DNA of 64,000 bases from Dokdonia sp. 4H-3-7-5 (GTDB lineage Bacteria > Bacteroidota > Bacteroidia > Flavobacteriales > Flavobacteriaceae), in NCBI RefSeq assembly GCF_000212355.1, contig NC_015496.1:620001-684000 (forward strand), given 5' to 3'. Made by a program: the position numbers and the translations under genes. A model generated the notes under the pieces. It did not search any database and had not been told where the DNA came from. It worked only from the letters and a program-made list of their open reading frames with translations. This document shows positions 1 to 64,000 of this stretch, piece after piece (within the stretch, counting starts at the first letter, position 1; each line of letters opens with the position of its first letter).

Positions 1-63
1 GCAGAAGTACAAAATGACATACTAGATGAATCTGTAATTGTTCTATTTACAGCATACGAGTAA
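1..63 (+). CDS. C-terminal end of a secreted-protein paralogue (partial)
   Basis: The reading frame is open from the window edge to a TAA at 61-63 and encodes a tail ending VLFTAYE. The complete protein just downstream (71-799) ends VIFTAYK, preceded by a similar acidic, asparagine-rich stretch. I infer that this is the end of a tandem paralogue of that gene. Only about 20 residues are visible, so no function can be given. The next gene starts 8 bases later on the same strand, consistent with one operon of secreted proteins. Confidence 0.6.
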   Translation, partial: AEVQNDILDESVIVLFTAYE

Positions 64-70
64 AATTACT

Positions 71-799
71 ATGAAACGTAACACCTTATATATAACTATA
101 CTTCTTGTTTTTGTTTACGCTTTCGCGAAAGCGCAAACCACAGACCCTGCATATTTAGTTAATGTACAGAAGGCATCACAGTTAGAAATTGACGCATACG
201 ATCCGGCAGATCTCGAAATAGGTATGCTAGTATATAATACAGATGAAAATAGGATTTTTGAATATACAAATAATGGGTTTTTAGAACTTCTTACAGAGAA
301 GAATATATACACTGGATGGTTTATCATTTCTGGCGAAGGAGTGGTCACAGTAAGCGACATTCCGTTTACACCATCACAGGTAACCTTCTCGGCTGCAGCA
401 AATGTAGAGAGTCGCGATATTGATTCAGATAACGGTACTGGAAATAATGATAGAGGAATTAATAATTCATACGGAACTATGAATGGCTTTGCAAATGATA
501 CTGGCGCCACTCTGGTACAGCAAGTAACATTTGTAGGTGGTCATGGGAACTCCATAAACGATATTTCGCGTTATGCGAGTAGCAGCAATTGCATTGGTGT
601 ACGCTATGGAGATCAAAATGGAAGCAGTCTAGGTAAAATAGAAGCAGCATTTGGAGCGTTTACAGCTGATGGATTTACTGTAAATGTAAATTATACAGAC
701 GGTGTAATTACAGTAAATAGTACTAATGCGCTAGTTGATATTCAACCTGATGATGTTAATAATGAAGCACTTCTAGTGATTTTTACGGCCTATAAATAA
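71..799 (+). CDS. Secreted protein of unknown function, tandem family member
   Basis: The chosen start, ATG at 71, gives a classical signal peptide: MKR, then a hydrophobic stretch, then AFAKA followed by QTT, a good signal peptidase I site. An upstream in-frame start at 38 would overlap the previous gene and bury the signal peptide. The N-terminal part has a GMLVYNTDENRIFEY segment of a type common in secreted flavobacterial proteins, where a short repeat precedes a surface domain. The rest is rich in Asn, Gly, Ser and Thr and looks beta-stranded. The C-terminus resembles the partial gene at 1-63. Codons for the cleavage site coincide exactly with a copy of the 16-bp palindrome (118-133). 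Function is not recognised; a surface or extracellular role is inferred. Confidence 0.75.
   Translation: MKRNTLYITILLVFVYAFAKAQTTDPAYLVNVQKASQLEIDAYDPADLEIGMLVYNTDENRIFEYTNNGFLELLTEKNIYTGWFIISGEGVVTVSDIPFTPSQVTFSAAANVESRDIDSDNGTGNNDRGINNSYGTMNGFANDTGATLVQQVTFVGGHGNSINDISRYASSSNCIGVRYGDQNGSSLGKIEAAFGAFTADGFTVNVNYTDGVITVNSTNALVDIQPDDVNNEALLVIFTAYK
118..133. repeat. Palindrome copy 1 (perfect 16-mer)
   Basis: CGCTTTCGCGAAAGCG inside the 71-799 secreted protein, read AFAKA at its signal cleavage site. Confidence 0.98.
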
Positions 800-802
800 A
801 GT

Positions 803-1456
803 ATGAAACAAACATCCCTATATATTACCGCTTGTTTTCTTTTAGCTGTCGCTTTCGCGAAAGCGCAAACGTTAAATCCTCAGTTGCTATTGAAATTGAA
901 TGATGGCACAACAGCAGAAATAAACAATACGACTGGCGCTGAAGCCGGTGTTATGGCTTATGACAGTGACCAAAAGGTTGCAAAAATTTATGATGGCACT
1001 ACATGGCAAGCAATGAGTACACCATCTAGGGGAAGTATAATCCTCAATAGAAATGGAGGGTCTGGAATACTTACCACTGCTAATAACACTTATTTTGACA
1101 TGCCTATTAATGCATCTCACATACAAGCAAACGAAGGAGGTTTATTTACTGTAATAGGTACTGGAGAGATTGAAGTTGCTCAAGATGGTCTTTACGCAAT
1201 ATCTGCCTCTTTATCTACGAGTAATATGCCCGCAGGAAACACAAAGTATATTTTGGCAGCAAGACGTAATGGGTCACTTATTGGATATTTATCACGTGGT
1301 TCTGTATCATTACCTAACCGAGATTATTGGGGGACTTCTGGAACTCTATCATACACACTTAACGCTGGTGATGTTATCAATTTTCAATATGTGATTAATG
1401 CCGGAGGATCAAACCTCAACGCAGTATTTAGCAATGCGTCTATAACAAAATTATAA
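803..1456 (+). CDS. Secreted protein with a C1q/TNF-like beta domain
   Basis: A 217-residue protein starting 3 bases after the previous stop. The N-terminus is a signal peptide ending AFAKA-Q, again encoded by the palindrome (850-865). Residues of about 25-70 contain AGVMAYDSDQKVAKIYDG, like the linker of the preceding gene. The C-terminal 140 residues alternate short strands (DGLYAISASLS, KYILAARRNGS, LNAGDVINFQY) in the manner of C1q/TNF-like jelly-roll domains. That assignment is by pattern and is moderate. The tight spacing with its neighbours argues for co-transcription with the T9SS-type surface protein that follows. Confidence 0.75.
   Translation: MKQTSLYITACFLLAVAFAKAQTLNPQLLLKLNDGTTAEINNTTGAEAGVMAYDSDQKVAKIYDGTTWQAMSTPSRGSIILNRNGGSGILTTANNTYFDMPINASHIQANEGGLFTVIGTGEIEVAQDGLYAISASLSTSNMPAGNTKYILAARRNGSLIGYLSRGSVSLPNRDYWGTSGTLSYTLNAGDVINFQYVINAGGSNLNAVFSNASITKL
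850..865. repeat. Palindrome copy 2 (perfect 16-mer)
   Basis: Perfect copy inside the 803-1456 gene; AFAKA frame at the signal cleavage site. Confidence 0.98.
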
Positions 1457-1460
1457 TACC

Positions 1461-2609
1461 ATGAAAAATATATTAATTATTGTCTTGATATGCTGTGGAT
1501 ACGCTTTCGCGAAAGCGCAAGAGACCGCACATAATTTTGGTAATATTCAAATTCATCACAATGGGGCTATAGGCTTTCATGGTGATCTTGTGAATGACGG
1601 AGATTTTGATAATAATTTAGGTCTAGCGGGTTTTTACAATCAAGAAGAAGAACTATTTATTATAGGAAACAACAAACCCGTCTTCTTTAATATGGAAGTC
1701 GATGTTCCAGAAGACCTAAACTTTGAAGTATCTGTAGGCGTTACTAATTTTTTAGATTTTATAAACGGGAGAATCACAACCCCAAGAGAAGACTTAGGAA
1801 TTAATCTTGATTTTACTGATGATGCAATTTACTTAGGAGAAAGTGATGATAATCATGTGGACGGTTATGTCACAAATCAAGGAAATCTAGAATTTGACTT
1901 CCCTATAGGTGATGATTTTAAAATACGCCAACTTACAGTAGTCCCTCTAGACCCTGCTGGTGATGTGTATCAAGCAGCATATTTTTTTGAAGATCCTAAT
2001 ACTCCAAGTACGCTTTCTGGATCTTTTGATAGAGATTCTTTCCAAAATACATTATCTATTATTGATTCCAATGAATATTGGGATTTAAATGGAACACTAC
2101 CTGTACAAGCAAGACTCACCTGGGATGAGGACACACAGGTACCGGTACTTGCAGATGGCATAGAGTCTCTGAGAGTTGTGGGTTACTCTGAAGTTCTAAA
2201 TAGATGGGTAGACTTAGGAAATACACAGATTACAGGAAATGAAATTAATGGACAGATAACGTCTGACATCTTTGAGCCAGATGGTTTTGCTGCGCTTACA
2301 CTTGGTTCTGTCTTAAGAGGGGGAAGCTCTATAAATGTTTATACCTTCTTCTCCCCAAATGGTGATGGCATTAATGAAACTTTTGTTATTGAAGGATTAG
2401 CTACTAGTCCAGACAATGAGCTGTTCATTTTTAACAGATGGGGTGTAGAAGTTTTCTCAATGAAAAACTACGACAACTCTTTTGATGGAACGTCACAAGG
2501 GAGGGTGACTGTATCTCAGGACGATAAACTGCCAGTAGGCACTTACTACTATGTGCTCAAACTTAAAGATCAGAAAGATCTAGCAGGAGCATTTTACATA
2601 AATCGCTAA
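1461..2609 (+). CDS. Gliding-motility-associated C-terminal domain (T9SS type B) secreted protein
   Basis: A 382-residue secreted protein. The signal peptide ends YAFAKA-QE (palindrome at 1502-1517). The last 90 residues carry the features of the gliding-motility-associated C-terminal domain used as a type B signal by the type IX secretion system: SPNGDGINETF, then IFNRWGVEVF, and a closing PVGTYYYVLKLK region. The middle is an uncharacterised beta-rich segment (residues of about 20-290). By family knowledge such proteins are exported by T9SS and stay on or leave the cell surface. The gene starts 4 bases after the preceding one and is the last of this rightward cluster. Confidence 0.88.
   Translation: MKNILIIVLICCGYAFAKAQETAHNFGNIQIHHNGAIGFHGDLVNDGDFDNNLGLAGFYNQEEELFIIGNNKPVFFNMEVDVPEDLNFEVSVGVTNFLDFINGRITTPREDLGINLDFTDDAIYLGESDDNHVDGYVTNQGNLEFDFPIGDDFKIRQLTVVPLDPAGDVYQAAYFFEDPNTPSTLSGSFDRDSFQNTLSIIDSNEYWDLNGTLPVQARLTWDEDTQVPVLADGIESLRVVGYSEVLNRWVDLGNTQITGNEINGQITSDIFEPDGFAALTLGSVLRGGSSINVYTFFSPNGDGINETFVIEGLATSPDNELFIFNRWGVEVFSMKNYDNSFDGTSQGRVTVSQDDKLPVGTYYYVLKLKDQKDLAGAFYINR
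1502..1517. repeat. Palindrome copy 3 (perfect 16-mer)
   Basis: Perfect copy in the T9SS-type protein; AFAKA frame at the signal cleavage site. Confidence 0.98.
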
Positions 2610-2676
2610 ATATTTCCCAAAAACGAACTTTGTTAGGCTGCTTTACTCTTTATTCATATTTTTAAATAAAAAAGTG

Positions 2677-2958
2677 ATGACCATACAGCATAAAGAAAGA
2701 GATGACCGAGGTGTCTTTTATATAAAAGGTGAAAATGGTATTATATCCGAACTTACCTACTCTAAAGATGATAATTCTGTAATCACAATAGACCACACAG
2801 AGACTAAGATCCCACAGGAAGGACAAGGCTATGCTTCAAAGCTTATGGCTCACGCCGTAGAATTTGCAAGAGAACATAATCTTAAGATTAATCCGCTATG
2901 TCCTTTTGCAGAGGTTCAATTTGATCGTAATCCAGAATTTAAAGACGTGCTTGCTTAA
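2677..2958 (+). CDS. Small GNAT-type N-acetyltransferase (YidJ/Gtn-like)
   Basis: A short protein of 93 residues matching the compact acetyltransferase class that has only the core acetyl-CoA fold. Visible marks are ENGIISELTY near the start, IPQEGQGYASKLMAHAVEFARE in the middle (the acetyl-CoA loop with its GxGxA-like turn and following helix), and a conserved NPLCPFAEVQFDRNPEF end. The ATG at 2677 is preferred to the GTG at 2674. The stop is contiguous with the start of a two-domain acetyltransferase, so both are probably translated together. The substrate is unknown. Confidence 0.82.
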   Translation: MTIQHKERDDRGVFYIKGENGIISELTYSKDDNSVITIDHTETKIPQEGQGYASKLMAHAVEFAREHNLKINPLCPFAEVQFDRNPEFKDVLA

Positions 2959-3923
2959 TGACTCCCATTCTGGAAACAGAACGTTTGTATTTAAGAACAT
3001 TTACTTATGAGGATGCTCTGGATCTTTATGAAATGAATAACAATCCAGATGTTATTAAATACACCGGAGATAGCGCGTTCAAAAATCTAAAAGAAGCTCA
3101 GGATTTCATAAGTGAATATATTAGGTTGCGCACTATTAAAACAACCAAAGATTCATCAAAAAAATCTTTGGCGAGATATGCTGTCATTAGAAAAGAAGAT
3201 AACGCATTTTTAGGATGGTGTGGGCTTAAACTACATAAAGATAAAGGAGCAGTAGATATAGGGTTTCGGTTTTATAAGCAATACTGGAAACAAGGATATG
3301 CTACAGAAAGTACCAGAGGTTGTATATCTTACGCTTTTTTTAATCTACAATTACCATTTATAATTGCTCACGCACATATTGATAATCTACAATCTCGCAA
3401 GGTTTTAGAGAAGTGTAGTATGAATGAAATAGAAAAGATTAATTACGACAATAATCCTTCAATCTTGTATCGTCTAGATAATGAAGATTACTCACTTCGG
3501 GAAATTGACGCTCAAGATACATGGCCAGTAAGACATCCTGTTTTACGAGCTGGAAGACCACTTGAAGATGTATATATGGAGGCAGATGAAAAAACTTCTA
3601 CCTTTCACCTAGGTATGTATCACCATAACAAAATTGTAGGAGTAGCCAGCTTTATGGAAGATACTCATGAGGAATTTACAGGCATCCAAACACGTTTACG
3701 AGGAATGGCTGTATTACCAGAATATCGCAATAAAGGAATAGCGGCACAAATACTTAAAAAAGGTGAAGAAATCTTAAAGGAAAGAGAACGCACTATCTTA
3801 TGGTTTAATGCTCGCACAGTTGCACTAGACTTTTATAAAAATCTAGGCTATGAAATGATAGGTGAAGAATTTGATATTCCGCAAGTAGGGCCTCATGTTA
3901 GAATGAAAAAAGACTTATTATGA
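2958..3923 (+). CDS. Two-domain GNAT acetyltransferase (RimJ/RimL-like plus GNAT)
   Basis: A 321-residue protein made of two acetyltransferase modules. Residues of about 1-170 look like the RimJ/RimL class (ETERLYLR at the start; YWKQGYATESTRGCISYAF as the acetyl-CoA loop and helix). Residues of about 175-321 form a second GNAT (LRGMAVLPEYRNKGIAAQIL, then ALDFYKNLGYEMIGEEF). Each half is of normal length, so this is a fusion or tandem protein and not a duplication of one sequence. Its start overlaps the stop of the small acetyltransferase by one base, and its stop overlaps the next start (ATGA). Substrates cannot be deduced. Confidence 0.85.
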   Translation: MTPILETERLYLRTFTYEDALDLYEMNNNPDVIKYTGDSAFKNLKEAQDFISEYIRLRTIKTTKDSSKKSLARYAVIRKEDNAFLGWCGLKLHKDKGAVDIGFRFYKQYWKQGYATESTRGCISYAFFNLQLPFIIAHAHIDNLQSRKVLEKCSMNEIEKINYDNNPSILYRLDNEDYSLREIDAQDTWPVRHPVLRAGRPLEDVYMEADEKTSTFHLGMYHHNKIVGVASFMEDTHEEFTGIQTRLRGMAVLPEYRNKGIAAQILKKGEEILKERERTILWFNARTVALDFYKNLGYEMIGEEFDIPQVGPHVRMKKDLL

Positions 3924-4657
3924 ACAGACGCACATTTTCAAAATTAACGTTGCTAGGAGCAGTTGCTGCCTCCCTCCCACTTCAAGCAACCACATCATTT
4001 TTTCAAGGTATTTCTGAAGATGAATTGCTTGGTAAAGGTGCTCCGCTTCTTACTAAGACCTCAGCATACAGACTTCGACCAGAAGCTGCAGTTGCTTATG
4101 AAGAGATGAAAAGTGCAGCATTTAAGGAAGGAATCAAATTCCAAGTAGTATCTAGCTATAGAGACTATAACCACCAAAATAGAATCTGGGAACGCAAATA
4201 CAAAAGCTTTCGCGAAAGCGGACTCAACCCAACTGCAGCTATTGAAAAAATAATACAATACTCCACCATTCCAGGAACTTCAAGACATCACTGGGGTACA
4301 GATATAGATATTGTGGACGCCACTCCAAAAGTTTCAGGAGGGCTTCTCATTCCTTCTAAATTTCATGGAAATGGCCCTTTCTGTAAGTTTAAAGAGTGGA
4401 TGGATAACAATGCAAATACTTATGGATTTTACTTAGTCTACACCGATAACCAAAATCGTAATGGTTTTAATTACGAGCCGTGGCATTACAGCTTTAAAAG
4501 CTTATCACTAGATTACCTCAACAAGTACCAAGAATTGCCTATTAAAAGCAAATTACAATCGGCTAAATTATTAGGAAGCGAGCATTTTACAGAAGCGTTT
4601 ATAGACCGCTATCTCCAACATAATGTAATGGACATCAATCCAGCCTTACGCTCTTAA
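3920..4657 (+). CDS. M15-family D-alanyl-D-alanine carboxypeptidase-like protein (VanY/LdcB type)
   Basis: A 245-residue peptidase of the VanY-like M15B group that trims peptidoglycan stem peptides outside the cytoplasm. The N-terminus (NRRTFSK then a hydrophobic stretch) looks like a Tat signal, with plain Sec as the alternative. Family motifs are present: SSYRDYNHQ, SRHHWGTDIDIVD (zinc ligands H and D), and EPWHYS near the end with the third ligand. A palindrome copy (4206-4219) lies in the coding region, here read as KSFRESG, a different frame from most copies. The gene overlaps the acetyltransferase upstream by 4 bases and converges on the TPR gene with a 4-base overlap of the ends. Confidence 0.87.
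   Translation: MNRRTFSKLTLLGAVAASLPLQATTSFFQGISEDELLGKGAPLLTKTSAYRLRPEAAVAYEEMKSAAFKEGIKFQVVSSYRDYNHQNRIWERKYKSFRESGLNPTAAIEKIIQYSTIPGTSRHHWGTDIDIVDATPKVSGGLLIPSKFHGNGPFCKFKEWMDNNANTYGFYLVYTDNQNRNGFNYEPWHYSFKSLSLDYLNKYQELPIKSKLQSAKLLGSEHFTEAFIDRYLQHNVMDINPALRS
4206..4219. repeat. Palindrome copy 4 (inner 14-mer)
   Basis: GCTTTCGCGAAAGC flanked by A and G; in the M15 peptidase, read as FRES. Confidence 0.95.
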
Positions 4658-5616
4658 AGCAACTGGATTTCCTTGCGTTCTAGCAATGCTTCCTTAAAGT
4701 CAGAACGACTGGCTAGAGCTTTACCTATCCATTGCTCTGCCTTACTTTTATCTCCTTTATGCTTATAAATCTGCGCTAGACGCAAGTAAGCCCAGTCTTT
4801 TGGCACTCCGTCTTTGGCTGTATAATTATCAATGTATTTATGTAAACAAGATATTCCTTGATCTAGGCCTATTCCGTATTGACCAGCGATTTTCCCAAAC
4901 TGATAATGCAATCTATTATCTTCTTCATGCTTAGTTTGAGCAGCCTTTACCGTAGCTAGTGCCTCTTCCGGCTTATTGTTTTTTTCGTAATGTTCTTGTA
5001 ATTTCTGGTAACAAGTTACAGAACCACCTACTTGAACTGCCTTTCTATAATTTACCTCTGCATCATTAGAACGATTATTATATTCTGCAATATATCCATG
5101 AGCTAGATACCCATCTACTGGTGATATGCTTGCAAGCTGATCTGCATATTTCATAGCTTTATCTTCACTCCCTCCTATGATACTTGGTAACTGAATATAA
5201 AATTCAATGAGTGCCCATCTAGCTTCAATATGTTTTGGGTCAAGTGTTGCCGCAGTTTCAAAAGCCTCCTTGATATCGCCTATCATGGTCGCCGCTCTCA
5301 GCTTATTTACTGCTAGCGCTTTCATTCCCATTACGCCACCATATTTATAATGATAGTTTGCATTCTTAGGATACTGCTCAACTAGTTGCTCATAATATGA
5401 TATGGCATCATTCCAGTTTTCTGCATAGCCTTCTATATCGCCTAGATATTCGATAGTTTTTGCATGAGTAGGATGCGCAGATAAGTATGTTTTGAAAAAT
5501 GGTTTTGCTTGTTGATATTGTTCTTTCTTAAAAAGAGTTTCCGCTTTCGCGAAAGCGTTATCATTTTGTGCTACCACAAAAACAGGAAAGCACAATAAGA
5601 GAATCCATTTTATCAT
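4654..5616 (-). CDS. Secreted tetratricopeptide-repeat protein
   Basis: The chosen start at 5616 gives MIKWILLLCFPVFVVAQ, a clear signal peptide. The upstream in-frame start at 5655 lies on the far side of a promoter element (TATATTTG at 5631-5638), so it is rejected. The mature part is about 300 residues of helix pairs with TPR signatures (AKTIEYLGDIEGYAENWNDAISYYEQ and DWAYLRLAQIYKHKGDKSKAEQWIGKAL, given here in part). TPRs mediate protein contacts; no enzymatic domain is seen. A palindrome copy (5542-5557) encodes AFAKAE just after the signal peptide. Probable periplasmic location. Confidence 0.83.
   Translation of the reverse strand: MIKWILLLCFPVFVVAQNDNAFAKAETLFKKEQYQQAKPFFKTYLSAHPTHAKTIEYLGDIEGYAENWNDAISYYEQLVEQYPKNANYHYKYGGVMGMKALAVNKLRAATMIGDIKEAFETAATLDPKHIEARWALIEFYIQLPSIIGGSEDKAMKYADQLASISPVDGYLAHGYIAEYNNRSNDAEVNYRKAVQVGGSVTCYQKLQEHYEKNNKPEEALATVKAAQTKHEEDNRLHYQFGKIAGQYGIGLDQGISCLHKYIDNYTAKDGVPKDWAYLRLAQIYKHKGDKSKAEQWIGKALASRSDFKEALLERKEIQLL
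5542..5557. repeat. Palindrome copy 5 (perfect 16-mer)
   Basis: In the TPR gene, AFAKA frame, after the signal peptide. Confidence 0.98.
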
Positions 5617-5630
5617 TTTCAAATTTTTAT

Positions 5631-5638
5631 CAAATATA
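5631..5638 (-). promoter_or_regulatory. Promoter -7 element of the TPR gene
   Basis: On the minus strand the bases read TATATTTG, matching the Bacteroidota sigma-70 consensus TAnnTTTG. The element ends 14 bases before the ATG at 5616, so the leader is only a few bases long. It decides the start codon of this gene. Confidence 0.6.
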
Positions 5639-5662
5639 TACCAATATGATGCCAAAACTGAT

Positions 5663-6187
5663 TTACTTCTGAGGTGGATATTTACTTAAAATCTTTTCGG
5701 CCAGCTTCTTAAAATGAGCTTCCTTTTTCTCAAGAGACGCTTTTACCTTTACATCGCTCTCACTCGTTGCCTCCCATAAGGTGGCTTGCGCATTTTGAGC
5801 TTCATAAATGGTGAAGATAAGCTGTAAGTGCCTTTCGGCTCCTCCTATAGGAATCCCACCACTTACACCCACTCCCACATTACCTCCTCCTCCTCCAAGG
5901 CCTACGCCAATGGTGTTTCTAGAGTTGGTCTCAAATTCGTTTGCTTTTATTTTGATAAAAATCTCATTTTCTATCGTTTTTACAAAGCCTCGAGACTGCA
6001 ATATGCTATCTGTATATTTTAAGAATCTACGCTCGTCAAACTCTGATAAGCCTGATGGCTCAGAGAAGTCGTAATCGTAATTTTTATAACCAGCAATATC
6101 TTTCTTAGTATCGTAATCATAATCTACATACATCGTCCCGCAGCTAGTGAGCATTAATGAGGCGATAAGACATAAAAAAATCCGCAT
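5663..6187 (-). CDS. DUF4136-like lipoprotein
   Basis: With the start at 6187 the protein begins MRIFLCLIASLMLTSCG, a lipoprotein signal with the lipobox TSC. The nine-residue longer version from 6214 would put charged residues before the signal. The mature protein follows the DUF4136 pattern: YDYDTKKDIAGYKNYDY early on, a region TDSILQSRGFVK, then a glycine-rich strand (VGLGGGGGNVGVGVSGG) before the last third. Such lipoproteins are thought to be outer-membrane attached; their role is unknown. It follows the TPR gene promoter region on the same strand and stands alone. Confidence 0.8.
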   Translation of the reverse strand: MRIFLCLIASLMLTSCGTMYVDYDYDTKKDIAGYKNYDYDFSEPSGLSEFDERRFLKYTDSILQSRGFVKTIENEIFIKIKANEFETNSRNTIGVGLGGGGGNVGVGVSGGIPIGGAERHLQLIFTIYEAQNAQATLWEATSESDVKVKASLEKKEAHFKKLAEKILSKYPPQK

Positions 6188-6219
6188 ATCCTTTGTTTTG
6201 TATAAAGATAACAAAGGAT
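6188..6219 (-). promoter_or_regulatory. Promoter with 10-bp inverted repeat before the DUF4136-like gene
   Basis: ATCCTTTGTT at 6188-6197 and its exact reverse complement AACAAAGGAT at 6210-6219 flank the -7-like element TATCTTTA (minus strand, 6203-6210). The start codon follows immediately at 6187. The symmetry around the promoter suggests an operator; alternatively the transcript could fold into a short hairpin. Confidence 0.45.
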
Positions 6220-6251
6220 TATGCAGATTGTTGTATTTAAGTAGTTCTTAA

Positions 6252-7250
6252 CTACTCATTCATCATTTTCCACAATGCATCTTTAAGCTCTACTAGACCT
6301 TGTTGCGCAATAGAAGAAATAAATAAGTATGGTATCGGAAGTTCTCTATCTAGTTCTTCTGAGACTTCTGCTTTTAGTTCTTCATCGAGCATGTCACTTT
6401 TTGTGATAGCGATGAGTCTACTTTTATCAAGTAATTCTGGATTGTATTTTTGAAGCTCGTTAAGTAGTATTTCATACTGCTCTGCAATACTATCTGCATC
6501 TGCAGGGATCATAAAAAGTAATGTAGAGTTACGTTCTATGTGACGTAAGAAGCGATGTCCTAATCCTCTACCCTCAGCAGCTCCTTCTATAATACCCGGA
6601 ATATCTGCCATTACAAAAGATCTAAAATCCCTGTAAGCTACAATACCTAAATTAGGCTTAAGTGTAGTAAATTCATAGTTGGCAATTTTAGGCTTTGCCG
6701 CTGTGATTGCCGCGAGCAATGTAGATTTACCTACGTTTGGAAATCCTACAAGACCTACATCTGCAAGTACTTTAAGTTCTAAAGTAAGGTGTACCTCATA
6801 ACCGTCTATCCCTGGCTGTGAGTGCCTAGGAGTTTGGTTTGTACTCGTCTTAAAGTGCCAGTTACCACGACCTCCCATACCACCTCTAGCAGCAATAAAC
6901 TCTTGACCATCTTCTGTGATTTCAAAAAGCACCTGATCAGTCTCTGTGTCTTTTATAGTAGTCCCTAGTGGCACTTCTATATATTCATCTACACCATCAT
7001 GACCTGTTGATCTTGATTTTGCACCGTTTCCTCCGTGACCAGCACGCAAGTGTTTTTTAAATTTTAAATGTATAAGGGTCCATAGGTTAGTATTTCCTCT
7101 TATAATAATGTGGCCTCCACGACCTCCATCTCCTCCATCTGGACCACCCTTCTCAATAAACTTCTCACGGTGTAAATGCGCAGAACCAGAACCTCCATTT
7201 CCAGAGGTCGTGTGAATCTTTACATAGTCTACAAAATTTCCTTCAGTCAT
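6252..7250 (-). CDS. obg: GTPase Obg (CgtA)
   Basis: A 332-residue Obg GTPase, an essential factor acting in late assembly of the large ribosomal subunit and in stress signalling. The N-terminal Obg fold is glycine-rich ([23 protein letters not shown]). The G domain has G1 GFPNVGKST, a switch region with TTLKPN, G3 DIPGIIEGA, and G4 as TKSD in place of NKxD, ending SSIAQQG (G5). It lacks the extra C-terminal domain found in some firmicutes, as is usual here. It lies downstream of hpt-adk on the same strand with a 52-base gap. Confidence 0.97.
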
Positions 7251-7302
7251 CTTTCAGCTAGCCTTTAATTTCTTTAATAATATATAAGTACACTAGTACT
7301 TT

Positions 7303-8418
7303 TTATAAGGTGTCAATCACCTTACTTAATCTGTCTGTAATCTCACTTACTGTACCCACGCCATCAACTCCGTGATACTTATTTTGCTTCTCGTAGTATC
7401 CTTTTAAGATAGCAGTCTCTGCATAGTATACTTTAATACGGTTGCGTATCACTGCCTCATCTGCATCATCTGCACGCCCAGAAGTCTTACCTCTTTCTAG
7501 TAAACGTTGTACTAGCACCTCATCATCCACCTCTAAAGCAACCATTCCAGAAACCTCAGTATTCTTACTTTCCAGTAATTCTGCTAGTGCTTCTGCCTGT
7601 GCCTCTGTACGAGGAAAACCATCAAAAATAAACCCTTTAGCATCGGCATTTTTCTCCACCTCTGCATTAAGCATTTTTATAGTTACGCTATCTGGAACAA
7701 GCTGTCCTTTATCAATGTATGATTTTGCTAAGGTCCCTAGCTCTGTAGCATTTTTAATGTTGTATCTAAAAACATCTCCAGTACTTATATGTACTAGATT
7801 ATACTTTTCTTTTAAAACTTCGGCTTGTGTTCCTTTACCGGCACCTGGAGGGCCAAATAAAACCAGATTAGTCATTGTAGATTCTTTAAGTTTATAAATG
7901 GATGTAAGATTACGTCCTAGACCATTATAGTCTAGACCATATCCTACTACAAAATCATTAGGTACTTCTAGCCCTATATAATCTATTTTATAAGGCTTTT
8001 TATAAGCCGCTGGCTTATAAAGTAAGGATGCTATCGTAAAAGAAGCAACCTCTTCGTCTTTAAGTATTTTTATGATGGTTTCAACAGTGTTTCCAGAGTC
8101 TACTATATCTTCTACCACAATCACATCGCGTCCTTTAAGTGATGGCTCTGCTCCCATTACGGTATGAATTTCATCACTTTGCTGCGTTCCTTCATAACTC
8201 GCTACCTTTATAAAGCTCAATTCACAGTCGTGATCAAACTTTTTAATGAGCTCTGAGCTAAAGAGAAATGCACCGTTAAGTACTGTAAGAAATACAGGAC
8301 ATTTGCCTCTATAATCTTCATTAAGACGCACAGCCACACCGTTTACAGCATGTTGCACATTTGTTTTTGTAATAAATTTCTCAAAAGAGAGGTCGTGTAG
8401 TGTGATGGTATTTTTCAT
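7303..8418 (-). CDS. adk: Hypoxanthine phosphoribosyltransferase-adenylate kinase fusion
   Basis: A single reading frame encodes two complete purine enzymes. Residues of about 1-175 are a hypoxanthine phosphoribosyltransferase (PRPP loop VVEDIVDSGNTVE; also LNGAFLFSSEL). From about residue 182 an adenylate kinase follows, with GPPGAGKGTQ (Walker A), STGDVFR, DGFPRTEAQA and a short LID (RGKTSGRADDADE). The first salvages hypoxanthine or guanine to the nucleotide; the second balances AMP, ADP and ATP. The start at 8418 (MKNTITLHD) is chosen because the promoter element TATCTTTG (8431-8438) lies upstream of it. To my knowledge this fusion is common in Flavobacteriia. Confidence 0.95.
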   Translation of the reverse strand: MKNTITLHDLSFEKFITKTNVQHAVNGVAVRLNEDYRGKCPVFLTVLNGAFLFSSELIKKFDHDCELSFIKVASYEGTQQSDEIHTVMGAEPSLKGRDVIVVEDIVDSGNTVETIIKILKDEEVASFTIASLLYKPAAYKKPYKIDYIGLEVPNDFVVGYGLDYNGLGRNLTSIYKLKESTMTNLVLFGPPGAGKGTQAEVLKEKYNLVHISTGDVFRYNIKNATELGTLAKSYIDKGQLVPDSVTIKMLNAEVEKNADAKGFIFDGFPRTEAQAEALAELLESKNTEVSGMVALEVDDEVLVQRLLERGKTSGRADDADEAVIRNRIKVYYAETAILKGYYEKQNKYHGVDGVGTVSEITDRLSKVIDTL

Positions 8419-8430
8419 AATAACAAAGGG

Positions 8431-8438
8431 CAAAGATA
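8431..8438 (-). promoter_or_regulatory. Promoter -7 element of hpt-adk
   Basis: TATCTTTG on the minus strand fits TAnnTTTG and lies 12 bases before the ATG at 8418. It rules out the longer in-frame start at 8442. Confidence 0.6.
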
Positions 8439-8531
8439 CCAAGAGGAAATGACAATTGCCTTAAACCCAAAACCCAAATCTCAAAAGGACTTTTTTCAAT
8501 CACTTCTCAAACTCCATCCTAAGGAAATTTG

Positions 8532-8539
8532 TACTTTTG
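8532..8539 (+). promoter_or_regulatory. Putative -7 element for purK with a leader of about 120 bases
   Basis: TACTTTTG matches TAnnTTTG and is 128 bases before the purK start at 8668. Transcription from here would give an unusually long leader for this window. The leader contains a short CCC/GGG hairpin directly before the gene (about 8644-8660) but I do not recognise a riboswitch in it. Confidence 0.4.
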
Positions 8540-8667
8540 AAAACAGTAATTAGATGCTATAAAAAATCGAGCTTTGGTGGTTAGTCTGCTGTGTTTGATC
8601 AAAGAAATAACTTTTAATTAGATCTCATAGGTCTGCACATAAAACCCCTAAAAAGGGATTTAATATT

Positions 8668-9831
8668 ATGACAAACTACTTCTCTTCACAGTTTAAACTT
8701 GGAATTTTAGGCGGTGGCCAGCTCGGTAAGATGATGCTTTACGATACTAGAAAGTATGATATTCAAACATATGTGCTTGACCCTAGTGATGATGCTCCTA
8801 GCAAGATTGCTTGTGATTATTTTGAGCAAGGAAGTCTTATGGATTATGATACGGTAGTCGCTTTTGGCAAAAAAGTAGATGTACTTACTTTTGAGATAGA
8901 AAGTGTAAATATAGAAGCCCTTGAAGCACTAGAAAAAGAGGGGGTGAAAGTGTTTCCGCAACCATCTGTGTTGCGCAACATACAAGACAAAGGGATACAG
9001 AAAGACTTTTATGCACAACACAACATTCCAACAGCGGGATATACAAAGTACGCTTTCGCGAAAGCGGTAAAAGAAAACTTAGGCACAGCATCAAGTGATA
9101 TCGAGTTTCCATTTATCTGGAAATCATGTACGGGAGGATATGATGGAAAAGGAGTCTCTGTCGTAAGAAACGCCGAAGATTTAGACCACCTACCTCAAGT
9201 ACCATGCATCGCCGAAAAAATGATCCCGTTTAAAAATGAGCTTGCAGTAATTGTAGCTCGTAGTGTATCTGGCGAAGTAAAGACATACCCTGTAGTGGAA
9301 ATGGAATTTCATCCAGAAGCAAACCAAGTTGAGTATGTAATATGCCCAGCTCGTATAGATGAGAATGTTGCAAATAAAGCTCGTGCTATAGCAGAGCAGG
9401 TTTCAAACGCATTTGGCCACGTAGGTCTGCTTGCTGTCGAGATGTTTCAAACAGAAGATAATGAGATTCTTGTAAATGAAGTTGCTCCTAGACCTCACAA
9501 TAGCGGTCATTACAGCATAGAGGGAAGTTTTACAAATCAGTTTGAACAACATCTTAGAGCTATTTTAGACCTACCACTAGGTAACACAGATAGCAAAGTA
9601 GCATCTGTAATGGTGAACCTAGTAGGTGATGAGGGACATACAGGCGCAGTAAAATATAAGAACATAGAACAAATTATGGCGATGGATGGTGTAACACCAC
9701 ACATTTATGGCAAGAAGGAGACAAGACCTTTCCGCAAGATGGGACACGTTACCATTGTAGATCACAATCTTGCAAAGGCAAGACAAGTAGCTCAAGAGGT
9801 TAAAGAAAACATACGTGTAATTGCACAATAA
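8668..9831 (+). CDS. purK: N5-carboxyaminoimidazole ribonucleotide synthase
   Basis: A 387-residue ATP-grasp enzyme that joins bicarbonate to AIR in purine synthesis, feeding the mutase encoded just downstream. It begins with GILGGGQLGKMM, the nucleotide-binding start typical of PurK. Other marks are FIWKSCTGGYDGKGV in the ATP-grasp core, LAVEMFQTEDNEILVNEVAPRPHNSGH (metal ligands E and N; read in part), and FEQHLRAILDLPLG. Length is normal. A palindrome copy (9051-9066) encodes AFAKA between the N-terminal domain and the ATP-grasp lobe. It is 11 bases from purE, so purKE form an operon. Confidence 0.96.
   Translation: MTNYFSSQFKLGILGGGQLGKMMLYDTRKYDIQTYVLDPSDDAPSKIACDYFEQGSLMDYDTVVAFGKKVDVLTFEIESVNIEALEALEKEGVKVFPQPSVLRNIQDKGIQKDFYAQHNIPTAGYTKYAFAKAVKENLGTASSDIEFPFIWKSCTGGYDGKGVSVVRNAEDLDHLPQVPCIAEKMIPFKNELAVIVARSVSGEVKTYPVVEMEFHPEANQVEYVICPARIDENVANKARAIAEQVSNAFGHVGLLAVEMFQTEDNEILVNEVAPRPHNSGHYSIEGSFTNQFEQHLRAILDLPLGNTDSKVASVMVNLVGDEGHTGAVKYKNIEQIMAMDGVTPHIYGKKETRPFRKMGHVTIVDHNLAKARQVAQEVKENIRVIAQ
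9051..9066. repeat. Palindrome copy 6 (perfect 16-mer)
   Basis: In purK, AFAKA frame. Confidence 0.98.
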
Positions 9832-9842
9832 AAATAAAGATT

Positions 9843-10322
9843 ATGAAAGTTGGAATCATAATGGGAAGCACTAGCGACCTACCAGTAATGCAAGAAGCCA
9901 TAGACTTCTTAAAGGAAATGAATATTGAGACAGAAGTAGATATTGTGAGCGCACACCGCACACCGGAAAAACTTTTTGATTATGGTAAAAATGCCCATAC
10001 TCGCGGTATTAATGTGATTATAGCTGGAGCTGGAGGTGCTGCACACTTACCTGGAATGGTAGCTTCACTATCACCACTACCAGTAATAGGCGTTCCTGTA
10101 AAATCTCGTAACTCTATAGATGGATGGGATTCTGTTCTTTCTATATTACAAATGCCAGGAGGTGTACCAGTTGCAACCGTAGCGCTAGATGGAGCAAAAA
10201 ATGCAGGTATTCTTGCTGCTCAGATTCTAGGAGCTAGAGATGGTGCAGTACAAGATAAAATTATAGCCTACAAAGAAGGGCTTAAGCAAAAGGTTATAGA
10301 AGGTGCAAAAAGCATAAAATAG
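9843..10322 (+). CDS. purE: N5-carboxyaminoimidazole ribonucleotide mutase
   Basis: A 159-residue class I PurE that converts N5-CAIR to CAIR, acting on the unstable product of PurK. The N-terminal MGSTSDLPVM, the SAHRTPEKLFDY motif with the catalytic His, and the GGAAHLPGMVAS loop are all intact. Length fits the family. A strong hairpin lies directly after the stop (10324-10348) and probably closes the operon. Confidence 0.97.
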   Translation: MKVGIIMGSTSDLPVMQEAIDFLKEMNIETEVDIVSAHRTPEKLFDYGKNAHTRGINVIIAGAGGAAHLPGMVASLSPLPVIGVPVKSRNSIDGWDSVLSILQMPGGVPVATVALDGAKNAGILAAQILGARDGAVQDKIIAYKEGLKQKVIEGAKSIK

Positions 10323-10323
10323 A

Positions 10324-10348
10324 AGAGACCACCTAAAAGGTGGTCTCT
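10324..10348 (+). terminator. Hairpin after purE
   Basis: A perfect 10-bp stem (AGAGACCACC with GGTGGTCTCT, 5-base loop) begins 2 bases after the purE stop. There is no clear T tract, so it may act as a 3' stabilising structure as much as a terminator. Confidence 0.5.
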
Positions 10349-10574
10349 AACAATGCAGTATACTGGGAAATGATAACGTATTTATTAACCATTCTAAATA
10401 TTAACCAAACCTTTTCTACACATTGATGGGGGAAATATCGTTTTAAACTAAAGTGAAAGTACTCTAGTTTTTTTCTACGTAAACAAACTTAAAAAATTCA
10501 TTCTATTTACCGACAACATCACTACTTTTTTCGATAAAGTACATGTTTTCAAAAAATTACAAAATTAAAAGTCC

Positions 10575-12602
10575 ATGTCGCTTACAAACAATCCGCTATT
10601 ACAAGCTTTTAATGAAGCTCCTTTTTCTACAATTAAAGACGAGCATTTTAAGCCAGCTTTTGAAGAAGCAATACGTTTAAGTCGTAAAGAAATAGACGAT
10701 ATCGCCACCAGCGACGAGCCTGCTACTTTTACAAATACCATCGCAGCCTTAGACTACGCAGGACAGCAACTAGATCGTATTTCGAGCGTCTTTTTTAACT
10801 TAAATAGCGCCGAAACTTCAGAAGCTATTCAGAAAATAGCACAAGAAGTTTCTCCACTGCTTACAGCTTTTAGCAATGACATAACTCTTAACGAGCAGTT
10901 ATTTGCTAGAATTCAAGATATATACGCTCAAAAGGACAGTTTAGACCTTACCGTAGAAGAAAAAACACTTCTCGATAAAAAATACAAGAGTTTCTCTCGC
11001 AACGGAGCCAACTTACCAAAGGATAAAAAATCCCGCTTACGCGAAATTGATACTGCGCTAGCACAATTAAAACTGAGTTTTGGCGAAAACATTTTAGCCG
11101 AAACAAACAGCTACGAGCTACATATCACCGATGAAAAAGATCTAGCAGGAATACCTGATAGTGCAAAAGAAGCATTTGCCGCCGAAGCAGTCTCTAGAGA
11201 AAAAGATGGATGGGTAGTAACACTGGATTACCCTAGCTACATTCCGTTTATGAAGTATGCAGATAATCGTGAGTTACGTAAGGAGCTATCACTTGCATTT
11301 GGGAGTAGAGCCTTTAAAAACAACGAGCACGATAATCAAAAGAACACGCTGGAGATTGCAAATCTGCGTTTTGAACGCGCACAGTTACTTGGGTATGCTA
11401 CACACGCACATTTTGTACTAGAAGAGCGCATGGCAAAAACGCCCGAAAAAGTAATAAGCTTTTTAAACGAATTGGTAGAAAAAGCAAAACCTGCCGCACA
11501 GAAAGAATTTGAACAACTAGAGAAATTTGCAAAAGAACTCGACAACATTGATCGCTTAGAAAAGTGGGATGGCTCTTATTATTCTGAGAAGCTTAAGAAA
11601 AAACTTTTTAGCCTAGATGACGAGCAACTCAAGCCATATTTCAAGTTAGAAAATGTAATTGACGGAGTTTTTGAAATTGCAACAAGATTGTTTGGACTTC
11701 AGTTTGAACAAGTATATGACGTGGACGTTTATCACAAAGAGGTGAAAACCTATCGTGTGACAGATGCAGATGGAAACTACGTATCTCTATTCTATGCAGA
11801 TTTCCACCCACGTAAAGGAAAGCGTGGTGGAGCATGGATGACTTCTTTTAAAGGTCAGAAAATTGAGAATGGTGTAAATGATCGCCCGCACATATCTAAT
11901 GTATGTAACTTCACTCCTTCTACACCTAGCAAGCCATCTTTACTCACATTTAACGAAGTGACTACGCTCTTTCACGAGTTTGGACACGGGCTACACGGTA
12001 TGCTTGCAAATACTACCTACCCTAGCCTCTCAGGCACTTCTGTATACTGGGATTTTGTTGAGTTACCAAGTCAAGTACTAGAGAACTGGTGTTATGAGAA
12101 AGAAGCTTTAGAGCTTTTTGCTACGCACTATGAGACCGGTGAAGTAATCCCAATGGATTTAGTTCAAAAAATAAAAGATGCCGCTACCTTCCAAGAAGGA
12201 ATGGGAACCCTGCGCCAACTAAGCTTTGGCTTACTCGATATGTCATGGCATGGTCAAGATCCGAGTGACATTAAGGATGTAAAAGCGTTTGAAACAAAAG
12301 CATTTGGAGATACTTCTTTATATCCTGACACTCCAGATACGTGTATGAGTACTGCATTTGCACACATCTTTCAAGGAGGGTATTCTTCGGGATATTACAG
12401 CTACAAATGGGCAGAAGTACTAGATGCAGATGCGTTTGAATACTTTAAAGAGGAAGGTATTTTTAATAAAGAAGTAGCAGCTAAGTTTAAGAATCACGTA
12501 CTCTCAAAAGGAGGAACAGAGGACCCTATGATATTGTATAAACGTTTCCGTGGACAAGAACCTAAACCAGAAGCATTGTTGCGACGTGCAGGACTTATTT
12601 AA
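10575..12602 (+). CDS. M3-family metallopeptidase (oligopeptidase A / dipeptidyl carboxypeptidase type)
   Basis: A 675-residue M3 peptidase that degrades short peptides, normally in the cytoplasm; no signal peptide is seen. The zinc motif HEFGHGLHG is at about residue 466 and the downstream glutamate region (WDFVELPSQVLENW) is present. Family end motifs such as FAHIFQGGYSSGYYSYKWAEVLDADAF (read in part) and the terminal KRFRGQEPKPEALL are intact. This matches the OpdA/Dcp subgroup. The 250 bases upstream hold no gene; the start at 10575 gives the canonical NPLLQ beginning of the family. Confidence 0.93.
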   Translation: MSLTNNPLLQAFNEAPFSTIKDEHFKPAFEEAIRLSRKEIDDIATSDEPATFTNTIAALDYAGQQLDRISSVFFNLNSAETSEAIQKIAQEVSPLLTAFSNDITLNEQLFARIQDIYAQKDSLDLTVEEKTLLDKKYKSFSRNGANLPKDKKSRLREIDTALAQLKLSFGENILAETNSYELHITDEKDLAGIPDSAKEAFAAEAVSREKDGWVVTLDYPSYIPFMKYADNRELRKELSLAFGSRAFKNNEHDNQKNTLEIANLRFERAQLLGYATHAHFVLEERMAKTPEKVISFLNELVEKAKPAAQKEFEQLEKFAKELDNIDRLEKWDGSYYSEKLKKKLFSLDDEQLKPYFKLENVIDGVFEIATRLFGLQFEQVYDVDVYHKEVKTYRVTDADGNYVSLFYADFHPRKGKRGGAWMTSFKGQKIENGVNDRPHISNVCNFTPSTPSKPSLLTFNEVTTLFHEFGHGLHGMLANTTYPSLSGTSVYWDFVELPSQVLENWCYEKEALELFATHYETGEVIPMDLVQKIKDAATFQEGMGTLRQLSFGLLDMSWHGQDPSDIKDVKAFETKAFGDTSLYPDTPDTCMSTAFAHIFQGGYSSGYYSYKWAEVLDADAFEYFKEEGIFNKEVAAKFKNHVLSKGGTEDPMILYKRFRGQEPKPEALLRRAGLI

Positions 12603-12624
12603 GGTCAAACATTAATCAGATTAC

Positions 12625-12654
12625 AAAAGGAGCTCATTATATGGGCTCCTTTTT
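12625..12654. terminator. Bidirectional terminator between the M3 peptidase and the glycosyltransferase
   Basis: AAAAGGAGC(T)C and GGGCTCCTTTT form an 11-bp stem flanked by A and T tracts on both sides, so it can serve both converging genes. It overlaps the stop codon region of the leftward glycosyltransferase. Confidence 0.7.
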
Positions 12655-13863
12655 ATTTTTCTCCTCAATCCACTTAGACATAAATTTGGTACTACGCATG
12701 GAATGATGCAGCAACATCTGACCTGTAAAATTATTAAGTCGGCTGGTTTCTAGATTCGTCTTAATAGAATTGACTCTCGCTATGAAATCTTCTTCAAAAT
12801 CTTCTTTTTGAAAATTTTTATTGATGATTTCTTTGCCTTGCTCCTGAGCTTTGCTCCAAACCAACTCATCATTGTATAAGGTAATCGCCTCTCTCGCAAA
12901 AGTTACATCATCATCAGTTATCGCACCACTCCAAGGCAAACCTTGCTTCATCCCTTCTGCCCCTATTGTTGTGGTCACAGATGGAGTTCCACACTGCATT
13001 GCATCTATGAACTTTCCTTTTAAACCTGCCCCAAAACGCAACGGAGCAAGTAATACTCGTGCATTGGCTATCACTTCATGCGCATCTTCTGCTCTTCCTT
13101 TTACAATAAAACCATCCTTCTTGTTATGCAGTTGCATCACTTTTTCTGACGGATAAGCACCATAGATATGCAACTCTGCTGTGGGAATTTCTTTTCTAAT
13201 AAGCGGCCAGATATTCTTTTTGAGCGCTAGCGTAGCGTCCCAGTTAGGAAGATGTATAAAATTACCTATTGCAATAAAATGTTGTCGCTCATTAAAAGGC
13301 TTACAATCGGCTGGCGCTTTGGGCAATAAAAATGGTAGGTAATGTAAGAGTGAGCTAGGCACTTTAAAGAAGTCTTGCAACAAGGCAATCTCTACTCGAG
13401 AAATCATTAACGTAAGATCACATCTATATATGGAAGCAATTTCCCTTTTGGCTACATCAGAGATAAGATCATTTTCGTTAAAATCTCTACCCTCTTTTAC
13501 TGCTTGTTGGCGTGCTTTTCTCAGGCAGTGTAAATCTTCGGTGTCTAGAATTTTTATAGCATCTGGACATTGTTCTGCGATGCGCCATCCAAATTGCTCT
13601 TCGGCCATGAATCGGTCAAAAAGGACAATATTGGGTTGGTACGCTTTCGCGAAAGCGTTAAAAAATTCATCATTTACACGTATCTCTTGTGTTGTGATGC
13701 CCAGCGTTTCTAGATCAAAAGCATTTTCTGAAACTCCAGCCGTACTAGCATAAGTAATCTTCCAACCCTTTGCTATCATCATATCTAATAGCTGCAACAT
13801 CCTACTTCCCGCTGCCGAAGAGGTAGGCTCAACCCATACAGTAGAGATCACTAATACATTCAT
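12637..13863 (-). CDS. Glycosyltransferase, group 1 (GT4-like)
   Basis: A 408-residue cytoplasmic glycosyltransferase with two Rossmann-like halves. The N-terminal half starts MNVLVISTVWVEP and has a GSRMLQL loop. The C-terminal half has GNFIHLPNWDA, IYGAYPSE, then APLRFGAGLKGKFIDAMQCGTPSVTT, the usual donor-binding region with G-K-E/D spacing of GT4 enzymes, ending TIGAEGM. The acceptor is not evident. A palindrome copy (13642-13657) encodes AFAKAY. A promoter element TATTTTTG (minus, 13869-13876) lies immediately before the start. It is divergent from the GbsR/MarR regulator, which may therefore affect it. Confidence 0.85.
   Translation of the reverse strand: MNVLVISTVWVEPTSSAAGSRMLQLLDMMIAKGWKITYASTAGVSENAFDLETLGITTQEIRVNDEFFNAFAKAYQPNIVLFDRFMAEEQFGWRIAEQCPDAIKILDTEDLHCLRKARQQAVKEGRDFNENDLISDVAKREIASIYRCDLTLMISRVEIALLQDFFKVPSSLLHYLPFLLPKAPADCKPFNERQHFIAIGNFIHLPNWDATLALKKNIWPLIRKEIPTAELHIYGAYPSEKVMQLHNKKDGFIVKGRAEDAHEVIANARVLLAPLRFGAGLKGKFIDAMQCGTPSVTTTIGAEGMKQGLPWSGAITDDDVTFAREAITLYNDELVWSKAQEQGKEIINKNFQKEDFEEDFIARVNSIKTNLETSRLNNFTGQMLLHHSMRSTKFMSKWIEEKNKKEPI
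13642..13657. repeat. Palindrome copy 7 (perfect 16-mer)
   Basis: In the leftward glycosyltransferase, AFAKA frame. Confidence 0.98.
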
Positions 13864-13942
13864 AAAATCAAAAATACAGATAAGAATATTGCTTTGATTA
13901 AAAATATTATTTCATTTATTATTGAAACTACAATAACATTCG

Positions 13943-13950
13943 TATATTTG
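13943..13950 (+). promoter_or_regulatory. Promoter -7 element of the GbsR/MarR regulator
   Basis: TATATTTG fits TAnnTTTG and lies 4 bases before the ATG at 13955, implying a nearly leaderless message. The matching leftward element for the glycosyltransferase (TATTTTTG) is at 13869-13876 on the minus strand, so the 91-base gap holds two divergent promoters. Confidence 0.55.
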
Positions 13951-13954
13951 ATGT

Positions 13955-14458
13955 ATGGAATTTAGTCAAGCAAAAAATAAGTTTATACAAACCTGGGGAG
14001 CTCTAGGATCTCAATGGGGAATTAATAAAACCATGGCGCAAATTCATGCATTATTAATGGTATCTCCAGAAGCGCTTAGTATGGAAGATATTATGAGCGA
14101 GCTTCATATCTCACGCGGTAATGCGAGCATGAATTTACGTTCATTAATAGACTGGGGCATTATTTTTAAAGAATACAAAGCCGGTGAACGAAGAGAATAC
14201 TTTGTTGCAGAAGGTAACATAGATGAGCTTGCAAGGAAGATTGCAAAGGAACGCAGCAAGCGAGAAATCAAACCTACCTTACGAGTTTTAGAAGAAGTAA
14301 CAAACCTAGAAAATACAGACACAAAAGAGGCTGCTCACTTTAAAGCAAAAACAGCAGAGCTTTATGAATTTGTCTCCAGAGCCGACAGCATGCTTGAAAA
14401 AATCACAGATTATAAAGAGAACTGGATTACTAAGACGATATTAAAGTTGATGAAGTAA
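13955..14458 (+). CDS. GbsR/MarR-family transcriptional regulator
   Basis: A 167-residue DNA-binding protein. Residues of about 15-100 form a winged helix of the GbsR type: WGINKTMAQIHALL, then SMEDIMSELHISRGNASMNLRSLIDWGI (recognition helix) and a wing with KEYKAGERREYF. The C-terminal helices (residues of about 100-167) resemble the dimer part. The ligand is unknown. It is followed by three small membrane proteins and an epimerase on the same strand, which I infer to be its regulon. Confidence 0.9.
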   Translation: MEFSQAKNKFIQTWGALGSQWGINKTMAQIHALLMVSPEALSMEDIMSELHISRGNASMNLRSLIDWGIIFKEYKAGERREYFVAEGNIDELARKIAKERSKREIKPTLRVLEEVTNLENTDTKEAAHFKAKTAELYEFVSRADSMLEKITDYKENWITKTILKLMK

Positions 14459-14545
14459 TACTTCTCAAACTCAAAATAACTAAGCACTGAAATATGTGCT
14501 TTTTATTGAATTAAATGTTTCATTATTTTCTGAAAGTATAATATT

Positions 14546-14908
14546 ATGAGAACTATCTACAAAATCAACAAAGTCACTGTAATCATTAATTTGATTCTAT
14601 TTATTATACCATATTTTGGATTGATATTTATGATGGCTACAGGCGCTGCTCAGATCATTCTTTATTTAATTCACCTGTGCTATTGGAAAAAGATGCCTAC
14701 CCTATTTAAAAAACATCTTATTCTTTATGGATTACTAGTTACGACTACATTGTCTTTTCTATACTTTGGTGAAGAGTTTGTTTATGCAAAAGACTTTGTT
14801 TTTGTAGTCAGTTTAATTTCAGCTGGACTCCTTGCATTTTACTCTCTTTATATCTCAAGGACACTTAGTCTCAATGATGAATTAAAATCTACTTGTCATG
14901 TACTATAA
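14546..14908 (+). CDS. Small four-helix membrane protein, unknown
   Basis: A 120-residue protein with four predicted transmembrane segments (around residues 10-32, 35-45 joined to YLIHLCYW, 58-75 and 83-103). No recognised domain or catalytic residue is visible. It starts 87 bases after the regulator and its end overlaps the next gene by 11 bases, so it is probably translated with it. Function unknown. Confidence 0.65.
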   Translation: MRTIYKINKVTVIINLILFIIPYFGLIFMMATGAAQIILYLIHLCYWKKMPTLFKKHLILYGLLVTTTLSFLYFGEEFVYAKDFVFVVSLISAGLLAFYSLYISRTLSLNDELKSTCHVL

Positions 14909-15254
14909 CATCATCGAATACAGTATTTATGGTCTTCTAATGAGTACAATTATCATAAGAGTAGGTACAATCTGCTATCGCAATGGCAATGTGTTTGTGG
15001 CAAGCTTGATGCCAGACAATCTTGAATTATGTTCCTATATCAATAAGGTATTACTAGTAGGTTATTACCTCGTAAATCTAGGCTACTCGGTGTATATGAT
15101 TTCTACTTGGACTGCAATCACCACTCCTCATGATATTATATCAAACATTGCTTCTCATGCTGGACAAATAATTATGCTTCTTGCAGCGCTTCATTATATA
15201 AACATCGCAGGCGTACAATTTCTTTTTAATAAACAATCACTATCTAAATTTTAA
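14898..15254 (+). CDS. Small membrane protein, unknown (paralogue of the next gene)
   Basis: A 118-residue protein with three transmembrane segments. It shares a pattern with the next gene: a first helix, a short RNG...F segment, then an N-K-V-L-V-G-Y-Y-L-V-N-L-G-Y helix. The next gene has FKNGKTF and NKLFEVGFYLLNLGF at the same places. The two are therefore likely tandem duplicates. It overlaps the previous gene by 11 bases. Function unknown. Confidence 0.65.
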   Translation: MYYNIIEYSIYGLLMSTIIIRVGTICYRNGNVFVASLMPDNLELCSYINKVLLVGYYLVNLGYSVYMISTWTAITTPHDIISNIASHAGQIIMLLAALHYINIAGVQFLFNKQSLSKF

Positions 15255-15257
15255 ATT

Positions 15258-15635
15258 ATGGAAACTTCTAAAATCATCATCGGCTATTTTATTTACTTAC
15301 CTGTTATTCTATTGTTGACATTTTTTGTCTCGCGCACGCTTTTTAAGAATGGAAAAACATTTATGCTTGACATTTTTAAAGGGAAAGAAGAGATTGCAAA
15401 TGCTACAAACAAGCTTTTTGAAGTAGGGTTCTACCTCCTTAATCTTGGGTTTGGACTACTTATCTTAAAGATTAGTGATTATCGCTTTGATGAAACTTAC
15501 CAGAGTCTCATTGAGATTTTAAGTAGTAAAATAGGTGGTTTCTCAATTTACTTAGGAGCTATGCTGTTCCTTAACTTATTGCTATTTTTCAGAGGTCGTA
15601 GAAAATCTAGAGCTATACAACCTCAACAAGTGTAA
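15258..15635 (+). CDS. Small membrane protein, unknown (paralogue of the previous gene)
   Basis: A 125-residue protein with three transmembrane segments and a basic C-terminal tail (RGRRKSRA). It aligns by eye with the preceding protein around NG-x-x-F and the GFYLLNLGFGLL helix. It starts 3 bases after that gene and is followed after 11 bases by the epimerase. A regulatory or structural membrane role is possible, but nothing in the sequence fixes it. Confidence 0.68.
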   Translation: METSKIIIGYFIYLPVILLLTFFVSRTLFKNGKTFMLDIFKGKEEIANATNKLFEVGFYLLNLGFGLLILKISDYRFDETYQSLIEILSSKIGGFSIYLGAMLFLNLLLFFRGRRKSRAIQPQQV

Positions 15636-15646
15636 ACTATAACATC

Positions 15647-16558
15647 ATGAAAAAATTAATTATATCAGGTGGGAGCGGCTTTTTAGGGTCGCTCTTAACT
15701 GATTATTTCGGAAGTAGCTTTGAGGAGATTGTTTTGCTTTCGCGAAAGCAAAAACCACAGCATAACAACGTGAGAACGGTTCTTTGGGATGCAAAAACCT
15801 TCTCTGGTTGGGAGCGAGAATTTGAAGATGCAGATGTAGTTATTAATATGGCTGGACGCTCTGTAGACTGCCGCTATACGGATAAAAATAAAGACCTCAT
15901 CATGAACTCCCGTGTAGACACGACTACGATTATAGGGAAGACAATTGCACAATGTAAAAACCCTCCTTCCACTTGGCTCAACTCATCTACAGCGACTATA
16001 TATCGTCACTCGCTAGATAAGGAAATGACCGAACGCACTGGAGAAATAGGCACTGGATTTTCTGTAAGCGTGGCAAAAGCATGGGAAGATGCATTGTTCT
16101 CAAGCACGACGACGCAAACGCGTAAGATTGCGTTGCGCACATCTATCGTGCTGGGCAAAAATGGCGGAGCCTTGCAACCAATTAAAAAAATCACCCAACT
16201 AGGACTAGGAGGAAAACAAGGTGATGGAAAGCAGAAATTCAGTTGGATTCATGAAGAAGACTTTTTACGTAGTCTTGACTTTCTAATCACTAATTCCCAT
16301 ATAAAAGGACCAATTAATATAGTGGCACCTAAGCCCACCACAAATGCACATCTTATGTCATTGATGCGTGATACTCTTAAAATACCTTTTGGCATCCCTT
16401 CTCCTAAACCATTATTGGAAGTTGGTGCCTTTGTAATAAGAACAGAAACCGAATTGTTACTCAAAAGCCGCAACGTAATCCCAGAACAATTACTAAAAGA
16501 GGGCTTTACATTTAGGTATGAGCAACTAGATAAGGCATTAAAAGATTTGTTACGTTAA
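15647..16558 (+). CDS. TIGR01777-family SDR epimerase
   Basis: A 303-residue NAD(P)-binding extended SDR protein of the TIGR01777 (SulA/YfcH-like) type. It begins with IISGGSGFLGSLLTDYF (the glycine-rich dinucleotide motif), has NMAGRSVDCRYTDKNK, and the C-terminal part contains PINIVAPKPTTNAHLM and a DUF1731-like end (VIPEQLLKEGFTFRY). The substrate is unknown. A palindrome copy (15736-15749) reads LSRK here and is extended as TGCTTTCGCGAAAGCA. It ends the regulator-membrane protein cluster. Confidence 0.9.
   Translation: MKKLIISGGSGFLGSLLTDYFGSSFEEIVLLSRKQKPQHNNVRTVLWDAKTFSGWEREFEDADVVINMAGRSVDCRYTDKNKDLIMNSRVDTTTIIGKTIAQCKNPPSTWLNSSTATIYRHSLDKEMTERTGEIGTGFSVSVAKAWEDALFSSTTTQTRKIALRTSIVLGKNGGALQPIKKITQLGLGGKQGDGKQKFSWIHEEDFLRSLDFLITNSHIKGPINIVAPKPTTNAHLMSLMRDTLKIPFGIPSPKPLLEVGAFVIRTETELLLKSRNVIPEQLLKEGFTFRYEQLDKALKDLLR
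15735..15750. repeat. Palindrome copy 8 (inner 14-mer, T/A outer pair)
   Basis: TGCTTTCGCGAAAGCA: a symmetric change of the outer pair. In the epimerase, LSRK frame. Confidence 0.95.
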
Positions 16559-16660
16559 ATTACATCACTCTAACCTAAAATTTAATTAGTGGATAACCTA
16601 TAATAACAGAACAGAAACCCTTGATTGCTCTAAAAATCAATATGCTAATCAGTTTTATGT

Positions 16661-16668
16661 TATTTTTG
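16661..16668 (+). promoter_or_regulatory. Promoter -7 element of the sigma factor gene
   Basis: TATTTTTG fits TAnnTTTG and lies 23 bases before the start at 16692. Confidence 0.5.
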
Positions 16669-16691
16669 AAAAAATATACGACAGATTACTT

Positions 16692-17243
16692 ATGTCCACT
16701 AACCAAATAGACCCCACAAAATGGGTAGACCAGTACTCGGACTACCTATTTAATTATACCATCGCCCGCGTTAATGATCGCGACATGGCAAGAGACTTAA
16801 TTTCTGAGACTTTTCTCGCAGGTCTTAAGTCAATGAAAAACTTTAAAGGAGAAGCTACAGAACGTACGTGGCTCATTTCCATTTTAAAGCGTAAAATCAT
16901 TGACCACTACCGCAAGACAAACTCTAAGAAAGGAAAGGCAGAAGTTCACATCAATTACAAAGATGATGAGAGTGAAGGCGACTGGCTAGAGGAGCGCGTT
17001 GCAGACCCCTTTGACAAAACTGCCGAAGATAGCATCGAAAATGAAGAGCTAGGCGAGGCGATTTTTAATTGCTTAAGTAAGTTACCAGAAAAGCAAGCTC
17101 GTATTTTTAAGATGAAAACTATAGACGACTTTGATACTGAAGCAATTTGTAATGAATTTGATATTACTCCGTCTAACTTTTGGGTAATTATCCACAGAGC
17201 CCGTACAGCCATGGCAAGCTGTATGGAGAAAAATTGGCTATAA
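16692..17243 (+). CDS. ECF RNA polymerase sigma factor
   Basis: A 183-residue sigma-70 family protein of the extracytoplasmic type. Region 2 is at about residues 15-85 (YLFNYTIARVNDRDMARDLISETFL and GEATERTWLISILKRKIIDHYRK, read in part). An acidic linker (about 95-120) precedes region 4, which has a helix-turn-helix with KLPEKQARIFKMK and FDITPSNFWVIIHRARTAM. It would direct RNA polymerase to a set of stress or envelope genes. The gene for a small zinc-type anti-sigma protein follows after 27 bases. Confidence 0.93.
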   Translation: MSTNQIDPTKWVDQYSDYLFNYTIARVNDRDMARDLISETFLAGLKSMKNFKGEATERTWLISILKRKIIDHYRKTNSKKGKAEVHINYKDDESEGDWLEERVADPFDKTAEDSIENEELGEAIFNCLSKLPEKQARIFKMKTIDDFDTEAICNEFDITPSNFWVIIHRARTAMASCMEKNWL

Positions 17244-17270
17244 GTATCTAGAATAATTAAAAGTAAAAAA

Positions 17271-17522
17271 ATGAAATTAAAAACTGAATGTCAAGAGGCT
17301 AACCACATCTGCGACAAGAACCAGTATAACGAGGCTTCATTAATAGATAAAATAAAATTAAGTTTTCACCTTATCTATTGTAGAGCTTGTAGAAAATATT
17401 CTTCTCGTAATGGAAAGCTTAGTAAAGCAATAAAAAATCCATCGGTAGAAACAGTTTCTATGTCTGATAAAGAACTCATGAAGCAACGCCTTCAAGAGCA
17501 ACTCAATCAAGTAAATAATTAA
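17271..17522 (+). CDS. Small zinc-type anti-sigma factor
   Basis: An 83-residue protein next to the ECF sigma factor. It has the HxxxCxxC pattern of zinc anti-sigma domains (HLIYCRAC at about residue 36) and an upstream conserved Cys/His pair (CQEANHIC). It lacks a transmembrane segment, so it would act in the cytoplasm, binding the sigma factor until a signal releases it. The role is inferred from the motif and the position. Its 3' end overlaps the convergent UbiA-like gene by 20 bases. Confidence 0.78.
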   Translation: MKLKTECQEANHICDKNQYNEASLIDKIKLSFHLIYCRACRKYSSRNGKLSKAIKNPSVETVSMSDKELMKQRLQEQLNQVNN

Positions 17523-18357
17523 ATAACAACGCTAGACTTAACCAAAGTAGTGGGATTCCCTCTACCCAAAAGGATGTAAAATAACTCTTAGCTGAAGCAC
17601 GCTTTCGCGAAAGCGTGATACAAACCACTACCACTGCTACAATTATTAAGTGTGTAGTTAACATCGGCATAGATAAGTCGTACTTTAAAAAGTCTAGAAT
17701 TAAAAATAAGAAAAGCCAAATCACACCGATGATTTTGGCTTTTTTTATGCCTACTACTTGAGGCAGCGTACGTAAAGAGGCGAGGTCATAACTCGCATCT
17801 CTTATCTCAAATGGAATCATGATAGCGATTACAAAAAGAAAGCGCTGTACACATACAATCCACACATCCCAATACATCGAGAGACCTTGCTCGAGAACTG
17901 GTAATAACACCGTCACTCCTGCCCATACAAGACCTATGATGTAGATTTTTACACCAGAGATGCTTCTCAAATTCCCCTTATTATTATCTGTGCTTGTTGC
18001 TGGGAGAAAAAATGGAACTGCATACAGTAGCGTGATTAACCCCAAAATACCACAAGCCACCCACACTTCTAGTGGGAGCCAAAATGCCGTTACAATCATC
18101 CCAATTCCGCAAAAAACAGAAAAAACTTGTATTGATTTTAATGATTTTGCTAGGCTCCGATGGTGTAAACCAGCTATTTCGGCATATTTAACAAAATTAT
18201 AGCCAGTCACTGTGCTAAAAAATAAAAACGCAAGCAACTCGTAATTAACGTTTATGTCTAAAGACAAGCAAGTCACCCACCCTAATGCAACCACGGCTAA
18301 GCTCACGTGGATACTACTGTTTATATAAAAGTCAAAAACACGTTTAAACAACTGCAT
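17503..18357 (-). CDS. UbiA-like polytopic membrane protein
   Basis: A 284-residue protein with seven to nine membrane helices. The general pattern and the YNFVKYAE and EIRDASYDLASLRTLPQVVG segments recall the two aspartate-rich loops of UbiA prenyltransferases. The first loop lacks the usual NDxxDxxxD acidic pattern, so catalytic activity is doubtful. A palindrome copy (17598-17617 including an extension to 20 bp) lies in the coding region, read as LSRK. Promoter element TATTTTTG (minus, 18362-18369) precedes the start. It is divergent from gcvP. Confidence 0.7.
   Translation of the reverse strand: MQLFKRVFDFYINSSIHVSLAVVALGWVTCLSLDINVNYELLAFLFFSTVTGYNFVKYAEIAGLHHRSLAKSLKSIQVFSVFCGIGMIVTAFWLPLEVWVACGILGLITLLYAVPFFLPATSTDNNKGNLRSISGVKIYIIGLVWAGVTVLLPVLEQGLSMYWDVWIVCVQRFLFVIAIMIPFEIRDASYDLASLRTLPQVVGIKKAKIIGVIWLFLFLILDFLKYDLSMPMLTTHLIIVAVVVVCITLSRKRASAKSYFTSFWVEGIPLLWLSLALLFNYLLD
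17598..17617. repeat. Palindrome copy 9 (extended to 20 bp)
   Basis: CACGCTTTCGCGAAAGCGTG, the longest symmetric copy. In the UbiA-like gene, LSRK frame. Confidence 0.98.
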
Positions 18358-18455
18358 TAGACAAAAATACTACAACTGTTAATAAGGTTGCATTTCCGTT
18401 GAAAACATTAGCTCGCTATGAGGCAAATAAGTCGTAAAAATCGATTTCGTTGCCT

Positions 18456-18463
18456 TATTTTTG
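18456..18463 (+). promoter_or_regulatory. Promoter -7 element of gcvP
   Basis: TATTTTTG fits TAnnTTTG and ends 24 bases before the gcvP start at 18488. No glycine riboswitch is recognisable in the short leader. Confidence 0.5.
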
Positions 18464-18487
18464 TGACACCTAAAAATATTCAATACG

Positions 18488-21337
18488 ATGAATACAGATT
18501 CGTTTGCATTACGCCATATAGGCCCGCGTAGAAGTGATCTTCCTGAGATGCTTAAAACCGTAGGCGCTGAAACTATCGAGCAACTCATATTTGAGACTAT
18601 TCCTGATAACATTAGACTTGAGAACAACCTTACGCTAGACCCTGCGCTAAGCGAGCATGAGTTTGCTGCACATATCACAGCACTGTCTAATAAAAACAAA
18701 GTTTTTAGATCTTTTATAGGTCTAGGATACAACCAAGCGATTACACCAGCGGTAATACAGCGTAATATTCTAGAAAATCCGGGATGGTACACGGCTTACA
18801 CGCCTTACCAAGCAGAGATTGCTCAAGGGCGTCTAGAAGCATTGCTTAACTACCAGACCATGATCACAGATCTTACAGGTATGGAGCTTGCAAATGCATC
18901 TTTACTTGACGAGTCTACCGCAGCTGCAGAGGCAATGGCATTGCTGTTTTCTGTACGTAGCCGTGATCAGAAAAAGGCAGACGTAAATAAATTCTTTGTA
19001 TCTGAAGAGATTTTACCTCAAACGCTTTCTTTATTACAAACACGTGCAACCCCAATTGGTGTTGAATTAGTAGTAGGAAATCACGAAGAATTTGATTTTT
19101 CTAAAGAGTTCTTTGGAGCCATCTTACAATATCCAGGTGTATCTGGAAAAGTATTTGACTACGCAGATTTTGTAGCAAATGCAAATGCAGCAGATATTAA
19201 AGTAGCTGTAGCAGCAGATATATTGAGCCTTGTAAAACTGCGCGCTCCAGGAGAATTTGGAGTAGACGTGGTAGTAGGTACTACGCAACGTTTTGGTATT
19301 CCATTAGGATACGGAGGTCCTCACGCAGCATACTTTGCTACTAAGGAAGAATATAAAAGAAGCATCCCAGGACGTATCATTGGAGTAACAAAAGATACTG
19401 ATGGTAAGCGTGCCCTGCGTATGGCGCTTCAAACGCGTGAGCAACACATCAAACGTGATAAGGCAACTTCAAACATCTGTACTGCTCAGGTATTACTTGC
19501 TGTTATGGCGGGAATGTACGGTGTATATCACGGTCCAGAAGGATTAAAAAATATAGCAAATAAGGTTCACAACACTACAGCTACTGTTGCAGATGCACTT
19601 GAACAACTAGGATTGTATCAAACAAACGAGAGTTATTTTGATACCATACAAATAAAAGCAGATGCTGCTAAAGTAGCTGCCGTAGCACAAGAAATGGAAA
19701 TCAACTTCCATTACCCAGATGCAGAGACCGTGGCAATCTCTATACATGAAGCTACCACCTTACAAGATGTAAATGATATCATTTCCGCTTTCGCGAAAGC
19801 GTACTCAAAAGAAACTATCGTTATATCTGAAATTGCCGAAGGAAACGCGATTCCTGCAAGTGTAGCTCGTGAGACTTCATTTTTACAACTTCCAGTATTT
19901 AACACCTATCATTCTGAAACAGAATTGATGCGTTACATCAAAAAACTAGAGCGTAAAGATTTATCATTAAATCACTCAATGATATCCCTAGGTTCTTGTA
20001 CAATGAAGCTTAATGCAGCGTCTGAAATGTTACCACTTTCTGATCCGCAATGGGGGAATATGCACCCATTTGCACCATTAGATCAGGCAGAAGGATACCA
20101 GACTATGCTTAAAAAACTTGAAGATCAACTTACGGAGATTACAGGTTTTGCAGGTACATCATTACAACCTAACTCTGGCGCTCAAGGAGAGTATGCCGGA
20201 CTGATGGTAATACGTGCATACCACGAATCTCGTGGAGACAGCCACAGAAACATCTGCCTTATCCCATCATCTGCACACGGAACCAATCCTGCAAGTGCAG
20301 TAATGGCTGGTATGAAAGTAGTAGTTACAAAAGCACTAGAAAACGGAAACATCGATGTAGATGATTTACGTGAAAAAGCAGAGAAGCACAAAGACAACCT
20401 TGCGGCACTTATGATCACATACCCATCTACGCATGGAGTATATGAAAGCGCTGTAAAAGAAATCACATCACTCATACATGAGCATGGTGGTCAAGTATAT
20501 ATGGATGGTGCAAACATGAATGCACAAGTTGCCCTTACAAATCCAGGAGCAATTGGCGCAGATGTATGTCACTTAAACCTACACAAAACGTTTGCTATTC
20601 CTCACGGAGGAGGTGGCCCAGGAGTAGGACCTATATGTGTTGCAAAGCAACTAGTTCCTTTCTTACCTACTAACCCAGTAATTACTACAGGTGGTGAGCA
20701 AGCCATTACTGCAATAAGCGCAGCTCCATGGGGATCTGCACTTGCATGTCTTATATCTTACGGATACATCACTATGCTAGGTGAGCCAGGATTACGTCAC
20801 TCTACTGAGTATGCTATTCTTAATGCAAACTACATCAAAGAGCGTCTTGACGGCGCTTACCAATGTTTATATGTAGGAGAACGCGGTCGTGCTGCACACG
20901 AGATGATTATAGACTGTCGTCCATTTAAAGCTCATGGTATCGAAGTAACAGATATCGCAAAGCGTCTTATGGATTATGGTTTCCACGCTCCTACGGTTTC
21001 TTTCCCAGTAGCAGGAACTATGATGATAGAACCTACAGAAAGTGAAAGCAAAGAAGAACTAGATCGTTTTTGTGAAGCAATGCTTTCTATTAGAAAGGAA
21101 ATTGACACAGCAAGTTCTGATGAGCCTAACCACATTATGAAAAATGCACCGCATACACTAGCTATGGTCACTGCAGATACTTGGGAGTTCTCATACTCTA
21201 GAGAGAAAGCCGCTTACCCGCTAAGCTATGTTGCAGAAAATAAATTCTGGCCTACTGTGCGTCGTGTAGATGACGCTTATGGTGATCGTAATTTAATATG
21301 TACTTGTGCTCCTATTGAGGAATACATGGAAGCATAA
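18488..21337 (+). CDS. gcvP: Glycine dehydrogenase (decarboxylating), P protein
   Basis: A 949-residue PLP enzyme that decarboxylates glycine in the glycine cleavage system, passing the aminomethyl group to the H protein lipoyl arm. It is the long single-chain form. The PLP lysine lies in HLNLHKTFAIPHGGGGPG at about residue 700. Other marks are FIGLGYNQAITPAVI near the N-terminus and SLGSCTMKLNAASEM in the second half. A palindrome copy (19786-19801) encodes AFAKAY between the N- and C-terminal halves. Genes for the T and H proteins are not in this window. Confidence 0.97.
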   Translation: MNTDSFALRHIGPRRSDLPEMLKTVGAETIEQLIFETIPDNIRLENNLTLDPALSEHEFAAHITALSNKNKVFRSFIGLGYNQAITPAVIQRNILENPGWYTAYTPYQAEIAQGRLEALLNYQTMITDLTGMELANASLLDESTAAAEAMALLFSVRSRDQKKADVNKFFVSEEILPQTLSLLQTRATPIGVELVVGNHEEFDFSKEFFGAILQYPGVSGKVFDYADFVANANAADIKVAVAADILSLVKLRAPGEFGVDVVVGTTQRFGIPLGYGGPHAAYFATKEEYKRSIPGRIIGVTKDTDGKRALRMALQTREQHIKRDKATSNICTAQVLLAVMAGMYGVYHGPEGLKNIANKVHNTTATVADALEQLGLYQTNESYFDTIQIKADAAKVAAVAQEMEINFHYPDAETVAISIHEATTLQDVNDIISAFAKAYSKETIVISEIAEGNAIPASVARETSFLQLPVFNTYHSETELMRYIKKLERKDLSLNHSMISLGSCTMKLNAASEMLPLSDPQWGNMHPFAPLDQAEGYQTMLKKLEDQLTEITGFAGTSLQPNSGAQGEYAGLMVIRAYHESRGDSHRNICLIPSSAHGTNPASAVMAGMKVVVTKALENGNIDVDDLREKAEKHKDNLAALMITYPSTHGVYESAVKEITSLIHEHGGQVYMDGANMNAQVALTNPGAIGADVCHLNLHKTFAIPHGGGGPGVGPICVAKQLVPFLPTNPVITTGGEQAITAISAAPWGSALACLISYGYITMLGEPGLRHSTEYAILNANYIKERLDGAYQCLYVGERGRAAHEMIIDCRPFKAHGIEVTDIAKRLMDYGFHAPTVSFPVAGTMMIEPTESESKEELDRFCEAMLSIRKEIDTASSDEPNHIMKNAPHTLAMVTADTWEFSYSREKAAYPLSYVAENKFWPTVRRVDDAYGDRNLICTCAPIEEYMEA
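19786..19801. repeat. Palindrome copy 10 (perfect 16-mer)
   Basis: In gcvP, AFAKA frame. Confidence 0.98.
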
Positions 21338-21405
21338 ATGCACAATAATTGAAACATCTATTATTTTGATAAAAACATCGTCAAAATTGAGATGATCTCA
21401 TAAGT

Positions 21406-21434
21406 AAAGGTCAAAATCTAGCATTTTGACCTTT
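21406..21434 (+). terminator. Hairpin after gcvP
   Basis: AAAGGTCAAAAT and ATTTTGACCTTT form a 12-bp perfect stem with a 5-base loop, 69 bases after the gcvP stop, followed by a T-rich segment. Probable terminator. Confidence 0.6.
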
Positions 21435-21602
21435 GCTATTTTATACATACATCAAGATTAATTTAATAACGGTAAAGTTCTCGCTGATAAGTAGCTAAAA
21501 AGAGCTAATTATTATGGATTTCACAAAATAAATAGGAACAGTTATGACATCGGGCAATCCCATTCTGTTTCATTAACTTTACTTCCTTACAAAATACCCT
21601 AT

Positions 21603-22661
21603 ATGGCAATTAAGATAACAGGTTTAGGCAGCTACATTCCAGAAGTCGTAACAAAAAATGACAACTTTCAAAAACATCAATTTTTGAATATGGATGGCTC
21701 TGCCATTAAATCTAAAAATGGTATCATCATAGAAAAGTTTAAAGCCATTACTGGTATTTCAGAACGACGCTATGCACCTGCTGGTATGCAATCCTCAGAC
21801 ATGGGGACGCAAGCAGCCCTAAAAGCTATTAAAGACTCAGGAGTAGACCCTGAAACACTAGACTATATTATCTGTGCTCACAATTATGGTGATGTGCAAA
21901 AGGGATCAAACTTTAGCGATATTGTACCTAGTCTTGCATCACGTATTAAACACAACTTACGTATACAAAACCCAAAGTGTGTTGCTTACGATATTCTTTT
22001 TGGGTGTCCTGGATGGATAGAAGGTGTGATTCAAGCACAAGCCTATATCAAGGCAGGAATGGCCAAGAAATGTCTTGTGATTGGTACTGAGATGCTTTCT
22101 CGCGTGGTAGATGATCACGACAGAGACAGTATGATTTACAGTGATGGTGCTGGAGCATCTATCATCGAGCAAGATGATAGTGATACTGGAATATTATCTT
22201 TTGAGACAGCTACATTTACTTATGATGAGGCATATTTCCTTTTTAACGGATCTTCTTATAACACCGAAGCAGAACAGCAAACTAAGTACATAAAAATGTA
22301 TGGTCGCAAGATTTATAACTTTGCGCTTACACAAGTACCTCAAGCCATGAAAACATGCCTTGAAAATAGTGGCTGTACAATTGCTGATGTAAAGAAAATA
22401 TTTATCCATCAAGCAAACGAGAAGATGGATGAGGCAATTGTAAGTCGTTTTTACAAACTTCACGACTTAGAAATGCCTGAGCATATCATGCCTATGAGCA
22501 TCAACACACTAGGTAACAGCTCTGTTGCTACGGTTCCTACAGTATTTGACTTAGTACGTCAAGGAGCTCTAGAAAATCACGAAATCAACAAAGGTGATGT
22601 CGTTATTTTTGCAAGTGTAGGTGCTGGAATGAACATCAACGCTATGGTATATCGCTATTAA
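21603..22661 (+). CDS. 3-oxoacyl-ACP synthase III family protein (FabH-like)
   Basis: A 352-residue thiolase-fold condensing enzyme. The catalytic Cys is in LFGCPGW at about residue 135. The His is in IFIHQANEKM and the Asn in NTLGNSSVAT, giving a complete Cys-His-Asn set. Its sequence differs from housekeeping FabH (longer N-terminus with GSAIKSKNGI), so the symbol is withheld. It may prime a branched or special acyl chain, or be a lipid or flexirubin-type pathway member. A TAACTTTA element at 21574-21581 may be the promoter. It is followed by a methyltransferase after 58 bases. Confidence 0.88.
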   Translation: MAIKITGLGSYIPEVVTKNDNFQKHQFLNMDGSAIKSKNGIIIEKFKAITGISERRYAPAGMQSSDMGTQAALKAIKDSGVDPETLDYIICAHNYGDVQKGSNFSDIVPSLASRIKHNLRIQNPKCVAYDILFGCPGWIEGVIQAQAYIKAGMAKKCLVIGTEMLSRVVDDHDRDSMIYSDGAGASIIEQDDSDTGILSFETATFTYDEAYFLFNGSSYNTEAEQQTKYIKMYGRKIYNFALTQVPQAMKTCLENSGCTIADVKKIFIHQANEKMDEAIVSRFYKLHDLEMPEHIMPMSINTLGNSSVATVPTVFDLVRQGALENHEINKGDVVIFASVGAGMNINAMVYRY

Positions 22662-22719
22662 TTTAGAGACAAGCACCCTCTTTTTTTTAAGTGTTACTAA
22701 CTGTAAATTATCATTAAAC

Positions 22720-23247
22720 GTGTACGAAAACACTTTTCCAAACAAACGATACAAACACACAATCAATTTTCTCAAGGAAGTAATTCCTGACACAAATGAG
22801 CAAATTCTTGATCTCGGTGTGCGTAACCCATTTGTAGATTTTATGGAACGTGAAGGATATACAGTACAAAATACATCGGGAGAAGATCTAGATATAGACA
22901 CGAGTGCTGTACAACAAGCAGATGCAACGGTGATTACTGCGTTTGAGATTTTTGAACATCTACTCGCACCTTTTAATGTCCTGCAAGATATAAAGGCAGA
23001 TAAAATAGTAGCGAGTATCCCTTTAAAACTATGGTTCTCCCCTGCCTATCGTTCCAAGACTGATATGTGGGATAGACATTACCATGAGTTTGAAGATTGG
23101 CAATTTGACTGGCTTTTTGAAAAAGCAGGATGGGAAATTAAAAAACGTGAGAAGTTTACAAATCCCGTTAAGAAAGTAGGTATTAGACCATTATTGAGAA
23201 TCTTTACTCCGCGCTACTACCTGATTTACGCCGAACGCAAGTCATAA
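22720..23247 (+). CDS. Class I SAM-dependent methyltransferase-like protein
   Basis: A 175-residue protein with a Rossmann-like order: NEQILDLGVRNPFVDFME (motif I position, though the usual second and third glycines are replaced), then ADATVITAFEIFEHLLAPFNVL (motif with the aromatic-acid pair), and a later WFSPAYRSKTDMWDRHYHEFEDW part. The substrate is unknown. The start is GTG at 22720. Its stop overlaps the start of the glycosyltransferase by one base, suggesting a joint role in modifying a polysaccharide or lipid. Confidence 0.75.
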   Translation: MYENTFPNKRYKHTINFLKEVIPDTNEQILDLGVRNPFVDFMEREGYTVQNTSGEDLDIDTSAVQQADATVITAFEIFEHLLAPFNVLQDIKADKIVASIPLKLWFSPAYRSKTDMWDRHYHEFEDWQFDWLFEKAGWEIKKREKFTNPVKKVGIRPLLRIFTPRYYLIYAERKS

Positions 23248-24098
23248 TGAATTTCTACATCGTCATACCTTGTCACAATGAGGCCGAGTTTATAAAACAA
23301 ATGCTAGACTCCTTAGTTGCACAAACATTGCTTCCTAAAAAGGTAGTTGTGGTCAATGACCAAAGTACAGATAACAGTGAGAAGATAATTTCCGCTTTCG
23401 CGAAAGCGCACTCCTTCATAGAACTTCTCAATACAACCAGCAGCGATATACATCTACCCGGCAGTAAAGTAATACAAGCCGTTCAAAAAGGTATAAACAC
23501 GCTTGATGAAGACTATGATATCTTTTGCAAATTTGATGCAGATCTTATTTTTCCAGTGAATTACCTAGAGACCATTGCTCATGAATTTGAAAAAAATCCT
23601 CGCATCGGAATGGCTGGAGGATTTTGCTATGTAGAAAAAGATGAAAATTGGGTTCTTGAAAACCTAACTAACAAAGACCACATACGCGGCGCACTTAAAG
23701 CGTATAGAAAAGAATGTTTTAAAGAAATAGGAGGCCTCAAACCAGCAATGGGGTGGGACACCATCGATGAGCTTCTTGCAAAATATTATAACTGGCAGGT
23801 TATCACAAACGACACCCTGCATGTAAAACACCTGAAACCAACAGGCAATACCTACAACAAAGCAGCACAATTTAAACAAGGAGAAGCATTCTATGGAATG
23901 AGATACGGCTTTTGGCTTACTTTGATAGCGTCAATCAAGTTAGCAAATCGCAAAGGGAACTTGCTTTTAACTAAGGATTATTTGCGTGGATATTTTCGCG
24001 CAAAGCGATCTAAAAAAGATCACCTTGTAAGTGCACAAGAAGGCACATTTATAAGAAACTTACGATGGAAAGGAATAAGATCTAAGCTTGGTGTCTAA
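23247..24098 (+). CDS. Family 2 glycosyltransferase
   Basis: A 283-residue GT2 enzyme of the GT-A fold. The start has YIVIPCHNEAEFIKQML, then VVVVNDQSTDNS (nucleotide-binding) and CKFDADLIF (DxD metal site). GMAGGFCYVEKDENW follows and RGALKAYRKECFKEIGG is the acceptor-side loop. There is no transmembrane domain. A palindrome copy (23393-23408) encodes AFAKAH within the first beta-alpha unit. It is translationally coupled to the methyltransferase. Confidence 0.92.
   Translation: MNFYIVIPCHNEAEFIKQMLDSLVAQTLLPKKVVVVNDQSTDNSEKIISAFAKAHSFIELLNTTSSDIHLPGSKVIQAVQKGINTLDEDYDIFCKFDADLIFPVNYLETIAHEFEKNPRIGMAGGFCYVEKDENWVLENLTNKDHIRGALKAYRKECFKEIGGLKPAMGWDTIDELLAKYYNWQVITNDTLHVKHLKPTGNTYNKAAQFKQGEAFYGMRYGFWLTLIASIKLANRKGNLLLTKDYLRGYFRAKRSKKDHLVSAQEGTFIRNLRWKGIRSKLGV
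23393..23408. repeat. Palindrome copy 11 (perfect 16-mer)
   Basis: In the GT2 gene, AFAKA frame. Confidence 0.98.
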
Positions 24099-24138
24099 TT
24101 CTTAACCTAATCTTTAAAATTGTCATTGAGACATTAAT

Positions 24139-24146
24139 TACTTTTG
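24139..24146 (+). promoter_or_regulatory. Promoter -7 element of the alkaline phosphatase gene
   Basis: TACTTTTG fits TAnnTTTG and lies 17 bases before the start at 24164. Confidence 0.5.
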
Positions 24147-24163
24147 CTTAAATCTTTACTACA

Positions 24164-25258
24164 ATGAATATACAGTCAATATCAAAATATCTATCGCTAT
24201 GTGTAATAGGTATGACCATATCTTGTGCATCTGTAAGCAGTACAGCACAAAATAAAAAACCTAAGAACATTATACTTATGATAGCAGATGGTACTGGTTT
24301 GAGCCAGATTTCTGCTAGTCAATATTATAATACGCAGCCGTCTAATTATGATCGCTTCAAAACAATAGGACTCATTAAAACTTCTTCGGCAAGTGATTTA
24401 ATTACAGACTCGGCTAGTGGAGCTACGGCTTTTTCTACAGGTTTAAAAACGTATAACGGAGCCATTGGAGTTAATACAGACACCATCGCTGCACCAACTA
24501 TTCTTGAAGATTTAGAAAAAAGAGGTTTTGCTACAGGTGTTATCGCAACTTCAACCATCACTCATGCGACTCCTGCTAGTTTTTATGCTCATCAAAAGTT
24601 TAGAAAGATGGAGTTAGAAATTGCCGAAGATATCATTAACTCTGGCGTTGACTTTTTTGCTGGTGGAGGACGTAAATTTTTTGAAAATAGAGAAGATGGA
24701 AATAATCTCGTAGCAACACTCGAGTCTAAGGGCTATGAAATATACTTAGACAGACTCGATCCTATGCTTTCATTAAAAAAAGATAAAAACTATGGTTTCT
24801 TACTAGCAGACAGTGGGATGCCTAAATTTTTAGACGGTCGTGGTTCTTTCTTGTATGACGCTACTAAACTTGGAATCAAGAAACTTTCTCAAAATAAGAA
24901 AGGCTTTTTCTTAATGGTAGAAGGTTCTCAAGTAGACTGGGGCGGACATAATAATGATAGTGAGTACTTAATAAGCGAACTTATAGACTTTGACACGGTG
25001 ATAGGTCAAGTGCTTGATTATGCTGAAAAGGATGGCAACACACTCGTTATTGTAACTGCAGATCATGAAACGGGTGGCTTTACACTTGCATCAAAAGCGG
25101 GAGATTATAACACGATAGAACCATCATTTTCTACAGGCGGACACAGTGCTACGATGGTACCAGTTTTTGCTTACGGACCTGGCGCTTCTGAGTTCATGGG
25201 AATCTATGAGAATACTGCTATTCATGCCAAAATGAAGAAATTACTAAAACAGCAGTAG
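24164..25258 (+). CDS. Alkaline phosphatase (lipoprotein)
   Basis: A 364-residue alkaline phosphatase-superfamily enzyme that releases phosphate from monoesters outside the cell. The leader ends MTISCAS, so it is probably lipid-anchored. Active-site motifs are present: MIADGTGLSQ (metal Asp), TDSASGATAFSTG (nucleophilic Ser), and TADHETGGF with GGHSATMVPVFAYGP (metal His and Asp). Slightly short compared with E. coli PhoA but complete. It stands alone with its own promoter element at 24139. Confidence 0.94.
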   Translation: MNIQSISKYLSLCVIGMTISCASVSSTAQNKKPKNIILMIADGTGLSQISASQYYNTQPSNYDRFKTIGLIKTSSASDLITDSASGATAFSTGLKTYNGAIGVNTDTIAAPTILEDLEKRGFATGVIATSTITHATPASFYAHQKFRKMELEIAEDIINSGVDFFAGGGRKFFENREDGNNLVATLESKGYEIYLDRLDPMLSLKKDKNYGFLLADSGMPKFLDGRGSFLYDATKLGIKKLSQNKKGFFLMVEGSQVDWGGHNNDSEYLISELIDFDTVIGQVLDYAEKDGNTLVIVTADHETGGFTLASKAGDYNTIEPSFSTGGHSATMVPVFAYGPGASEFMGIYENTAIHAKMKKLLKQQ

Positions 25259-25328
25259 TCATAAACCTATCTTAAATACTATTTTAACAATCGTATTAAT
25301 ACCTACATTAGCCACTTAAACATCGTCA

Positions 25329-26066
25329 ATGTCATACCTACACTCTATAGGTGAATATTTCTTAATGATAAAAAATACCTTTGTAAAACCTACAAAGGGC
25401 AAGGTTCTTCGTGATCTTATTTTTAAAGAAATTGATGATCTAATCATTGGGTCATTAGGTATTGTTGCATTTATATCCTTCTTTGTAGGTGCTGTTGTTG
25501 CCATACAAACGGCACTCAACTTAAACAACCCGCTATTGCCAAAATCGCTAATAGGCTTTGCTGCAAGACAGTCTATTATACTTGAATTTGCTCCTACATT
25601 TGTATCTGTTATTATGGCTGGTAAGGTAGGATCATTTATAACTTCAAGCATAGGTACCATGCGTGTTACAGAGCAAATAGATGCACTAGAAGTTATGGGA
25701 ATCAACTCTCTTAATTACTTAGTATTTCCTAAAATTGTTGCGATGTTAATCTATCCATTCCTTATTGCAATAGGGATGTTTTTAGGAATTATAGGTGCTT
25801 ATACAGCCGCAGTATATGGAGGCTTTGCCCCTAGTAATGACTTTTTATCTGGACTTCAACAAGACTTTATACCTTTCCAACTATTCTATGCGTTTTTCAA
25901 GACATTCTTGTTTGCCTTTTTACTAGCTACTATTCCTGCATACCATGGATATTATATGAGAGGCGGAGCTCTGGAAGTAGGAAAAGCGAGTACAACTTCG
26001 TTCGTATGGACAAGTGTGGCGATTATACTAGTGAATTTTATAACCACCCAATTATTACTAAGCTAG
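25329..26066 (+). CDS. mlaE: MlaE-family ABC transporter permease
   Basis: A 245-residue MlaE (YrbE) permease. Conserved parts are FVGAVVAIQTALNL near the N-terminus, FAPTFVSVIMAGKVGSFITSSIGTMRVTEQIDALEVMGIN (read in part) and the PFQLFYAFFKTFLFAFLLATIPAYHGYYM region. Such permeases work in lipid traffic between the inner and outer membranes. It abuts the ATPase gene with no gap. MlaD-like and MlaC-like partners are not in view. Confidence 0.92.
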   Translation: MSYLHSIGEYFLMIKNTFVKPTKGKVLRDLIFKEIDDLIIGSLGIVAFISFFVGAVVAIQTALNLNNPLLPKSLIGFAARQSIILEFAPTFVSVIMAGKVGSFITSSIGTMRVTEQIDALEVMGINSLNYLVFPKIVAMLIYPFLIAIGMFLGIIGAYTAAVYGGFAPSNDFLSGLQQDFIPFQLFYAFFKTFLFAFLLATIPAYHGYYMRGGALEVGKASTTSFVWTSVAIILVNFITTQLLLS

Positions 26067-26825
26067 ATGATTGAAGTAAAAGAAATACGAAAGTCATTTG
26101 GTGACAACGAAGTCTTAAAAGGATTCTCAACCAAGTTTGAATCTGGTAAGACTAATCTTATTATAGGCACTTCTGGATCTGGTAAAACGGTATTCTTAAA
26201 AACGATGTTAGGCCTTTTTAAGCCCGACAGCGGACAAATAATCTACGATGGTAATCCATACTCAGAACTTGATGATGAGCACCAACGTGATCTTAGAGAG
26301 CAGATAGGGATGGTTTTTCAAGGCAGCGCCTTGTTTGACTCCATGACTGTAGAAGAAAACATCGCTTTCCCGCTCAAGATGTTCACAAAGATGAAAAAGA
26401 AGGAACGCATAGAAAGAGCAAATGTGGTCATCAACCGCGTTAATCTAGAGAATGCAAACCATAAGTTACCTTCAGAAATATCTGGAGGAATGCAAAAGCG
26501 TGTAGCTATCGCTAGATCTATTGTAAACAATCCAAAATACTTGTTTTGTGATGAGCCTAACTCTGGACTAGATCCTAATACTGCTACCGTAATTGATAAT
26601 CTTATTAGAGAGATTACCATAGAGCAAGATATTACAACCATCATTAATACGCATGACATGAACTCTGTGATGGAAATAGGGGATCATATTGTGTACCTTC
26701 AAAAAGGCCACCTAGCCTGGGAAGGAACTAAAAATGAAATCTTTAAAACAGATAATAAAGACGTTACAAATTTTGTGTACTCCTCAAACCTATTTAAAAT
26801 GGTAAGAGAAGCTCAAAACTCTTAA
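26067..26825 (+). CDS. mlaF: MlaF-family ABC transporter ATPase
   Basis: A 252-residue ATPase with Walker A GTSGSGKT, Q-loop GMVFQGSALFDSMTV, signature ISGGMQKRV, Walker B YLFCDEPNSGLDP and switch His in THDMNSV. The ISGGMQKR signature and SALFDSMTV are typical of MlaF. It starts one base after the permease gene and the two form a lipid transporter core. An intact palindrome copy lies just after it in the intergenic space (26832-26847). Confidence 0.94.
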   Translation: MIEVKEIRKSFGDNEVLKGFSTKFESGKTNLIIGTSGSGKTVFLKTMLGLFKPDSGQIIYDGNPYSELDDEHQRDLREQIGMVFQGSALFDSMTVEENIAFPLKMFTKMKKKERIERANVVINRVNLENANHKLPSEISGGMQKRVAIARSIVNNPKYLFCDEPNSGLDPNTATVIDNLIREITIEQDITTIINTHDMNSVMEIGDHIVYLQKGHLAWEGTKNEIFKTDNKDVTNFVYSSNLFKMVREAQNS

Positions 26826-26831
26826 TTGTTA

Positions 26832-26847
26832 CGCTTTCGCGAAAGCG
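26832..26847. repeat. Palindrome copy 12 (perfect 16-mer, intergenic)
   Basis: Between the convergent mlaF and DUF389 genes, 7 bases after the mlaF stop. No T tract follows, so it is not a plain terminator. Confidence 0.98.
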
Positions 26848-26926
26848 CCATTATAAAGAATTATAGCCCTTTAATATTATACCTAGGTAATTAAGAAACT
26901 GTGTTATAGACTAATGAACAGTGATG

Positions 26927-28417
26927 TTATTTCTTTCTCCAAACATTACCATTTACTACTACGGTATCGAGACTAAAACGCTCTTTTATCCATTGCCCTA
27001 GTTTTTCCTGCTGTTTATTTCTTGCGCTTTGGGACAAGCTATCTGCCCATTCTACTCGAACTACCGTTAAGGTATCAATACCACCAGAAAAGTCTGTAGT
27101 AATCTCTGTAGCATAACCAAATCTTTTAAGCCCATCATAATTAATTTTTGCCTCATTGCGCATAGATGCAAATGGTAAGGCTGTCCCACGAAGTTGGGTC
27201 ACCTCATTCTCAAGAAGACGAATTTGCTCATCTTTAGAAGTCATTGCTTCTTGATTTTTTACATATAAATCCTCAAGAATACCAGAGCGCACCTCTGTAC
27301 TTAATCTTGCTGCAAGTTCGCCACTTTGATCTGCGCCTTGATGTACAACTAGGGTACAATTCTCACAGTCTTCAGTCTTCTTAAATTCATCCTCCCATTG
27401 AGCAATGAGATTTTGCGGGACTAGCTTCCCTATAAGATAAAGATCTACACGTCTATTGTCGGCATCATCTGTTTCTTTTACAATCTCTGCACCTTCATAT
27501 TTAATAGTATTTGTAACAAAAGCCTTTGCTTTAGTTATAAAAATTTGCTGATTAAGCAATCTTAAAAATGTCCAAACACTAGGTACTAAAACTAATACAG
27601 CAATAAGAGTTGCCATACGCGTCGTACGCTTTCTAGTCTTTTGGTTTGCATATTTAACTAACGGAAATTTTAGAAGTTTTGATACGGTAAATGTAGCAAG
27701 TGCTATAAACACAGCATTAATGGAGAAAAGATATAATGCTCCTAACGCCCAGTAAAGTCCTTCGCTATTTCCTATAATGGATTGAGAAAGACCATAACCT
27801 ACAGTACATAGTGGTGGCATTAAGGCAGTAGCAATTGCAACACCAAAGATCACACTAGCAATAGTACCTGATTTTGTCTTAGCAACAATAAGCGCAAGAC
27901 CACCAAAAATTGCAATAAACACATCTAATATAGTAGGCCAAGTACGCGCCATTAATTCTGGTGTGACTTCTTTAACCGGCGATAAACTAAAATATAAGGT
28001 AGCCGTAAGCACACTTAGCACTATCATCACTGCAAGGTTTACAAATGATCGCTTCATCATGATAGCGTCATTTATCGCTATAGAAAGCCCAATGCCAACT
28101 ATAGGTCCCATAAGCGGACTTATAAGCATGGCGCCTATTACTACAGCGGTACTACTTACATTGAGTCCAATACTCGCAACAAAAATGGAAAAAATAAGAA
28201 TCCACGCGTTATGACCTTTAAAAGGTATGTCTTTACGAATAGCCTCTACCGTAGTAGATCTATCTGTATCTTCTCTAATATCAAGAAGATCACTTAAAAA
28301 TTCCTTTATACTTTCCCAGAGACCCTTTGCCTCATCTCTCATATTCTCGTTAGGATCAATATTGAGTTCGCTGGGCTTTGGATCTGGATTTGCCCCTATA
28401 TTATCTTTGTTTTCCAC
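26927..28417 (-). CDS. DUF389 / TIGR00341-family membrane protein
   Basis: A 496-residue protein of the TIGR00341 group. Residues of about 60-300 hold the DUF389 membrane block (IFVASIGLNVSSTAVVIGAMLISPLMGPIVGIG and VIFGVAIATALMPPLCTVGYGL, read in part) with about seven helices. The C-terminal 200 residues are soluble, with a coiled-coil segment (DEQIRLLENEVTQLRG). Function is unknown; the family is widespread. It directly follows manC on the minus strand. Confidence 0.9.
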   Translation of the reverse strand: MENKDNIGANPDPKPSELNIDPNENMRDEAKGLWESIKEFLSDLLDIREDTDRSTTVEAIRKDIPFKGHNAWILIFSIFVASIGLNVSSTAVVIGAMLISPLMGPIVGIGLSIAINDAIMMKRSFVNLAVMIVLSVLTATLYFSLSPVKEVTPELMARTWPTILDVFIAIFGGLALIVAKTKSGTIASVIFGVAIATALMPPLCTVGYGLSQSIIGNSEGLYWALGALYLFSINAVFIALATFTVSKLLKFPLVKYANQKTRKRTTRMATLIAVLVLVPSVWTFLRLLNQQIFITKAKAFVTNTIKYEGAEIVKETDDADNRRVDLYLIGKLVPQNLIAQWEDEFKKTEDCENCTLVVHQGADQSGELAARLSTEVRSGILEDLYVKNQEAMTSKDEQIRLLENEVTQLRGTALPFASMRNEAKINYDGLKRFGYATEITTDFSGGIDTLTVVRVEWADSLSQSARNKQQEKLGQWIKERFSLDTVVVNGNVWRKK

Positions 28418-29502
28418 TATCCTAAGTTATTACCAAATTTAGACTGCACCTCATTGCGTATTTCTTTGATGTCTTGCTCCTTGCTTTTAGGTACAATAAC
28501 GAGAACATCTTCTTTTTCGACGATAATATAATCTTTAAGTCCGTCTACTACTACCACTTTATTACTAGCAGTTCTAATGATGTTTCCTGAAGTATTTGTT
28601 GCGATGATACGCGCATTTACAACGGCATCTTTTCCAGAAGCCCCTTCCATTTTATCATAGAGAGATCCCCAAGTACCTAGGTCATTCCAGTCAAAAGTTG
28701 CTGGGACTACTTTTACATTTTGATGCTTCTCCATCACTCCAAAATCGATACTTATATTCTCTGCTTTGGGGTACGCCTCATTTATAAAATCTTGTTCTTC
28801 TGGGAGATTATACACTGCATTACCCTCATTGAGTAAACCGTACATATCCGGCAAAAAAGACTTAAAACTGTTTACGACAGTTTTTACACTCCATATAAAC
28901 ATACCTGCATTCCAGAGATATTCTCCACTTGCTACAAATTCTTTGGCAGTAGGATAATCGGGTTTTTCTGTAAAACGTTTTACCGCTTTCGCGAAAGCGT
29001 TATCACTTTTATCATAATTTATATAACCGTAACCCGTATTTGGAAAGCTAGGCTGTATGCCTAAAGTGACTATAGTTTCTTCTTGTTGAGCTGCATCAAA
29101 AGCTTTCTGAAGATCTTCTACAAAGGCGTCTTCATCTTCTATCCACGCATCACTAGGAGCTACGACCATCACCGCATCAGGGTTTTCTTTTTCCACCTTT
29201 AATGCAGAAAGAAGGATACAGGGTGCCGTGTTACGCATTGCAGGCTCAAGAACGATGTTTTTTTGTTTGATATTAGGGAGCTGCTCCTTTACGAGATCAT
29301 TATAATCTGTATTAGTAAGTATGAGAATTTGATCTTCTGGAACAATCTTAGCTAGACGATTGAATGTCTTTTGCAACAAGGTTTCCCCGGTGCCAAGCAT
29401 ATCATGAAACTGTTTTGGAAAAGCCTGAGTACTCACGGGCCAAAATCTAGAGCCTACACCTCCAGCCATTAACAATGCGTAATAATTCTTAGTATTTTCC
29501 AT
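28417..29502 (-). CDS. manC: Mannose-1-phosphate guanylyltransferase
   Basis: A 361-residue nucleotidyltransferase making GDP-mannose from mannose-1-phosphate and GTP for polysaccharide synthesis. Motifs are LMAGGVGSRFWPVS near the start, PSDAWI at the metal region, GYGYI and FTEKPDYPTA (active-site Lys), and a C-terminal DYIIVEKEDVLVI. It lacks the fused isomerase domain found in enterobacterial ManC. A palindrome copy (28984-28999) encodes AFAKAV just before the catalytic FTEKP. It abuts DUF389 and follows the SprT-like gene by 5 bases. Confidence 0.93.
   Translation of the reverse strand: MENTKNYYALLMAGGVGSRFWPVSTQAFPKQFHDMLGTGETLLQKTFNRLAKIVPEDQILILTNTDYNDLVKEQLPNIKQKNIVLEPAMRNTAPCILLSALKVEKENPDAVMVVAPSDAWIEDEDAFVEDLQKAFDAAQQEETIVTLGIQPSFPNTGYGYINYDKSDNAFAKAVKRFTEKPDYPTAKEFVASGEYLWNAGMFIWSVKTVVNSFKSFLPDMYGLLNEGNAVYNLPEEQDFINEAYPKAENISIDFGVMEKHQNVKVVPATFDWNDLGTWGSLYDKMEGASGKDAVVNARIIATNTSGNIIRTASNKVVVVDGLKDYIIVEKEDVLVIVPKSKEQDIKEIRNEVQSKFGNNLG
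28984..28999. repeat. Palindrome copy 13 (perfect 16-mer)
   Basis: In manC, AFAKA frame. Confidence 0.98.
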
Positions 29503-29507
29503 AATTT

Positions 29508-30104
29508 CTAATCTATGATGTCTACCTCTGCGTTAGGCTGAAATAGATATGTTCTACCTGTACTTACCTCTATGCATTCATAACGTTTTACACGTTTTTT
29601 ACCCTTTTTAAATATCTTCCCATTATAAATCTGGAATGTAGATCCCATGGGTAATTCAAATATATAATTTTTATCACTAGGTGGGTCATAGTTCTTTAGC
29701 GCTACAGAAAGATGAGCATCTGTATCACTACTCGCTTTAGGATTTTTAAAATGCCTTGCTAGATAAGGTAATAAATCTGCTGGAAAGATTTCTGGCCTTA
29801 TAAAGGGTAACATCAAGAATTGAAACGTATGTTTCCATTCTTTACCATGAGGTTTTATCGCTCTCCCATACTTTTTAAAAGCAACTAAGTGCGCTATCTC
29901 ATGCACTAAAGTGACTAAAAACCTGTATTGATTAAGACTTACGTTTATGGTGATTTGGTGCTGTCCATCTGCCAGTATTCTATAATCTCCATGCCTTGTT
30001 ACTCGCTCATTTACAATCTTGAGATAAACAGCATGTTCCTTTATTAATGCAAAAACTGGAGCAGCCGCTCTTTCTGGGATATATTTCTTGAGGACTTCTA
30101 CCAC
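29508..30104 (-). CDS. SprT-like zinc metalloprotein
   Basis: A 198-residue SprT-like protein. The zinc motif HEIAHLVAFKKYG has the HExxH form, and the next helix has PHGKEWKHTFQ, which carries the third ligand. Residues of about 130-198 look like the beta-rich zinc-ribbon-type C-terminus of the family, though without four clear Cys. Related to SprT/Spartan proteases; a function in DNA-protein crosslink repair is known for eukaryotic relatives but not shown for bacteria. It sits between the SDR and manC in a minus-strand run. Confidence 0.83.
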   Translation of the reverse strand: MVEVLKKYIPERAAAPVFALIKEHAVYLKIVNERVTRHGDYRILADGQHQITINVSLNQYRFLVTLVHEIAHLVAFKKYGRAIKPHGKEWKHTFQFLMLPFIRPEIFPADLLPYLARHFKNPKASSDTDAHLSVALKNYDPPSDKNYIFELPMGSTFQIYNGKIFKKGKKRVKRYECIEVSTGRTYLFQPNAEVDIID

Positions 30105-30139
30105 GTCAACTATAAATCGTTTTTAAAATTACTTGCTAC

Positions 30140-30820
30140 TTACGGCGTGCTAGCAGAAACTTGCAATACTTTACCGTTGTAAAATTGATTTCCTGTTAAC
30201 GCAAAATTAGATAGATAATCTGCCATTTGTATTGCCGTCAATGGCGCTTCATACCCAGGGAATGCTTCTTCTAGCATTTCTGTTTGTACAGCTCCTAAAG
30301 CAAGTACATTAAATGCTATGCTCTGTTCCTTGTATTCTTCAGCTAAGAGTTCGCTCCATGTAATAACCGCTCCTTTACTTGAGCTGTAAGCAGCAAGGCC
30401 TGGAAACTTCATGCTTCCTTGGATTCCGCCCATACTAGACACCGTTACTACATGTGCACCAGCTGTCATATATGGAAGTACCGTACGCGTTAACTCGGCA
30501 ACGCCAAACACGTTTACTTTGTATATCATCTCAAAATCTGCAACGGTAGTCTCTGCAAATGGCTTATTAAGTAAAGCGCCCGCATTATTTATGAGCACAT
30601 CTACTCCTTCCCAATCACTTTCAATAAAATCTATGACTTTTTGAAAATGTGATTGGTCTGTAATATCAAATGGAAAAGCAGTGAGATTCTGTAAATTTAA
30701 ATCTGCACAAGGAGTATGCTTTCGCGAAAGGGCAAGTACTTGGTGCCCTTCTTTTGCAAACTTCTTAGCAAGCTCAAAACCTATCCCTCTACTCGTACCT
30801 GTAATTATGATTCTTTTCAT
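30140..30820 (-). CDS. Short-chain dehydrogenase/reductase
   Basis: A 226-residue classical SDR. It has the TGTSRGIG cofactor loop, the NNAG motif (DVLINNAGALLNKP), a Ser in VSSMGGIQGS, and a YSSSKGAV catalytic Tyr-Lys pair. NAD(P)-dependent oxidoreductase; substrate unknown. A degenerate palindrome copy (30718-30730) is read as LSRK at the first strand-turn region. The start overlaps the stop of the M28 peptidase gene by one base. Confidence 0.92.
   Translation of the reverse strand: MKRIIITGTSRGIGFELAKKFAKEGHQVLALSRKHTPCADLNLQNLTAFPFDITDQSHFQKVIDFIESDWEGVDVLINNAGALLNKPFAETTVADFEMIYKVNVFGVAELTRTVLPYMTAGAHVVTVSSMGGIQGSMKFPGLAAYSSSKGAVITWSELLAEEYKEQSIAFNVLALGAVQTEMLEEAFPGYEAPLTAIQMADYLSNFALTGNQFYNGKVLQVSASTP
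30718..30730. repeat. Degenerate palindrome copy
   Basis: GCTTTCGCGAAAG then G; one base short of the 14-mer. In the SDR gene, LSRK frame. Confidence 0.8.
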
Positions 30821-31815
30821 TAGTTCATTTTAATCTCTTTGTTAGGACTATTTGCCATTCCCGTGATCCCTGGGATTAACTTTTTAATAAGTCCTTCCAT
30901 AAAGTCGATATCCATTTTATCTGCTTCATCACCTACGCCATGATAGTGATCATAATTTGTAAAATCAAACGAAGAAATAGTATGTGCAGGAATATTAAAA
31001 TCTAAAAAGAAAGGATAGTTATCACTACGCTTGAAAAGATTAAATTCTTTTGCCTTTGGAAGAAAACCAATAACCTTTTCACCTGCATATTGATTAAACT
31101 TTTCTGCAAAGTTAGATTTCTCATATCCTGAAGCATATAACGAGTGATCTTTACCTACCATAGGCACTCCTACCATCTCAATACTTATCATCGTATAAAG
31201 ATCAATACCAGCAGCCTTAAGTCTACTAGACAAATCTTTTGACCCTAAAAGTCCTTTTTCTTCGGCAGAGTATAGTGTAAATATAATAGTACGTTTATTA
31301 GTCTTTGCTTTAGTAAAATAATCTGTAAGTGCAAGTACTGTAGTTGTTCCAGCAGCATTGTCATTTGCTCCATTTGCTATGGTATCATCACCATCAGCTT
31401 TTGCGGTACCAATATGATCATAATGTGCGCCTATGATAATTACCTCATCTTTGAGCTTAGGATCATTTCCTTCCAGCACGCCTACAATATTAAATGCCTC
31501 AACACCATTTGCGTCAAATGGATCACGATAATTCTCAAAATAAGGTTTTATTCCAGCATCTTTAAAGCGCGCTTCTATAAACTGCGCAGCCATCTCAATT
31601 CCTTTGCTTCCCGTATCACGACCTTGAAGCTCATCTGAAGCTAGAAACTCCATCGTGCTTTTTACAGACTTCATTTTTTTGATGTCTGGCATCACCATCG
31701 TTACTTGGCTCGCTGGTGCAGTACTCACGTTTTCACCTTTTACACCTACTAAAGGAGCGGGTGACCCACAGCCCACTAAGACAAGGGCTCCTACTAATAC
31801 TAAGATATTTTTCAT
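30820..31815 (-). CDS. M28-family zinc peptidase (lipoprotein)
   Basis: With the start at 31815, the protein begins MKNILVLVGALVLVGCG, a lipoprotein leader with lipobox VGC. The apparent start at 31860 lies beyond both a promoter-like element (TATCTTTA, 31821-31828) and the terminator of the pdh genes, so it is rejected. The catalytic part has IIIGAHYDHIG (zinc ligand His), GANDNAAGTTTVL (Asp), YSAEEKGLLGS (Glu pair) and TISSFDFTNYDHYHGVGDEADKMD (last His). It degrades peptides at the cell surface. It heads the minus-strand run through DUF389. Confidence 0.92.
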   Translation of the reverse strand: MKNILVLVGALVLVGCGSPAPLVGVKGENVSTAPASQVTMVMPDIKKMKSVKSTMEFLASDELQGRDTGSKGIEMAAQFIEARFKDAGIKPYFENYRDPFDANGVEAFNIVGVLEGNDPKLKDEVIIIGAHYDHIGTAKADGDDTIANGANDNAAGTTTVLALTDYFTKAKTNKRTIIFTLYSAEEKGLLGSKDLSSRLKAAGIDLYTMISIEMVGVPMVGKDHSLYASGYEKSNFAEKFNQYAGEKVIGFLPKAKEFNLFKRSDNYPFFLDFNIPAHTISSFDFTNYDHYHGVGDEADKMDIDFMEGLIKKLIPGITGMANSPNKEIKMN

Positions 31816-31831
31816 AAAGCTAAAGATAAAA

Positions 31832-31855
31832 AAACCCACGCATTTGCGTGGGTTT
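31832..31855 (-). terminator. Terminator of the pyruvate dehydrogenase gene pair
   Basis: AAACCCACGCA and TGCGTGGGTTT (11-bp stem, very short loop) followed on the minus strand by seven Ts. It is just downstream of the E2 gene (which ends at 31878) and lies next to the promoter of the M28 gene. Confidence 0.8.
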
Positions 31856-31877
31856 ATCATTCTATATTTATTATTGA

Positions 31878-33566
31878 CTAAGCCAGCATTAATACTGGGT
31901 TTTCAATGTACGTTTTAAGCGTTTGTAAAAACTGTGCTCCAGTTGCACCATCTACTGTGCGGTGATCACAAGCAAGCGTAAGCTTCATTGTGTGTCCTAC
32001 AGCAAGCTTTCCATCTTTTACCACAGGCTTCTCTACAATTGCTCCTACAGATAGGATAGCAGAGTTAGGCTGATTGATAATTGAAGTAAAATCTGTGATA
32101 CCAAACATTCCTAAATTTGAAATTGTAAAGGTAGAACCTTCCATTTCTGGTAACGTAAGTTTTTTATCACGAGCCTTTCCAGCTAGTACTTTAACCTCAG
32201 CATTAATTTGCTGTAATGACTTTTCGTTTGCAAATTCTACTACAGGAACAACAAGACCATCAGGTACTGCTACTGCCACACCAATATGTACATGGTGATT
32301 TAGACGCATTTTATCATCAAACCACTGAGAGTTTACTTGAGGATGCTGCTTTAAAGCAATAGACGTTGCCTTAATAATCATATCATTAAAAGAAACTTTT
32401 GTGTCTGGTAATGCGTTAAACTGCTTACGGAAGCTCATCATGTTCTCCATATTGAACTCAACGTTCAAGTAGTAATGAGGCGCTGTAAATTTAGATTTAC
32501 CAAGTCCGCGAGCGATTGCTTTACGCATTTGAGAATTTTCAATTTCCTCAAAGCTTTCTTCTCCTGTTGCAACAAATTGCTGCACCCCAGCTCCCGAAGA
32601 TTGACTAGCGCTAGGTGTGAAGTTTTCTACATCACTTTTAACGATACGTCCGTTTTCTCCAGATCCTTTTACTTGAGATAGATTAATTCCTTTCTCGTCT
32701 GCAATTTTCTTTGCTAGTGGAGACACAAATATGCGTCCTCCAGTAGTATTTGTTGCAGGTTTTGAAGATCCAGAAGCAGAGTTTGTATTATTCTCTTTTT
32801 TTGGGGCTGCCTTTGGAGCATCTGCCTTTTTATCAGCTTTTGGGGCTTCTTTCTTTTCTTCCTTCTTTGGAGCCTCTTTTTTATTAGCTCCGCCACTTTT
32901 AACCACACTAGAAACATCTGTTCCTTCAGGACCTATAATTGCTAGAAGCGCATCAACATTTGCTGTCTCACCTTCATCAATACCTATATGTAATAATGTG
33001 CCAGACTGAAATGATTCAAACTCCATAGTTGCCTTATCGGTTTCTATTTCAGCAAGGATATCTCCTTCTTCTACTTTATCACCTACAGCCTTTAACCAAG
33101 TTGCAACTGTTCCTTCCTCCATTGTATCAGAAAGACGTGGCATTGTCACTACGACAACTCCTTCAGGAATATCTGATCCATCATCTGCCGATTCTTCTTC
33201 GTCAGAAGATGCGTCATTAGTTTCATCTTGAGATGCAGTCTCTTTTTTCTCATCAGAAGATGATGCTTCGTCTTCTCCACTTTTCGCAGAAGCGTCACCA
33301 CCATTTAATAATCCAGAAATATCTTCTCCTTCTTCACCTATGATCGCTAAAAGAACATCAACTTTTGCAGTTTGACCTTCTTCAATCCCGATGTGTAATA
33401 ACACACCTTCATTAAAAGATTCAAACTCCATAGTTGCCTTATCTGTTTCGATTTCGGCAAGGATATCTCCTTCTTCTACTTTGTCTCCTACTTTTTTAAG
33501 CCAAGTAGCGACTGTTCCTTCTTCCATCGTGTCGCTTAGACGCGGCATGTTAATTACTTCTGCCAT
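31878..33566 (-). CDS. pdhC: Pyruvate dehydrogenase E2 (dihydrolipoamide acetyltransferase)
   Basis: A 562-residue E2 with two lipoyl domains (about residues 1-75 and 137-210), nearly identical to each other, each with the lipoyl lysine in ETDKATMEF. Acidic Ser/Glu/Asp and Ala/Lys/Pro-rich linkers separate them. The subunit-binding domain is at about 280-320 (VSPLAKKIADEKGINLSQVKGSG), and the C-terminal catalytic domain ends with DHRTVDGATGAQFL. It makes acetyl-CoA in the multi-enzyme complex. It lies 3 bases downstream of the E1alpha gene; E1beta is elsewhere. Confidence 0.96.
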   Translation of the reverse strand: MAEVINMPRLSDTMEEGTVATWLKKVGDKVEEGDILAEIETDKATMEFESFNEGVLLHIGIEEGQTAKVDVLLAIIGEEGEDISGLLNGGDASAKSGEDEASSSDEKKETASQDETNDASSDEEESADDGSDIPEGVVVVTMPRLSDTMEEGTVATWLKAVGDKVEEGDILAEIETDKATMEFESFQSGTLLHIGIDEGETANVDALLAIIGPEGTDVSSVVKSGGANKKEAPKKEEKKEAPKADKKADAPKAAPKKENNTNSASGSSKPATNTTGGRIFVSPLAKKIADEKGINLSQVKGSGENGRIVKSDVENFTPSASQSSGAGVQQFVATGEESFEEIENSQMRKAIARGLGKSKFTAPHYYLNVEFNMENMMSFRKQFNALPDTKVSFNDMIIKATSIALKQHPQVNSQWFDDKMRLNHHVHIGVAVAVPDGLVVPVVEFANEKSLQQINAEVKVLAGKARDKKLTLPEMEGSTFTISNLGMFGITDFTSIINQPNSAILSVGAIVEKPVVKDGKLAVGHTMKLTLACDHRTVDGATGAQFLQTLKTYIENPVLMLA

Positions 33567-33569
33567 AAC

Positions 33570-34568
33570 TTAAAGTCTATGAGGTATAAATGGATATTCT
33601 TCTTGATCGTACACTACATCGTACATCACGTTTACATCTGGGAACGGACTTTCTTCTGCAAATTTTTCACATTCTGCCACACGTGCTTTTACTCGCTTGT
33701 CCATAACTTTAATCTCTTCCTCTGTTGCATATTCTTTTTCAAGAATAATTTCTTTAATCTGAGTAATAGGATCTATTTTTTGATACTCTGCTACTTCGTC
33801 TTTAGTACGATAGTGCTGAGCGTCAGACATAGAGTGCCCTCTATATCTGTATGTTTTAAGTTCTAAAAATGTAGGTCCATCACCACGGCGAGCACGCTCT
33901 ATTGCTTCATCCATAGCTTCTGCTACTGCAACTGGATTCATAGCGTCTACAGGACCACAAGGCATTTCATACCCTAATCCAAGTTTCCAGATATCTTCAT
34001 GGTTTGCAGTACGAGCTACAGATGTTCCCATTGCATACCCGTTATTTTCAACACAAAATACTACTGGAAGTTTCCAAAGCATTGCCATGTTAAACGTTTC
34101 ATGTAAAGATCCTTGACGAGCTGCACCATCTCCAAAATAACAAAGTGTTACCGCTCCAGTTTTATTATACTTATCTCCAAAAGCCATTCCTGCCCCTAAA
34201 GGTATCTGTCCTCCTACAATCCCGTGACCTCCGTAAAATCCTTTCTCACGAGAAAAAATATGCATAGAACCTCCAAGACCTTGTGAAGTACCTGTTGCTT
34301 TACCAAAAAGCTCTGCCATCACACGTTTTGGGTCTACCCCCATACCAATAGGTTGTACGTGATTACGATATGCCGTAATCATTTTATCCTTAGATAAATC
34401 CATTGCATGCAATGAACCTGCAAGGATTGCTTCTTGACCATTGTATAGGTGAAGAAATCCGCGGACTTTCTGCTGTATATATACTTGAGCTAGCTTATCT
34501 TCAAACTTGCGCCAGAAGAGCATTTCCTCGTACCAGTTAAGGTATGTTTCTTTGGTTATCTTTTTCAT
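33570..34568 (-). CDS. pdhA: Pyruvate dehydrogenase E1 component, alpha subunit
   Basis: A 332-residue E1alpha with the thiamine diphosphate region GDGAARQGSLHETFNMA ... NNGYAMGTS, which holds the GDG-to-N motif. Phosphorylation-loop-like YRGHSMSDAQ is near the C-terminus. It catalyses the first decarboxylation with E1beta, not found here. Its promoter may include TATTTTTG (minus, 34608-34615). It is followed closely by pdhC. Confidence 0.96.
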   Translation of the reverse strand: MKKITKETYLNWYEEMLFWRKFEDKLAQVYIQQKVRGFLHLYNGQEAILAGSLHAMDLSKDKMITAYRNHVQPIGMGVDPKRVMAELFGKATGTSQGLGGSMHIFSREKGFYGGHGIVGGQIPLGAGMAFGDKYNKTGAVTLCYFGDGAARQGSLHETFNMAMLWKLPVVFCVENNGYAMGTSVARTANHEDIWKLGLGYEMPCGPVDAMNPVAVAEAMDEAIERARRGDGPTFLELKTYRYRGHSMSDAQHYRTKDEVAEYQKIDPITQIKEIILEKEYATEEEIKVMDKRVKARVAECEKFAEESPFPDVNVMYDVVYDQEEYPFIPHRL

Positions 34569-34607
34569 TTAAAAGCGTATAAATGCCGCACATTTTTGAG
34601 CGAATAA

Positions 34608-34615
34608 CAAAAATA
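34608..34615 (-). promoter_or_regulatory. Promoter -7 element of pdhA
   Basis: TATTTTTG on the minus strand fits TAnnTTTG and lies 40 bases before the pdhA start at 34568. Confidence 0.45.
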
Positions 34616-34696
34616 ACCAATTAAGAAGATATGGTAAAATTGAATGCAAGGAAAAGTTACGCAAACGGTTTCGTAGATTTATAATAGGTTTTTTAA

Positions 34697-34711
34697 GCTT
34701 TCGCGAAAGCG
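34697..34711. repeat. Palindrome copy 14 (inner 14-mer, intergenic)
   Basis: GCTTTCGCGAAAGC plus G, preceded by A. In the 208-base gap between cdd and pdhA. Confidence 0.95.
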
Positions 34712-34776
34712 TACTCAACACAAAAACAACAGCTTACTTTAATACTTATACTGGGCCTCACAAGGCTCAATAGATA

Positions 34777-35259
34777 CTATAGATATTTTGCAGTAAACAA
34801 TAGGGGAAGTATATTTTCTAAAGAATCACTCTTTAAAACCTCTCCCCGCTCACCCATAAAATAGAGTGATATAGGCGACTTCTGCTTTATTTCGTACTCT
34901 GCAATTGCTTGCCTACAGATACCACATGGCGGAATAGGCACCGTGGTTTCCTTATCCTTTGCTCTCGCGGTTATTGCCATTGACACCATTACAGCATCAG
35001 GATATTGTGAAGATGCATAAAAAATAGCTGTACGCTCAGCACACAAACCGCCAGGATAGCAGGCGTTCTCTTGATTATTACCAGTAACTACGACTCCATT
35101 ATCTAGAAGCAATGCAGCTCCTACTAAAAAGTCTGAATATGGTGCATATGCCTTTTCTCTTGCTTCAAAGGCAGCATCCATTAATGATGAAATCGCTTCT
35201 GGAAGTGCATCTTTTGAAGGGTACACATCTAGAAACGATTCAATTTTTATTTTTTTCAT
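34777..35259 (-). CDS. cdd: Cytidine deaminase
   Basis: A cytidine deaminase of about 160 residues that converts cytidine and deoxycytidine to uridine forms. The zinc site is complete: CAERTAIF (Cys-Ala-Glu) and PPCGICRQ (Cys-x-x-Cys). The start at 35259 (MKKIKIES) is preferred; the longer ORF from 35280 adds a lysine-rich tail over a palindrome half-site (35270-35278). It is 32 bases downstream of porV and probably co-transcribed. Confidence 0.93.
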   Translation of the reverse strand: MKKIKIESFLDVYPSKDALPEAISSLMDAAFEAREKAYAPYSDFLVGAALLLDNGVVVTGNNQENACYPGGLCAERTAIFYASSQYPDAVMVSMAITARAKDKETTVPIPPCGICRQAIAEYEIKQKSPISLYFMGERGEVLKSDSLENILPLLFTAKYL

Positions 35260-35290
35260 AAGCTTTTTTCGCTTTCGCAAATATCATGTT

Positions 35291-36484
35291 TTAATACTCG
35301 TCGTACTCATCACCAAAATGAAAAGTAAGTCCAAAACGGAGTGTACTTTCTAGAGGACTAATAACAGAAACAGTTGAGAAAAGATAAGAAAGATCTACAT
35401 CTATCGCATTAAACTCAAAACCTGCTCCTAGTGTTGCAAACTTGCGAGAACCTTTTAACTCACTTTCATTAAAATAACCAGCTCTCAACGCAAAAACTTC
35501 ATTATAAGTATATTCTGTAGCAAGAGACCAAGTAACCTCCTTAAGCTCTTCACTAAATCCATCTGGCGCATCACCAAAAGATTGAAAGATTCCCGAGAAG
35601 AAGTTTACATCATCATCTTGACCCGCTAGGATCACGACGTTGTCATCTTGAGTGATTTCTCCATCACCATTAGTATCTGCTCGACCACGAATAGGCGGTG
35701 TAGGCACTAGTAATTTATTAAATTCAAGACCTACAAAAATCTTATTATAGCTATCTAGTATAAAGTCAAATCCACCACCAAGTTTTAAATTGGTTGGTAT
35801 AAAATTTTCTTGCCCAGCATCGTCATATTTGACCTTAGGCCCTATATTCGAAATATTAAAACCTGCTCTCCATCTACCATCAAAATTACTATACACTTGC
35901 TCTTCAGATTGGTAATAACCCGAGATATCTACCCCAAAAGAACTCGCTGGACTTGCATCTGCAAATTGATCTAGTTGTTGCAAACGAAGATTACTTTGCA
36001 AGAAACGTCCAGAAACTGCCATAGAGAACTGATCATCAAGTTTTAGCGCGTAGGTTGCATCTATAGAAAATTCGTTAGGCTTTACATCAAGACCAGGATC
36101 TTGAGCACTGTTTCTCGTGTTGATTGTACCAAGACTAAAATATCTTACACTAGCCGCAAAAGCACTACGATCATCAATACGATTTGCATAAACCGCCTGC
36201 AGTAAACCGATATCGTTTACGAGGTTACCGAGATAAGGCGTATAATTAATACCTACATTATGTTTGTTAGGCAAGAATGCAAGTTTAGCTGGGTTCCACT
36301 GTACAGCATATGCATCTGGACTAGTAGCAACACCTTGCTCTCCCATTCCAGCCGCTCGCGCGTCTCCTGCTATTATTAAGAATGGTACTGCCGTTGTAAT
36401 AGTATTAGGTTGATCTTGCGCTTGAACGCTAGTAGCAAAAACACTACAAAAAGCTACTCCTAATAATGTAAAAACTTTATTCAT
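35291..36484 (-). CDS. porV: Type IX secretion outer-membrane protein PorV
   Basis: A beta-barrel outer-membrane protein of about 397 residues (FadL-like family) that shuttles T9SS cargo from the translocon to the PorU sortase. It has a signal peptide ending VQAQDQP, then GDARAAGMGEQGVATSPDAYAVQWNPAKLA, a start typical of PorV/LptO (given in part). The end is FGLTFHFGD. The start at 36484 is chosen because a promoter element TATATTTG (minus, 36503-36510) lies just before it, leaving the 36496 ATG at about the transcription start. It follows porU on the same strand. Confidence 0.95.
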   Translation of the reverse strand: MNKVFTLLGVAFCSVFATSVQAQDQPNTITTAVPFLIIAGDARAAGMGEQGVATSPDAYAVQWNPAKLAFLPNKHNVGINYTPYLGNLVNDIGLLQAVYANRIDDRSAFAASVRYFSLGTINTRNSAQDPGLDVKPNEFSIDATYALKLDDQFSMAVSGRFLQSNLRLQQLDQFADASPASSFGVDISGYYQSEEQVYSNFDGRWRAGFNISNIGPKVKYDDAGQENFIPTNLKLGGGFDFILDSYNKIFVGLEFNKLLVPTPPIRGRADTNGDGEITQDDNVVILAGQDDDVNFFSGIFQSFGDAPDGFSEELKEVTWSLATEYTYNEVFALRAGYFNESELKGSRKFATLGAGFEFNAIDVDLSYLFSTVSVISPLESTLRFGLTFHFGDEYDEY

Positions 36485-36502
36485 ATGTTGAGGCATTTAA
36501 AA

Positions 36503-36510
36503 CAAATATA
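36503..36510 (-). promoter_or_regulatory. Promoter -7 element of porV
   Basis: TATATTTG on the minus strand fits TAnnTTTG and ends 19 bases before the ATG at 36484. It implies porV (and cdd) can be expressed apart from porU. Confidence 0.55.
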
Positions 36511-36529
36511 GACTTTTCTATGATTATGA

Positions 36530-39500
36530 TTAGAGGATCACGAGCTTCTCTATTTTCTCCACTCGCTTGTTAGTTAACGTAGATTTAACAATTATCTTAT
36601 ATACATATACTCCTTTTCCGATTGCTTGACCAAAATCATCAAGACCATCCCACGTAATTGAACGTGACAAGAACCCTTCTGTCACTACCGTTTGATTTAT
36701 GGTTTTCACCACTTTACCACTGACCGTAAAAATTTGAACCTGCACATCAAGAGGCTCAAAAGGGCGATTATGATTGAACCAAAATTCTGTATAATTTACA
36801 AACGGATTAGGATAATTAAGCACATTTTCGAGTTCTAACTCTTCATCCCCCAGCACCACAAACTGCAGCTCTGCCGTAGATGAATTATTGTATACATCCC
36901 AAGCCTTGAATGACAAGGTATGTGGTCCAGGCTCTAAATTTCTAATCTTACGAGCAGCAGTCCCTTTCATAAAGTCATCTACCTCTGTCTCATAAAAGTC
37001 ATTCATTATTATAGGATTCGTCTCGTCACTATCTATTACTGCCACAATATCATGACCTATCCCACTAGCGGTATTAATCCCGTTTTCATCTTCTAGCTTT
37101 GCAAGTATAATAGGAGAGTCGTTTGTGATACCTCCATTTACAAAGTTTTCATCATTCATAAATAATTTAATCCTAGGGCCTAAATTATCTTCTGGGGCAT
37201 TCTCGTTAAGCCCTCCTATAATGATAGTTTCATCTACACCTGTCTGATCTTCTAATACTCCTAATCGTTCTGAATAAAAATTGAGACGACCATTACCTAG
37301 CGGTATTGCAGTATCTCTAGGCATTCTAAATGTAAATTCAAAATTACCATTTGTCACCGATGCCTGTCCTCTGTAAAGAATAGCACCCAGTGTTGTAAAA
37401 TCCATAATTGCGAGCTCTCCACCTATTACCACACCATCATTACCCAGCGTCTGCCTATCTATACGTTTGTCATACAAAGTAACAGCTAGTGTGCCATTAT
37501 AATCTGTAAGCGTTTGACCTCCTTGTGAGGTTACACGACCATTTATCTTAACAAGGTCAAGCGCCTTTAACACAGGAAGCTCAGCCCCTACTGGCACATC
37601 ATTAATTGCAGATAGCTGTATGTCTGGCTTAGGGAATGCAAGCTTCATCGCTGGATCACCTACAAAGAAAATCACCCTACGTAGCGGATCTGATATTCCA
37701 TTTTTTGAAGCTCTAATATTCTCGGCTACACTTTTTACTTCGTTTGTACCAAAGGAAAACAACTGCTCTACTAGTGAGTTATTGAAATTAACTCCGAGGG
37801 TTACTGTGATTTCTCTCGTAGTCGTCACCAGACCTACTGCTCCACCATCGGCATTCCAAAACAATGCTTCTCCTCCCGTAGGACGTTCAGGATTGTCAAA
37901 CTTTCCAAACTCACAGGTAACAGTTACTACAAGTGGTAAACGCCCGCCATTATCTAGGTTGTTAATTTCGTTTTGTGTCACTATAGCTTCGGCTGCGAGA
38001 AGTTCTTCACCTCCATGACCTAGATACGTCACCACAAGCGAGCCTACCTCAACGGCATTTTCAATGGCTTCGTTTACTTGAGGATATCTATCTCCACCGG
38101 CAGACGATTGCTGCTGGAATGCATCACTATGTATTTTTATAACATTTACAAAAGGCTTCTCTACACTTATTTGATCACCAAGATTATCTAAAGTACCTTG
38201 CAACTGAGCAAATTCAAAAACCTCATCTACATCGTCAGATACCAGCACAAAATTATTACGCCAGCGACCATAAGATTCACGAGCATCGTAATTAATAATT
38301 TTATCAACAACGGTGGAGGCAAGACTAGGCGAATCGGCAATAATTCTCCCTACAGCCACATCTAACTTATCTGACGCAATCATTGTTCCTTCAGATGGAT
38401 CTAGTGAACCGTAGAAATCATCACTCATAAAAGAACGCACTAGACTAAAACTATCAAACGTTTGATAAGTAGGCATGACATTATTATTCCCTGAAATACG
38501 ATTTTTATAGTCAACCGAAGTATCGCCAAAAAGACACACATATTTTAATCTTCCAACCTCTGATGATGCATTATCATAGACATATTTTATAAAGTTTCTA
38601 ATCGCCCCAATATCTGCTTTACCACCTCCAAATTCATTATAAATTTGCTCAAGTGTAACTGTCTTTACATTGAGTCCTCTAAAATTTCTATTATGTTGCG
38701 CTAGTCTTTCCGCTTGAGACAATAATGTATTACCTGTAATCATTAAGTAATCCACATCTTCAAAATCACCACTATTGTTTTGAAAAATAGTCCCTTTCAA
38801 ATTTTGATTAGATAACTGGGTATTTCCGCTTTCGCGAAAAGGTGTCAAATAATCAGATGGGTGAACTGCCACAAATGATTCTTCTGTACCCAGTAAACTT
38901 TTGAATGAGACATTCTGCGCCCCGTCTACTTCCAAAGTTCTTATCGCTGTTTGATCGGTTACATCCCAGATTTGAGTATAGCCTTGCATATTACTTAATG
39001 AATACGCACCTACTCCTGACTGCATACCTGCATCTGGATTACTAAAGGTAAATTGATTCCCAGTACCGCTTAACTGTGAGTCTACATCGAGACTTATAAA
39101 ATCAAGGTATCCCACACTAGATGGATTACCGCTATTATTATAAATGAGTGTCACAACCATTTCACTACCAGATACAGGCACCTCAATATCAAGAGAACCA
39201 CCTCTAGCAAGCACAATATCACTTATCGCAAGAATATTTACAGATCCCACAGAAGCACCATTAACGAGCACATCAAAAGAGGTTACACTTTCTGATGTAG
39301 CTGCCACTTCTACTCTCAAAGTGGCTGTTTGTCCCGGGACTGCATTTTCAAAATTAAAATCAAATGATTGCTCATTCTCAAAACTAAATCGTTCTCCAAA
39401 CCAGCGTCTACCTATTTTTACTAAGCTATTTTCATCTTCCTCATGAAATTGATAGTCCTTATATGTATCATATGTGATAACCGCAGCTCCAGATGGCTCT

Positions 39501-40339
39501 ACATAAGGACTCACACGCAAACCGTTAACACCAGTAACTGTTACATAGTAATACGATCTATCCTCGTATGGATTAATATGAGTATCTAATTCTTCATGAT
39601 ATTTTCTTGTACTCTCGCCATAAAAGAGAATCCTATCATCATTATCAAAAGTCCCATCACCACCTCCTAGTACTTGAATAGGAATTTCTCTAAGGTCAAA
39701 ATTCTCATTATCGCTATTAAGCAATGGCAAAGGAGAACCTCCATAACCATACACTTTTATCTGCTCAGGATTAATTCCGTTTACATCAACCCCTAAACTC
39801 TGTAAAAAACTTCTATCAATAGCATGTATACCAGACTCTTCAACATAAAATTTATAGTAATCTCCTGTAGCCAATAACGAATTACTTATTACAAGAGACG
39901 CTCGTTGTAGTTGTTGCGCTTTCGCGAAAGCGAACATCACATCACCAGAGATCACTCTCATAACCTGACCGTTCTTTATTATAAAAGGTGAGATTTCTAA
40001 TACAGTATAATATGTATTACGCGCTTTTGATGTATAAAACTGATAGCTAACCTCTGAAGACAATTGCTTTTTATCAATGGCATTGAGCCAAGACTGAGGA
40101 ACAGTCTCTAATTTCACATTAACAAATTTTGAAGATTGGGGATCAATTGCACTTCTAGCATCCCACTGCATACTAGACGTATACTCACCTTGATCATTTA
40201 CCACAAGATTCATTACTTCTAGAGCACTACCTCTCTGGGTAATTTTTAAAGCATTTTCCCAGTTTATAACCATTTGCTCTGACTGAGCAGATGTGCAAAT
40301 CCCTATAAATATTAAAAATAGTGAGAGTAACGTTTTCAT
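36530..40339 (-). CDS. porU: Type IX secretion system sortase PorU
   Basis: A 1269-residue C25 (gingipain-family) cysteine peptidase that removes C-terminal signals from T9SS cargo at the cell surface and attaches them. The signal peptide ends CTSAQSEQ. The catalytic part has VTYLGHGGEE (His) and VTVTCEFGKFDNPERP (Cys), about residues 770-830. The last 80 residues form a T9SS type A-like domain (VLNYPNPFVN ... GKGVYVYKI). Two palindrome copies lie here, one perfect (39917-39932, AFAKAQ) and one degenerate (38828-38840, FRESG). The porU-porV order, with gldJ divergent, is conserved in Flavobacteriaceae. Confidence 0.95.
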   Translation of the reverse strand: MKTLLSLFLIFIGICTSAQSEQMVINWENALKITQRGSALEVMNLVVNDQGEYTSSMQWDARSAIDPQSSKFVNVKLETVPQSWLNAIDKKQLSSEVSYQFYTSKARNTYYTVLEISPFIIKNGQVMRVISGDVMFAFAKAQQLQRASLVISNSLLATGDYYKFYVEESGIHAIDRSFLQSLGVDVNGINPEQIKVYGYGGSPLPLLNSDNENFDLREIPIQVLGGGDGTFDNDDRILFYGESTRKYHEELDTHINPYEDRSYYYVTVTGVNGLRVSPYVEPSGAAVITYDTYKDYQFHEEDENSLVKIGRRWFGERFSFENEQSFDFNFENAVPGQTATLRVEVAATSESVTSFDVLVNGASVGSVNILAISDIVLARGGSLDIEVPVSGSEMVVTLIYNNSGNPSSVGYLDFISLDVDSQLSGTGNQFTFSNPDAGMQSGVGAYSLSNMQGYTQIWDVTDQTAIRTLEVDGAQNVSFKSLLGTEESFVAVHPSDYLTPFRESGNTQLSNQNLKGTIFQNNSGDFEDVDYLMITGNTLLSQAERLAQHNRNFRGLNVKTVTLEQIYNEFGGGKADIGAIRNFIKYVYDNASSEVGRLKYVCLFGDTSVDYKNRISGNNNVMPTYQTFDSFSLVRSFMSDDFYGSLDPSEGTMIASDKLDVAVGRIIADSPSLASTVVDKIINYDARESYGRWRNNFVLVSDDVDEVFEFAQLQGTLDNLGDQISVEKPFVNVIKIHSDAFQQQSSAGGDRYPQVNEAIENAVEVGSLVVTYLGHGGEELLAAEAIVTQNEINNLDNGGRLPLVVTVTCEFGKFDNPERPTGGEALFWNADGGAVGLVTTTREITVTLGVNFNNSLVEQLFSFGTNEVKSVAENIRASKNGISDPLRRVIFFVGDPAMKLAFPKPDIQLSAINDVPVGAELPVLKALDLVKINGRVTSQGGQTLTDYNGTLAVTLYDKRIDRQTLGNDGVVIGGELAIMDFTTLGAILYRGQASVTNGNFEFTFRMPRDTAIPLGNGRLNFYSERLGVLEDQTGVDETIIIGGLNENAPEDNLGPRIKLFMNDENFVNGGITNDSPIILAKLEDENGINTASGIGHDIVAVIDSDETNPIIMNDFYETEVDDFMKGTAARKIRNLEPGPHTLSFKAWDVYNNSSTAELQFVVLGDEELELENVLNYPNPFVNYTEFWFNHNRPFEPLDVQVQIFTVSGKVVKTINQTVVTEGFLSRSITWDGLDDFGQAIGKGVYVYKIIVKSTLTNKRVEKIEKLVIL
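38828..38840. repeat. Degenerate palindrome copy in porU
   Basis: CGCTTTCGCGAAA then AGG; right arm broken. Read as FRES. Confidence 0.75.
39917..39932. repeat. Palindrome copy 15 (perfect 16-mer)
   Basis: In porU, AFAKA frame. Confidence 0.98.
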
Positions 40340-40492
40340 TAGTAGGATAACGAAAGCCTGTACGGCTTATTATTAACTTATAATTGTACTGTAGTTTTTT
40401 TACTTAAGACAATAATAAAGAATAAATAGCGCCGTTACTAATGAGTTAACCATAACAAACGAATTTTTTTTGGGCTCGACATCGTAAAATGC

Positions 40493-40522
40493 TTGCACTT
40501 TAACGAGTTATTACTATCTTGC
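40493..40522 (+). promoter_or_regulatory. Promoter of gldJ
   Basis: TTG at 40493-40495, a 19-base spacer, and TATCTTGC at 40515-40522 fit the Bacteroidota -33/-7 pattern TTG-N19-TAnnTTTG with one mismatch. It lies 30 bases before the gldJ start. Confidence 0.6.
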
Positions 40523-40551
40523 AATCCCAAATATATTGAACATTATTACCT

Positions 40552-42288
40552 ATGAAACTACACTTTGCATTAAAAATGCTGGCACTTGCCGTGATTTCGA
40601 TTACAGTCGCAAGTTGTAGCAAATCAAACGATTACAAAGACAGTTCTAGAGGAACAGGCTGGAAAGTCGACGGTAAAAACGGAGGTTTTAAGCTTAAAAC
40701 AGACTACGAAGAACAGGCTACTGGACCTGGTCTTGTGTTTGTAGAAGGAGGTACTTTTACTATGGGTAAGGTACAAGATGACGTAATGCATGACTGGAAT
40801 AACTCCCCAAACCAGCAACACGTTCAATCTTTTTATATAGATGAAACTGAGGTTACTAACGGAATGTATCTAGAATACCTAGATTACTTAAAGAAAGTAT
40901 TTCCTCCAGAAGAAGAAATTTACCGCAACATTTACAAAGGTGCACTACCTGACACACTTGTATGGAGAAACCGCCTTGGTTTTAATGAAACTATGACAGA
41001 AAACTACCTTCGTCACCCAGCATATGCAAACTACCCTGTGGTAGGTGTAAGCTGGATACAAGCTGTAGAATATGCAAACTGGAGATCAAACAGAGTAAAT
41101 GAACTTATTCTAGAAGAACAAGGTTATACTGCAAGAGGCGCTCGTTTTGATGTGGATGCAAGCTCAACTTTTGACACAGAAACTTATTTAAATGCGCCAA
41201 CACTCGCTTACGGAGGAAACGATGAGATGTCCCGAGGAGGTAAGGCTAGTGAACGTAGAATGAAGCAAAATACTCCAAAACCTAAAAAAGATGCAGATGG
41301 TAATGCTCCCGATCCAGTAGCAGATAGCGATGGCGCTTTAAACCCTAATGCGAAGGACATTTTTGTACAACGCACTGATGGAATACTTCTTCCTAAGTAC
41401 AGACTACCTACAGAAGCAGAGTGGGAATATGCAGCTCTTGGTCTTACAGAATTAAGAAGCTACAATGTATACCGTGGTCGTAAGAAATATCCTTGGGATG
41501 GGTCTTACACAAGATCTTCAGATCGCCGCACACGTGGAGATCATTTAGCAAACTTTAAACAAGCAGATGGAGATTATGGTGGTATCGCTGGATGGTCTGA
41601 TGATAATGCAGATATTACTGCAGAAGTAAAAAGCTATGAGCCTAACGATTTTGGCGTTTACGACATGGCTGGAAACGTTTCTGAGTGGGTTGCTGATGTT
41701 TATCGTCCTATTGTGGATGATGAGTTTAACGACTTTAACTACTACAGAGGTAACGTATATACAAAGAACGCTATCGGAGAAGATGGTAAAGTAAAAATCG
41801 TTACTGTAGATTCTATCGTTTATGACACACTTGCAAATGGAAGTATCATTGCTAGAGATTTACCTGGGGAAATACTACAAGTACCTGTAGATGAAGATGA
41901 GACTTATTTAAGAACACAATTCTCTACAAGTGACAACCGTAACTTTAGAGATGGTGACAGAAGATCTACAAGATATTTTGAATCTTTTAATGAAGATGTA
42001 GATAATCCAGACTCAGGAAAAAACATGTATAATGCTCCACAGCATAAAGTCGAGAGAGATGAAGACGGAAATATGGATCGCCGTTATGACGAGTCTAACA
42101 ATAGAACATCACTTGTAAATGACGAAGTACGCGTTTACAAAGGAGGTTCATGGAGAGACAGAGCATACTGGCTAGATCCAGCACAAAGAAGATTTCTTCC
42201 ACAAGGAATGGCAACAGACGATATTGGTTTCCGTTGTGCTATGTCACGTGTAGGATCAAAAGCTAAAACAGGAAAAAGAGCTAGATAA
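40552..42288 (+). CDS. gldJ: Gliding motility lipoprotein GldJ
   Basis: A 578-residue lipoprotein essential for gliding and T9SS function. The leader ends SITVASCSKS (lipobox ASC). The body is a formylglycine-generating-enzyme-like fold: FVEGGTFTMG, DETEVTNGMYLEYL, YPVVGVSWIQAVEYANW, RLPTEAEWEYAAL, NDFGVYDMAGNVSEW and RVYKGGSWRDRAYW. A long insert (about residues 205-290) is acidic/basic and typical of GldJ. It is divergent from porU across 212 bases and followed by a strong terminator. Confidence 0.95.
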   Translation: MKLHFALKMLALAVISITVASCSKSNDYKDSSRGTGWKVDGKNGGFKLKTDYEEQATGPGLVFVEGGTFTMGKVQDDVMHDWNNSPNQQHVQSFYIDETEVTNGMYLEYLDYLKKVFPPEEEIYRNIYKGALPDTLVWRNRLGFNETMTENYLRHPAYANYPVVGVSWIQAVEYANWRSNRVNELILEEQGYTARGARFDVDASSTFDTETYLNAPTLAYGGNDEMSRGGKASERRMKQNTPKPKKDADGNAPDPVADSDGALNPNAKDIFVQRTDGILLPKYRLPTEAEWEYAALGLTELRSYNVYRGRKKYPWDGSYTRSSDRRTRGDHLANFKQADGDYGGIAGWSDDNADITAEVKSYEPNDFGVYDMAGNVSEWVADVYRPIVDDEFNDFNYYRGNVYTKNAIGEDGKVKIVTVDSIVYDTLANGSIIARDLPGEILQVPVDEDETYLRTQFSTSDNRNFRDGDRRSTRYFESFNEDVDNPDSGKNMYNAPQHKVERDEDGNMDRRYDESNNRTSLVNDEVRVYKGGSWRDRAYWLDPAQRRFLPQGMATDDIGFRCAMSRVGSKAKTGKRAR

Positions 42289-42311
42289 GACTCTCTTTTT
42301 ACAGTATATTT

Positions 42312-42337
42312 AAAAGCCCTCTTCCGAGGGCTTTTTT
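42312..42337 (+). terminator. Terminator of gldJ
   Basis: A 10-bp stem, AAAAGCCCTC with GAGGGCTTTT around loop TTCC, followed by six Ts. A textbook intrinsic terminator 24 bases after the stop. Confidence 0.9.
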
Positions 42338-42359
42338 CATATTAAAAATTCACTTCATT

Positions 42360-43634
42360 ATGACCATTGCAGAGCTACACTTCCATTTTTTAAACAGTAA
42401 CGGAGTTTGTACTGACACAAGATCTCTACAAAAAAATCAGATTTACATTTCCCTTAAAGGAGATAACTTTAATGGTAATAAGTTTGCAAAACAAGCTCTT
42501 AAAGATGGCGCTAGGCTCGCAGTGATTGATGAAAAAGAATATGAAGATGATTATACTGTGCTGGTAGATGACGTTCTTAAAACATTGCAACAACTAGCAA
42601 ACTACCACCGCAATTATCTTAACCTACCTATAATAGGTCTTACTGGAAGCAATGGAAAAACCACTACAAAAGAGCTTATAAACGCAGTGCTTTCCGAGAA
42701 GTACGTAACCGTAGCTACTAAAGGAAATCTTAACAATCACATAGGAGTACCACTCACACTCTTATCTATGGACAGCACTACAGAGATAGGCATTGTAGAA
42801 ATGGGTGCAAACCATCAAGGAGAAATCGCAATGTTATGTGAGATTGCCCAACCTAACTTTGGATATATTACAAACTTTGGAAAAGCACACCTAGAAGGTT
42901 TTGGAGGATTTGAAGGTGTTATAAAAGGCAAAAGTGAACTTTATAATTATCTTAGAGATAATGAAGAAATGGCTTTTATAAACGACACAGACAAGCTACA
43001 AGTGGAAAAAGCTACTGGCATTACTTTACAAACATTTGGCTCTACAGAAAGTAAATACCCTATCAGCTTAGTAGATGGATCTGAGAGTCTTAAACTATCT
43101 TTTAAAAACACCACTATTAATAGCCAACTAATAGGGATCTATAATTATTCAAATATTGCTGTAGCTATTGCGATGGGCACTTATTTTGATGTGTCTATTG
43201 ACCAAATTAAATCTGGAATTGAAGAATACATACCTGCAAATAATCGCTCTCAAATCATAAAGAAAGATTCTTATCGCATAATTCTAGATGCATATAATGC
43301 AAACCCTACGAGCATGGCGGCAGCTCTAGAAAACTTAAAGGCTACAAACACTACGACTATTGCGTTCATAGGTAATATGTTTGAAGTAGGTGTCACCTCA
43401 AAAGCAGAACATCAAGCGATGTTAGATTTAGCGCATCACCTTAGTATTGACCAAGTGTATGCAATAGGTCCAGATTTCTGTACTTCGGTACCTCAAGTGA
43501 ACCAAGAGGTTTATGAAGATTATAATGCTTTCGCGAAAGCGTATTCAAGCAAAATTCCAAACGGCGCAACCGTACTTATAAAGGGTTCTAGAGGAATGAA
43601 AATGGAGCGAATATTAAATCTCTTAGAAAATTAA
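42360..43634 (+). CDS. murF: UDP-N-acetylmuramoyl-tripeptide--D-alanyl-D-alanine ligase
   Basis: A 424-residue Mur ligase adding D-Ala-D-Ala to the UDP-MurNAc-tripeptide in cell-wall synthesis. The P-loop GLTGSNGKTTTKEL is at about residue 96, with EMGANHQGEI and NNHIGVPLTLL after it and the C-terminal domain signature DAYNANPTSM at about residue 310. Length is typical. A palindrome copy (43528-43541, outer pair mismatched) encodes AFAKAYS in the last domain. It follows gldJ after its terminator, so it needs its own promoter, which I could not locate. Confidence 0.95.
   Translation: MTIAELHFHFLNSNGVCTDTRSLQKNQIYISLKGDNFNGNKFAKQALKDGARLAVIDEKEYEDDYTVLVDDVLKTLQQLANYHRNYLNLPIIGLTGSNGKTTTKELINAVLSEKYVTVATKGNLNNHIGVPLTLLSMDSTTEIGIVEMGANHQGEIAMLCEIAQPNFGYITNFGKAHLEGFGGFEGVIKGKSELYNYLRDNEEMAFINDTDKLQVEKATGITLQTFGSTESKYPISLVDGSESLKLSFKNTTINSQLIGIYNYSNIAVAIAMGTYFDVSIDQIKSGIEEYIPANNRSQIIKKDSYRIILDAYNANPTSMAAALENLKATNTTTIAFIGNMFEVGVTSKAEHQAMLDLAHHLSIDQVYAIGPDFCTSVPQVNQEVYEDYNAFAKAYSSKIPNGATVLIKGSRGMKMERILNLLEN
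43527..43541. repeat. Palindrome copy 16 (inner 14-mer)
   Basis: GCTTTCGCGAAAGC flanked by T and G. In murF, AFAKA frame. Confidence 0.95.
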
Positions 43635-43744
43635 CCCCAAAGATTCTCAATAGAGATAACTTTTGATTTTCTAAATATTAACTCTAGATCAATTAAAGAT
43701 GTAATTCTTAACTTTAGGCGACTTCATTAATGAAGTTTCTCTCT

Positions 43745-46700
43745 ATGGAAAAGAAATATATTATTGCATTTGATCAAGGCACAACGAGTACTAGAGCTAT
43801 CATATTTGACCATCAAGGCACCATAAAAAACATTGCCCAAAAGGAACTTAAACAACATTACCCGAAACACGGGTGGGTAGAACACGATCCTATAGAGATT
43901 TTTGAAGCACAGCAAGCTACCTTCAAAGAGATTATCGAAACGTCTGACATATCTATCGATGAGATTGCTGCGATAGGTATTACTAACCAGAGAGAGACTA
44001 CCGTAGTCTGGGATAAACATACTGGAAAACCTGTCTACAATGCTATTGTATGGCTGGATAAGCGCACTAAAGAGATTTGTGAACAATTAAAATCTCAAGA
44101 TCTAGAAGAGTATGTGAATAAGAATACGGGACTCATTATAGACTCCTACTTCTCAGGAACTAAGGTCAAGTGGATCTTAGATAATGTAGATGACGCTTTC
44201 GCGAAAGCGCAACAAGGCGATTTACTTTTTGGAACTATAGACACTTGGCTTATTTGGAAATTCACCAATGGTGCTGTACACGCAACAGACCACTCTAATG
44301 CCAGCCGAACATTACTTTATAACATTATAGACTTAAAATGGGATGAAAAGATGCTAGAGGCATTAAACATTCCAGAGTCAATGCTACCTAAGGTTCAACA
44401 TAGCGCCTCAGATTTTGGAAACATCATACTAGACGGCCAAAGCATTCCTATTTGTGGAGTTGCTGGAGATCAACAGGCTTCGCTTTTTGGACAAGGAGGT
44501 TACAAATCTGGAATAGCTAAAAACACCTACGGTACCGGTTGCTTCCTACTTATGAATACTGGAAAAAAACCTGTTACCTCAAAAAATGGACTGCTTACTA
44601 CCCTATGTGCTAGCTTACCAGATGGTAAAGTTAAATATGCACTAGAAGGCTCCATATTTGCAGGAGGCGCATCTGTACAGTGGCTACGGGATAAACTTGA
44701 CCTCATAGATCATGCAAGAGACACAGAAGATATCTGTATGAATACAGCAGCTACAGATGATTTATACGTAGTTCCTGCTTTTGCAGGACTAGGAGCTCCT
44801 TACTGGGACATGGATGCAAAAGGAGCAATTTATGGATTAACACTAGACTCAGGCAAAGAAGATATTATCAAAGCTACGGTAGATGCGATTGCCTATCAAA
44901 CACGAGATGTTCTAGATGCAATGATTGAAGATTCTGGCAAACAAATGGAAGCGCTACGAGTAGATGGCGGGGCCACTGCAAATAATTACCTTATGCAATT
45001 TCAATCAGACATTCTTAACATAGCTGTAGATCGTCCAAAGATGCTAGAAGTTACTGCACTAGGAGCTGCATTTTTAGCTGGAATTCAAGCAGGCATTTGG
45101 AACAAAAAAGATATTTCTAAAATACGTCAAGTAGATTCCATTTTTGAACCAACGATCACTGAATATGAGCGTAACAAGAAATATACCGGCTGGAAAAATG
45201 CCGTAGCACGCACAAAGAGCACTACAAACCAGATGCTCACAACCCAAGAAGATATCCCAATGCGTTTCTCTGTACTTGACAGACAGCGCCAAATAGCTCG
45301 TGCACAAAAAGAAAAATTTGATCTTATTGTTATAGGTGGTGGTGTTACTGGAGCTGGAATTGTACTTGACGCTTCATCTCGTGGTATGAATGTATGTCTT
45401 ATAGAAAAGAATGATTTTGCTTCTGGAACAAGTAATAAATCTACAAAGCTTATTCATGGTGGACTGCGTTACCTTAAGCAAATGGAGATAGGCTTAGTAC
45501 AAGAGTCGGGAAGTGAACGAGCAATATTGCATACCCTTGCTCCTCACCTTGTTGTTCCAGAAAAAATGCTACTTCCACTTATAGAAGGTGGCACCTATGG
45601 AAAAATGATGACGGCAATAGGCTTAAAAGTTTATGACTTTCTTGCAAATGTAGAGGGTGATGATAAACGTAAAATGTTAAGCGCAGAAGAAACTGCTACC
45701 AGAGAACCTTTACTTAATAAAAACCAATTAATAGGTGGTGGTTATTATGCAGAGTATCGCACAGATGATGCACGACTTACCGTAGAGTTATTAAAAAAAG
45801 CAGCCAGTTTTGGCGCTACTATTATTAACTACTGCGAGATGAAAACCTTTAAATATGATGAGCAAGGAAAAATAAAAAGCTTACAATGTTTTGACCACAA
45901 TACACAAAGAAATTTTAAACTTAAATCACAGCACTATGTATCTGCTGCAGGACCTTGGGTTGATCTTTTAAGAAAGAAAGACCACTCCATGAATAACAAG
46001 TATTTGCACCTTACAAAAGGGGTGCACATTGTATTCTCTAGAGAGCGTTTTCCATTAACCCAATCTATCTATTTTGATGTGCCGGATGGTCGTATGATTT
46101 TTGCCATCCCTCGCGGTAGATCAACATACGTAGGAACGACGGATACGAACTATAGCGGAAACCTCAACCGCGTTGTGGCTACTCAGGATGATGCAACCTA
46201 CTTACTTGATGCGACTAATAATATGTTTCCTAGTGCTAACCTCACCATAGATGACATAGAGTCTAACTGGGCTGGACTAAGACCACTTATACATGAAGAT
46301 GGAAAAGACCCTTCTGAATTGAGTCGTAAAGATGAGATTTTTGTGTCTGACACAGGGTTGATCTCTATTGCTGGCGGCAAACTTACTGGATATCGTAAAA
46401 TGGCACAGCGAGTTATAGATCGCGTTCTTAAAGATGTGCCGGAGAAGAAGAAAGCACACCTCGTAAAATCATACACAGAAAAAATACCGCTTACCTCTGA
46501 GCCTTTAAAAAACACGGTAGAAGTAGATATCTACCAACAAGAGATTAAAAAGCGTCTTGAACATGTAGGTATTGTAAATGAATATCAAAGTTGGTACCTA
46601 GCAACTACGTATGGGAAGCAAAGCAATACCATCATTGATAAGATGAGTTATTTCTTAAATGAAAATCCAGAGGAGCGCTTAATACGTGCAGAAGTTTGGT

Positions 46701-46924
46701 ACAGCATCCATCACGAGATGACAAACCGCCTTGCTGACTTTTTTGTGCGACGTACGGGTAGATTATATTTTGATATATACTCTGTGCATCAATATCGTGA
46801 CCTCGTTCAAGAGGATATGATACGATATTTAGGTTGGGATGAAAAGAGAGTATTGCAGGAAAATGAATATCTCCATCTTCTCTTAAAAGATGCTAGTGAA
46901 TATTATGAGGAAGAATTTGAGTAA
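43745..46924 (+). CDS. glpK: Glycerol kinase-glycerol-3-phosphate dehydrogenase fusion
   Basis: One uninterrupted frame encodes two enzymes of glycerol catabolism. Residues 1 to about 495 are glycerol kinase (FDQGTTSTRAI, NQRETTVVW, WVEHDP, GTIDTWLIWK, GVAGDQQASLFGQ). After a short linker (TTNQMLTTQEDIP) comes the dehydrogenase, about residues 505-1059: FAD site VIGGGVTGAGI, then FASGTSNKSTKLIHGGLRYL, and a C-terminal helical domain. Kinase and dehydrogenase would act in sequence to give dihydroxyacetone phosphate. The start at 43745 (MEKKYII) fits the family; 43730 is in frame too. The ATG at 45260 (MRFSVLD) is a plausible internal start. A palindrome copy (44194-44209) encodes AFAKAQ in the kinase. 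Confidence 0.93.
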   Translation: MEKKYIIAFDQGTTSTRAIIFDHQGTIKNIAQKELKQHYPKHGWVEHDPIEIFEAQQATFKEIIETSDISIDEIAAIGITNQRETTVVWDKHTGKPVYNAIVWLDKRTKEICEQLKSQDLEEYVNKNTGLIIDSYFSGTKVKWILDNVDDAFAKAQQGDLLFGTIDTWLIWKFTNGAVHATDHSNASRTLLYNIIDLKWDEKMLEALNIPESMLPKVQHSASDFGNIILDGQSIPICGVAGDQQASLFGQGGYKSGIAKNTYGTGCFLLMNTGKKPVTSKNGLLTTLCASLPDGKVKYALEGSIFAGGASVQWLRDKLDLIDHARDTEDICMNTAATDDLYVVPAFAGLGAPYWDMDAKGAIYGLTLDSGKEDIIKATVDAIAYQTRDVLDAMIEDSGKQMEALRVDGGATANNYLMQFQSDILNIAVDRPKMLEVTALGAAFLAGIQAGIWNKKDISKIRQVDSIFEPTITEYERNKKYTGWKNAVARTKSTTNQMLTTQEDIPMRFSVLDRQRQIARAQKEKFDLIVIGGGVTGAGIVLDASSRGMNVCLIEKNDFASGTSNKSTKLIHGGLRYLKQMEIGLVQESGSERAILHTLAPHLVVPEKMLLPLIEGGTYGKMMTAIGLKVYDFLANVEGDDKRKMLSAEETATREPLLNKNQLIGGGYYAEYRTDDARLTVELLKKAASFGATIINYCEMKTFKYDEQGKIKSLQCFDHNTQRNFKLKSQHYVSAAGPWVDLLRKKDHSMNNKYLHLTKGVHIVFSRERFPLTQSIYFDVPDGRMIFAIPRGRSTYVGTTDTNYSGNLNRVVATQDDATYLLDATNNMFPSANLTIDDIESNWAGLRPLIHEDGKDPSELSRKDEIFVSDTGLISIAGGKLTGYRKMAQRVIDRVLKDVPEKKKAHLVKSYTEKIPLTSEPLKNTVEVDIYQQEIKKRLEHVGIVNEYQSWYLATTYGKQSNTIIDKMSYFLNENPEERLIRAEVWYSIHHEMTNRLADFFVRRTGRLYFDIYSVHQYRDLVQEDMIRYLGWDEKRVLQENEYLHLLLKDASEYYEEEFE
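44194..44209. repeat. Palindrome copy 17 (perfect 16-mer)
   Basis: In the kinase part of glpKD, AFAKA frame. Confidence 0.98.
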
Positions 46925-46963
46925 CACAAACTCTAAAAAAAACATTTCATTCTCTCTCACTAG

Positions 46964-46977
46964 CGAAAACGTTATCG
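46964..46977. promoter_or_regulatory. Possible LacI-family operator before the symporter gene
   Basis: CGAAAACGTTATCG is a near-palindrome centred on AACGTT with CG at both ends, the usual shape of LacI/GalR-family sites. It lies 80 bases before a sodium/sugar symporter that is followed by galE. No LacI-type regulator gene is in the window. Confidence 0.3.
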
Positions 46978-47057
46978 TAAAAAGGTTCGTAATAGAACTC
47001 ATAATATTATATTAAAAAGTCATATTTTACACGCTATACTAATAAACACCTAATTAC

Positions 47058-48701
47058 ATGGGACTCATTTCATTTCTTGGATTTACATTACTTGTAGCGG
47101 GATACGCTTGGTGGAAAACACGTGGTACTGATGAAAAAAGTGCAGACGGTTACTACCTAGGTGGTAGAAGTCTAGGCGCACTCACAATTGCAGGATCATT
47201 ATTACTTACAAACCTCTCTGCAGAGCAAATTGTTGGACTTAACGGTCAAGCTTTCTCAGAAGGAATACTTGTAATGGCATGGGAAACACTCGCAGCAATT
47301 GCAATGGTAATTACAGCAGTTTATTTTCTACCTAAATATATGCACAAAGGAATCACCACGATTCCAGAATTTATAGAAGAACGCTTTGATGAAAACACAA
47401 AGGCTATTCTCTCTGTATTATTTCTCATCGCTTTTAGTATCGTCTTATTACCTACTATTCTTTACTCGGGTTCACTTGCCTTTAGCACAATGTTTGACTT
47501 ACCTAGATTGTTAGGAATGTCTGAAAGTACAGTAATCTGGCTTTGTGTGTGGACAATAGGTGTTATAGGAATTATATATGCGATTTTTGGAGGTCTTAAG
47601 GCAGTAGCCGTATCAGACTTAGTAAATGCCGTTGGTCTCTTAATAGGAGGATTACTAATCCCATATTTTGGTCTCAAAATGATAGGTGATGGTAGTGTAG
47701 GTGCTGGTCTGAACGAGTTATGGACAGAAAATCAAGATAAATTTGATGTAACTGGAGATGTAACATCATCTATTCCTGTGGGGACTATTTTTACAGGTAT
47801 GATGATTGCGCAGATGTATTACTGGGGAACAAATCAAGCTATTTTACAACGTGTTTTTGGAGCAAAAAGCCTTAAAGAAGGTCAAAAAGGAATGATGCTA
47901 GCTGCCTTTGTGAAATTTTTAATACCTGTGATTGTAGTATTACCAGGTATCATAGCTTGGCACCTGTTTGAAGGAGATTTAAGCTCTGCAGATAAAGCTT
48001 ATCCAGAACTTGTAAAAGAGGTTCTACCTCCAGCGCTTGTTGGTTTTTTTGCGGCTGTTTTATTTGGAGCTGTACTTAGTTCTTTTAATAGTTTATTAAA
48101 TAGTAGTGCAACGCTATTTGGGTTTGATCTGTATAAAAAATTCTTTAACCGCGATGCTTCAGAGCATAAAGCGGTAAAGGCTGGAAAGCTTTTTGGAGTT
48201 GTTGTTGCTATTATCGCAATGATAATTGCCCCGTTTATTGCAAATGCACCTGCAGGGTTATTTGATTACATCCAGCAAGCCTTGGGAAGTCTTAGTGTTC
48301 CTATTCTTGCAGTAGTACTTGTAGGTATTATAACAAAAAAAGTACCCGCCATAGGTGCAAAAATTGTTTTAATAGCTGGTGTAATTATGTACGTATGTAC
48401 CATATTTATGAGACCTAGCTATCAAGCAACTGCCCTTGCAGAGGCAGATGCAAATGGCATAACAGATGCTGCACAACTCGCAATCATAAAAGCGGAGGCA
48501 TTCCCTCATTTTTTACATATTATGGGAATTTTATTTGTGGTGAATGTAATTATCATGCTCATAGTAGGGGCTATTAAGCCTAAAACAGATATTTACGTAC
48601 CTAAGCAAACAGAAGCGATAGATACTACTCCGTGGAAATATGCATACATCGTAGGCGCACTAATCGTATTACTAGTATTAAGTACCTACCTCATTTTTTA
48701 A
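47058..48701 (+). CDS. Sodium/solute symporter of the SGLT (SLC5) type
   Basis: A 547-residue membrane protein with about 14 helices. GGRSLGALTIAGSLLLTNLSAEQIVGLNGQAF, KGITTIPEFIEERFD and YYWGTNQAILQRVFGAKSL (read in part) closely follow the sugar-transporting members such as vSGLT. Sugar uptake coupled to sodium is inferred; galE lies downstream, so galactose or a related sugar is a reasonable guess. The function would match a LacI-type operator at 46964. It is 113 bases from galE, and the gap holds a degenerate palindrome copy. Confidence 0.9.
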   Translation: MGLISFLGFTLLVAGYAWWKTRGTDEKSADGYYLGGRSLGALTIAGSLLLTNLSAEQIVGLNGQAFSEGILVMAWETLAAIAMVITAVYFLPKYMHKGITTIPEFIEERFDENTKAILSVLFLIAFSIVLLPTILYSGSLAFSTMFDLPRLLGMSESTVIWLCVWTIGVIGIIYAIFGGLKAVAVSDLVNAVGLLIGGLLIPYFGLKMIGDGSVGAGLNELWTENQDKFDVTGDVTSSIPVGTIFTGMMIAQMYYWGTNQAILQRVFGAKSLKEGQKGMMLAAFVKFLIPVIVVLPGIIAWHLFEGDLSSADKAYPELVKEVLPPALVGFFAAVLFGAVLSSFNSLLNSSATLFGFDLYKKFFNRDASEHKAVKAGKLFGVVVAIIAMIIAPFIANAPAGLFDYIQQALGSLSVPILAVVLVGIITKKVPAIGAKIVLIAGVIMYVCTIFMRPSYQATALAEADANGITDAAQLAIIKAEAFPHFLHIMGILFVVNVIIMLIVGAIKPKTDIYVPKQTEAIDTTPWKYAYIVGALIVLLVLSTYLIF

Positions 48702-48715
48702 ATATGGTAAACATC

Positions 48716-48728
48716 CGCTTTCGCGAAA
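48716..48728. repeat. Degenerate palindrome copy (intergenic)
   Basis: CGCTTTCGCGAAA then ATG; between the symporter and galE. Confidence 0.75.
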
Positions 48729-48814
48729 ATGGAAAGTGGCATCATTAAGTACTTAGTATTAATAGAGGACTGACAAAATCAATTACTTTAGCAGATATCT
48801 AAATAGGTTATAGA

Positions 48815-49831
48815 ATGAAAATTTTAGTAACAGGAGGTCTAGGTTTTATAGGGTCACACACAGTTGTTGAACTTCAACAAATTGGACACGATGTGGTAAT
48901 TATTGACAACTGCTCAAATTCCTCAACAGATGTCTTAAAGGGCATATCAAATATTACAGGTACGACTCCGCTTTTTGAAGAATTTGATCTTCGTGATAAG
49001 TCAAAAGTGCAAGACTTCTTTGATCGTCATAATGATATCACGGGTGTCATCCATTTTGCGGCATCAAAAGCGGTGGGTGAAAGCGTAAAGGAACCTTTAT
49101 TATACTATGAAAATAATCTTGTCACCTTAATTTACATCCTTCAAGAATTACAAAAAAAGGAGAAAGCTTCATTTATTTTCAGCTCTTCTTGCGCTGTATA
49201 CGGGCAGGCAGATGAGTTACCTATCACAGAAAATGCAGCTGTTAAACCAGCGACATCACCTTATGGAAACACAAAACAAGTAGGTGAAGAAATCATACGT
49301 GACACTTGCAGTATACAACCACAACTTAATGCTATCTCCTTAAGATACTTTAATCCCATAGGAGCGCATCCTACTGCAGAGATAGGTGAATTACCACTAG
49401 GAGTACCTGCAAATCTGGTTCCTTTTATTACACAAACGGGAATAGGGCTAAGGGAGGAGCTATCTGTTTTTGGTAATGACTACCCTACTCCAGATGGTAC
49501 TGCTGTACGTGACTACATACATGTGGTAGATCTTGCAAAGGCACATGTAATTGCGCTAGAACGGCTCATTAAAGAGAACAACACGTCTAATTATGAAGTT
49601 TTTAATGTGGGAACAGGCACAGGTAGCTCAGTATTAGAAGTGATCAACTCTTATGAAAAAGTAGCCGAAAAATCACTTAAATATAAGATTGTAGATAAAC
49701 GAGAAGGTGATGTCACAGCTGCTTATGCAGATACAGACAAAGCAAATAATGAACTAGGCTGGAAAGCAGAAAGCTCGCTAGATGAAGCCATGGCTTCTGC
49801 CTGGAAATGGGAACAAAAAATTAGACCCTAA
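48815..49831 (+). CDS. galE: UDP-glucose 4-epimerase
   Basis: A 338-residue SDR epimerase of the Leloir pathway, interconverting UDP-galactose and UDP-glucose. VTGGLGFIGSHTVVEL is the NAD loop, FAASKAVGESVKEPL and SSSCAVYG follow, and the catalytic pair lies in YGNTKQ. RDYIHVVDLAKAH and VFNVGTGTGSSVLEV complete the fold. Length is standard. A strong bidirectional terminator follows at 49851. Confidence 0.95.
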   Translation: MKILVTGGLGFIGSHTVVELQQIGHDVVIIDNCSNSSTDVLKGISNITGTTPLFEEFDLRDKSKVQDFFDRHNDITGVIHFAASKAVGESVKEPLLYYENNLVTLIYILQELQKKEKASFIFSSSCAVYGQADELPITENAAVKPATSPYGNTKQVGEEIIRDTCSIQPQLNAISLRYFNPIGAHPTAEIGELPLGVPANLVPFITQTGIGLREELSVFGNDYPTPDGTAVRDYIHVVDLAKAHVIALERLIKENNTSNYEVFNVGTGTGSSVLEVINSYEKVAEKSLKYKIVDKREGDVTAAYADTDKANNELGWKAESSLDEAMASAWKWEQKIRP

Positions 49832-49850
49832 TAAGGATGATGTGATAATA

Positions 49851-49883
49851 AAAAAAGCTCTCAGTATTACTGAGAGCTTTTTT
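49851..49883. terminator. Bidirectional terminator after galE
   Basis: A 16-bp near-perfect stem (A6GCTCTCAGTA with TACTGAGAGCT6) with A and T runs on both ends. It sits between galE and the convergent hypothetical gene. Confidence 0.88.
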
Positions 49884-49943
49884 ATGTGCAGCTTTTAACA
49901 AGCACCACTTAAAAAAATTCCTATTTGAGATAGCAAGTACTAC

Positions 49944-50630
49944 CTATTCTTGTTCAAAGTCAATAGTTGCCTCAAAATCCTCTACATATTTAATATCTTC
50001 AAACCATCGGTTTGAACTTAGTACATCAAATGTTATAGCCGTTTCTTCTTGTGATACTTTTTTAAGTTGCCAGATAATATTTGCAGCATCAGTTAGGCCT
50101 CCGTGTGCTAACTCATCTTTAAAAAGTCTTTTGAGAAGTGTGTTATCTGGCATTCCTTGAGCTAGTATACGTATAACTTGCTCTTCTGTATCTTCATTAA
50201 ATACATCAAGCATCATACTACTCTTTACACTAAAAGTAACATTAAAATGTATCGCTTTAGGGTGTGGAAACTTTCCGTTGTAGGCTTTGTATAAAATTTG
50301 ACCTGCATTAAAAAATGCTTCATGCATAGACAGGTCTGAGTATTCTTCCCATGGATGCTCGTTGAGCATCTCATGTGATAGGTTCTCTCTTTGCCCTTTA
50401 TTGAGCTGGTCTTTAAAAAGGTATTCTAGTATGATTTCGGCAGCATCGTTGGTTTCATTATCAGATAGGGAAAGAAGCGCCATTTCTTCAAGCTCTGCAT
50501 CCGTCATACCTGTAGTATCGCCATAATCCATTATCTCTAACAGCTTCTTATAGTCATCTATACTCCAAGCGCCCGGAAGCTTTTCTATAGTTTTTACGTG
50601 ATCTGGTGATACTTTAAAATTAATTTTCAT
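49944..50630 (-). CDS. Conserved-looking cytoplasmic protein of unknown function
   Basis: A 228-residue acidic protein with no signal peptide or membrane segment. Helical stretches dominate residues of about 20-110 (DAELEEMALLSLSDNETNDAAEIIL and similar), and the C-terminus ends FEATIDFEQE. I recognise no domain. Normal codon use and its clean start and stop argue that it is a real gene. It stands alone, convergent with galE and followed upstream (toward 51 kb) by a 680-base gene-free stretch. Confidence 0.65.
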   Translation of the reverse strand: MKINFKVSPDHVKTIEKLPGAWSIDDYKKLLEIMDYGDTTGMTDAELEEMALLSLSDNETNDAAEIILEYLFKDQLNKGQRENLSHEMLNEHPWEEYSDLSMHEAFFNAGQILYKAYNGKFPHPKAIHFNVTFSVKSSMMLDVFNEDTEEQVIRILAQGMPDNTLLKRLFKDELAHGGLTDAANIIWQLKKVSQEETAITFDVLSSNRWFEDIKYVEDFEATIDFEQE

Positions 50631-50699
50631 AGTGCATTATTTATTACTTGAAGGTATGCAAATGCTCGTCTCGTTATAGTTAAGAATTATATAATTATT

Positions 50700-50830
50700 G
50701 CACCACGATAAATTACCCAGTAATGCAATGGCAGTAGTATCTAGCCCCGATTGCAATGTAAATCCCGCAGCTGTCTGGCACGGCCAGACGCGAGGAATTG
50801 CAATGTAAAGCGGGATACTACAATGCAAAT
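50700..50830. repeat. REP-like hairpin element
   Basis: A GC-richer block in AT-rich surroundings. An inner hairpin GTCTGG (50773-50778)/CCAGAC (50784-50789) sits inside an outer pair ATCCCGC (50762-50768)/GCGGGAT (50810-50816), and TTGCAATGTAAA occurs on both sides (50751-50762 and 50799-50809 approximately). The shape resembles REP/BIME sequences mobilised by RAYT transposases, but no such transposase is in view. A 68-residue ORF reading through it is not credible. Confidence 0.45.
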
Positions 50831-51298
50831 ACAAAATATCCAATCGCTCCTAAATAAACTCTTTTAATTCAAGGAAGGGAAAAATATACAATAAGCATAT
50901 AATCATACACAATAAGGTCGCTTGTAACTGTTTATCTATTGCTGTGTAATAATGAGTAACAAGATTATGAAAACAATCCTATTTTCATTTTATAAAGGTT
51001 TTTAGAAAAGCAAGTAGAAAGTCTAATGAACAGTAGAAATTCAATAGTTATTTAGCTGATAGTTAATTGAGTATTTACAGACAACCCATACCAATGGAGC
51101 GCAGAGCTTTGTATAATAAATTTAGTGAGAAGAGAGTAGCAACATACTTCTCATCGCTACCTAGTATATATTGATGTTTAGCTTTCGCGAAGGCGCTCTC
51201 TTTTAAAACATAAATGCCGTTAAAAAAAATATGTACATCTGATAGTCATATTTTCACAATAAATAGTTAAACTTTTTATTATAATAGTATTACTATCA
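50831..51298. other. Gene-free AT-rich stretch
   Basis: Between the REP-like element and the TetR gene I see no credible coding region. It contains a degenerate palindrome copy at 51181-51195 (GCTTTCGCGAAGGCG, one mismatch) and otherwise low-complexity AT-rich sequence. Confidence 0.6.
51181..51195. repeat. Degenerate palindrome copy (intergenic)
   Basis: GCTTTCGCGAAGGCG, one mismatch in the right arm; upstream of the TetR gene. Confidence 0.75.
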
Positions 51299-51306
51299 TA
51301 TCTTTG
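51299..51306 (+). promoter_or_regulatory. Promoter -7 element of the TetR-type regulator
   Basis: TATCTTTG fits TAnnTTTG exactly and lies 4 bases before the ATG at 51311, so the mRNA is nearly leaderless. ATAATAGTATTACTATCAT just upstream is partly symmetric and may be an autoregulatory operator. Confidence 0.6.
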
Positions 51307-51310
51307 TAAA

Positions 51311-51979
51311 ATGGAACAACTTCATATACAGATTACTATTGATCCAGCGTTGTATACACGTAATCCCGAGACAACAGAGCTTGGTAGAAATATTGTGTGC
51401 AAGAGTATAGAAATGATTGATGAGCTAGGCTTTGAAAAGTTTACATTTAAAAAACTGGGTATTGCAATTAACTCAAATGAAAGTTCAATTTATAGATATT
51501 TTGATAGTAAACACACCTTGCTAGTTTATCTTACTAGCTGGTACTGGAGCTGGGTAGAATATAAACTTGTATTCTCTACCACAAACGTTCCAGACCCAGA
51601 TATAAAGCTTAAAAATGCTCTTGCACTCATTACCAAAAATGTCACACAGGACAATTCGGTCTCATATGTAAATGAAATACTCTTACATCGTATAATCATT
51701 TCCGAGAGTGCTAAAGCATATCACACAAAAGATGTAGATAAAGAAAATGCAAAAGGATTTTACAAAACATATAAACGTGTAGTGCAACGCATAAGTGATA
51801 TTGTTCTTGAGATTAACCCAAATTATGCGTTTCCTCATATGCTTATCTCAACGGTCATAGAAGGAGCACACCATCAACGTTATTTCTCTAAACATCTTCC
51901 TGCTCTTACAAATGTAGAGGAAGGGCAGAACACAATAGAAAAGTTTTATACCGATATGGTTTTTAAAGCCATTAACTAA
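51311..51979 (+). CDS. TetR/AcrR-family transcriptional regulator
   Basis: A 222-residue regulator. The N-terminal helix-turn-helix is at about residues 30-75 (FTFKKLGIAINSNESSIYRYFDSKHTLLVYL, given in part). The C-terminal part is a helical ligand and dimer domain. It probably controls the ABC exporter, adaptor and channel genes that follow on the same strand (53-base gap). The ligand is unknown. Confidence 0.88.
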   Translation: MEQLHIQITIDPALYTRNPETTELGRNIVCKSIEMIDELGFEKFTFKKLGIAINSNESSIYRYFDSKHTLLVYLTSWYWSWVEYKLVFSTTNVPDPDIKLKNALALITKNVTQDNSVSYVNEILLHRIIISESAKAYHTKDVDKENAKGFYKTYKRVVQRISDIVLEINPNYAFPHMLISTVIEGAHHQRYFSKHLPALTNVEEGQNTIEKFYTDMVFKAIN

Positions 51980-52032
51980 GATATTATTTAAACAAAAATC
52001 TCTGTTATGGAGATGAAAAACACCGTTTTTCA

Positions 52033-53691
52033 ATGAAAGAAATGACACCTTGGCAACGATTTGTAAATATGCTCGAACTAGATAGACGAGATATCAAACA
52101 AATTTTATTTTACGCAATTTTCGCCGGACTTGTAGCGCTTACATTACCACTAGGTATCCAAGCTATTATTAACCTCATTCAAGGTGCTCAAGTGAGTACT
52201 TCTTGGATTGTACTCGTTATTCTAGTAACGCTAGGAGTAGCCTTTCAAGGGATCTTGCAATTAATGCAAGTACGTATCCTTGAAAACATACAGCAGAAAA
52301 TATTTACCCGTTCTTCTTTTGAGTTTGCTTATCGCTTCCCTAAATTAAAAATGAGCGAACTAGACAATTATTATCCGCCAGAGCTGGCAAATCGTTTTTT
52401 TGATACGCTTACGGTTCAAAAAGGATTATCAAAAATTTTATTAGACTTTCCTGCGGCTATACTACAAATACTCTTTGGGTTAATATTGCTTTCTTTTTAC
52501 CACCCATTTTTCATCATATATGGTTTTCTACTCGTAATACTCGTGTACTTGGTATTCAAGTTTACAGCAAAAAAGGGTCTTGAAACTAGTCTTGCAGAGT
52601 CTAAGAGTAAATATAAAGTAGCACACTGGTTACAAGAAATAGCACGATCACTTATAAGCTTTAAGCTTTCTGGACGTACTTCACTCGCGATGAATCGTAA
52701 TAATAAGCTCACACAATCATATCTAGAGGCCCGTGAAGGTCACTTTAGAGTATTGATGTTACAGTTTATACAGATGATAGGTTTTAAGGTACTCGTTACA
52801 GCAGGGCTTCTTGTTATAGGTGGACTCTTAGTTCTTAATCAGCAAATGAATATAGGACAGTTTGTAGCGGCTGAGATCATCATCTTATTAGTCATAAGTT
52901 CTGTCGAGAAGCTTATTTCCGGATTAGAAAGTTTTTATGATGTACTTACTTCCCTGGAAAAAATAGGGCAAGTGGTTGATAAAAAACTAGAGCCACAAGA
53001 AGGTACAGACCCTTTTGAAATTAATGAGGATATGGATATCTACATGGATAGTGTGAGCTATAGCACTCCAGAAACCGGTACTATACTTAATAATATTACC
53101 TTGAATTTAAAAACTAGTGATCGCATTTTAATAACAGGCTTATCTGGATCTGGAAAAACTACTTTATTAAAATTACTATCAGGTGTTATACAACCATCTT
53201 CTGGAGGTATCTATGTTAATAATTTCTCTTTTAAAGGGATGCGACCAAATGCTTATCGCTCTAAGATAGGCCAGGTACTCCCAGAACAAAATCCTTTTGA
53301 GGGGAGCATTTTAGAGAATATTAGTTTTGGTAACCCAGAAGTGTCATCGGCTAGGGTCAATGAGGTTATTAGAATAGTAGGCTTACAAGAATTTGTGCGC
53401 ACACAACCTAATGGATTACAAACGAAATTGTTTCCAGAAGGGCAAAAAATACCGCACACAATCTCAAAACGAATACTTTTAGCAAGATCATTTGTTCATG
53501 AACCTAAGGTACTATTACTTAAAGACGCACTCGAGCATTTTGAAGAAACTCAAGCTCGAGAGATCATGGCTTATCTCGCTAGTCCAGAGAGACCGTGGGC
53601 ACTTATAGTCGCAAGTAATAACAAAGACTGGAGAGCTATGTGTAATCAACATATAGAACTCGAAGAAGGTAATATCATTTTAAAATCATAA
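52033..53691 (+). CDS. ABC exporter (membrane plus ATPase domain) with a degenerate ATPase
   Basis: A 552-residue half-transporter of the HlyB/PrtD general type without an N-terminal peptidase. Residues of about 25-300 have five to six membrane helices. The ATPase part has Walker A GLSGSGKTT at about residue 371. The expected LSGGQ signature is replaced by a HTISKR segment, Walker B reads LLLKDALEHF with Ala where the catalytic Glu should be, and the switch His region reads VASNNKDW. Hydrolysis is therefore doubtful. The membrane adaptor and channel genes follow within 7 bases and with an overlap, so it is a type I secretion or efflux system. The regulator is upstream. Confidence 0.87.
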   Translation: MKEMTPWQRFVNMLELDRRDIKQILFYAIFAGLVALTLPLGIQAIINLIQGAQVSTSWIVLVILVTLGVAFQGILQLMQVRILENIQQKIFTRSSFEFAYRFPKLKMSELDNYYPPELANRFFDTLTVQKGLSKILLDFPAAILQILFGLILLSFYHPFFIIYGFLLVILVYLVFKFTAKKGLETSLAESKSKYKVAHWLQEIARSLISFKLSGRTSLAMNRNNKLTQSYLEAREGHFRVLMLQFIQMIGFKVLVTAGLLVIGGLLVLNQQMNIGQFVAAEIIILLVISSVEKLISGLESFYDVLTSLEKIGQVVDKKLEPQEGTDPFEINEDMDIYMDSVSYSTPETGTILNNITLNLKTSDRILITGLSGSGKTTLLKLLSGVIQPSSGGIYVNNFSFKGMRPNAYRSKIGQVLPEQNPFEGSILENISFGNPEVSSARVNEVIRIVGLQEFVRTQPNGLQTKLFPEGQKIPHTISKRILLARSFVHEPKVLLLKDALEHFEETQAREIMAYLASPERPWALIVASNNKDWRAMCNQHIELEEGNIILKS

Positions 53692-53698
53692 TAAAGCG

Positions 53699-55054
53699 AT
53701 GCTTAATATATCAAACAATCAACTTAATAAGAAGATAGATGTAGGTGGCTATTCGGCTTTTGCTAAGGCGCACAAGACAAGGCACTATAAATACTTCAAT
53801 AGATTCTTACTAGCCTTTGCTATCATAGGTGTAATTGTACTCTTTTTACCATGGACTCAAAACGTTAATGGCAAAGGTTATGTCACTACATTAACTCCAG
53901 ATCAAAGACCGCAAACTATACAATCTCCTATTCCTGGACGTGTAGAACAGTGGTACGTACTAGAAGGCGACTATGTAGCAAAAGGAGATACTATTTTGCG
54001 CATTTCTGAAATCAAGAATGAGTATCAAGATCCTCTCCTTGCAGAACGTACGAGACAACAACGCGATGCAAAAAGTAATGCTGTTGGTTCTTATAAATCT
54101 AAGGTAGTAGCTCTTGAAAATCAATTAGGCGCTTTACAACGTGAACGTGCACTAAAACTAGAACAAGCAGAAAACAAATTAAAGCAAGCTCGTTTTAAAG
54201 TACAAAGCGATAGTATTGATCTTGTTGCGGCGACTACTAATCGAGATATTGCTTTAAAACAATATGAACGTACTGCTACGCTAGAGGCAGAAGGTTTAAA
54301 ATCTACAGCAGATGTAGAAGACAAGAGACTTAAACTACAAGAGACAGAGGCTAAGCTTATTTCTCAAAACAATAAATTACTAGCGAGCAAGAACAATGTT
54401 CTTAATGCTTCTATTGATATATCGAGAACTAGTGCGGAATATGCTGAAAAAATAAGCAAAGCGCAAAGTGATAAGTTTAGCGCATCCAGTGCGCAATATG
54501 ATACAGAAGCGCAAGTGAGTAAACTAGCGAATGCAAGTACCAACTACGAGATGCGTAGTGCACTGCAGTATATTACAGCTCCTCAAAATGGATTTATAAA
54601 TAAAGCTATTAAATCAGGTATAGGTGAGACTTTTAAAGAAGGAGAGCAACTAGTAGGCATTATGCCTGCAGACTATGACCTCGCCGTGGAGACTTTTGTG
54701 AGACCTATAGACTTACCGCTTATACATGCTGGGGAAAAAATACGTGTTCAGTTTGACGGGTGGCCGGCAATCGTTTTTAGTGGATGGCCAGATGCCTCTT
54801 TCGGGACCTATGGAGGAACCGTAGTTGCTGTCGAAACATTCATAAGTACAAATGGAAAATTTAGAGTACTTATTGCACCAGATAAAGAAGCAGAGGATTG
54901 GCCAAAAAATGTACGCGTAGGCTCTGGAGCACAAACTATCGCCTTACTACAAGATGTTCCTATCTGGTACGAGTTATGGAGACAGCTTAACGGGTTTCCA
55001 CCAGATTACTATTTGCCAGAAGGTACTTTAACGCCTAGAAAAGAGAAAAAATGA
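53699..55054 (+). CDS. HlyD-family membrane-fusion protein
   Basis: A 451-residue adaptor. An N-terminal membrane helix is at about residues 33-50 (FLLAFAIIGVIVLFLPW). The first biotinyl-lipoyl-like half has SPIPGRVEQWYVLEGDYVAKGDTILRI, followed by a long alpha-helical coiled coil (about residues 100-275) and the second half with APQNGFINKAIKSGIGETFKEGEQL. It bridges the ABC exporter and the TolC-like channel. At 53755-53770 it encodes AFAKAH with codons that break the palindrome at four third positions. It overlaps the channel gene by 4 bases. Confidence 0.9.
   Translation: MLNISNNQLNKKIDVGGYSAFAKAHKTRHYKYFNRFLLAFAIIGVIVLFLPWTQNVNGKGYVTTLTPDQRPQTIQSPIPGRVEQWYVLEGDYVAKGDTILRISEIKNEYQDPLLAERTRQQRDAKSNAVGSYKSKVVALENQLGALQRERALKLEQAENKLKQARFKVQSDSIDLVAATTNRDIALKQYERTATLEAEGLKSTADVEDKRLKLQETEAKLISQNNKLLASKNNVLNASIDISRTSAEYAEKISKAQSDKFSASSAQYDTEAQVSKLANASTNYEMRSALQYITAPQNGFINKAIKSGIGETFKEGEQLVGIMPADYDLAVETFVRPIDLPLIHAGEKIRVQFDGWPAIVFSGWPDASFGTYGGTVVAVETFISTNGKFRVLIAPDKEAEDWPKNVRVGSGAQTIALLQDVPIWYELWRQLNGFPPDYYLPEGTLTPRKEKK
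53755..53770. repeat. Decayed palindrome copy in the HlyD gene
   Basis: 12 of 16 bases match; all changes are synonymous and the peptide AFAKA is kept. Confidence 0.6.
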
Positions 55055-56454
55055 GGTTACTTATAAAATATACAGTACTTGTGTTGTGTTACGCTTTCGC
55101 GAAAGCGGGACTAGCTCAAACACCTGTACTTTCTCCACAAAGTATTTCTTTTGAGGAATACTTAGGGTATGTAAAGCAACATCATCCATTAATCAAGCAA
55201 GCCGAATTAGTGTTAAGCACAGGAGAAGCAAATCTGCTCAAAGCAAGAGGAGGTTTTGATCCCAAAATTGAGGTAGACTATGACCGTAAAAAGTTTAAAG
55301 ACACCGAATATTTTGATCAGCTTAACGCTACTTTTAAAATCCCTACATGGTACGGAATTGAGCTAAAAGGAAGTTTTGAAGAAAACACAGGTGAGTTTCT
55401 CAATCCTAATCTTACAGTTCCCGAAGATGGATTATATAGCGCCGGAGTTTCCTTTGCACTAGCACAAGGGCTACTTATTAATGAACGTATGGCTACGTTA
55501 AAGAAAGCACGCTTTTTTGAACAGCAAACCATTGCAGATCGTGACTTACTCGTAAACAACTTAATTTATGAGGCGAGCTTGGCTTATTTTGACTGGGTAG
55601 AAGCAGAAAATGAAAAAGCTATTTACGGTACTTTTTTAGAGAATGCCACCACCAGACTAGACGCCGTAACAAGAAGCGTAGCAGAAGGTGACAAAGCGGC
55701 CATAGACATTACAGAAGCTAGAATCACTGCTCAAACAAGACGTCTTGATCTAGAAGCTGCCTCGCTTAAGGCTCAAAAGGCACGCCTAGTTGCGAGTAAT
55801 TTTTTATGGATAGATGGTATTCCATTAGAAATACAAGAAACGGTGTATCCAGAAAAACCTGAGCTTGCAGTACTGGACGCCTCTCTATTATTAGTAGGAA
55901 TCACAGATACCTCGGTTTTTTTAAATAATCACCCTAAGCTTAAAAGTCTAGACGCAAAAATTGATGGCTTAGAAGTAGATCGATTTTTAAAGAAAAACAA
56001 GTTGCTTCCTAAGGTAAACTTGCAATACAATTTTCTATCACCAGATGCAGATCGCTTAGATGGTTTTAATACGGCAAATTACAAGGCTTTTGTAGATGTG
56101 AGCTTTCCTATTTTCTTGCGTAAGGAACGCGGAGATTTAAATCTCGCTAAGCTTAAAGTTCAAGACGCCGAGTTTGAACGTACAGCAACTTCCCTGGCTA
56201 TCAAAAACAAGCTTGACGCCACAGAGGCAGAGATTACATCCCTTTTAGAACAAAATAACCTCATCACTGAGATTGTGGTAGATTATGAAGCCCTTGTAAA
56301 AGCTGAGGAGCGTAAATTTTTTCTAGGAGAAAGTTCACTATTCCTCATTAATTCCCGCGAGCAAAAGTTAATAGACGCAAGACTTAAAGCAAATGCCCTT
56401 TCTGTAAAGGAACTTACGGCAAAGGCAAAGTTGTATAATGCGGCAGGGCTATAA
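55051..56454 (+). CDS. TolC-family outer-membrane efflux protein
   Basis: A 467-residue outer-membrane channel. The signal peptide runs to about residue 22 (CYAFAKAGLAQ), with a perfect palindrome copy (55092-55107) in it. Two similar halves contain long helices (SFEEYLGYVKQHHPLIKQAEL, VRSVAEGDKAAIDITEARIT-like and a second set after residue 230), as usual for TolC. It completes the exporter operon with the upstream ABC protein and adaptor. A terminator follows (56497). Confidence 0.9.
   Translation: MRLLIKYTVLVLCYAFAKAGLAQTPVLSPQSISFEEYLGYVKQHHPLIKQAELVLSTGEANLLKARGGFDPKIEVDYDRKKFKDTEYFDQLNATFKIPTWYGIELKGSFEENTGEFLNPNLTVPEDGLYSAGVSFALAQGLLINERMATLKKARFFEQQTIADRDLLVNNLIYEASLAYFDWVEAENEKAIYGTFLENATTRLDAVTRSVAEGDKAAIDITEARITAQTRRLDLEAASLKAQKARLVASNFLWIDGIPLEIQETVYPEKPELAVLDASLLLVGITDTSVFLNNHPKLKSLDAKIDGLEVDRFLKKNKLLPKVNLQYNFLSPDADRLDGFNTANYKAFVDVSFPIFLRKERGDLNLAKLKVQDAEFERTATSLAIKNKLDATEAEITSLLEQNNLITEIVVDYEALVKAEERKFFLGESSLFLINSREQKLIDARLKANALSVKELTAKAKLYNAAGL
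55092..55107. repeat. Palindrome copy 18 (perfect 16-mer)
   Basis: In the TolC-like gene, AFAKA frame, within the signal peptide. Confidence 0.98.
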
Positions 56455-56496
56455 ATCCATCATGACATTGCGATAGCAACTTATTATTAAGCATAA

Positions 56497-56531
56497 AAAA
56501 GCCGTAATTCTATATAAGAATTACGGCTTTT
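56497..56531. terminator. Bidirectional terminator after the TolC-like gene
   Basis: A 15-bp perfect stem (AAAAGCCGTAATTCT with AGAATTACGGCTTTT), 5-base loop, with A and T tracts at both ends. It lies between convergent genes. Confidence 0.9.
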
Positions 56532-56552
56532 ACTTTTAAAAATCATCAGAAG

Positions 56553-59500
56553 TTATTCTTTCTTGTCGCTACCGCTTTCTTTTACTTTCTTACGGTTATC
56601 ACTACCACGACGGTCTATCAATTTATTAAAAGGATCTATTCCAGCTTCTACTGGTTTCTCATCAACTATCACATCAAAACCATTGTTGATGTCGCTCACT
56701 TTCACTTTCTTTAGATACAGTACATTCACTGCTCCTGTTTCCTTATCCTCTTCGCCAAAAACCCCTAGCTCAATATAATCTGCTAGTGGTAAGGATGCAA
56801 TGGCATCCTCCTCACCTTCTGGAGTAAATGAAAGACTATCGCCTGTGATGGACTTATATTCTTTTTTACCCTTCTTTTTTGAACGATACTTACTTATAAT
56901 CGCATCTATATGTACAGCATAACTACCATCTGGCAATTCTGTATAAGTGGCATCTTCTACTTTGTTATCATAAAGCGTGATGGTCTCAAACATATCTGTA
57001 ACTAGATATTTAAGCGAGTCTGGTGTTACCGCTTTTATATCTGCCACAAACTCTGTAGCTACTGGATAAGGACGTCCTTTAAATTGATATTTCTCGGCAA
57101 AGCGTTTTGCCACACCGTTAAAGACATCTTCTCCTAAGTAATCACTCATAGCATATAATACTAATGATCCCTTCTGATAATGAATATACTGTTGGTTCTC
57201 ATTATACATTAACGGCTGCTCCTTAATCTGCTCGCCAGTTCTACCAGTAAGATATCCATCCATCGCGTCTTTTAAGAAACGACGCATCTGGTTTTTACCA
57301 TAGGTTTTCTCAAGCACCTTGAGCGAACTATACTCAGACATACTTTCTGACAGTAATGTTGCTCCTTTAGCCTGTGCTCCTATTACTTGGTGAGCCCACC
57401 ACTGGTGTGCTAGCTCATGAGCAGTTATTGCCAGCGGATAATCTACTGCATCTTGATCATCATCATCTACATCTGCTACAAAACCTACCCCTTCGCTAAA
57501 AGGGATTGTGTTTGCAAAGGCCTGTGCAAAGCTTCCATAAGCCTTAGGAAACTCTATAATTCGAACTTGCTTATGCTGGTAAGGTGTATAATTCTCGTTA
57601 TAATAAGCGAGACCCTTTTTCATACCATTCATCATACGATCAAGGTTATACGTATGACCAGGATTGTAATAAATCTCTAGATTAATTCCTTGGTATTCTT
57701 CTCGCATCACTTCATATTCTGCACTTAAGAAAGAATAGAAATTGAGCATTTTTGAATCCATTTTGTAATGAAAATACTTTCTTCCATCCTCTTCCCACTC
57801 CTTTATAAGGTATCCAGGCGCAATCGCTATTTGCTTTGGGGAAGTACTCAACGTAGCCTCAAAGTCTATCCAGTCACTATAACCTCCTATATAACTACGA
57901 TCTCTTGCTCCAGGAGCATCTGGATCTGGTAAGCGGTCCTTAGGTGCAAGATCATACTTTTCACGTAGTTGTGTGTTTCTTAATTCAAAATTATCATTGT
58001 AACCTATAGAAGGAAACATGCCATAGTTGACAAAGGTTCCATTAGTAGAAATAGGCGATTTATCATCTAGAAATTTGTTCTCCTCATTATGCATGGTAAA
58101 CTTAAACACTAAAGTATCTCCAGGCTTCATAGGCTTACTAAAAGCATACATTTTATAGTTGTAGTCTTCATTATCATAAACCACTTCTGCATCTCTATCT
58201 AGCGTGATTTCTGTAGGATAATCTGTGAGGTTCACATGTAAAGTATCTATGGCTACACTATCCTTATTAACCATTGTAAAGGTCGCTCCTGCTTTAAAAT
58301 CTCTCGTTTTTGGATACATATCCATAAACGTATTTACTGCAATAAGCCTAGGTTGTGGTATTCCTGCATACTTTCCTAAATCTCTTTCGGCTTGCACACG
58401 TAGTTCTTCACGTTCTTTTCCTGTGAGTAATTCATTCTCTACATTATTGACGTACCAAGAGTAACTACCTATCCCTAAAAATATCACTAGAGAAACTGCT
58501 GCTGTTGCTATGATGGGTGTAGATAATCTCGCTTTCGCGAAAGCGATACGACCTTTTACATTGGTCCCCACACCGCGTCTGTAGAATAAGATAGCTGCCA
58601 TTAAAAGAATAACGCCAAATGAAATCCAATACACTCTAAACGTATAAAAACGAGGTAACACCGTACCATAACCATCAAAATCTGAAGGGCTAGGTGTACC
58701 ACCCGAATTGAAATCATAAATAGCTTGCTCTACTCCAATTGCATTTTGCAATAACGGAATCGCGACAGCAAGCACTAATAAAGTTACTAGGCCAAGCCAT
58801 TTATTTTTAATCAATGTATGCACGAAAAGCGCCATCAAAATCCACGGAATATACTTCCAGATATTGATAAAAAAAGCTTGAAATACATAAAGGTCTATCT
58901 GGTAATCATAAAAGCCATTTGCCGTTTGAAATGCTAGACCACAAAGAATAAGTACTACTTGTAAAAAGCCTGTCATAAGAAATAGCGATATCCCTTTTGA
59001 CACTAGAAATACCCAGTCTTTTGTAGGCGTTACATCGACTATCTGGTTGAGATGAGCTGCCCTAGAGCGATCCATCAAGAATCCAGCATACAGATGAATA
59101 AGTAAAAATGAAAATATGATAATGTATGCAGATGGCTCTGCAAGCATGGTCCACGTTTTTGGTAGTATAGCCGTGTTAAAAATGAGCTGAGAAAAACTCA
59201 TCATTACAATGGTAAGTACAATGGCTAGAAAACTGATAATAATAAACGGCCAGCCTGTAATTATATATTTAGTATCACTTTTTACCAATAGCCATAGGGT
59301 TTTTAATTGCCCAACAAGAGAGAAATCTGTAGATACTGCTGGCATTTCAATGTTTCTTACTTCACTAAAGTTTTTCTTAGTTGCTCTTACCGTCTTTTTC
59401 TTGAAAAGACGAATGGTCATTGCATGTTGAGAAAAATTAAAGCGTGCAATAATCCCAAATAAAATTGCAAATGAAATGAGTGCCCATAATAAACGGTTAT

Positions 59501-60233
59501 ACAGCAATGCTCCCACCATAGGTATAGAACGATTATTTTGTTCAATAGGAGTCCAGTACTCTGTCGCATTTGCCAGTGCCACATTTGCCATAGGGTCTAA
59601 TAATGAGAACCAAAATTTGTCATCTGCATTATCAGCCATGCTTGTAGCGATAAGCTGTATGATAATCATGGTGAGTATGGCCATGAAACCTATATTCATG
59701 TTACGTGTGAACACCACAATAGCAAAAACTATAGCACTATAAAAAAGTACGTTAGGGAAAATTATGAACGCAAATGGCTGTATATAGTTCCATAATCCAA
59801 AAGGCCCCAAAAGTTCTTCATTTGTTCCAGGCAATATAGAACCTATCAATAACCCTAAAATAGTCGCAGCGGCAATACAAAGATTTACCGTTATTGCTGC
59901 AGAGAATTTTGCTAGAAGGTACTGCACCTTTGTAAGGGGATAAGAATACAATACATTATGCATATTATTTTTAAAATCTCTATCTATAGTTCCTCCAGTA
60001 ATTGATGGAATTAACAAATAAGATAGCAATGCCAGCTGGGATAAAATACCCGTTATTGCCAGCGGACTATTAAGATATACATTGCTAGTTACAGTGACAT
60101 TATCACTACTAAACACGCCTAACCCAGCTGCCATAATCAAGACACCTAGTAAAAACATGATTGCTGCAAAAATGTAAAAAAGTGGCTTCTTAAACCACGT
60201 TCTTATTTCGTGTAGATATATTGTGCTGAACAT
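56553..60233 (-). CDS. ABC transporter permease fused to an M1-family aminopeptidase
   Basis: A 1226-residue protein. Residues of about 1-600 are an ABC-2-type permease with about twelve membrane helices in two sets. Residues of about 630-1226 are an M1 peptidase: the zinc motif HELAHQWWAH with the downstream Glu in SESMSEYSSL. The gene for an ATPase follows upstream at 60235 on the same strand. Family knowledge: this fusion is common in Bacteroidota, its role unclear. A perfect palindrome copy (58530-58545, 18 bp with extension) lies at the last membrane helix. Confidence 0.92.
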   Translation of the reverse strand: MFSTIYLHEIRTWFKKPLFYIFAAIMFLLGVLIMAAGLGVFSSDNVTVTSNVYLNSPLAITGILSQLALLSYLLIPSITGGTIDRDFKNNMHNVLYSYPLTKVQYLLAKFSAAITVNLCIAAATILGLLIGSILPGTNEELLGPFGLWNYIQPFAFIIFPNVLFYSAIVFAIVVFTRNMNIGFMAILTMIIIQLIATSMADNADDKFWFSLLDPMANVALANATEYWTPIEQNNRSIPMVGALLYNRLLWALISFAILFGIIARFNFSQHAMTIRLFKKKTVRATKKNFSEVRNIEMPAVSTDFSLVGQLKTLWLLVKSDTKYIITGWPFIIISFLAIVLTIVMMSFSQLIFNTAILPKTWTMLAEPSAYIIIFSFLLIHLYAGFLMDRSRAAHLNQIVDVTPTKDWVFLVSKGISLFLMTGFLQVVLILCGLAFQTANGFYDYQIDLYVFQAFFINIWKYIPWILMALFVHTLIKNKWLGLVTLLVLAVAIPLLQNAIGVEQAIYDFNSGGTPSPSDFDGYGTVLPRFYTFRVYWISFGVILLMAAILFYRRGVGTNVKGRIAFAKARLSTPIIATAAVSLVIFLGIGSYSWYVNNVENELLTGKEREELRVQAERDLGKYAGIPQPRLIAVNTFMDMYPKTRDFKAGATFTMVNKDSVAIDTLHVNLTDYPTEITLDRDAEVVYDNEDYNYKMYAFSKPMKPGDTLVFKFTMHNEENKFLDDKSPISTNGTFVNYGMFPSIGYNDNFELRNTQLREKYDLAPKDRLPDPDAPGARDRSYIGGYSDWIDFEATLSTSPKQIAIAPGYLIKEWEEDGRKYFHYKMDSKMLNFYSFLSAEYEVMREEYQGINLEIYYNPGHTYNLDRMMNGMKKGLAYYNENYTPYQHKQVRIIEFPKAYGSFAQAFANTIPFSEGVGFVADVDDDDQDAVDYPLAITAHELAHQWWAHQVIGAQAKGATLLSESMSEYSSLKVLEKTYGKNQMRRFLKDAMDGYLTGRTGEQIKEQPLMYNENQQYIHYQKGSLVLYAMSDYLGEDVFNGVAKRFAEKYQFKGRPYPVATEFVADIKAVTPDSLKYLVTDMFETITLYDNKVEDATYTELPDGSYAVHIDAIISKYRSKKKGKKEYKSITGDSLSFTPEGEEDAIASLPLADYIELGVFGEEDKETGAVNVLYLKKVKVSDINNGFDVIVDEKPVEAGIDPFNKLIDRRGSDNRKKVKESGSDKKE
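58529..58546. repeat. Palindrome copy 19 (extended to 18 bp)
   Basis: TCGCTTTCGCGAAAGCGA. In the permease-peptidase gene, AFAKA frame. Confidence 0.98.
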
Positions 60234-60234
60234 A

Positions 60235-61125
60235 TTACTGTACGTTTTCAGGTTGGTTCTGATTTAACGTAGTAAAATATACGTCCTCTAGAGTTGCTAC
60301 AGCAGATTCAAAACCTTCTCTTGGCGTGGTTGTACTATAGACTCTCACATCTAAATCATTGGTATCATTAAAGCTCGATGAAATCACATTGTACTGCTTT
60401 TGTAGCTCATCTATTTTATCTCTAGAAGCACTTATCTTCCAGATATGACCAGATAGACTTTGCACAAGCTCTTTTGGTGTACTTTGCGATAAGATTCTTC
60501 CTCCATTGAGAATTGCCATATCAGTACATAGTTCCTTAACATCATCCACAATATGCGTAGAGAAAATAACAATGTGATTAGTCCCTATCTCACGTAATAC
60601 ATTTAAAAACCGGTGTCTCTCTGCAGGATCTAAACCAGCAGTAGGCTCATCTACAATAATAAGTTTAGGATTATTAAGTAAGAGTTGTGCAATACCAAAA
60701 CGTTGCTTCATTCCTCCAGAGTAGCCAGCAACGTGCTTATCCCGCACATCACTAAGGTTTGTAACCTCAAGTGCTTTATCTACAATTGCGTTGCGCTCTG
60801 CTTTATTTGTAATCCCCTTCAAACTTGCAAAATAATGTAAGAGGTCGCTTGCGCTCATTTTTGGGTACACCCCAAATTCTTGTGGTAAATAGCCCAAGGT
60901 TTTTCTAAACTCAATTTTATTGTTAAGAATATCAAGTCCATTAAACTCTATGCTTCCTGTATCTGGTTCTTGAAGCGTGGCTATGGTTCTCATAAGAGAT
61001 GATTTTCCTGCACCGTTAGGCCCTAAAAGTCCAAACATTCCTGCCTTAATATCTATAGTTACATCATCTAAGGCTTTTACACCATTGCTATATGTTTTTG
61101 AAACATTCTTTAAACTGAGAATCAT
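60235..61125 (-). CDS. ABC transporter ATPase
   Basis: A 296-residue ATPase with Walker A GPNGAGKSS, signature YSGGMKQRFG, Walker B LIIVDEPTAGLDP and switch His in STHIVDDV. The C-terminal 80 residues are an extension typical of ABC-2 ATPases. It partners the permease-peptidase fusion, whose start follows its stop after one base, so the two are co-transcribed. Confidence 0.95.
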   Translation of the reverse strand: MILSLKNVSKTYSNGVKALDDVTIDIKAGMFGLLGPNGAGKSSLMRTIATLQEPDTGSIEFNGLDILNNKIEFRKTLGYLPQEFGVYPKMSASDLLHYFASLKGITNKAERNAIVDKALEVTNLSDVRDKHVAGYSGGMKQRFGIAQLLLNNPKLIIVDEPTAGLDPAERHRFLNVLREIGTNHIVIFSTHIVDDVKELCTDMAILNGGRILSQSTPKELVQSLSGHIWKISASRDKIDELQKQYNVISSSFNDTNDLDVRVYSTTTPREGFESAVATLEDVYFTTLNQNQPENVQ

Positions 61126-61255
61126 ACCTGTTGCTTTTTAGTTGTAGCATAGGTATGACTTATATAGCGTTTGTTACAAGTAATTATATAAATAAAGAAG
61201 AAATAGCTAAAGACAGCCTATTTGAGTGCACATAGCTTTGAGAAAAGCTCGCCCT

Positions 61256-61345
61256 TTAATTTAATTTTATAAAAGAATGCCTTTTGAGACGTTCATCTAC
61301 ATCATTTGCTAAACCAATGTAATTCAAAGAGGATATGAGTTTCAT
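61256..61345 (-). pseudogene. Remnant of a GIY-YIG endonuclease
   Basis: A 29-codon open stretch on the minus strand encodes LNYIGLANDVDERLKRHS, which fits the core Y-x-G-x-(T/A)-N-x-x-x-R-x-x-x-H of the GIY-YIG family. The upstream GIY strand and the downstream part are missing or interrupted by stops. This looks like a decayed small URI/GIY-YIG gene rather than a complete one. The surrounding 260 bases hold no other coding sequence. Confidence 0.45.
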
Positions 61346-61384
61346 ATTGCTCAAAAAGCATTAGCAATAAATAGCATACGAACC

Positions 61385-61963
61385 TTAGTTGGAAAAACCT
61401 TTTATGATAGCCAATCTTGCGCCTAAGTCTAAACATTCTAAAAAAGCTTCTTGTCTTTCAAATAAAAATCCATTTGCATTAAAGACCATTTCATAACTAT
61501 CAGTTTTTAAACTCATCTCCATTGGATCTATAGAATACTGTTGTTTTGTCAGCCCCAAATAGCGTGATTGTAATACTGAAAAACCAAGCTTTAATAAAAT
61601 CCACATGGGAGAGAAAGGAATTGGATTAATCTTCTCTTCACCTCGTATTAACTTTATCTCTATAATATCTGATTTGACAATCGGCACTAATGACCGTTTT
61701 CCTGAAAAATTTGAGTGAAGTAGCAGCCCTTTACCTCTAATTTCTAAATTGCATTTAGAGTTAACTTTCAATTTTTCTGAACTACTCGTTTTATTCTCAA
61801 AAGAACTGAGAAACATTCCAACACCACCTACTACCCTGCGGTTCTTCCAATTAAACTTAAGTGCTTTACCTATAAGTTTATCAATATTCTTGCTATCAAT
61901 ATTCCCGTCAGTTAAAATCATTTTACAATTTCTAAATAATTTCTTTATGATTTGTCGAACCAA
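61385..61963 (-). CDS. Protein of unknown function
   Basis: A 192-residue soluble protein with basic N-terminus. The ATG at about codon 15 (MILTDGNID) is also possible as the start. The second half shows alternating strands (KGLLLHSNFSGKRSLVPIVKSDIIEIKLI, given in part), loosely like a PH/GRAM-type beta barrel. I do not recognise it. It lies alone between the nuclease remnant and tRNA-Val. Confidence 0.6.
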   Translation of the reverse strand: MVRQIIKKLFRNCKMILTDGNIDSKNIDKLIGKALKFNWKNRRVVGGVGMFLSSFENKTSSSEKLKVNSKCNLEIRGKGLLLHSNFSGKRSLVPIVKSDIIEIKLIRGEEKINPIPFSPMWILLKLGFSVLQSRYLGLTKQQYSIDPMEMSLKTDSYEMVFNANGFLFERQEAFLECLDLGARLAIIKGFSN

Positions 61964-62025
61964 TATAATATCGATTGAGACTAGAAGAAAATAATATGTA
62001 GATGTAGAAACTCATACAAACCAAA

Positions 62026-62051
62026 AAAGGCTCCCATTTCTGGAAGCCTTT
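62026..62051 (-). terminator. Terminator of tRNA-Val
   Basis: On the minus strand AAAGGCTTCC and GGGAGCCTTT form a 10-bp stem (one G-T pair), followed by a run of Ts. It begins two bases after the tRNA 3' end. Confidence 0.8.
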
Positions 62052-62052
62052 G

Positions 62053-62127
62053 TGGGCGCAGAGGGATTCGAACCCCCGACCCCTTGGGTGTAAACCAAGT
62101 GCTCTGAACCAACTGAGCTATGCGCCC
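62053..62127 (-). tRNA. tRNA-Val(TAC)
   Basis: A full cloverleaf on the minus strand. Acceptor GGGCGCA pairs with TGCGCCC; the D stem is GCTC/GAGC; the anticodon stem CTTGG/CCAAG closes the loop TTTACAC with anticodon TAC (reads GUA, valine); T stem GGGGG/CCCTC has loop TTCGAAT. The CCA end is not encoded. A terminator follows. Confidence 0.95.
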
Positions 62128-62236
62128 CGATATTTTATAATCAGGTAACAATAAAATCTTGACTACTGCCTTTCTCTTATTGCGGGTGCAAATATAGAAT
62201 TAAAGTTTAATAGTTTGAAATCTTTTTGAAGAAAAA

Positions 62237-63409
62237 TTAAATAATTTCTGCTACCACAAAAGTACTACCGCCTATAAATATAAGATCACTTGCGCCAGCT
62301 GTCTTTTTTGCAGCACTAAAAGCTTCTTTTACATTAGGATACGCTTTTCCATTCAATCGGTGAGTCTCTGCAGTTTTTCTTAACAATTGCACCTCCATTC
62401 CTCTCGGCACATCTGGTTTACAAAAATAATAAGTTGCATAACTTGGAAAAAGAGGCAAAATGCTCCCAAGATCCTTATCAGATACTACACCCAATACAAT
62501 ATGTAATTTTTTATATTTCTCCTTACTTAGCTGCTCAATGACATAAGTCAGCCCCTCTTTATTGTGCCCCGTATCACAAATCACCCTTGGCAATTCTTGT
62601 AGTATTTGCCATCGACCTAGAAGTCCTGTATTCTTAACTACATTTTTAAGTCCTTTTGCAATGTGCTGTATTCCCACATGGAAATCTGCGCCTTGCAATA
62701 CTGAAAATGCTACTTGAACGGTTCTAATATTGTGTTTCTGGTATGAACCTATCAAATCTGATTGCATAGGCATTAAATCAAAATCATAAGCTTTGTATAG
62801 TGTTGCGTTACGCTTTTGCGAAAGCGTACTAAAAACATCTTCTGTCTCCTCATGATACTCTCCTATCACTACTGGCACATTTTCTTTTATAATTCCTGCT
62901 TTTTCGGCGGCAATACGTGGTAATGTATCTCCTAGAAATTGAGTGTGATCAATACCTATATTAGTAATAACAGACAATACAGGCGTTATAATATTAGTAG
63001 CATCTAGTCTACCTCCTAGACCTACTTCAATAATAGCAATATCTACTTTTTTGGTTGCGAAATAAGCGAAAGCCATTCCTACCGTCATCTCAAAAAATGA
63101 CAGTTGGTGCTCCTCAAAAAAGGCTTTGTGCTTTTTTACAAACCCCATGACAAATTGCTTACTTGCCATCTCTCCATTAATCTTGATACGCTCTCTAAAG
63201 TCTTTGAGATGTGGAGACGTATATAAACCTACAGTGTATCCAGCTTCTTGCAACACAGACGCCATCATATGACTTGTAGAACCTTTACCATTAGTTCCCG
63301 CTACATGTACCGCTTTAAACTGAGTGTGTGGATTGCCGAGGTATTCTGATAATAATTTAATATTATCTAAATCTGCTTTATAAGCAGCTGCTCCTTTGCG
63401 TTGATACAT
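62237..63409 (-). CDS. folC: Dihydrofolate synthase/folylpolyglutamate synthase
   Basis: A Mur-ligase-type enzyme that adds glutamate to folates. P-loop VAGTNGKGSTSHMM, IIEVGLGGRLDATNI, ITNIGIDHTQFLG and ICDTGHNKEG are intact. The only standard start in frame is 63409 (MYQRKG), but homologues start about 15 residues earlier. The in-frame upstream codons encode TYQETLDWLFAQLP right up to an ATC at 63452-63454, with a stop a few codons further up. The true start may be ATC (63454). A near-perfect palindrome copy with one mismatch (62811-62826) encodes LSQK. A -7-like element TATCTTTA (minus, 63478-63485) precedes it. Confidence 0.93.
   Translation of the reverse strand: MYQRKGAAAYKADLDNIKLLSEYLGNPHTQFKAVHVAGTNGKGSTSHMMASVLQEAGYTVGLYTSPHLKDFRERIKINGEMASKQFVMGFVKKHKAFFEEHQLSFFEMTVGMAFAYFATKKVDIAIIEVGLGGRLDATNIITPVLSVITNIGIDHTQFLGDTLPRIAAEKAGIIKENVPVVIGEYHEETEDVFSTLSQKRNATLYKAYDFDLMPMQSDLIGSYQKHNIRTVQVAFSVLQGADFHVGIQHIAKGLKNVVKNTGLLGRWQILQELPRVICDTGHNKEGLTYVIEQLSKEKYKKLHIVLGVVSDKDLGSILPLFPSYATYYFCKPDVPRGMEVQLLRKTAETHRLNGKAYPNVKEAFSAAKKTAGASDLIFIGGSTFVVAEII
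62811..62826. repeat. Degenerate palindrome copy in folC
   Basis: CGCTTTTGCGAAAGCG, a single mismatch at position 7; read as LSQK on the gene strand. Confidence 0.85.
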
Positions 63410-63558
63410 TGGTAATTGAGCAAATAGCCAATCTAAAGTTTCTTGGTAAGTGATAGTGGGTCGCTTTTAAGTGTATGTAAAGATAGGTAGATATTACCTA
63501 GGTAATTAACGTGAAAAACTGAGAGTTATATAAATCACTCCATTAATGAGTAAACCTA

Positions 63559-64000
63559 TTAGTCTGAGAGACTAAAACGATATACTATTTTTCCTATTTG
63601 CTTAGACGGCGCTCCGGAGTCTGCATTGAACTTTGTTGCTAGCGCTGCGGCTTTTGCTGGCTCAAGAAGACAGCGAGTATTATTAGTAGTTCCACGTACT
63701 CCAGGAGTTGCTTTAATAACTTTTCCATTACGATCTACCTCGATACTTACAACTACAGTACCTGCTTCGTTACACTCTTGCTGGCGCTTAGGCTTCCCAA
63801 GTGCTTTACGACCTCCTAGTTGGTAATTACCATCTCCATCAAGCCCCTTTCCGGTTCCGTAGTAACTTGAGGCATTAGGGTCGCCATTAGGATCACCTTT
63901 ATCGCCCGCTTTGCCATCATCACCTTCTCCTGCTTGTGAAGCTCCGTCGCTTTTTGGCCCATTAATTAATGCATCTAAAGCACTCGTAGTAGATTTATCT
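63559..64000 (-). CDS. tonB: Energy transducer TonB (partial)
   Basis: The C-terminal 147 or so codons of a TonB-family protein running off the window edge. The end has ECNEAGTVVVSIEVDRNGK, then ATPGVRGTTN and EPAKAAALATKFNADSGAPSK and a final VYRFSLSD, the usual periplasmic domain order of flavobacterial TonB. Before it is a Gly/Asp/Asn-rich linker. It transfers energy from ExbBD to outer-membrane receptors. folC lies downstream on the same strand, as is common. Confidence 0.9.
   Translation of the reverse strand, partial: DKSTTSALDALINGPKSDGASQAGEGDDGKAGDKGDPNGDPNASSYYGTGKGLDGDGNYQLGGRKALGKPKRQQECNEAGTVVVSIEVDRNGKVIKATPGVRGTTNNTRCLLEPAKAAALATKFNADSGAPSKQIGKIVYRFSLSD

Follow-up and report, generated by a model that had tools for sequence, protein, structure and literature searches.

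The window, 64,000 nucleotides of the Dokdonia sp. 4H-3-7-5 genome, carries a recurrent palindrome both within and between its ORFs (Table 1). The initial annotation counted 19 intact 14-mers (GCTTTCGCGAAAGC) and 15 perfect 16-mers, and both figures are reproduced exactly; 100 shuffles of the window contain no copy of either. Seventeen of the 19 14-mers lie inside ORFs and two (26833 and 34697) between them. The degenerate copies also reported do exist, though five are counted rather than six or seven, with 24 places matching the 14-mer at two or fewer mismatches. The inner hexamer TCGCGA is seldom found alone, since 23 of its 27 occurrences in the window sit within TTCGCGAA.

Table 1. Exact, one-sided, and degenerate sites in the 64-kb window; (-) marks ORFs on the reverse strand
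Feature	Coordinates	Strand	Context
perfect 16-mer	118..133		in ORF 38-799, AFAKA frame
perfect 16-mer	850..865		in ORF 803-1456
perfect 16-mer	1502..1517		in ORF 1461-2609
perfect 14-mer	4206..4219		in ORF 3920-4657, FRES frame
perfect 16-mer	5542..5557		in ORF 4654-5655(-); same codons in 5/5 aligned carrier genomes incl. G190
perfect 16-mer	9051..9066		in purK-like ORF 8668-9831
perfect 16-mer	13642..13657		in ORF 12637-13863(-)
perfect 14-mer	15736..15749		in ORF 15647-16558, LSRK frame
perfect 16-mer	17600..17615		in ORF 17503-18357(-)
perfect 16-mer	19786..19801		in gcvP (18488-21337)
perfect 16-mer	23393..23408		in ORF 23247-24098
perfect 16-mer	26832..26847		between ORFs
perfect 16-mer	28984..28999		in ORF 28417-29502(-)
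one-sided site	30718..30731	+	GCTTTCGCGAAA + GG
perfect 14-mer	34697..34710		between ORFs
one-sided site	38828..38841	+	GCTTTCGCGAAA + AG
perfect 16-mer	39917..39932		in porU-like ORF 36530-40339(-)
perfect 14-mer	43527..43540		in ORF 42360-43634
perfect 16-mer	44194..44209		in ORF 43730-46924 (glycerol kinase + glycerol-3-phosphate dehydrogenase)
one-sided site	48717..48730	+	GCTTTCGCGAAA + AT; between ORFs
degenerate site	51181..51194		1 mismatch
perfect 16-mer	55092..55107		in ORF 55051-56454
perfect 16-mer	58530..58545		in ORF 56553-60233(-)
degenerate site	62812..62825		1 mismatch

Abundance and conservation of the palindrome

The initial annotation had left room for a motif confined to these 64 kb, or no more frequent genome-wide than expected. 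Neither is the case. The genome holds 757 exact 14-mers and no copy of a reversed control pattern, so the motif is not local, and this count together with the shuffles rules out an artefact or chance as its origin. It is also genus-wide, with 369-905 copies in each of the 18 Dokdonia genomes searched. Six of 397 genomes in a survey of the family, belonging to three genera, hold hundreds of copies, and a phylum sample of 395 genomes yielded no further high-copy carrier. Dokdonia and Nonlabens bear hundreds of identical, evenly spread copies of this palindromic signal, and a search of the open-access literature did not find the motif described. No other palindrome was found to be genome-wide in seven non-carriers (G144, G329, G021, G337, G287, G076, and G054; 80-160 kb each). 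TAAAACGTTTTA occurs 11 times in 160 kb of G144, but GTAAAACGTTTTAC has just four copies in that entire genome, so the repeat is local.

Sites are conserved at orthologous positions, a property that the initial annotation proposed to check. Identical 14-mers are retained in 13/15 cases in G397, 8/13 in G402, and 2/7 in G190, as against background rates of 5.0%, 2.7%, and 0.6% for the remaining 14-mers of those genes. The gcvP site is exact at the same codons in six genomes (G401, G397, G402, G399, G190, and G242) and has two mismatches in a seventh (G394). Across 114 aligned site-genome comparisons, a number that leaves aside 76 further pairs with no alignment spanning the site, the exact site is absent in 53 and the length changes in two, both at degenerate site 38828. 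Sites arise via substitution rather than insertion.

Site anatomy and spacing

The repeat unit is roughly TTACGCTTTCGCGAAAGCGTAA, about 22 bp, and to either side of it the outward strand stays poor in G for a further 20-25 bp. The G fraction of these flanks is 0.08, compared with 0.15-0.21 around 59 control palindromes, where no such depletion is seen. Depletion is present in the source genome, four other Dokdonia, and g11, is weaker in G190, and extends to Nonlabens and Dokdonia records, to stretches of low-copy genomes, and to 26 sites of phage contigs. Furthermore, the flank constraint holds at all three codon positions. We note that the flanks of 17 look-alike A-F-A-K/E-A codon runs are somewhat poor in G as well (0.121), and peptide context could therefore supply part of the bias.

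Site symmetry is dimer-like: within 464 kb of the source genome, all 156 TTTCGCGAAA cores hold GC on at least one side and 118 on both; four other Dokdonia, whose sampled regions overlap by orthology, show one exception among 111 cores. About a quarter of sites keep a single perfect half. In these one-sided sites the intact half is stronger (outer C in 53/58, vs 0.82 in perfect sites), and the other half is weakened yet not random, mostly with A and next A/T where a perfect half has GC. One-sided units show no strand bias, 19 of 38 lying on the leading strand when replichores are judged from GC skew. An RNA hairpin or terminator is rejected, because the stem is broken in one-sided sites and 112 of 193 sites lie within ORFs. 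The extended half-site, G-poor flanks, one-sided variant, and even spacing lay beyond the initial description.

Over 793 kb of the source genome, sites are spaced much more evenly than expected at random, with a CV of 0.592 vs 0.895 for the null in a test on 20-kb stretches, where long gaps are poorly visible. Only 12 gaps fall below 1 kb, against 38 expected. One-sided sites fill gaps between perfect sites: their median distance to the nearest perfect site is 2.36 kb vs 1.26 kb at random, and where one class is dense the other tends to be sparse (rho -0.41, p 0.0097). Counts in 20-kb bins are less variable than Poisson (variance/mean 0.56). Origin or terminus bias was another point raised initially; by eye, the counts follow no trend relative to the skew switches, which lie at approximately 1.3 and 3.0 Mb. 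Copies do occur in unrelated genes, as the initial annotation stated, but it missed the enrichment of intergenic DNA, in that 38 of 118 sites in the 464-kb sample lie outside ORFs and 90% of bases lie within them. Its "dispersed DNA-level signal" is borne out by the genome- and genus-wide occurrence, the conservation at orthologous codons, the even spacing, and the flank constraint.

A putative dimeric reader and its alternatives

A palindrome kept exact even within protein genes and spread evenly points to a reader protein along the chromosome. The reading that we favor, tentatively, is that each copy may be the binding site of a putative homodimeric double-strand DNA reader, needed every few kilobases for chromosome upkeep, which could mean organizing or segregating the chromosome, or its recombination and repair. 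The homodimer would read half-site CGAAAGCGTAA outward, together with the G-poor stretch of about 20-25 bp that follows it on the outward strand, and one perfect half with a weaker one (mostly A then A/T for GC) would still be functional. If chromosome-resident DNA requires a site roughly every 3 kb, perfect and one-sided counted together, then selection would build sites through point substitutions wherever a protein or spacer permits and would cease adding them once one is close by. The G-poor wings hint at a reader, or a factor that it loads, wrapping the flanks or moving outward over them. A flank signature that extends 20-25 bp past the core exceeds ordinary dimer contact and is a point against a dimer. 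It is plausible, if short of probable, that these ~70-bp sites constitute a new class of signal, with a putative dimeric reader, spacing set by selection at a cost to proteins, and retention by prophages and islands.

The reader was not found among the candidates checked, namely RecC, PF00145, an extra ParB, and ORFs near close site pairs. RecC is absent from all 29 genomes. A second ParB is rejected, as each of 10 carriers has a single copy and no alignment column separates them from 11 non-carriers. Ten of the ORFs adjoining close site pairs, scanned for an autoregulated reader gene, are all ordinary and include topoisomerase IB, SAICAR synthetase, gcvH, PfkB, an EngA-type GTPase, hemD, and URO-D. 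The Bacteroidetes LexA motifs given in PMC8565304 do not match.

A rather unlikely alternative is a Chi-like hotspot, a single-strand site that would halt AddAB degradation and start recombination and, being palindromic, would act from either side. AddB-type PDDEXK_1 proteins occur in 20/20 genomes, RecC in none, and the 5' flank of the site is rich in T/G, as is RecA-preferred DNA. Proviral contigs carry sites. Two isolated Nonlabens phages, close relatives of each other, have no site and are annotated with ERF and YqaJ; no RecT, ERF, Rad52, or YqaJ domain appears in 119 of the 133 ORFs listed for six site-bearing contigs, which are incomplete and of which at least one may be an island. PMC3784561 reports such a recombinase/site pattern for Chi. 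At 757 sites in 3.39 Mb, the motif is also about as dense as Chi in E. coli, for which a table in PMC1939737 gives 1008 sites in about 4.64 Mb. The agreement of the phage distribution with Chi is a point against the dimer reading. Against a hotspot, one-sided units lack leading-strand bias, their weak half is still constrained, and the phage comparison is tempered by the kinship of the two phages and by the coverage of the domain scan, 119 of 133 ORFs from incomplete contigs. Known Chi sites are short (5-8 nt) and directional, unlike the ~22-bp palindrome. A carrier-specific enzyme is not apparent in the AddA and AddB trees, and its transfer is rejected; the minimum number of carrier-state changes is two on each of these trees, as it is on that of GcvP. 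An AddA-length ORF lies beside addB in 17/20 stretches examined and is absent in three g11 carriers, so AddA there is unconfirmed.

Improbable, in our estimation, is a putative uptake sequence, preferred by a competence receptor and spread and maintained through biased uptake and recombination (molecular drive). Uptake dialects are confined to few genera, and the restricted occurrence of the motif agrees with this. Its even spacing and non-coding enrichment are shared with Haemophilus and Neisseria uptake sequences, for which excerpts of PMC1939737 cite both even spacing and non-coding copies above expectation; its author disputes that such evenness suffices for compaction. That uptake sequences are also reported or claimed to be evenly spaced and intergenic-leaning is a further point against the dimer reading. 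Competence is reported for Riemerella, classed in the same family, and R. columbina favors its own DNA (PMC7965970). However, uptake sequences known so far are not palindromes, as the same excerpts of PMC1939737 state, whereas 118/156 Dokdonia cores are perfect on both sides. The sites inside phage-contig genes (terminase, portal, primase, and head protease), and those found throughout a metal-resistance island in non-carrier genomes, also argue against uptake.

More doubtful still is an origin like that modeled for HIP1 in PMC4390886, in which a DNA methyltransferase acts with directed mismatch repair; the model predicts saturation at a repair-determined spacing. The motif is palindromic, iterated, and limited in density, as expected. 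Cytosine-5 methyltransferase PF00145, the one methyltransferase family searched, was not found in 5/10 carriers (G000, G402, G412, G242, and G190), the source genome included, and is disfavored as a reader-linked gene. We know of no methyltransferase target as long as the 22-bp unit with its flanks, and the rarity of lone TCGCGA also speaks against the model. The HIP1 likeness drawn initially holds in kind only, the unit being about 22 bp plus flanks and not an octamer, and PF00145 having been found in only half of the carriers tested.

A self-copying selfish repeat of REP/MITE type, the insertional form of the "selfish/recombinational motif" proposed initially, would explain the high copy number and the identical motif within unrelated genes, but is highly improbable because site-free orthologues differ by substitutions, with a length change in only two of the 114 comparisons, and fewer copies lie close together than expected at random.

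Comparison with known systems

These bacteria are marine and culturable, and the signal, strictly conserved genome-wide and clear in anatomy, offers a direct test in a matter that dates back to HIP1, namely why short palindromes are scattered over the chromosomes of some bacteria. The exactness of the site should make purification of the putative reader straightforward. Judging from the islands with sites, the mark may also be of use in following gene flow from the carrier genera.

ParB parS and Noc sites are palindromes of similar length, dimer-read, with TTTC/GAAA arms. Their half-site spacing differs, the canonical parS 14-mer occurs at none of 482 loci examined, and the Dokdonia motif is present in hundreds of copies alongside a single ordinary ParB. 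Chi, read by RecBCD or AddAB, is alike in density, in its presence in prophage-like DNA, and in its absence from two related phages with their own recombinase; the Dokdonia site differs in being palindromic and long, with one-sided units unbiased by strand and RecC absent. Haemophilus and Neisseria uptake sequences share the even spacing, non-coding preference, and restriction to few genera, whereas the Dokdonia motif is palindromic and is found both within phage genes and on a mobile island. HIP1 (GCGATCGC) and other cyanobacterial iterated palindromes are likewise clade-restricted and present in very many genic and intergenic copies. Half of the motif carriers tested lack a detectable cytosine-5 methyltransferase, and GCTTTCGCGAAAGC differs from HIP1 in sequence, in length (about 22 bp vs 8), and in its long G-poor flanks, even spacing, and tolerated one-sided form.

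Copy number, anatomy and spacing of the site

The palindromic 14-mer GCTTTCGCGAAAGC was proposed in the initial annotation to be scattered across the chromosome, and it indeed occurs 757 times in the genome of Dokdonia sp. 4H-3-7-5 (a single contig of 3,389,993 bp), versus 0 for the reversed control. The window counts also hold, with 19 copies of GCTTTCGCGAAAGC, 15 of CGCTTTCGCGAAAGCG, the same palindrome one base longer per side, and none in shuffled sequence. All 18 same-genus genomes searched contain 369-905 copies. Across the family, any copy is found in 80 of 397 genomes and hundreds in only six (genus g1 supplies two of these, g11 three and g191 one); in a phylum sample 22 of 395 genomes match, with hundreds in 4H-3-7-5 only. 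In a 16-mer scan of named-species genomes, the 80 matches listed comprise 36 Dokdonia, 31 Nonlabens (including four from BBFL7, which we take to be Nonlabens) and 13 others. We infer from sequence that g11 is Nonlabens. The best match of genome G394 is a Nonlabens record (78% over 6.1 kb), but the matches of G242 are mixed. The open-access literature searched, including the papers listed for Dokdonia or Nonlabens together with palindromes or motifs, yielded no report of the motif; the 14-, 12-, 10- or 8-mer occurs as a string in 199 papers, and the twenty ranked highest by number of these strings lacked the 14-mer and 12-mer.

A 464-kb sample of 4H-3-7-5 contains 118 perfect sites, 12 with one mismatch and 32 with two, whereas the averages for control palindromes matched in composition are 0, 0.12 and 0.97 in these classes. 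The two-mismatch class is mostly GCTTTCGCGAAA followed by a dinucleotide other than GC, chiefly AT or AA. Outside the core, the consensus on both sides is GTAA (G 0.82 at +1, T 0.61 at +2, A 0.71 at +3, A 0.63 at +4), and the outward strand is poor in G from +4 to about +20-25, a depletion that fades by +30. The G fraction at +4 to +20 is 0.083, versus 0.152-0.213 in 59 control palindromes, though 17 look-alike A-F-A-K/E-A codon runs also show 0.121. Where a site lies within a gene, each of the three codon positions shows less C on its 5' side and less G on its 3' side, so the bias touches amino-acid as well as synonymous choices. Four other Dokdonia and g11 share the G-poor profile, which is weaker in G190 (14 sites). 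Among the matches listed, it is present at the sites of Nonlabens and Dokdonia records and absent from 14 sites of other records.

The spacing is even, as gaps are more regular than random placement gives. Over the first 100 sites the gap CV is 0.72 in 4H-3-7-5 (P 0.00015) and 0.74 in G397 (P 0.0008), below the random values. The 193 perfect sites in 793 kb of 4H-3-7-5 have a gap CV of 0.592 versus 0.895 for the null, and 12 of the gaps are shorter than 1 kb where 38 would be expected. When one-sided sites (one perfect half, the other weakened) are included, the CV is 0.539 versus 0.919, and no gap within the stretches examined exceeds 10 kb (3.6 expected). One-sided sites keep their distance from perfect sites, with 9 of 60 closer than 1 kb versus 42% for random placement, and their density rises where that of perfect sites falls. 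This filling of the space between perfect sites suggests that both kinds serve the same function and that one site is needed every few kb.

The 193 perfect sites fall in ORFs (112) or between them (77), with 4 unassigned; the intergenic sites lie between tandem (47), convergent (15) or divergent (15) genes. A type IB topoisomerase gene (L434:5022-6098) ends ~12 bp before a close site pair 136 bp apart. Separately, a single ORF at 43730-46924 of the window matches both glycerol kinase and glycerol-3-phosphate dehydrogenase families.

Conservation and origin

At orthologous positions, where conservation was also in question, site 14-mers are kept far above other 14-mers in the five genomes compared.

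Identity of orthologous 14-mers between 4H-3-7-5 and compared genomes
Genome	Site 14-mers identical	Other 14-mers identical
G401	16/16	45.9%
G399	15/15	37.2%
G397	13/15	5.0%
G402	8/13	2.7%
G190	2/7	0.6%

In G399, the gcvP match (L051, L052) is in two pieces with a stop, which may reflect either an error in the sequence or a genuine break.

For 17 perfect and 2 one-sided ORF sites compared with ten genomes, 114 of 190 site-genome pairs could be aligned; in the other 76 the orthologue or an alignment across the site was absent. The exact 14-mer is missing in 53 aligned pairs, and length changes occur in only 2, both at one-sided site 38828. Orthologues lacking the site usually have a different protein segment, not a shorter one, so the sites arise through substitution.

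The carrier state, meaning hundreds of sites, requires 2 changes on each of the GcvP, AddA and AddB trees. One AddB group joins carriers with non-carrier G144 (support 86). G144 holds 9 copies and its congener G329 holds 6, and the core TTTCGCGAAA was not found in sampled G144 (160 kb) and G329 (80 kb). Loss in their genus, g145, or alternatively two gains, is therefore likely. G144 also contains a cluster of a different palindrome, TAAAACGTTTTA (L303, L307-L309; start of G144:C1 and G144:C2:1-60000). GTAAAACGTTTTAC has 4 copies in G144 and 3 in G329, and it occurs once each in 4H-3-7-5 (window 28970), G397, G404 and G412.

Sites in islands and phage DNA

In genomes with few sites, these often sit in a common island. 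All 16 sites of G076 lie inside 78 kb (G076:C3:32331-110016), and six identical inter-site gaps are common to G076 and G287. Across low-copy stretches, 25 of 41 sites have similar flanks (about 73-100% identity) in another genome's stretch; the remaining 16 stand alone. One island stretch encodes RND efflux, a multicopper oxidase, metal-type ATPases and an ArsP permease. Several Flavobacteriaceae genera share this heavy-metal resistance island and its Dokdonia-type sites (L113-L125, L436, L437), and it is recognisable by identical site spacings of 933 and 2446 bp.

At least 120 IMG/VR stretches contain the site. The flank profile is absent when all viral matches are pooled; the full signature is found at 26 non-redundant sites on contigs with two or more sites, among the matches listed. 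Some phage-contig sites lie within terminase, portal, primase and head-protease ORFs, and two contig proteins have relatives in named phages at <60% identity. An integrase was detected in 5 of 14 phage-contig records, two more look Mu-like (Portal_Mu) and one has a serine recombinase, so that by gene content 8 of 14 look temperate. Record 2841145138, with restriction and transporter genes, may be an island. The isolated Nonlabens phages P12024S and P12024L (about 35.7 kb each), in which no integrase is annotated, have zero sites and not even the 6-mer TCGCGA; as close relatives they count as one case. Avoidance of TCGCGA in them (L483, L484) is possible.

Possible readers of the site

We favour a putative reader engaged in chromosome upkeep, given the dimer-like symmetry, the few-kb reach and the chromosome-resident pattern. 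A homodimer would bind the two-fold symmetric site on double-stranded DNA, which fits the symmetry, the presence of at least one strong half, the stronger intact half opposite a weak one, and the half-linked flank signature. The process served would reach a few kb, as the even spacing suggests. The sites would belong to DNA resident in the chromosome, consistent with their presence in the chromosome, prophage-like DNA and the island, and their absence from the P12024 phages. A Chi-like signal acting through AddAB would agree with the phage distribution, a kind of pattern reported for Chi in PMC3784561, but fits poorly with the site's length, its symmetry and the absent strand bias. The spacing also agrees with a DNA uptake sequence, for which the symmetry and the sites in phage genes are a misfit. 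Methylation is weakened, as the cytosine-5 methyltransferase family PF00145 was not found in 5 of the 10 carriers tested, evidence that bears on cytosine-5 enzymes only.
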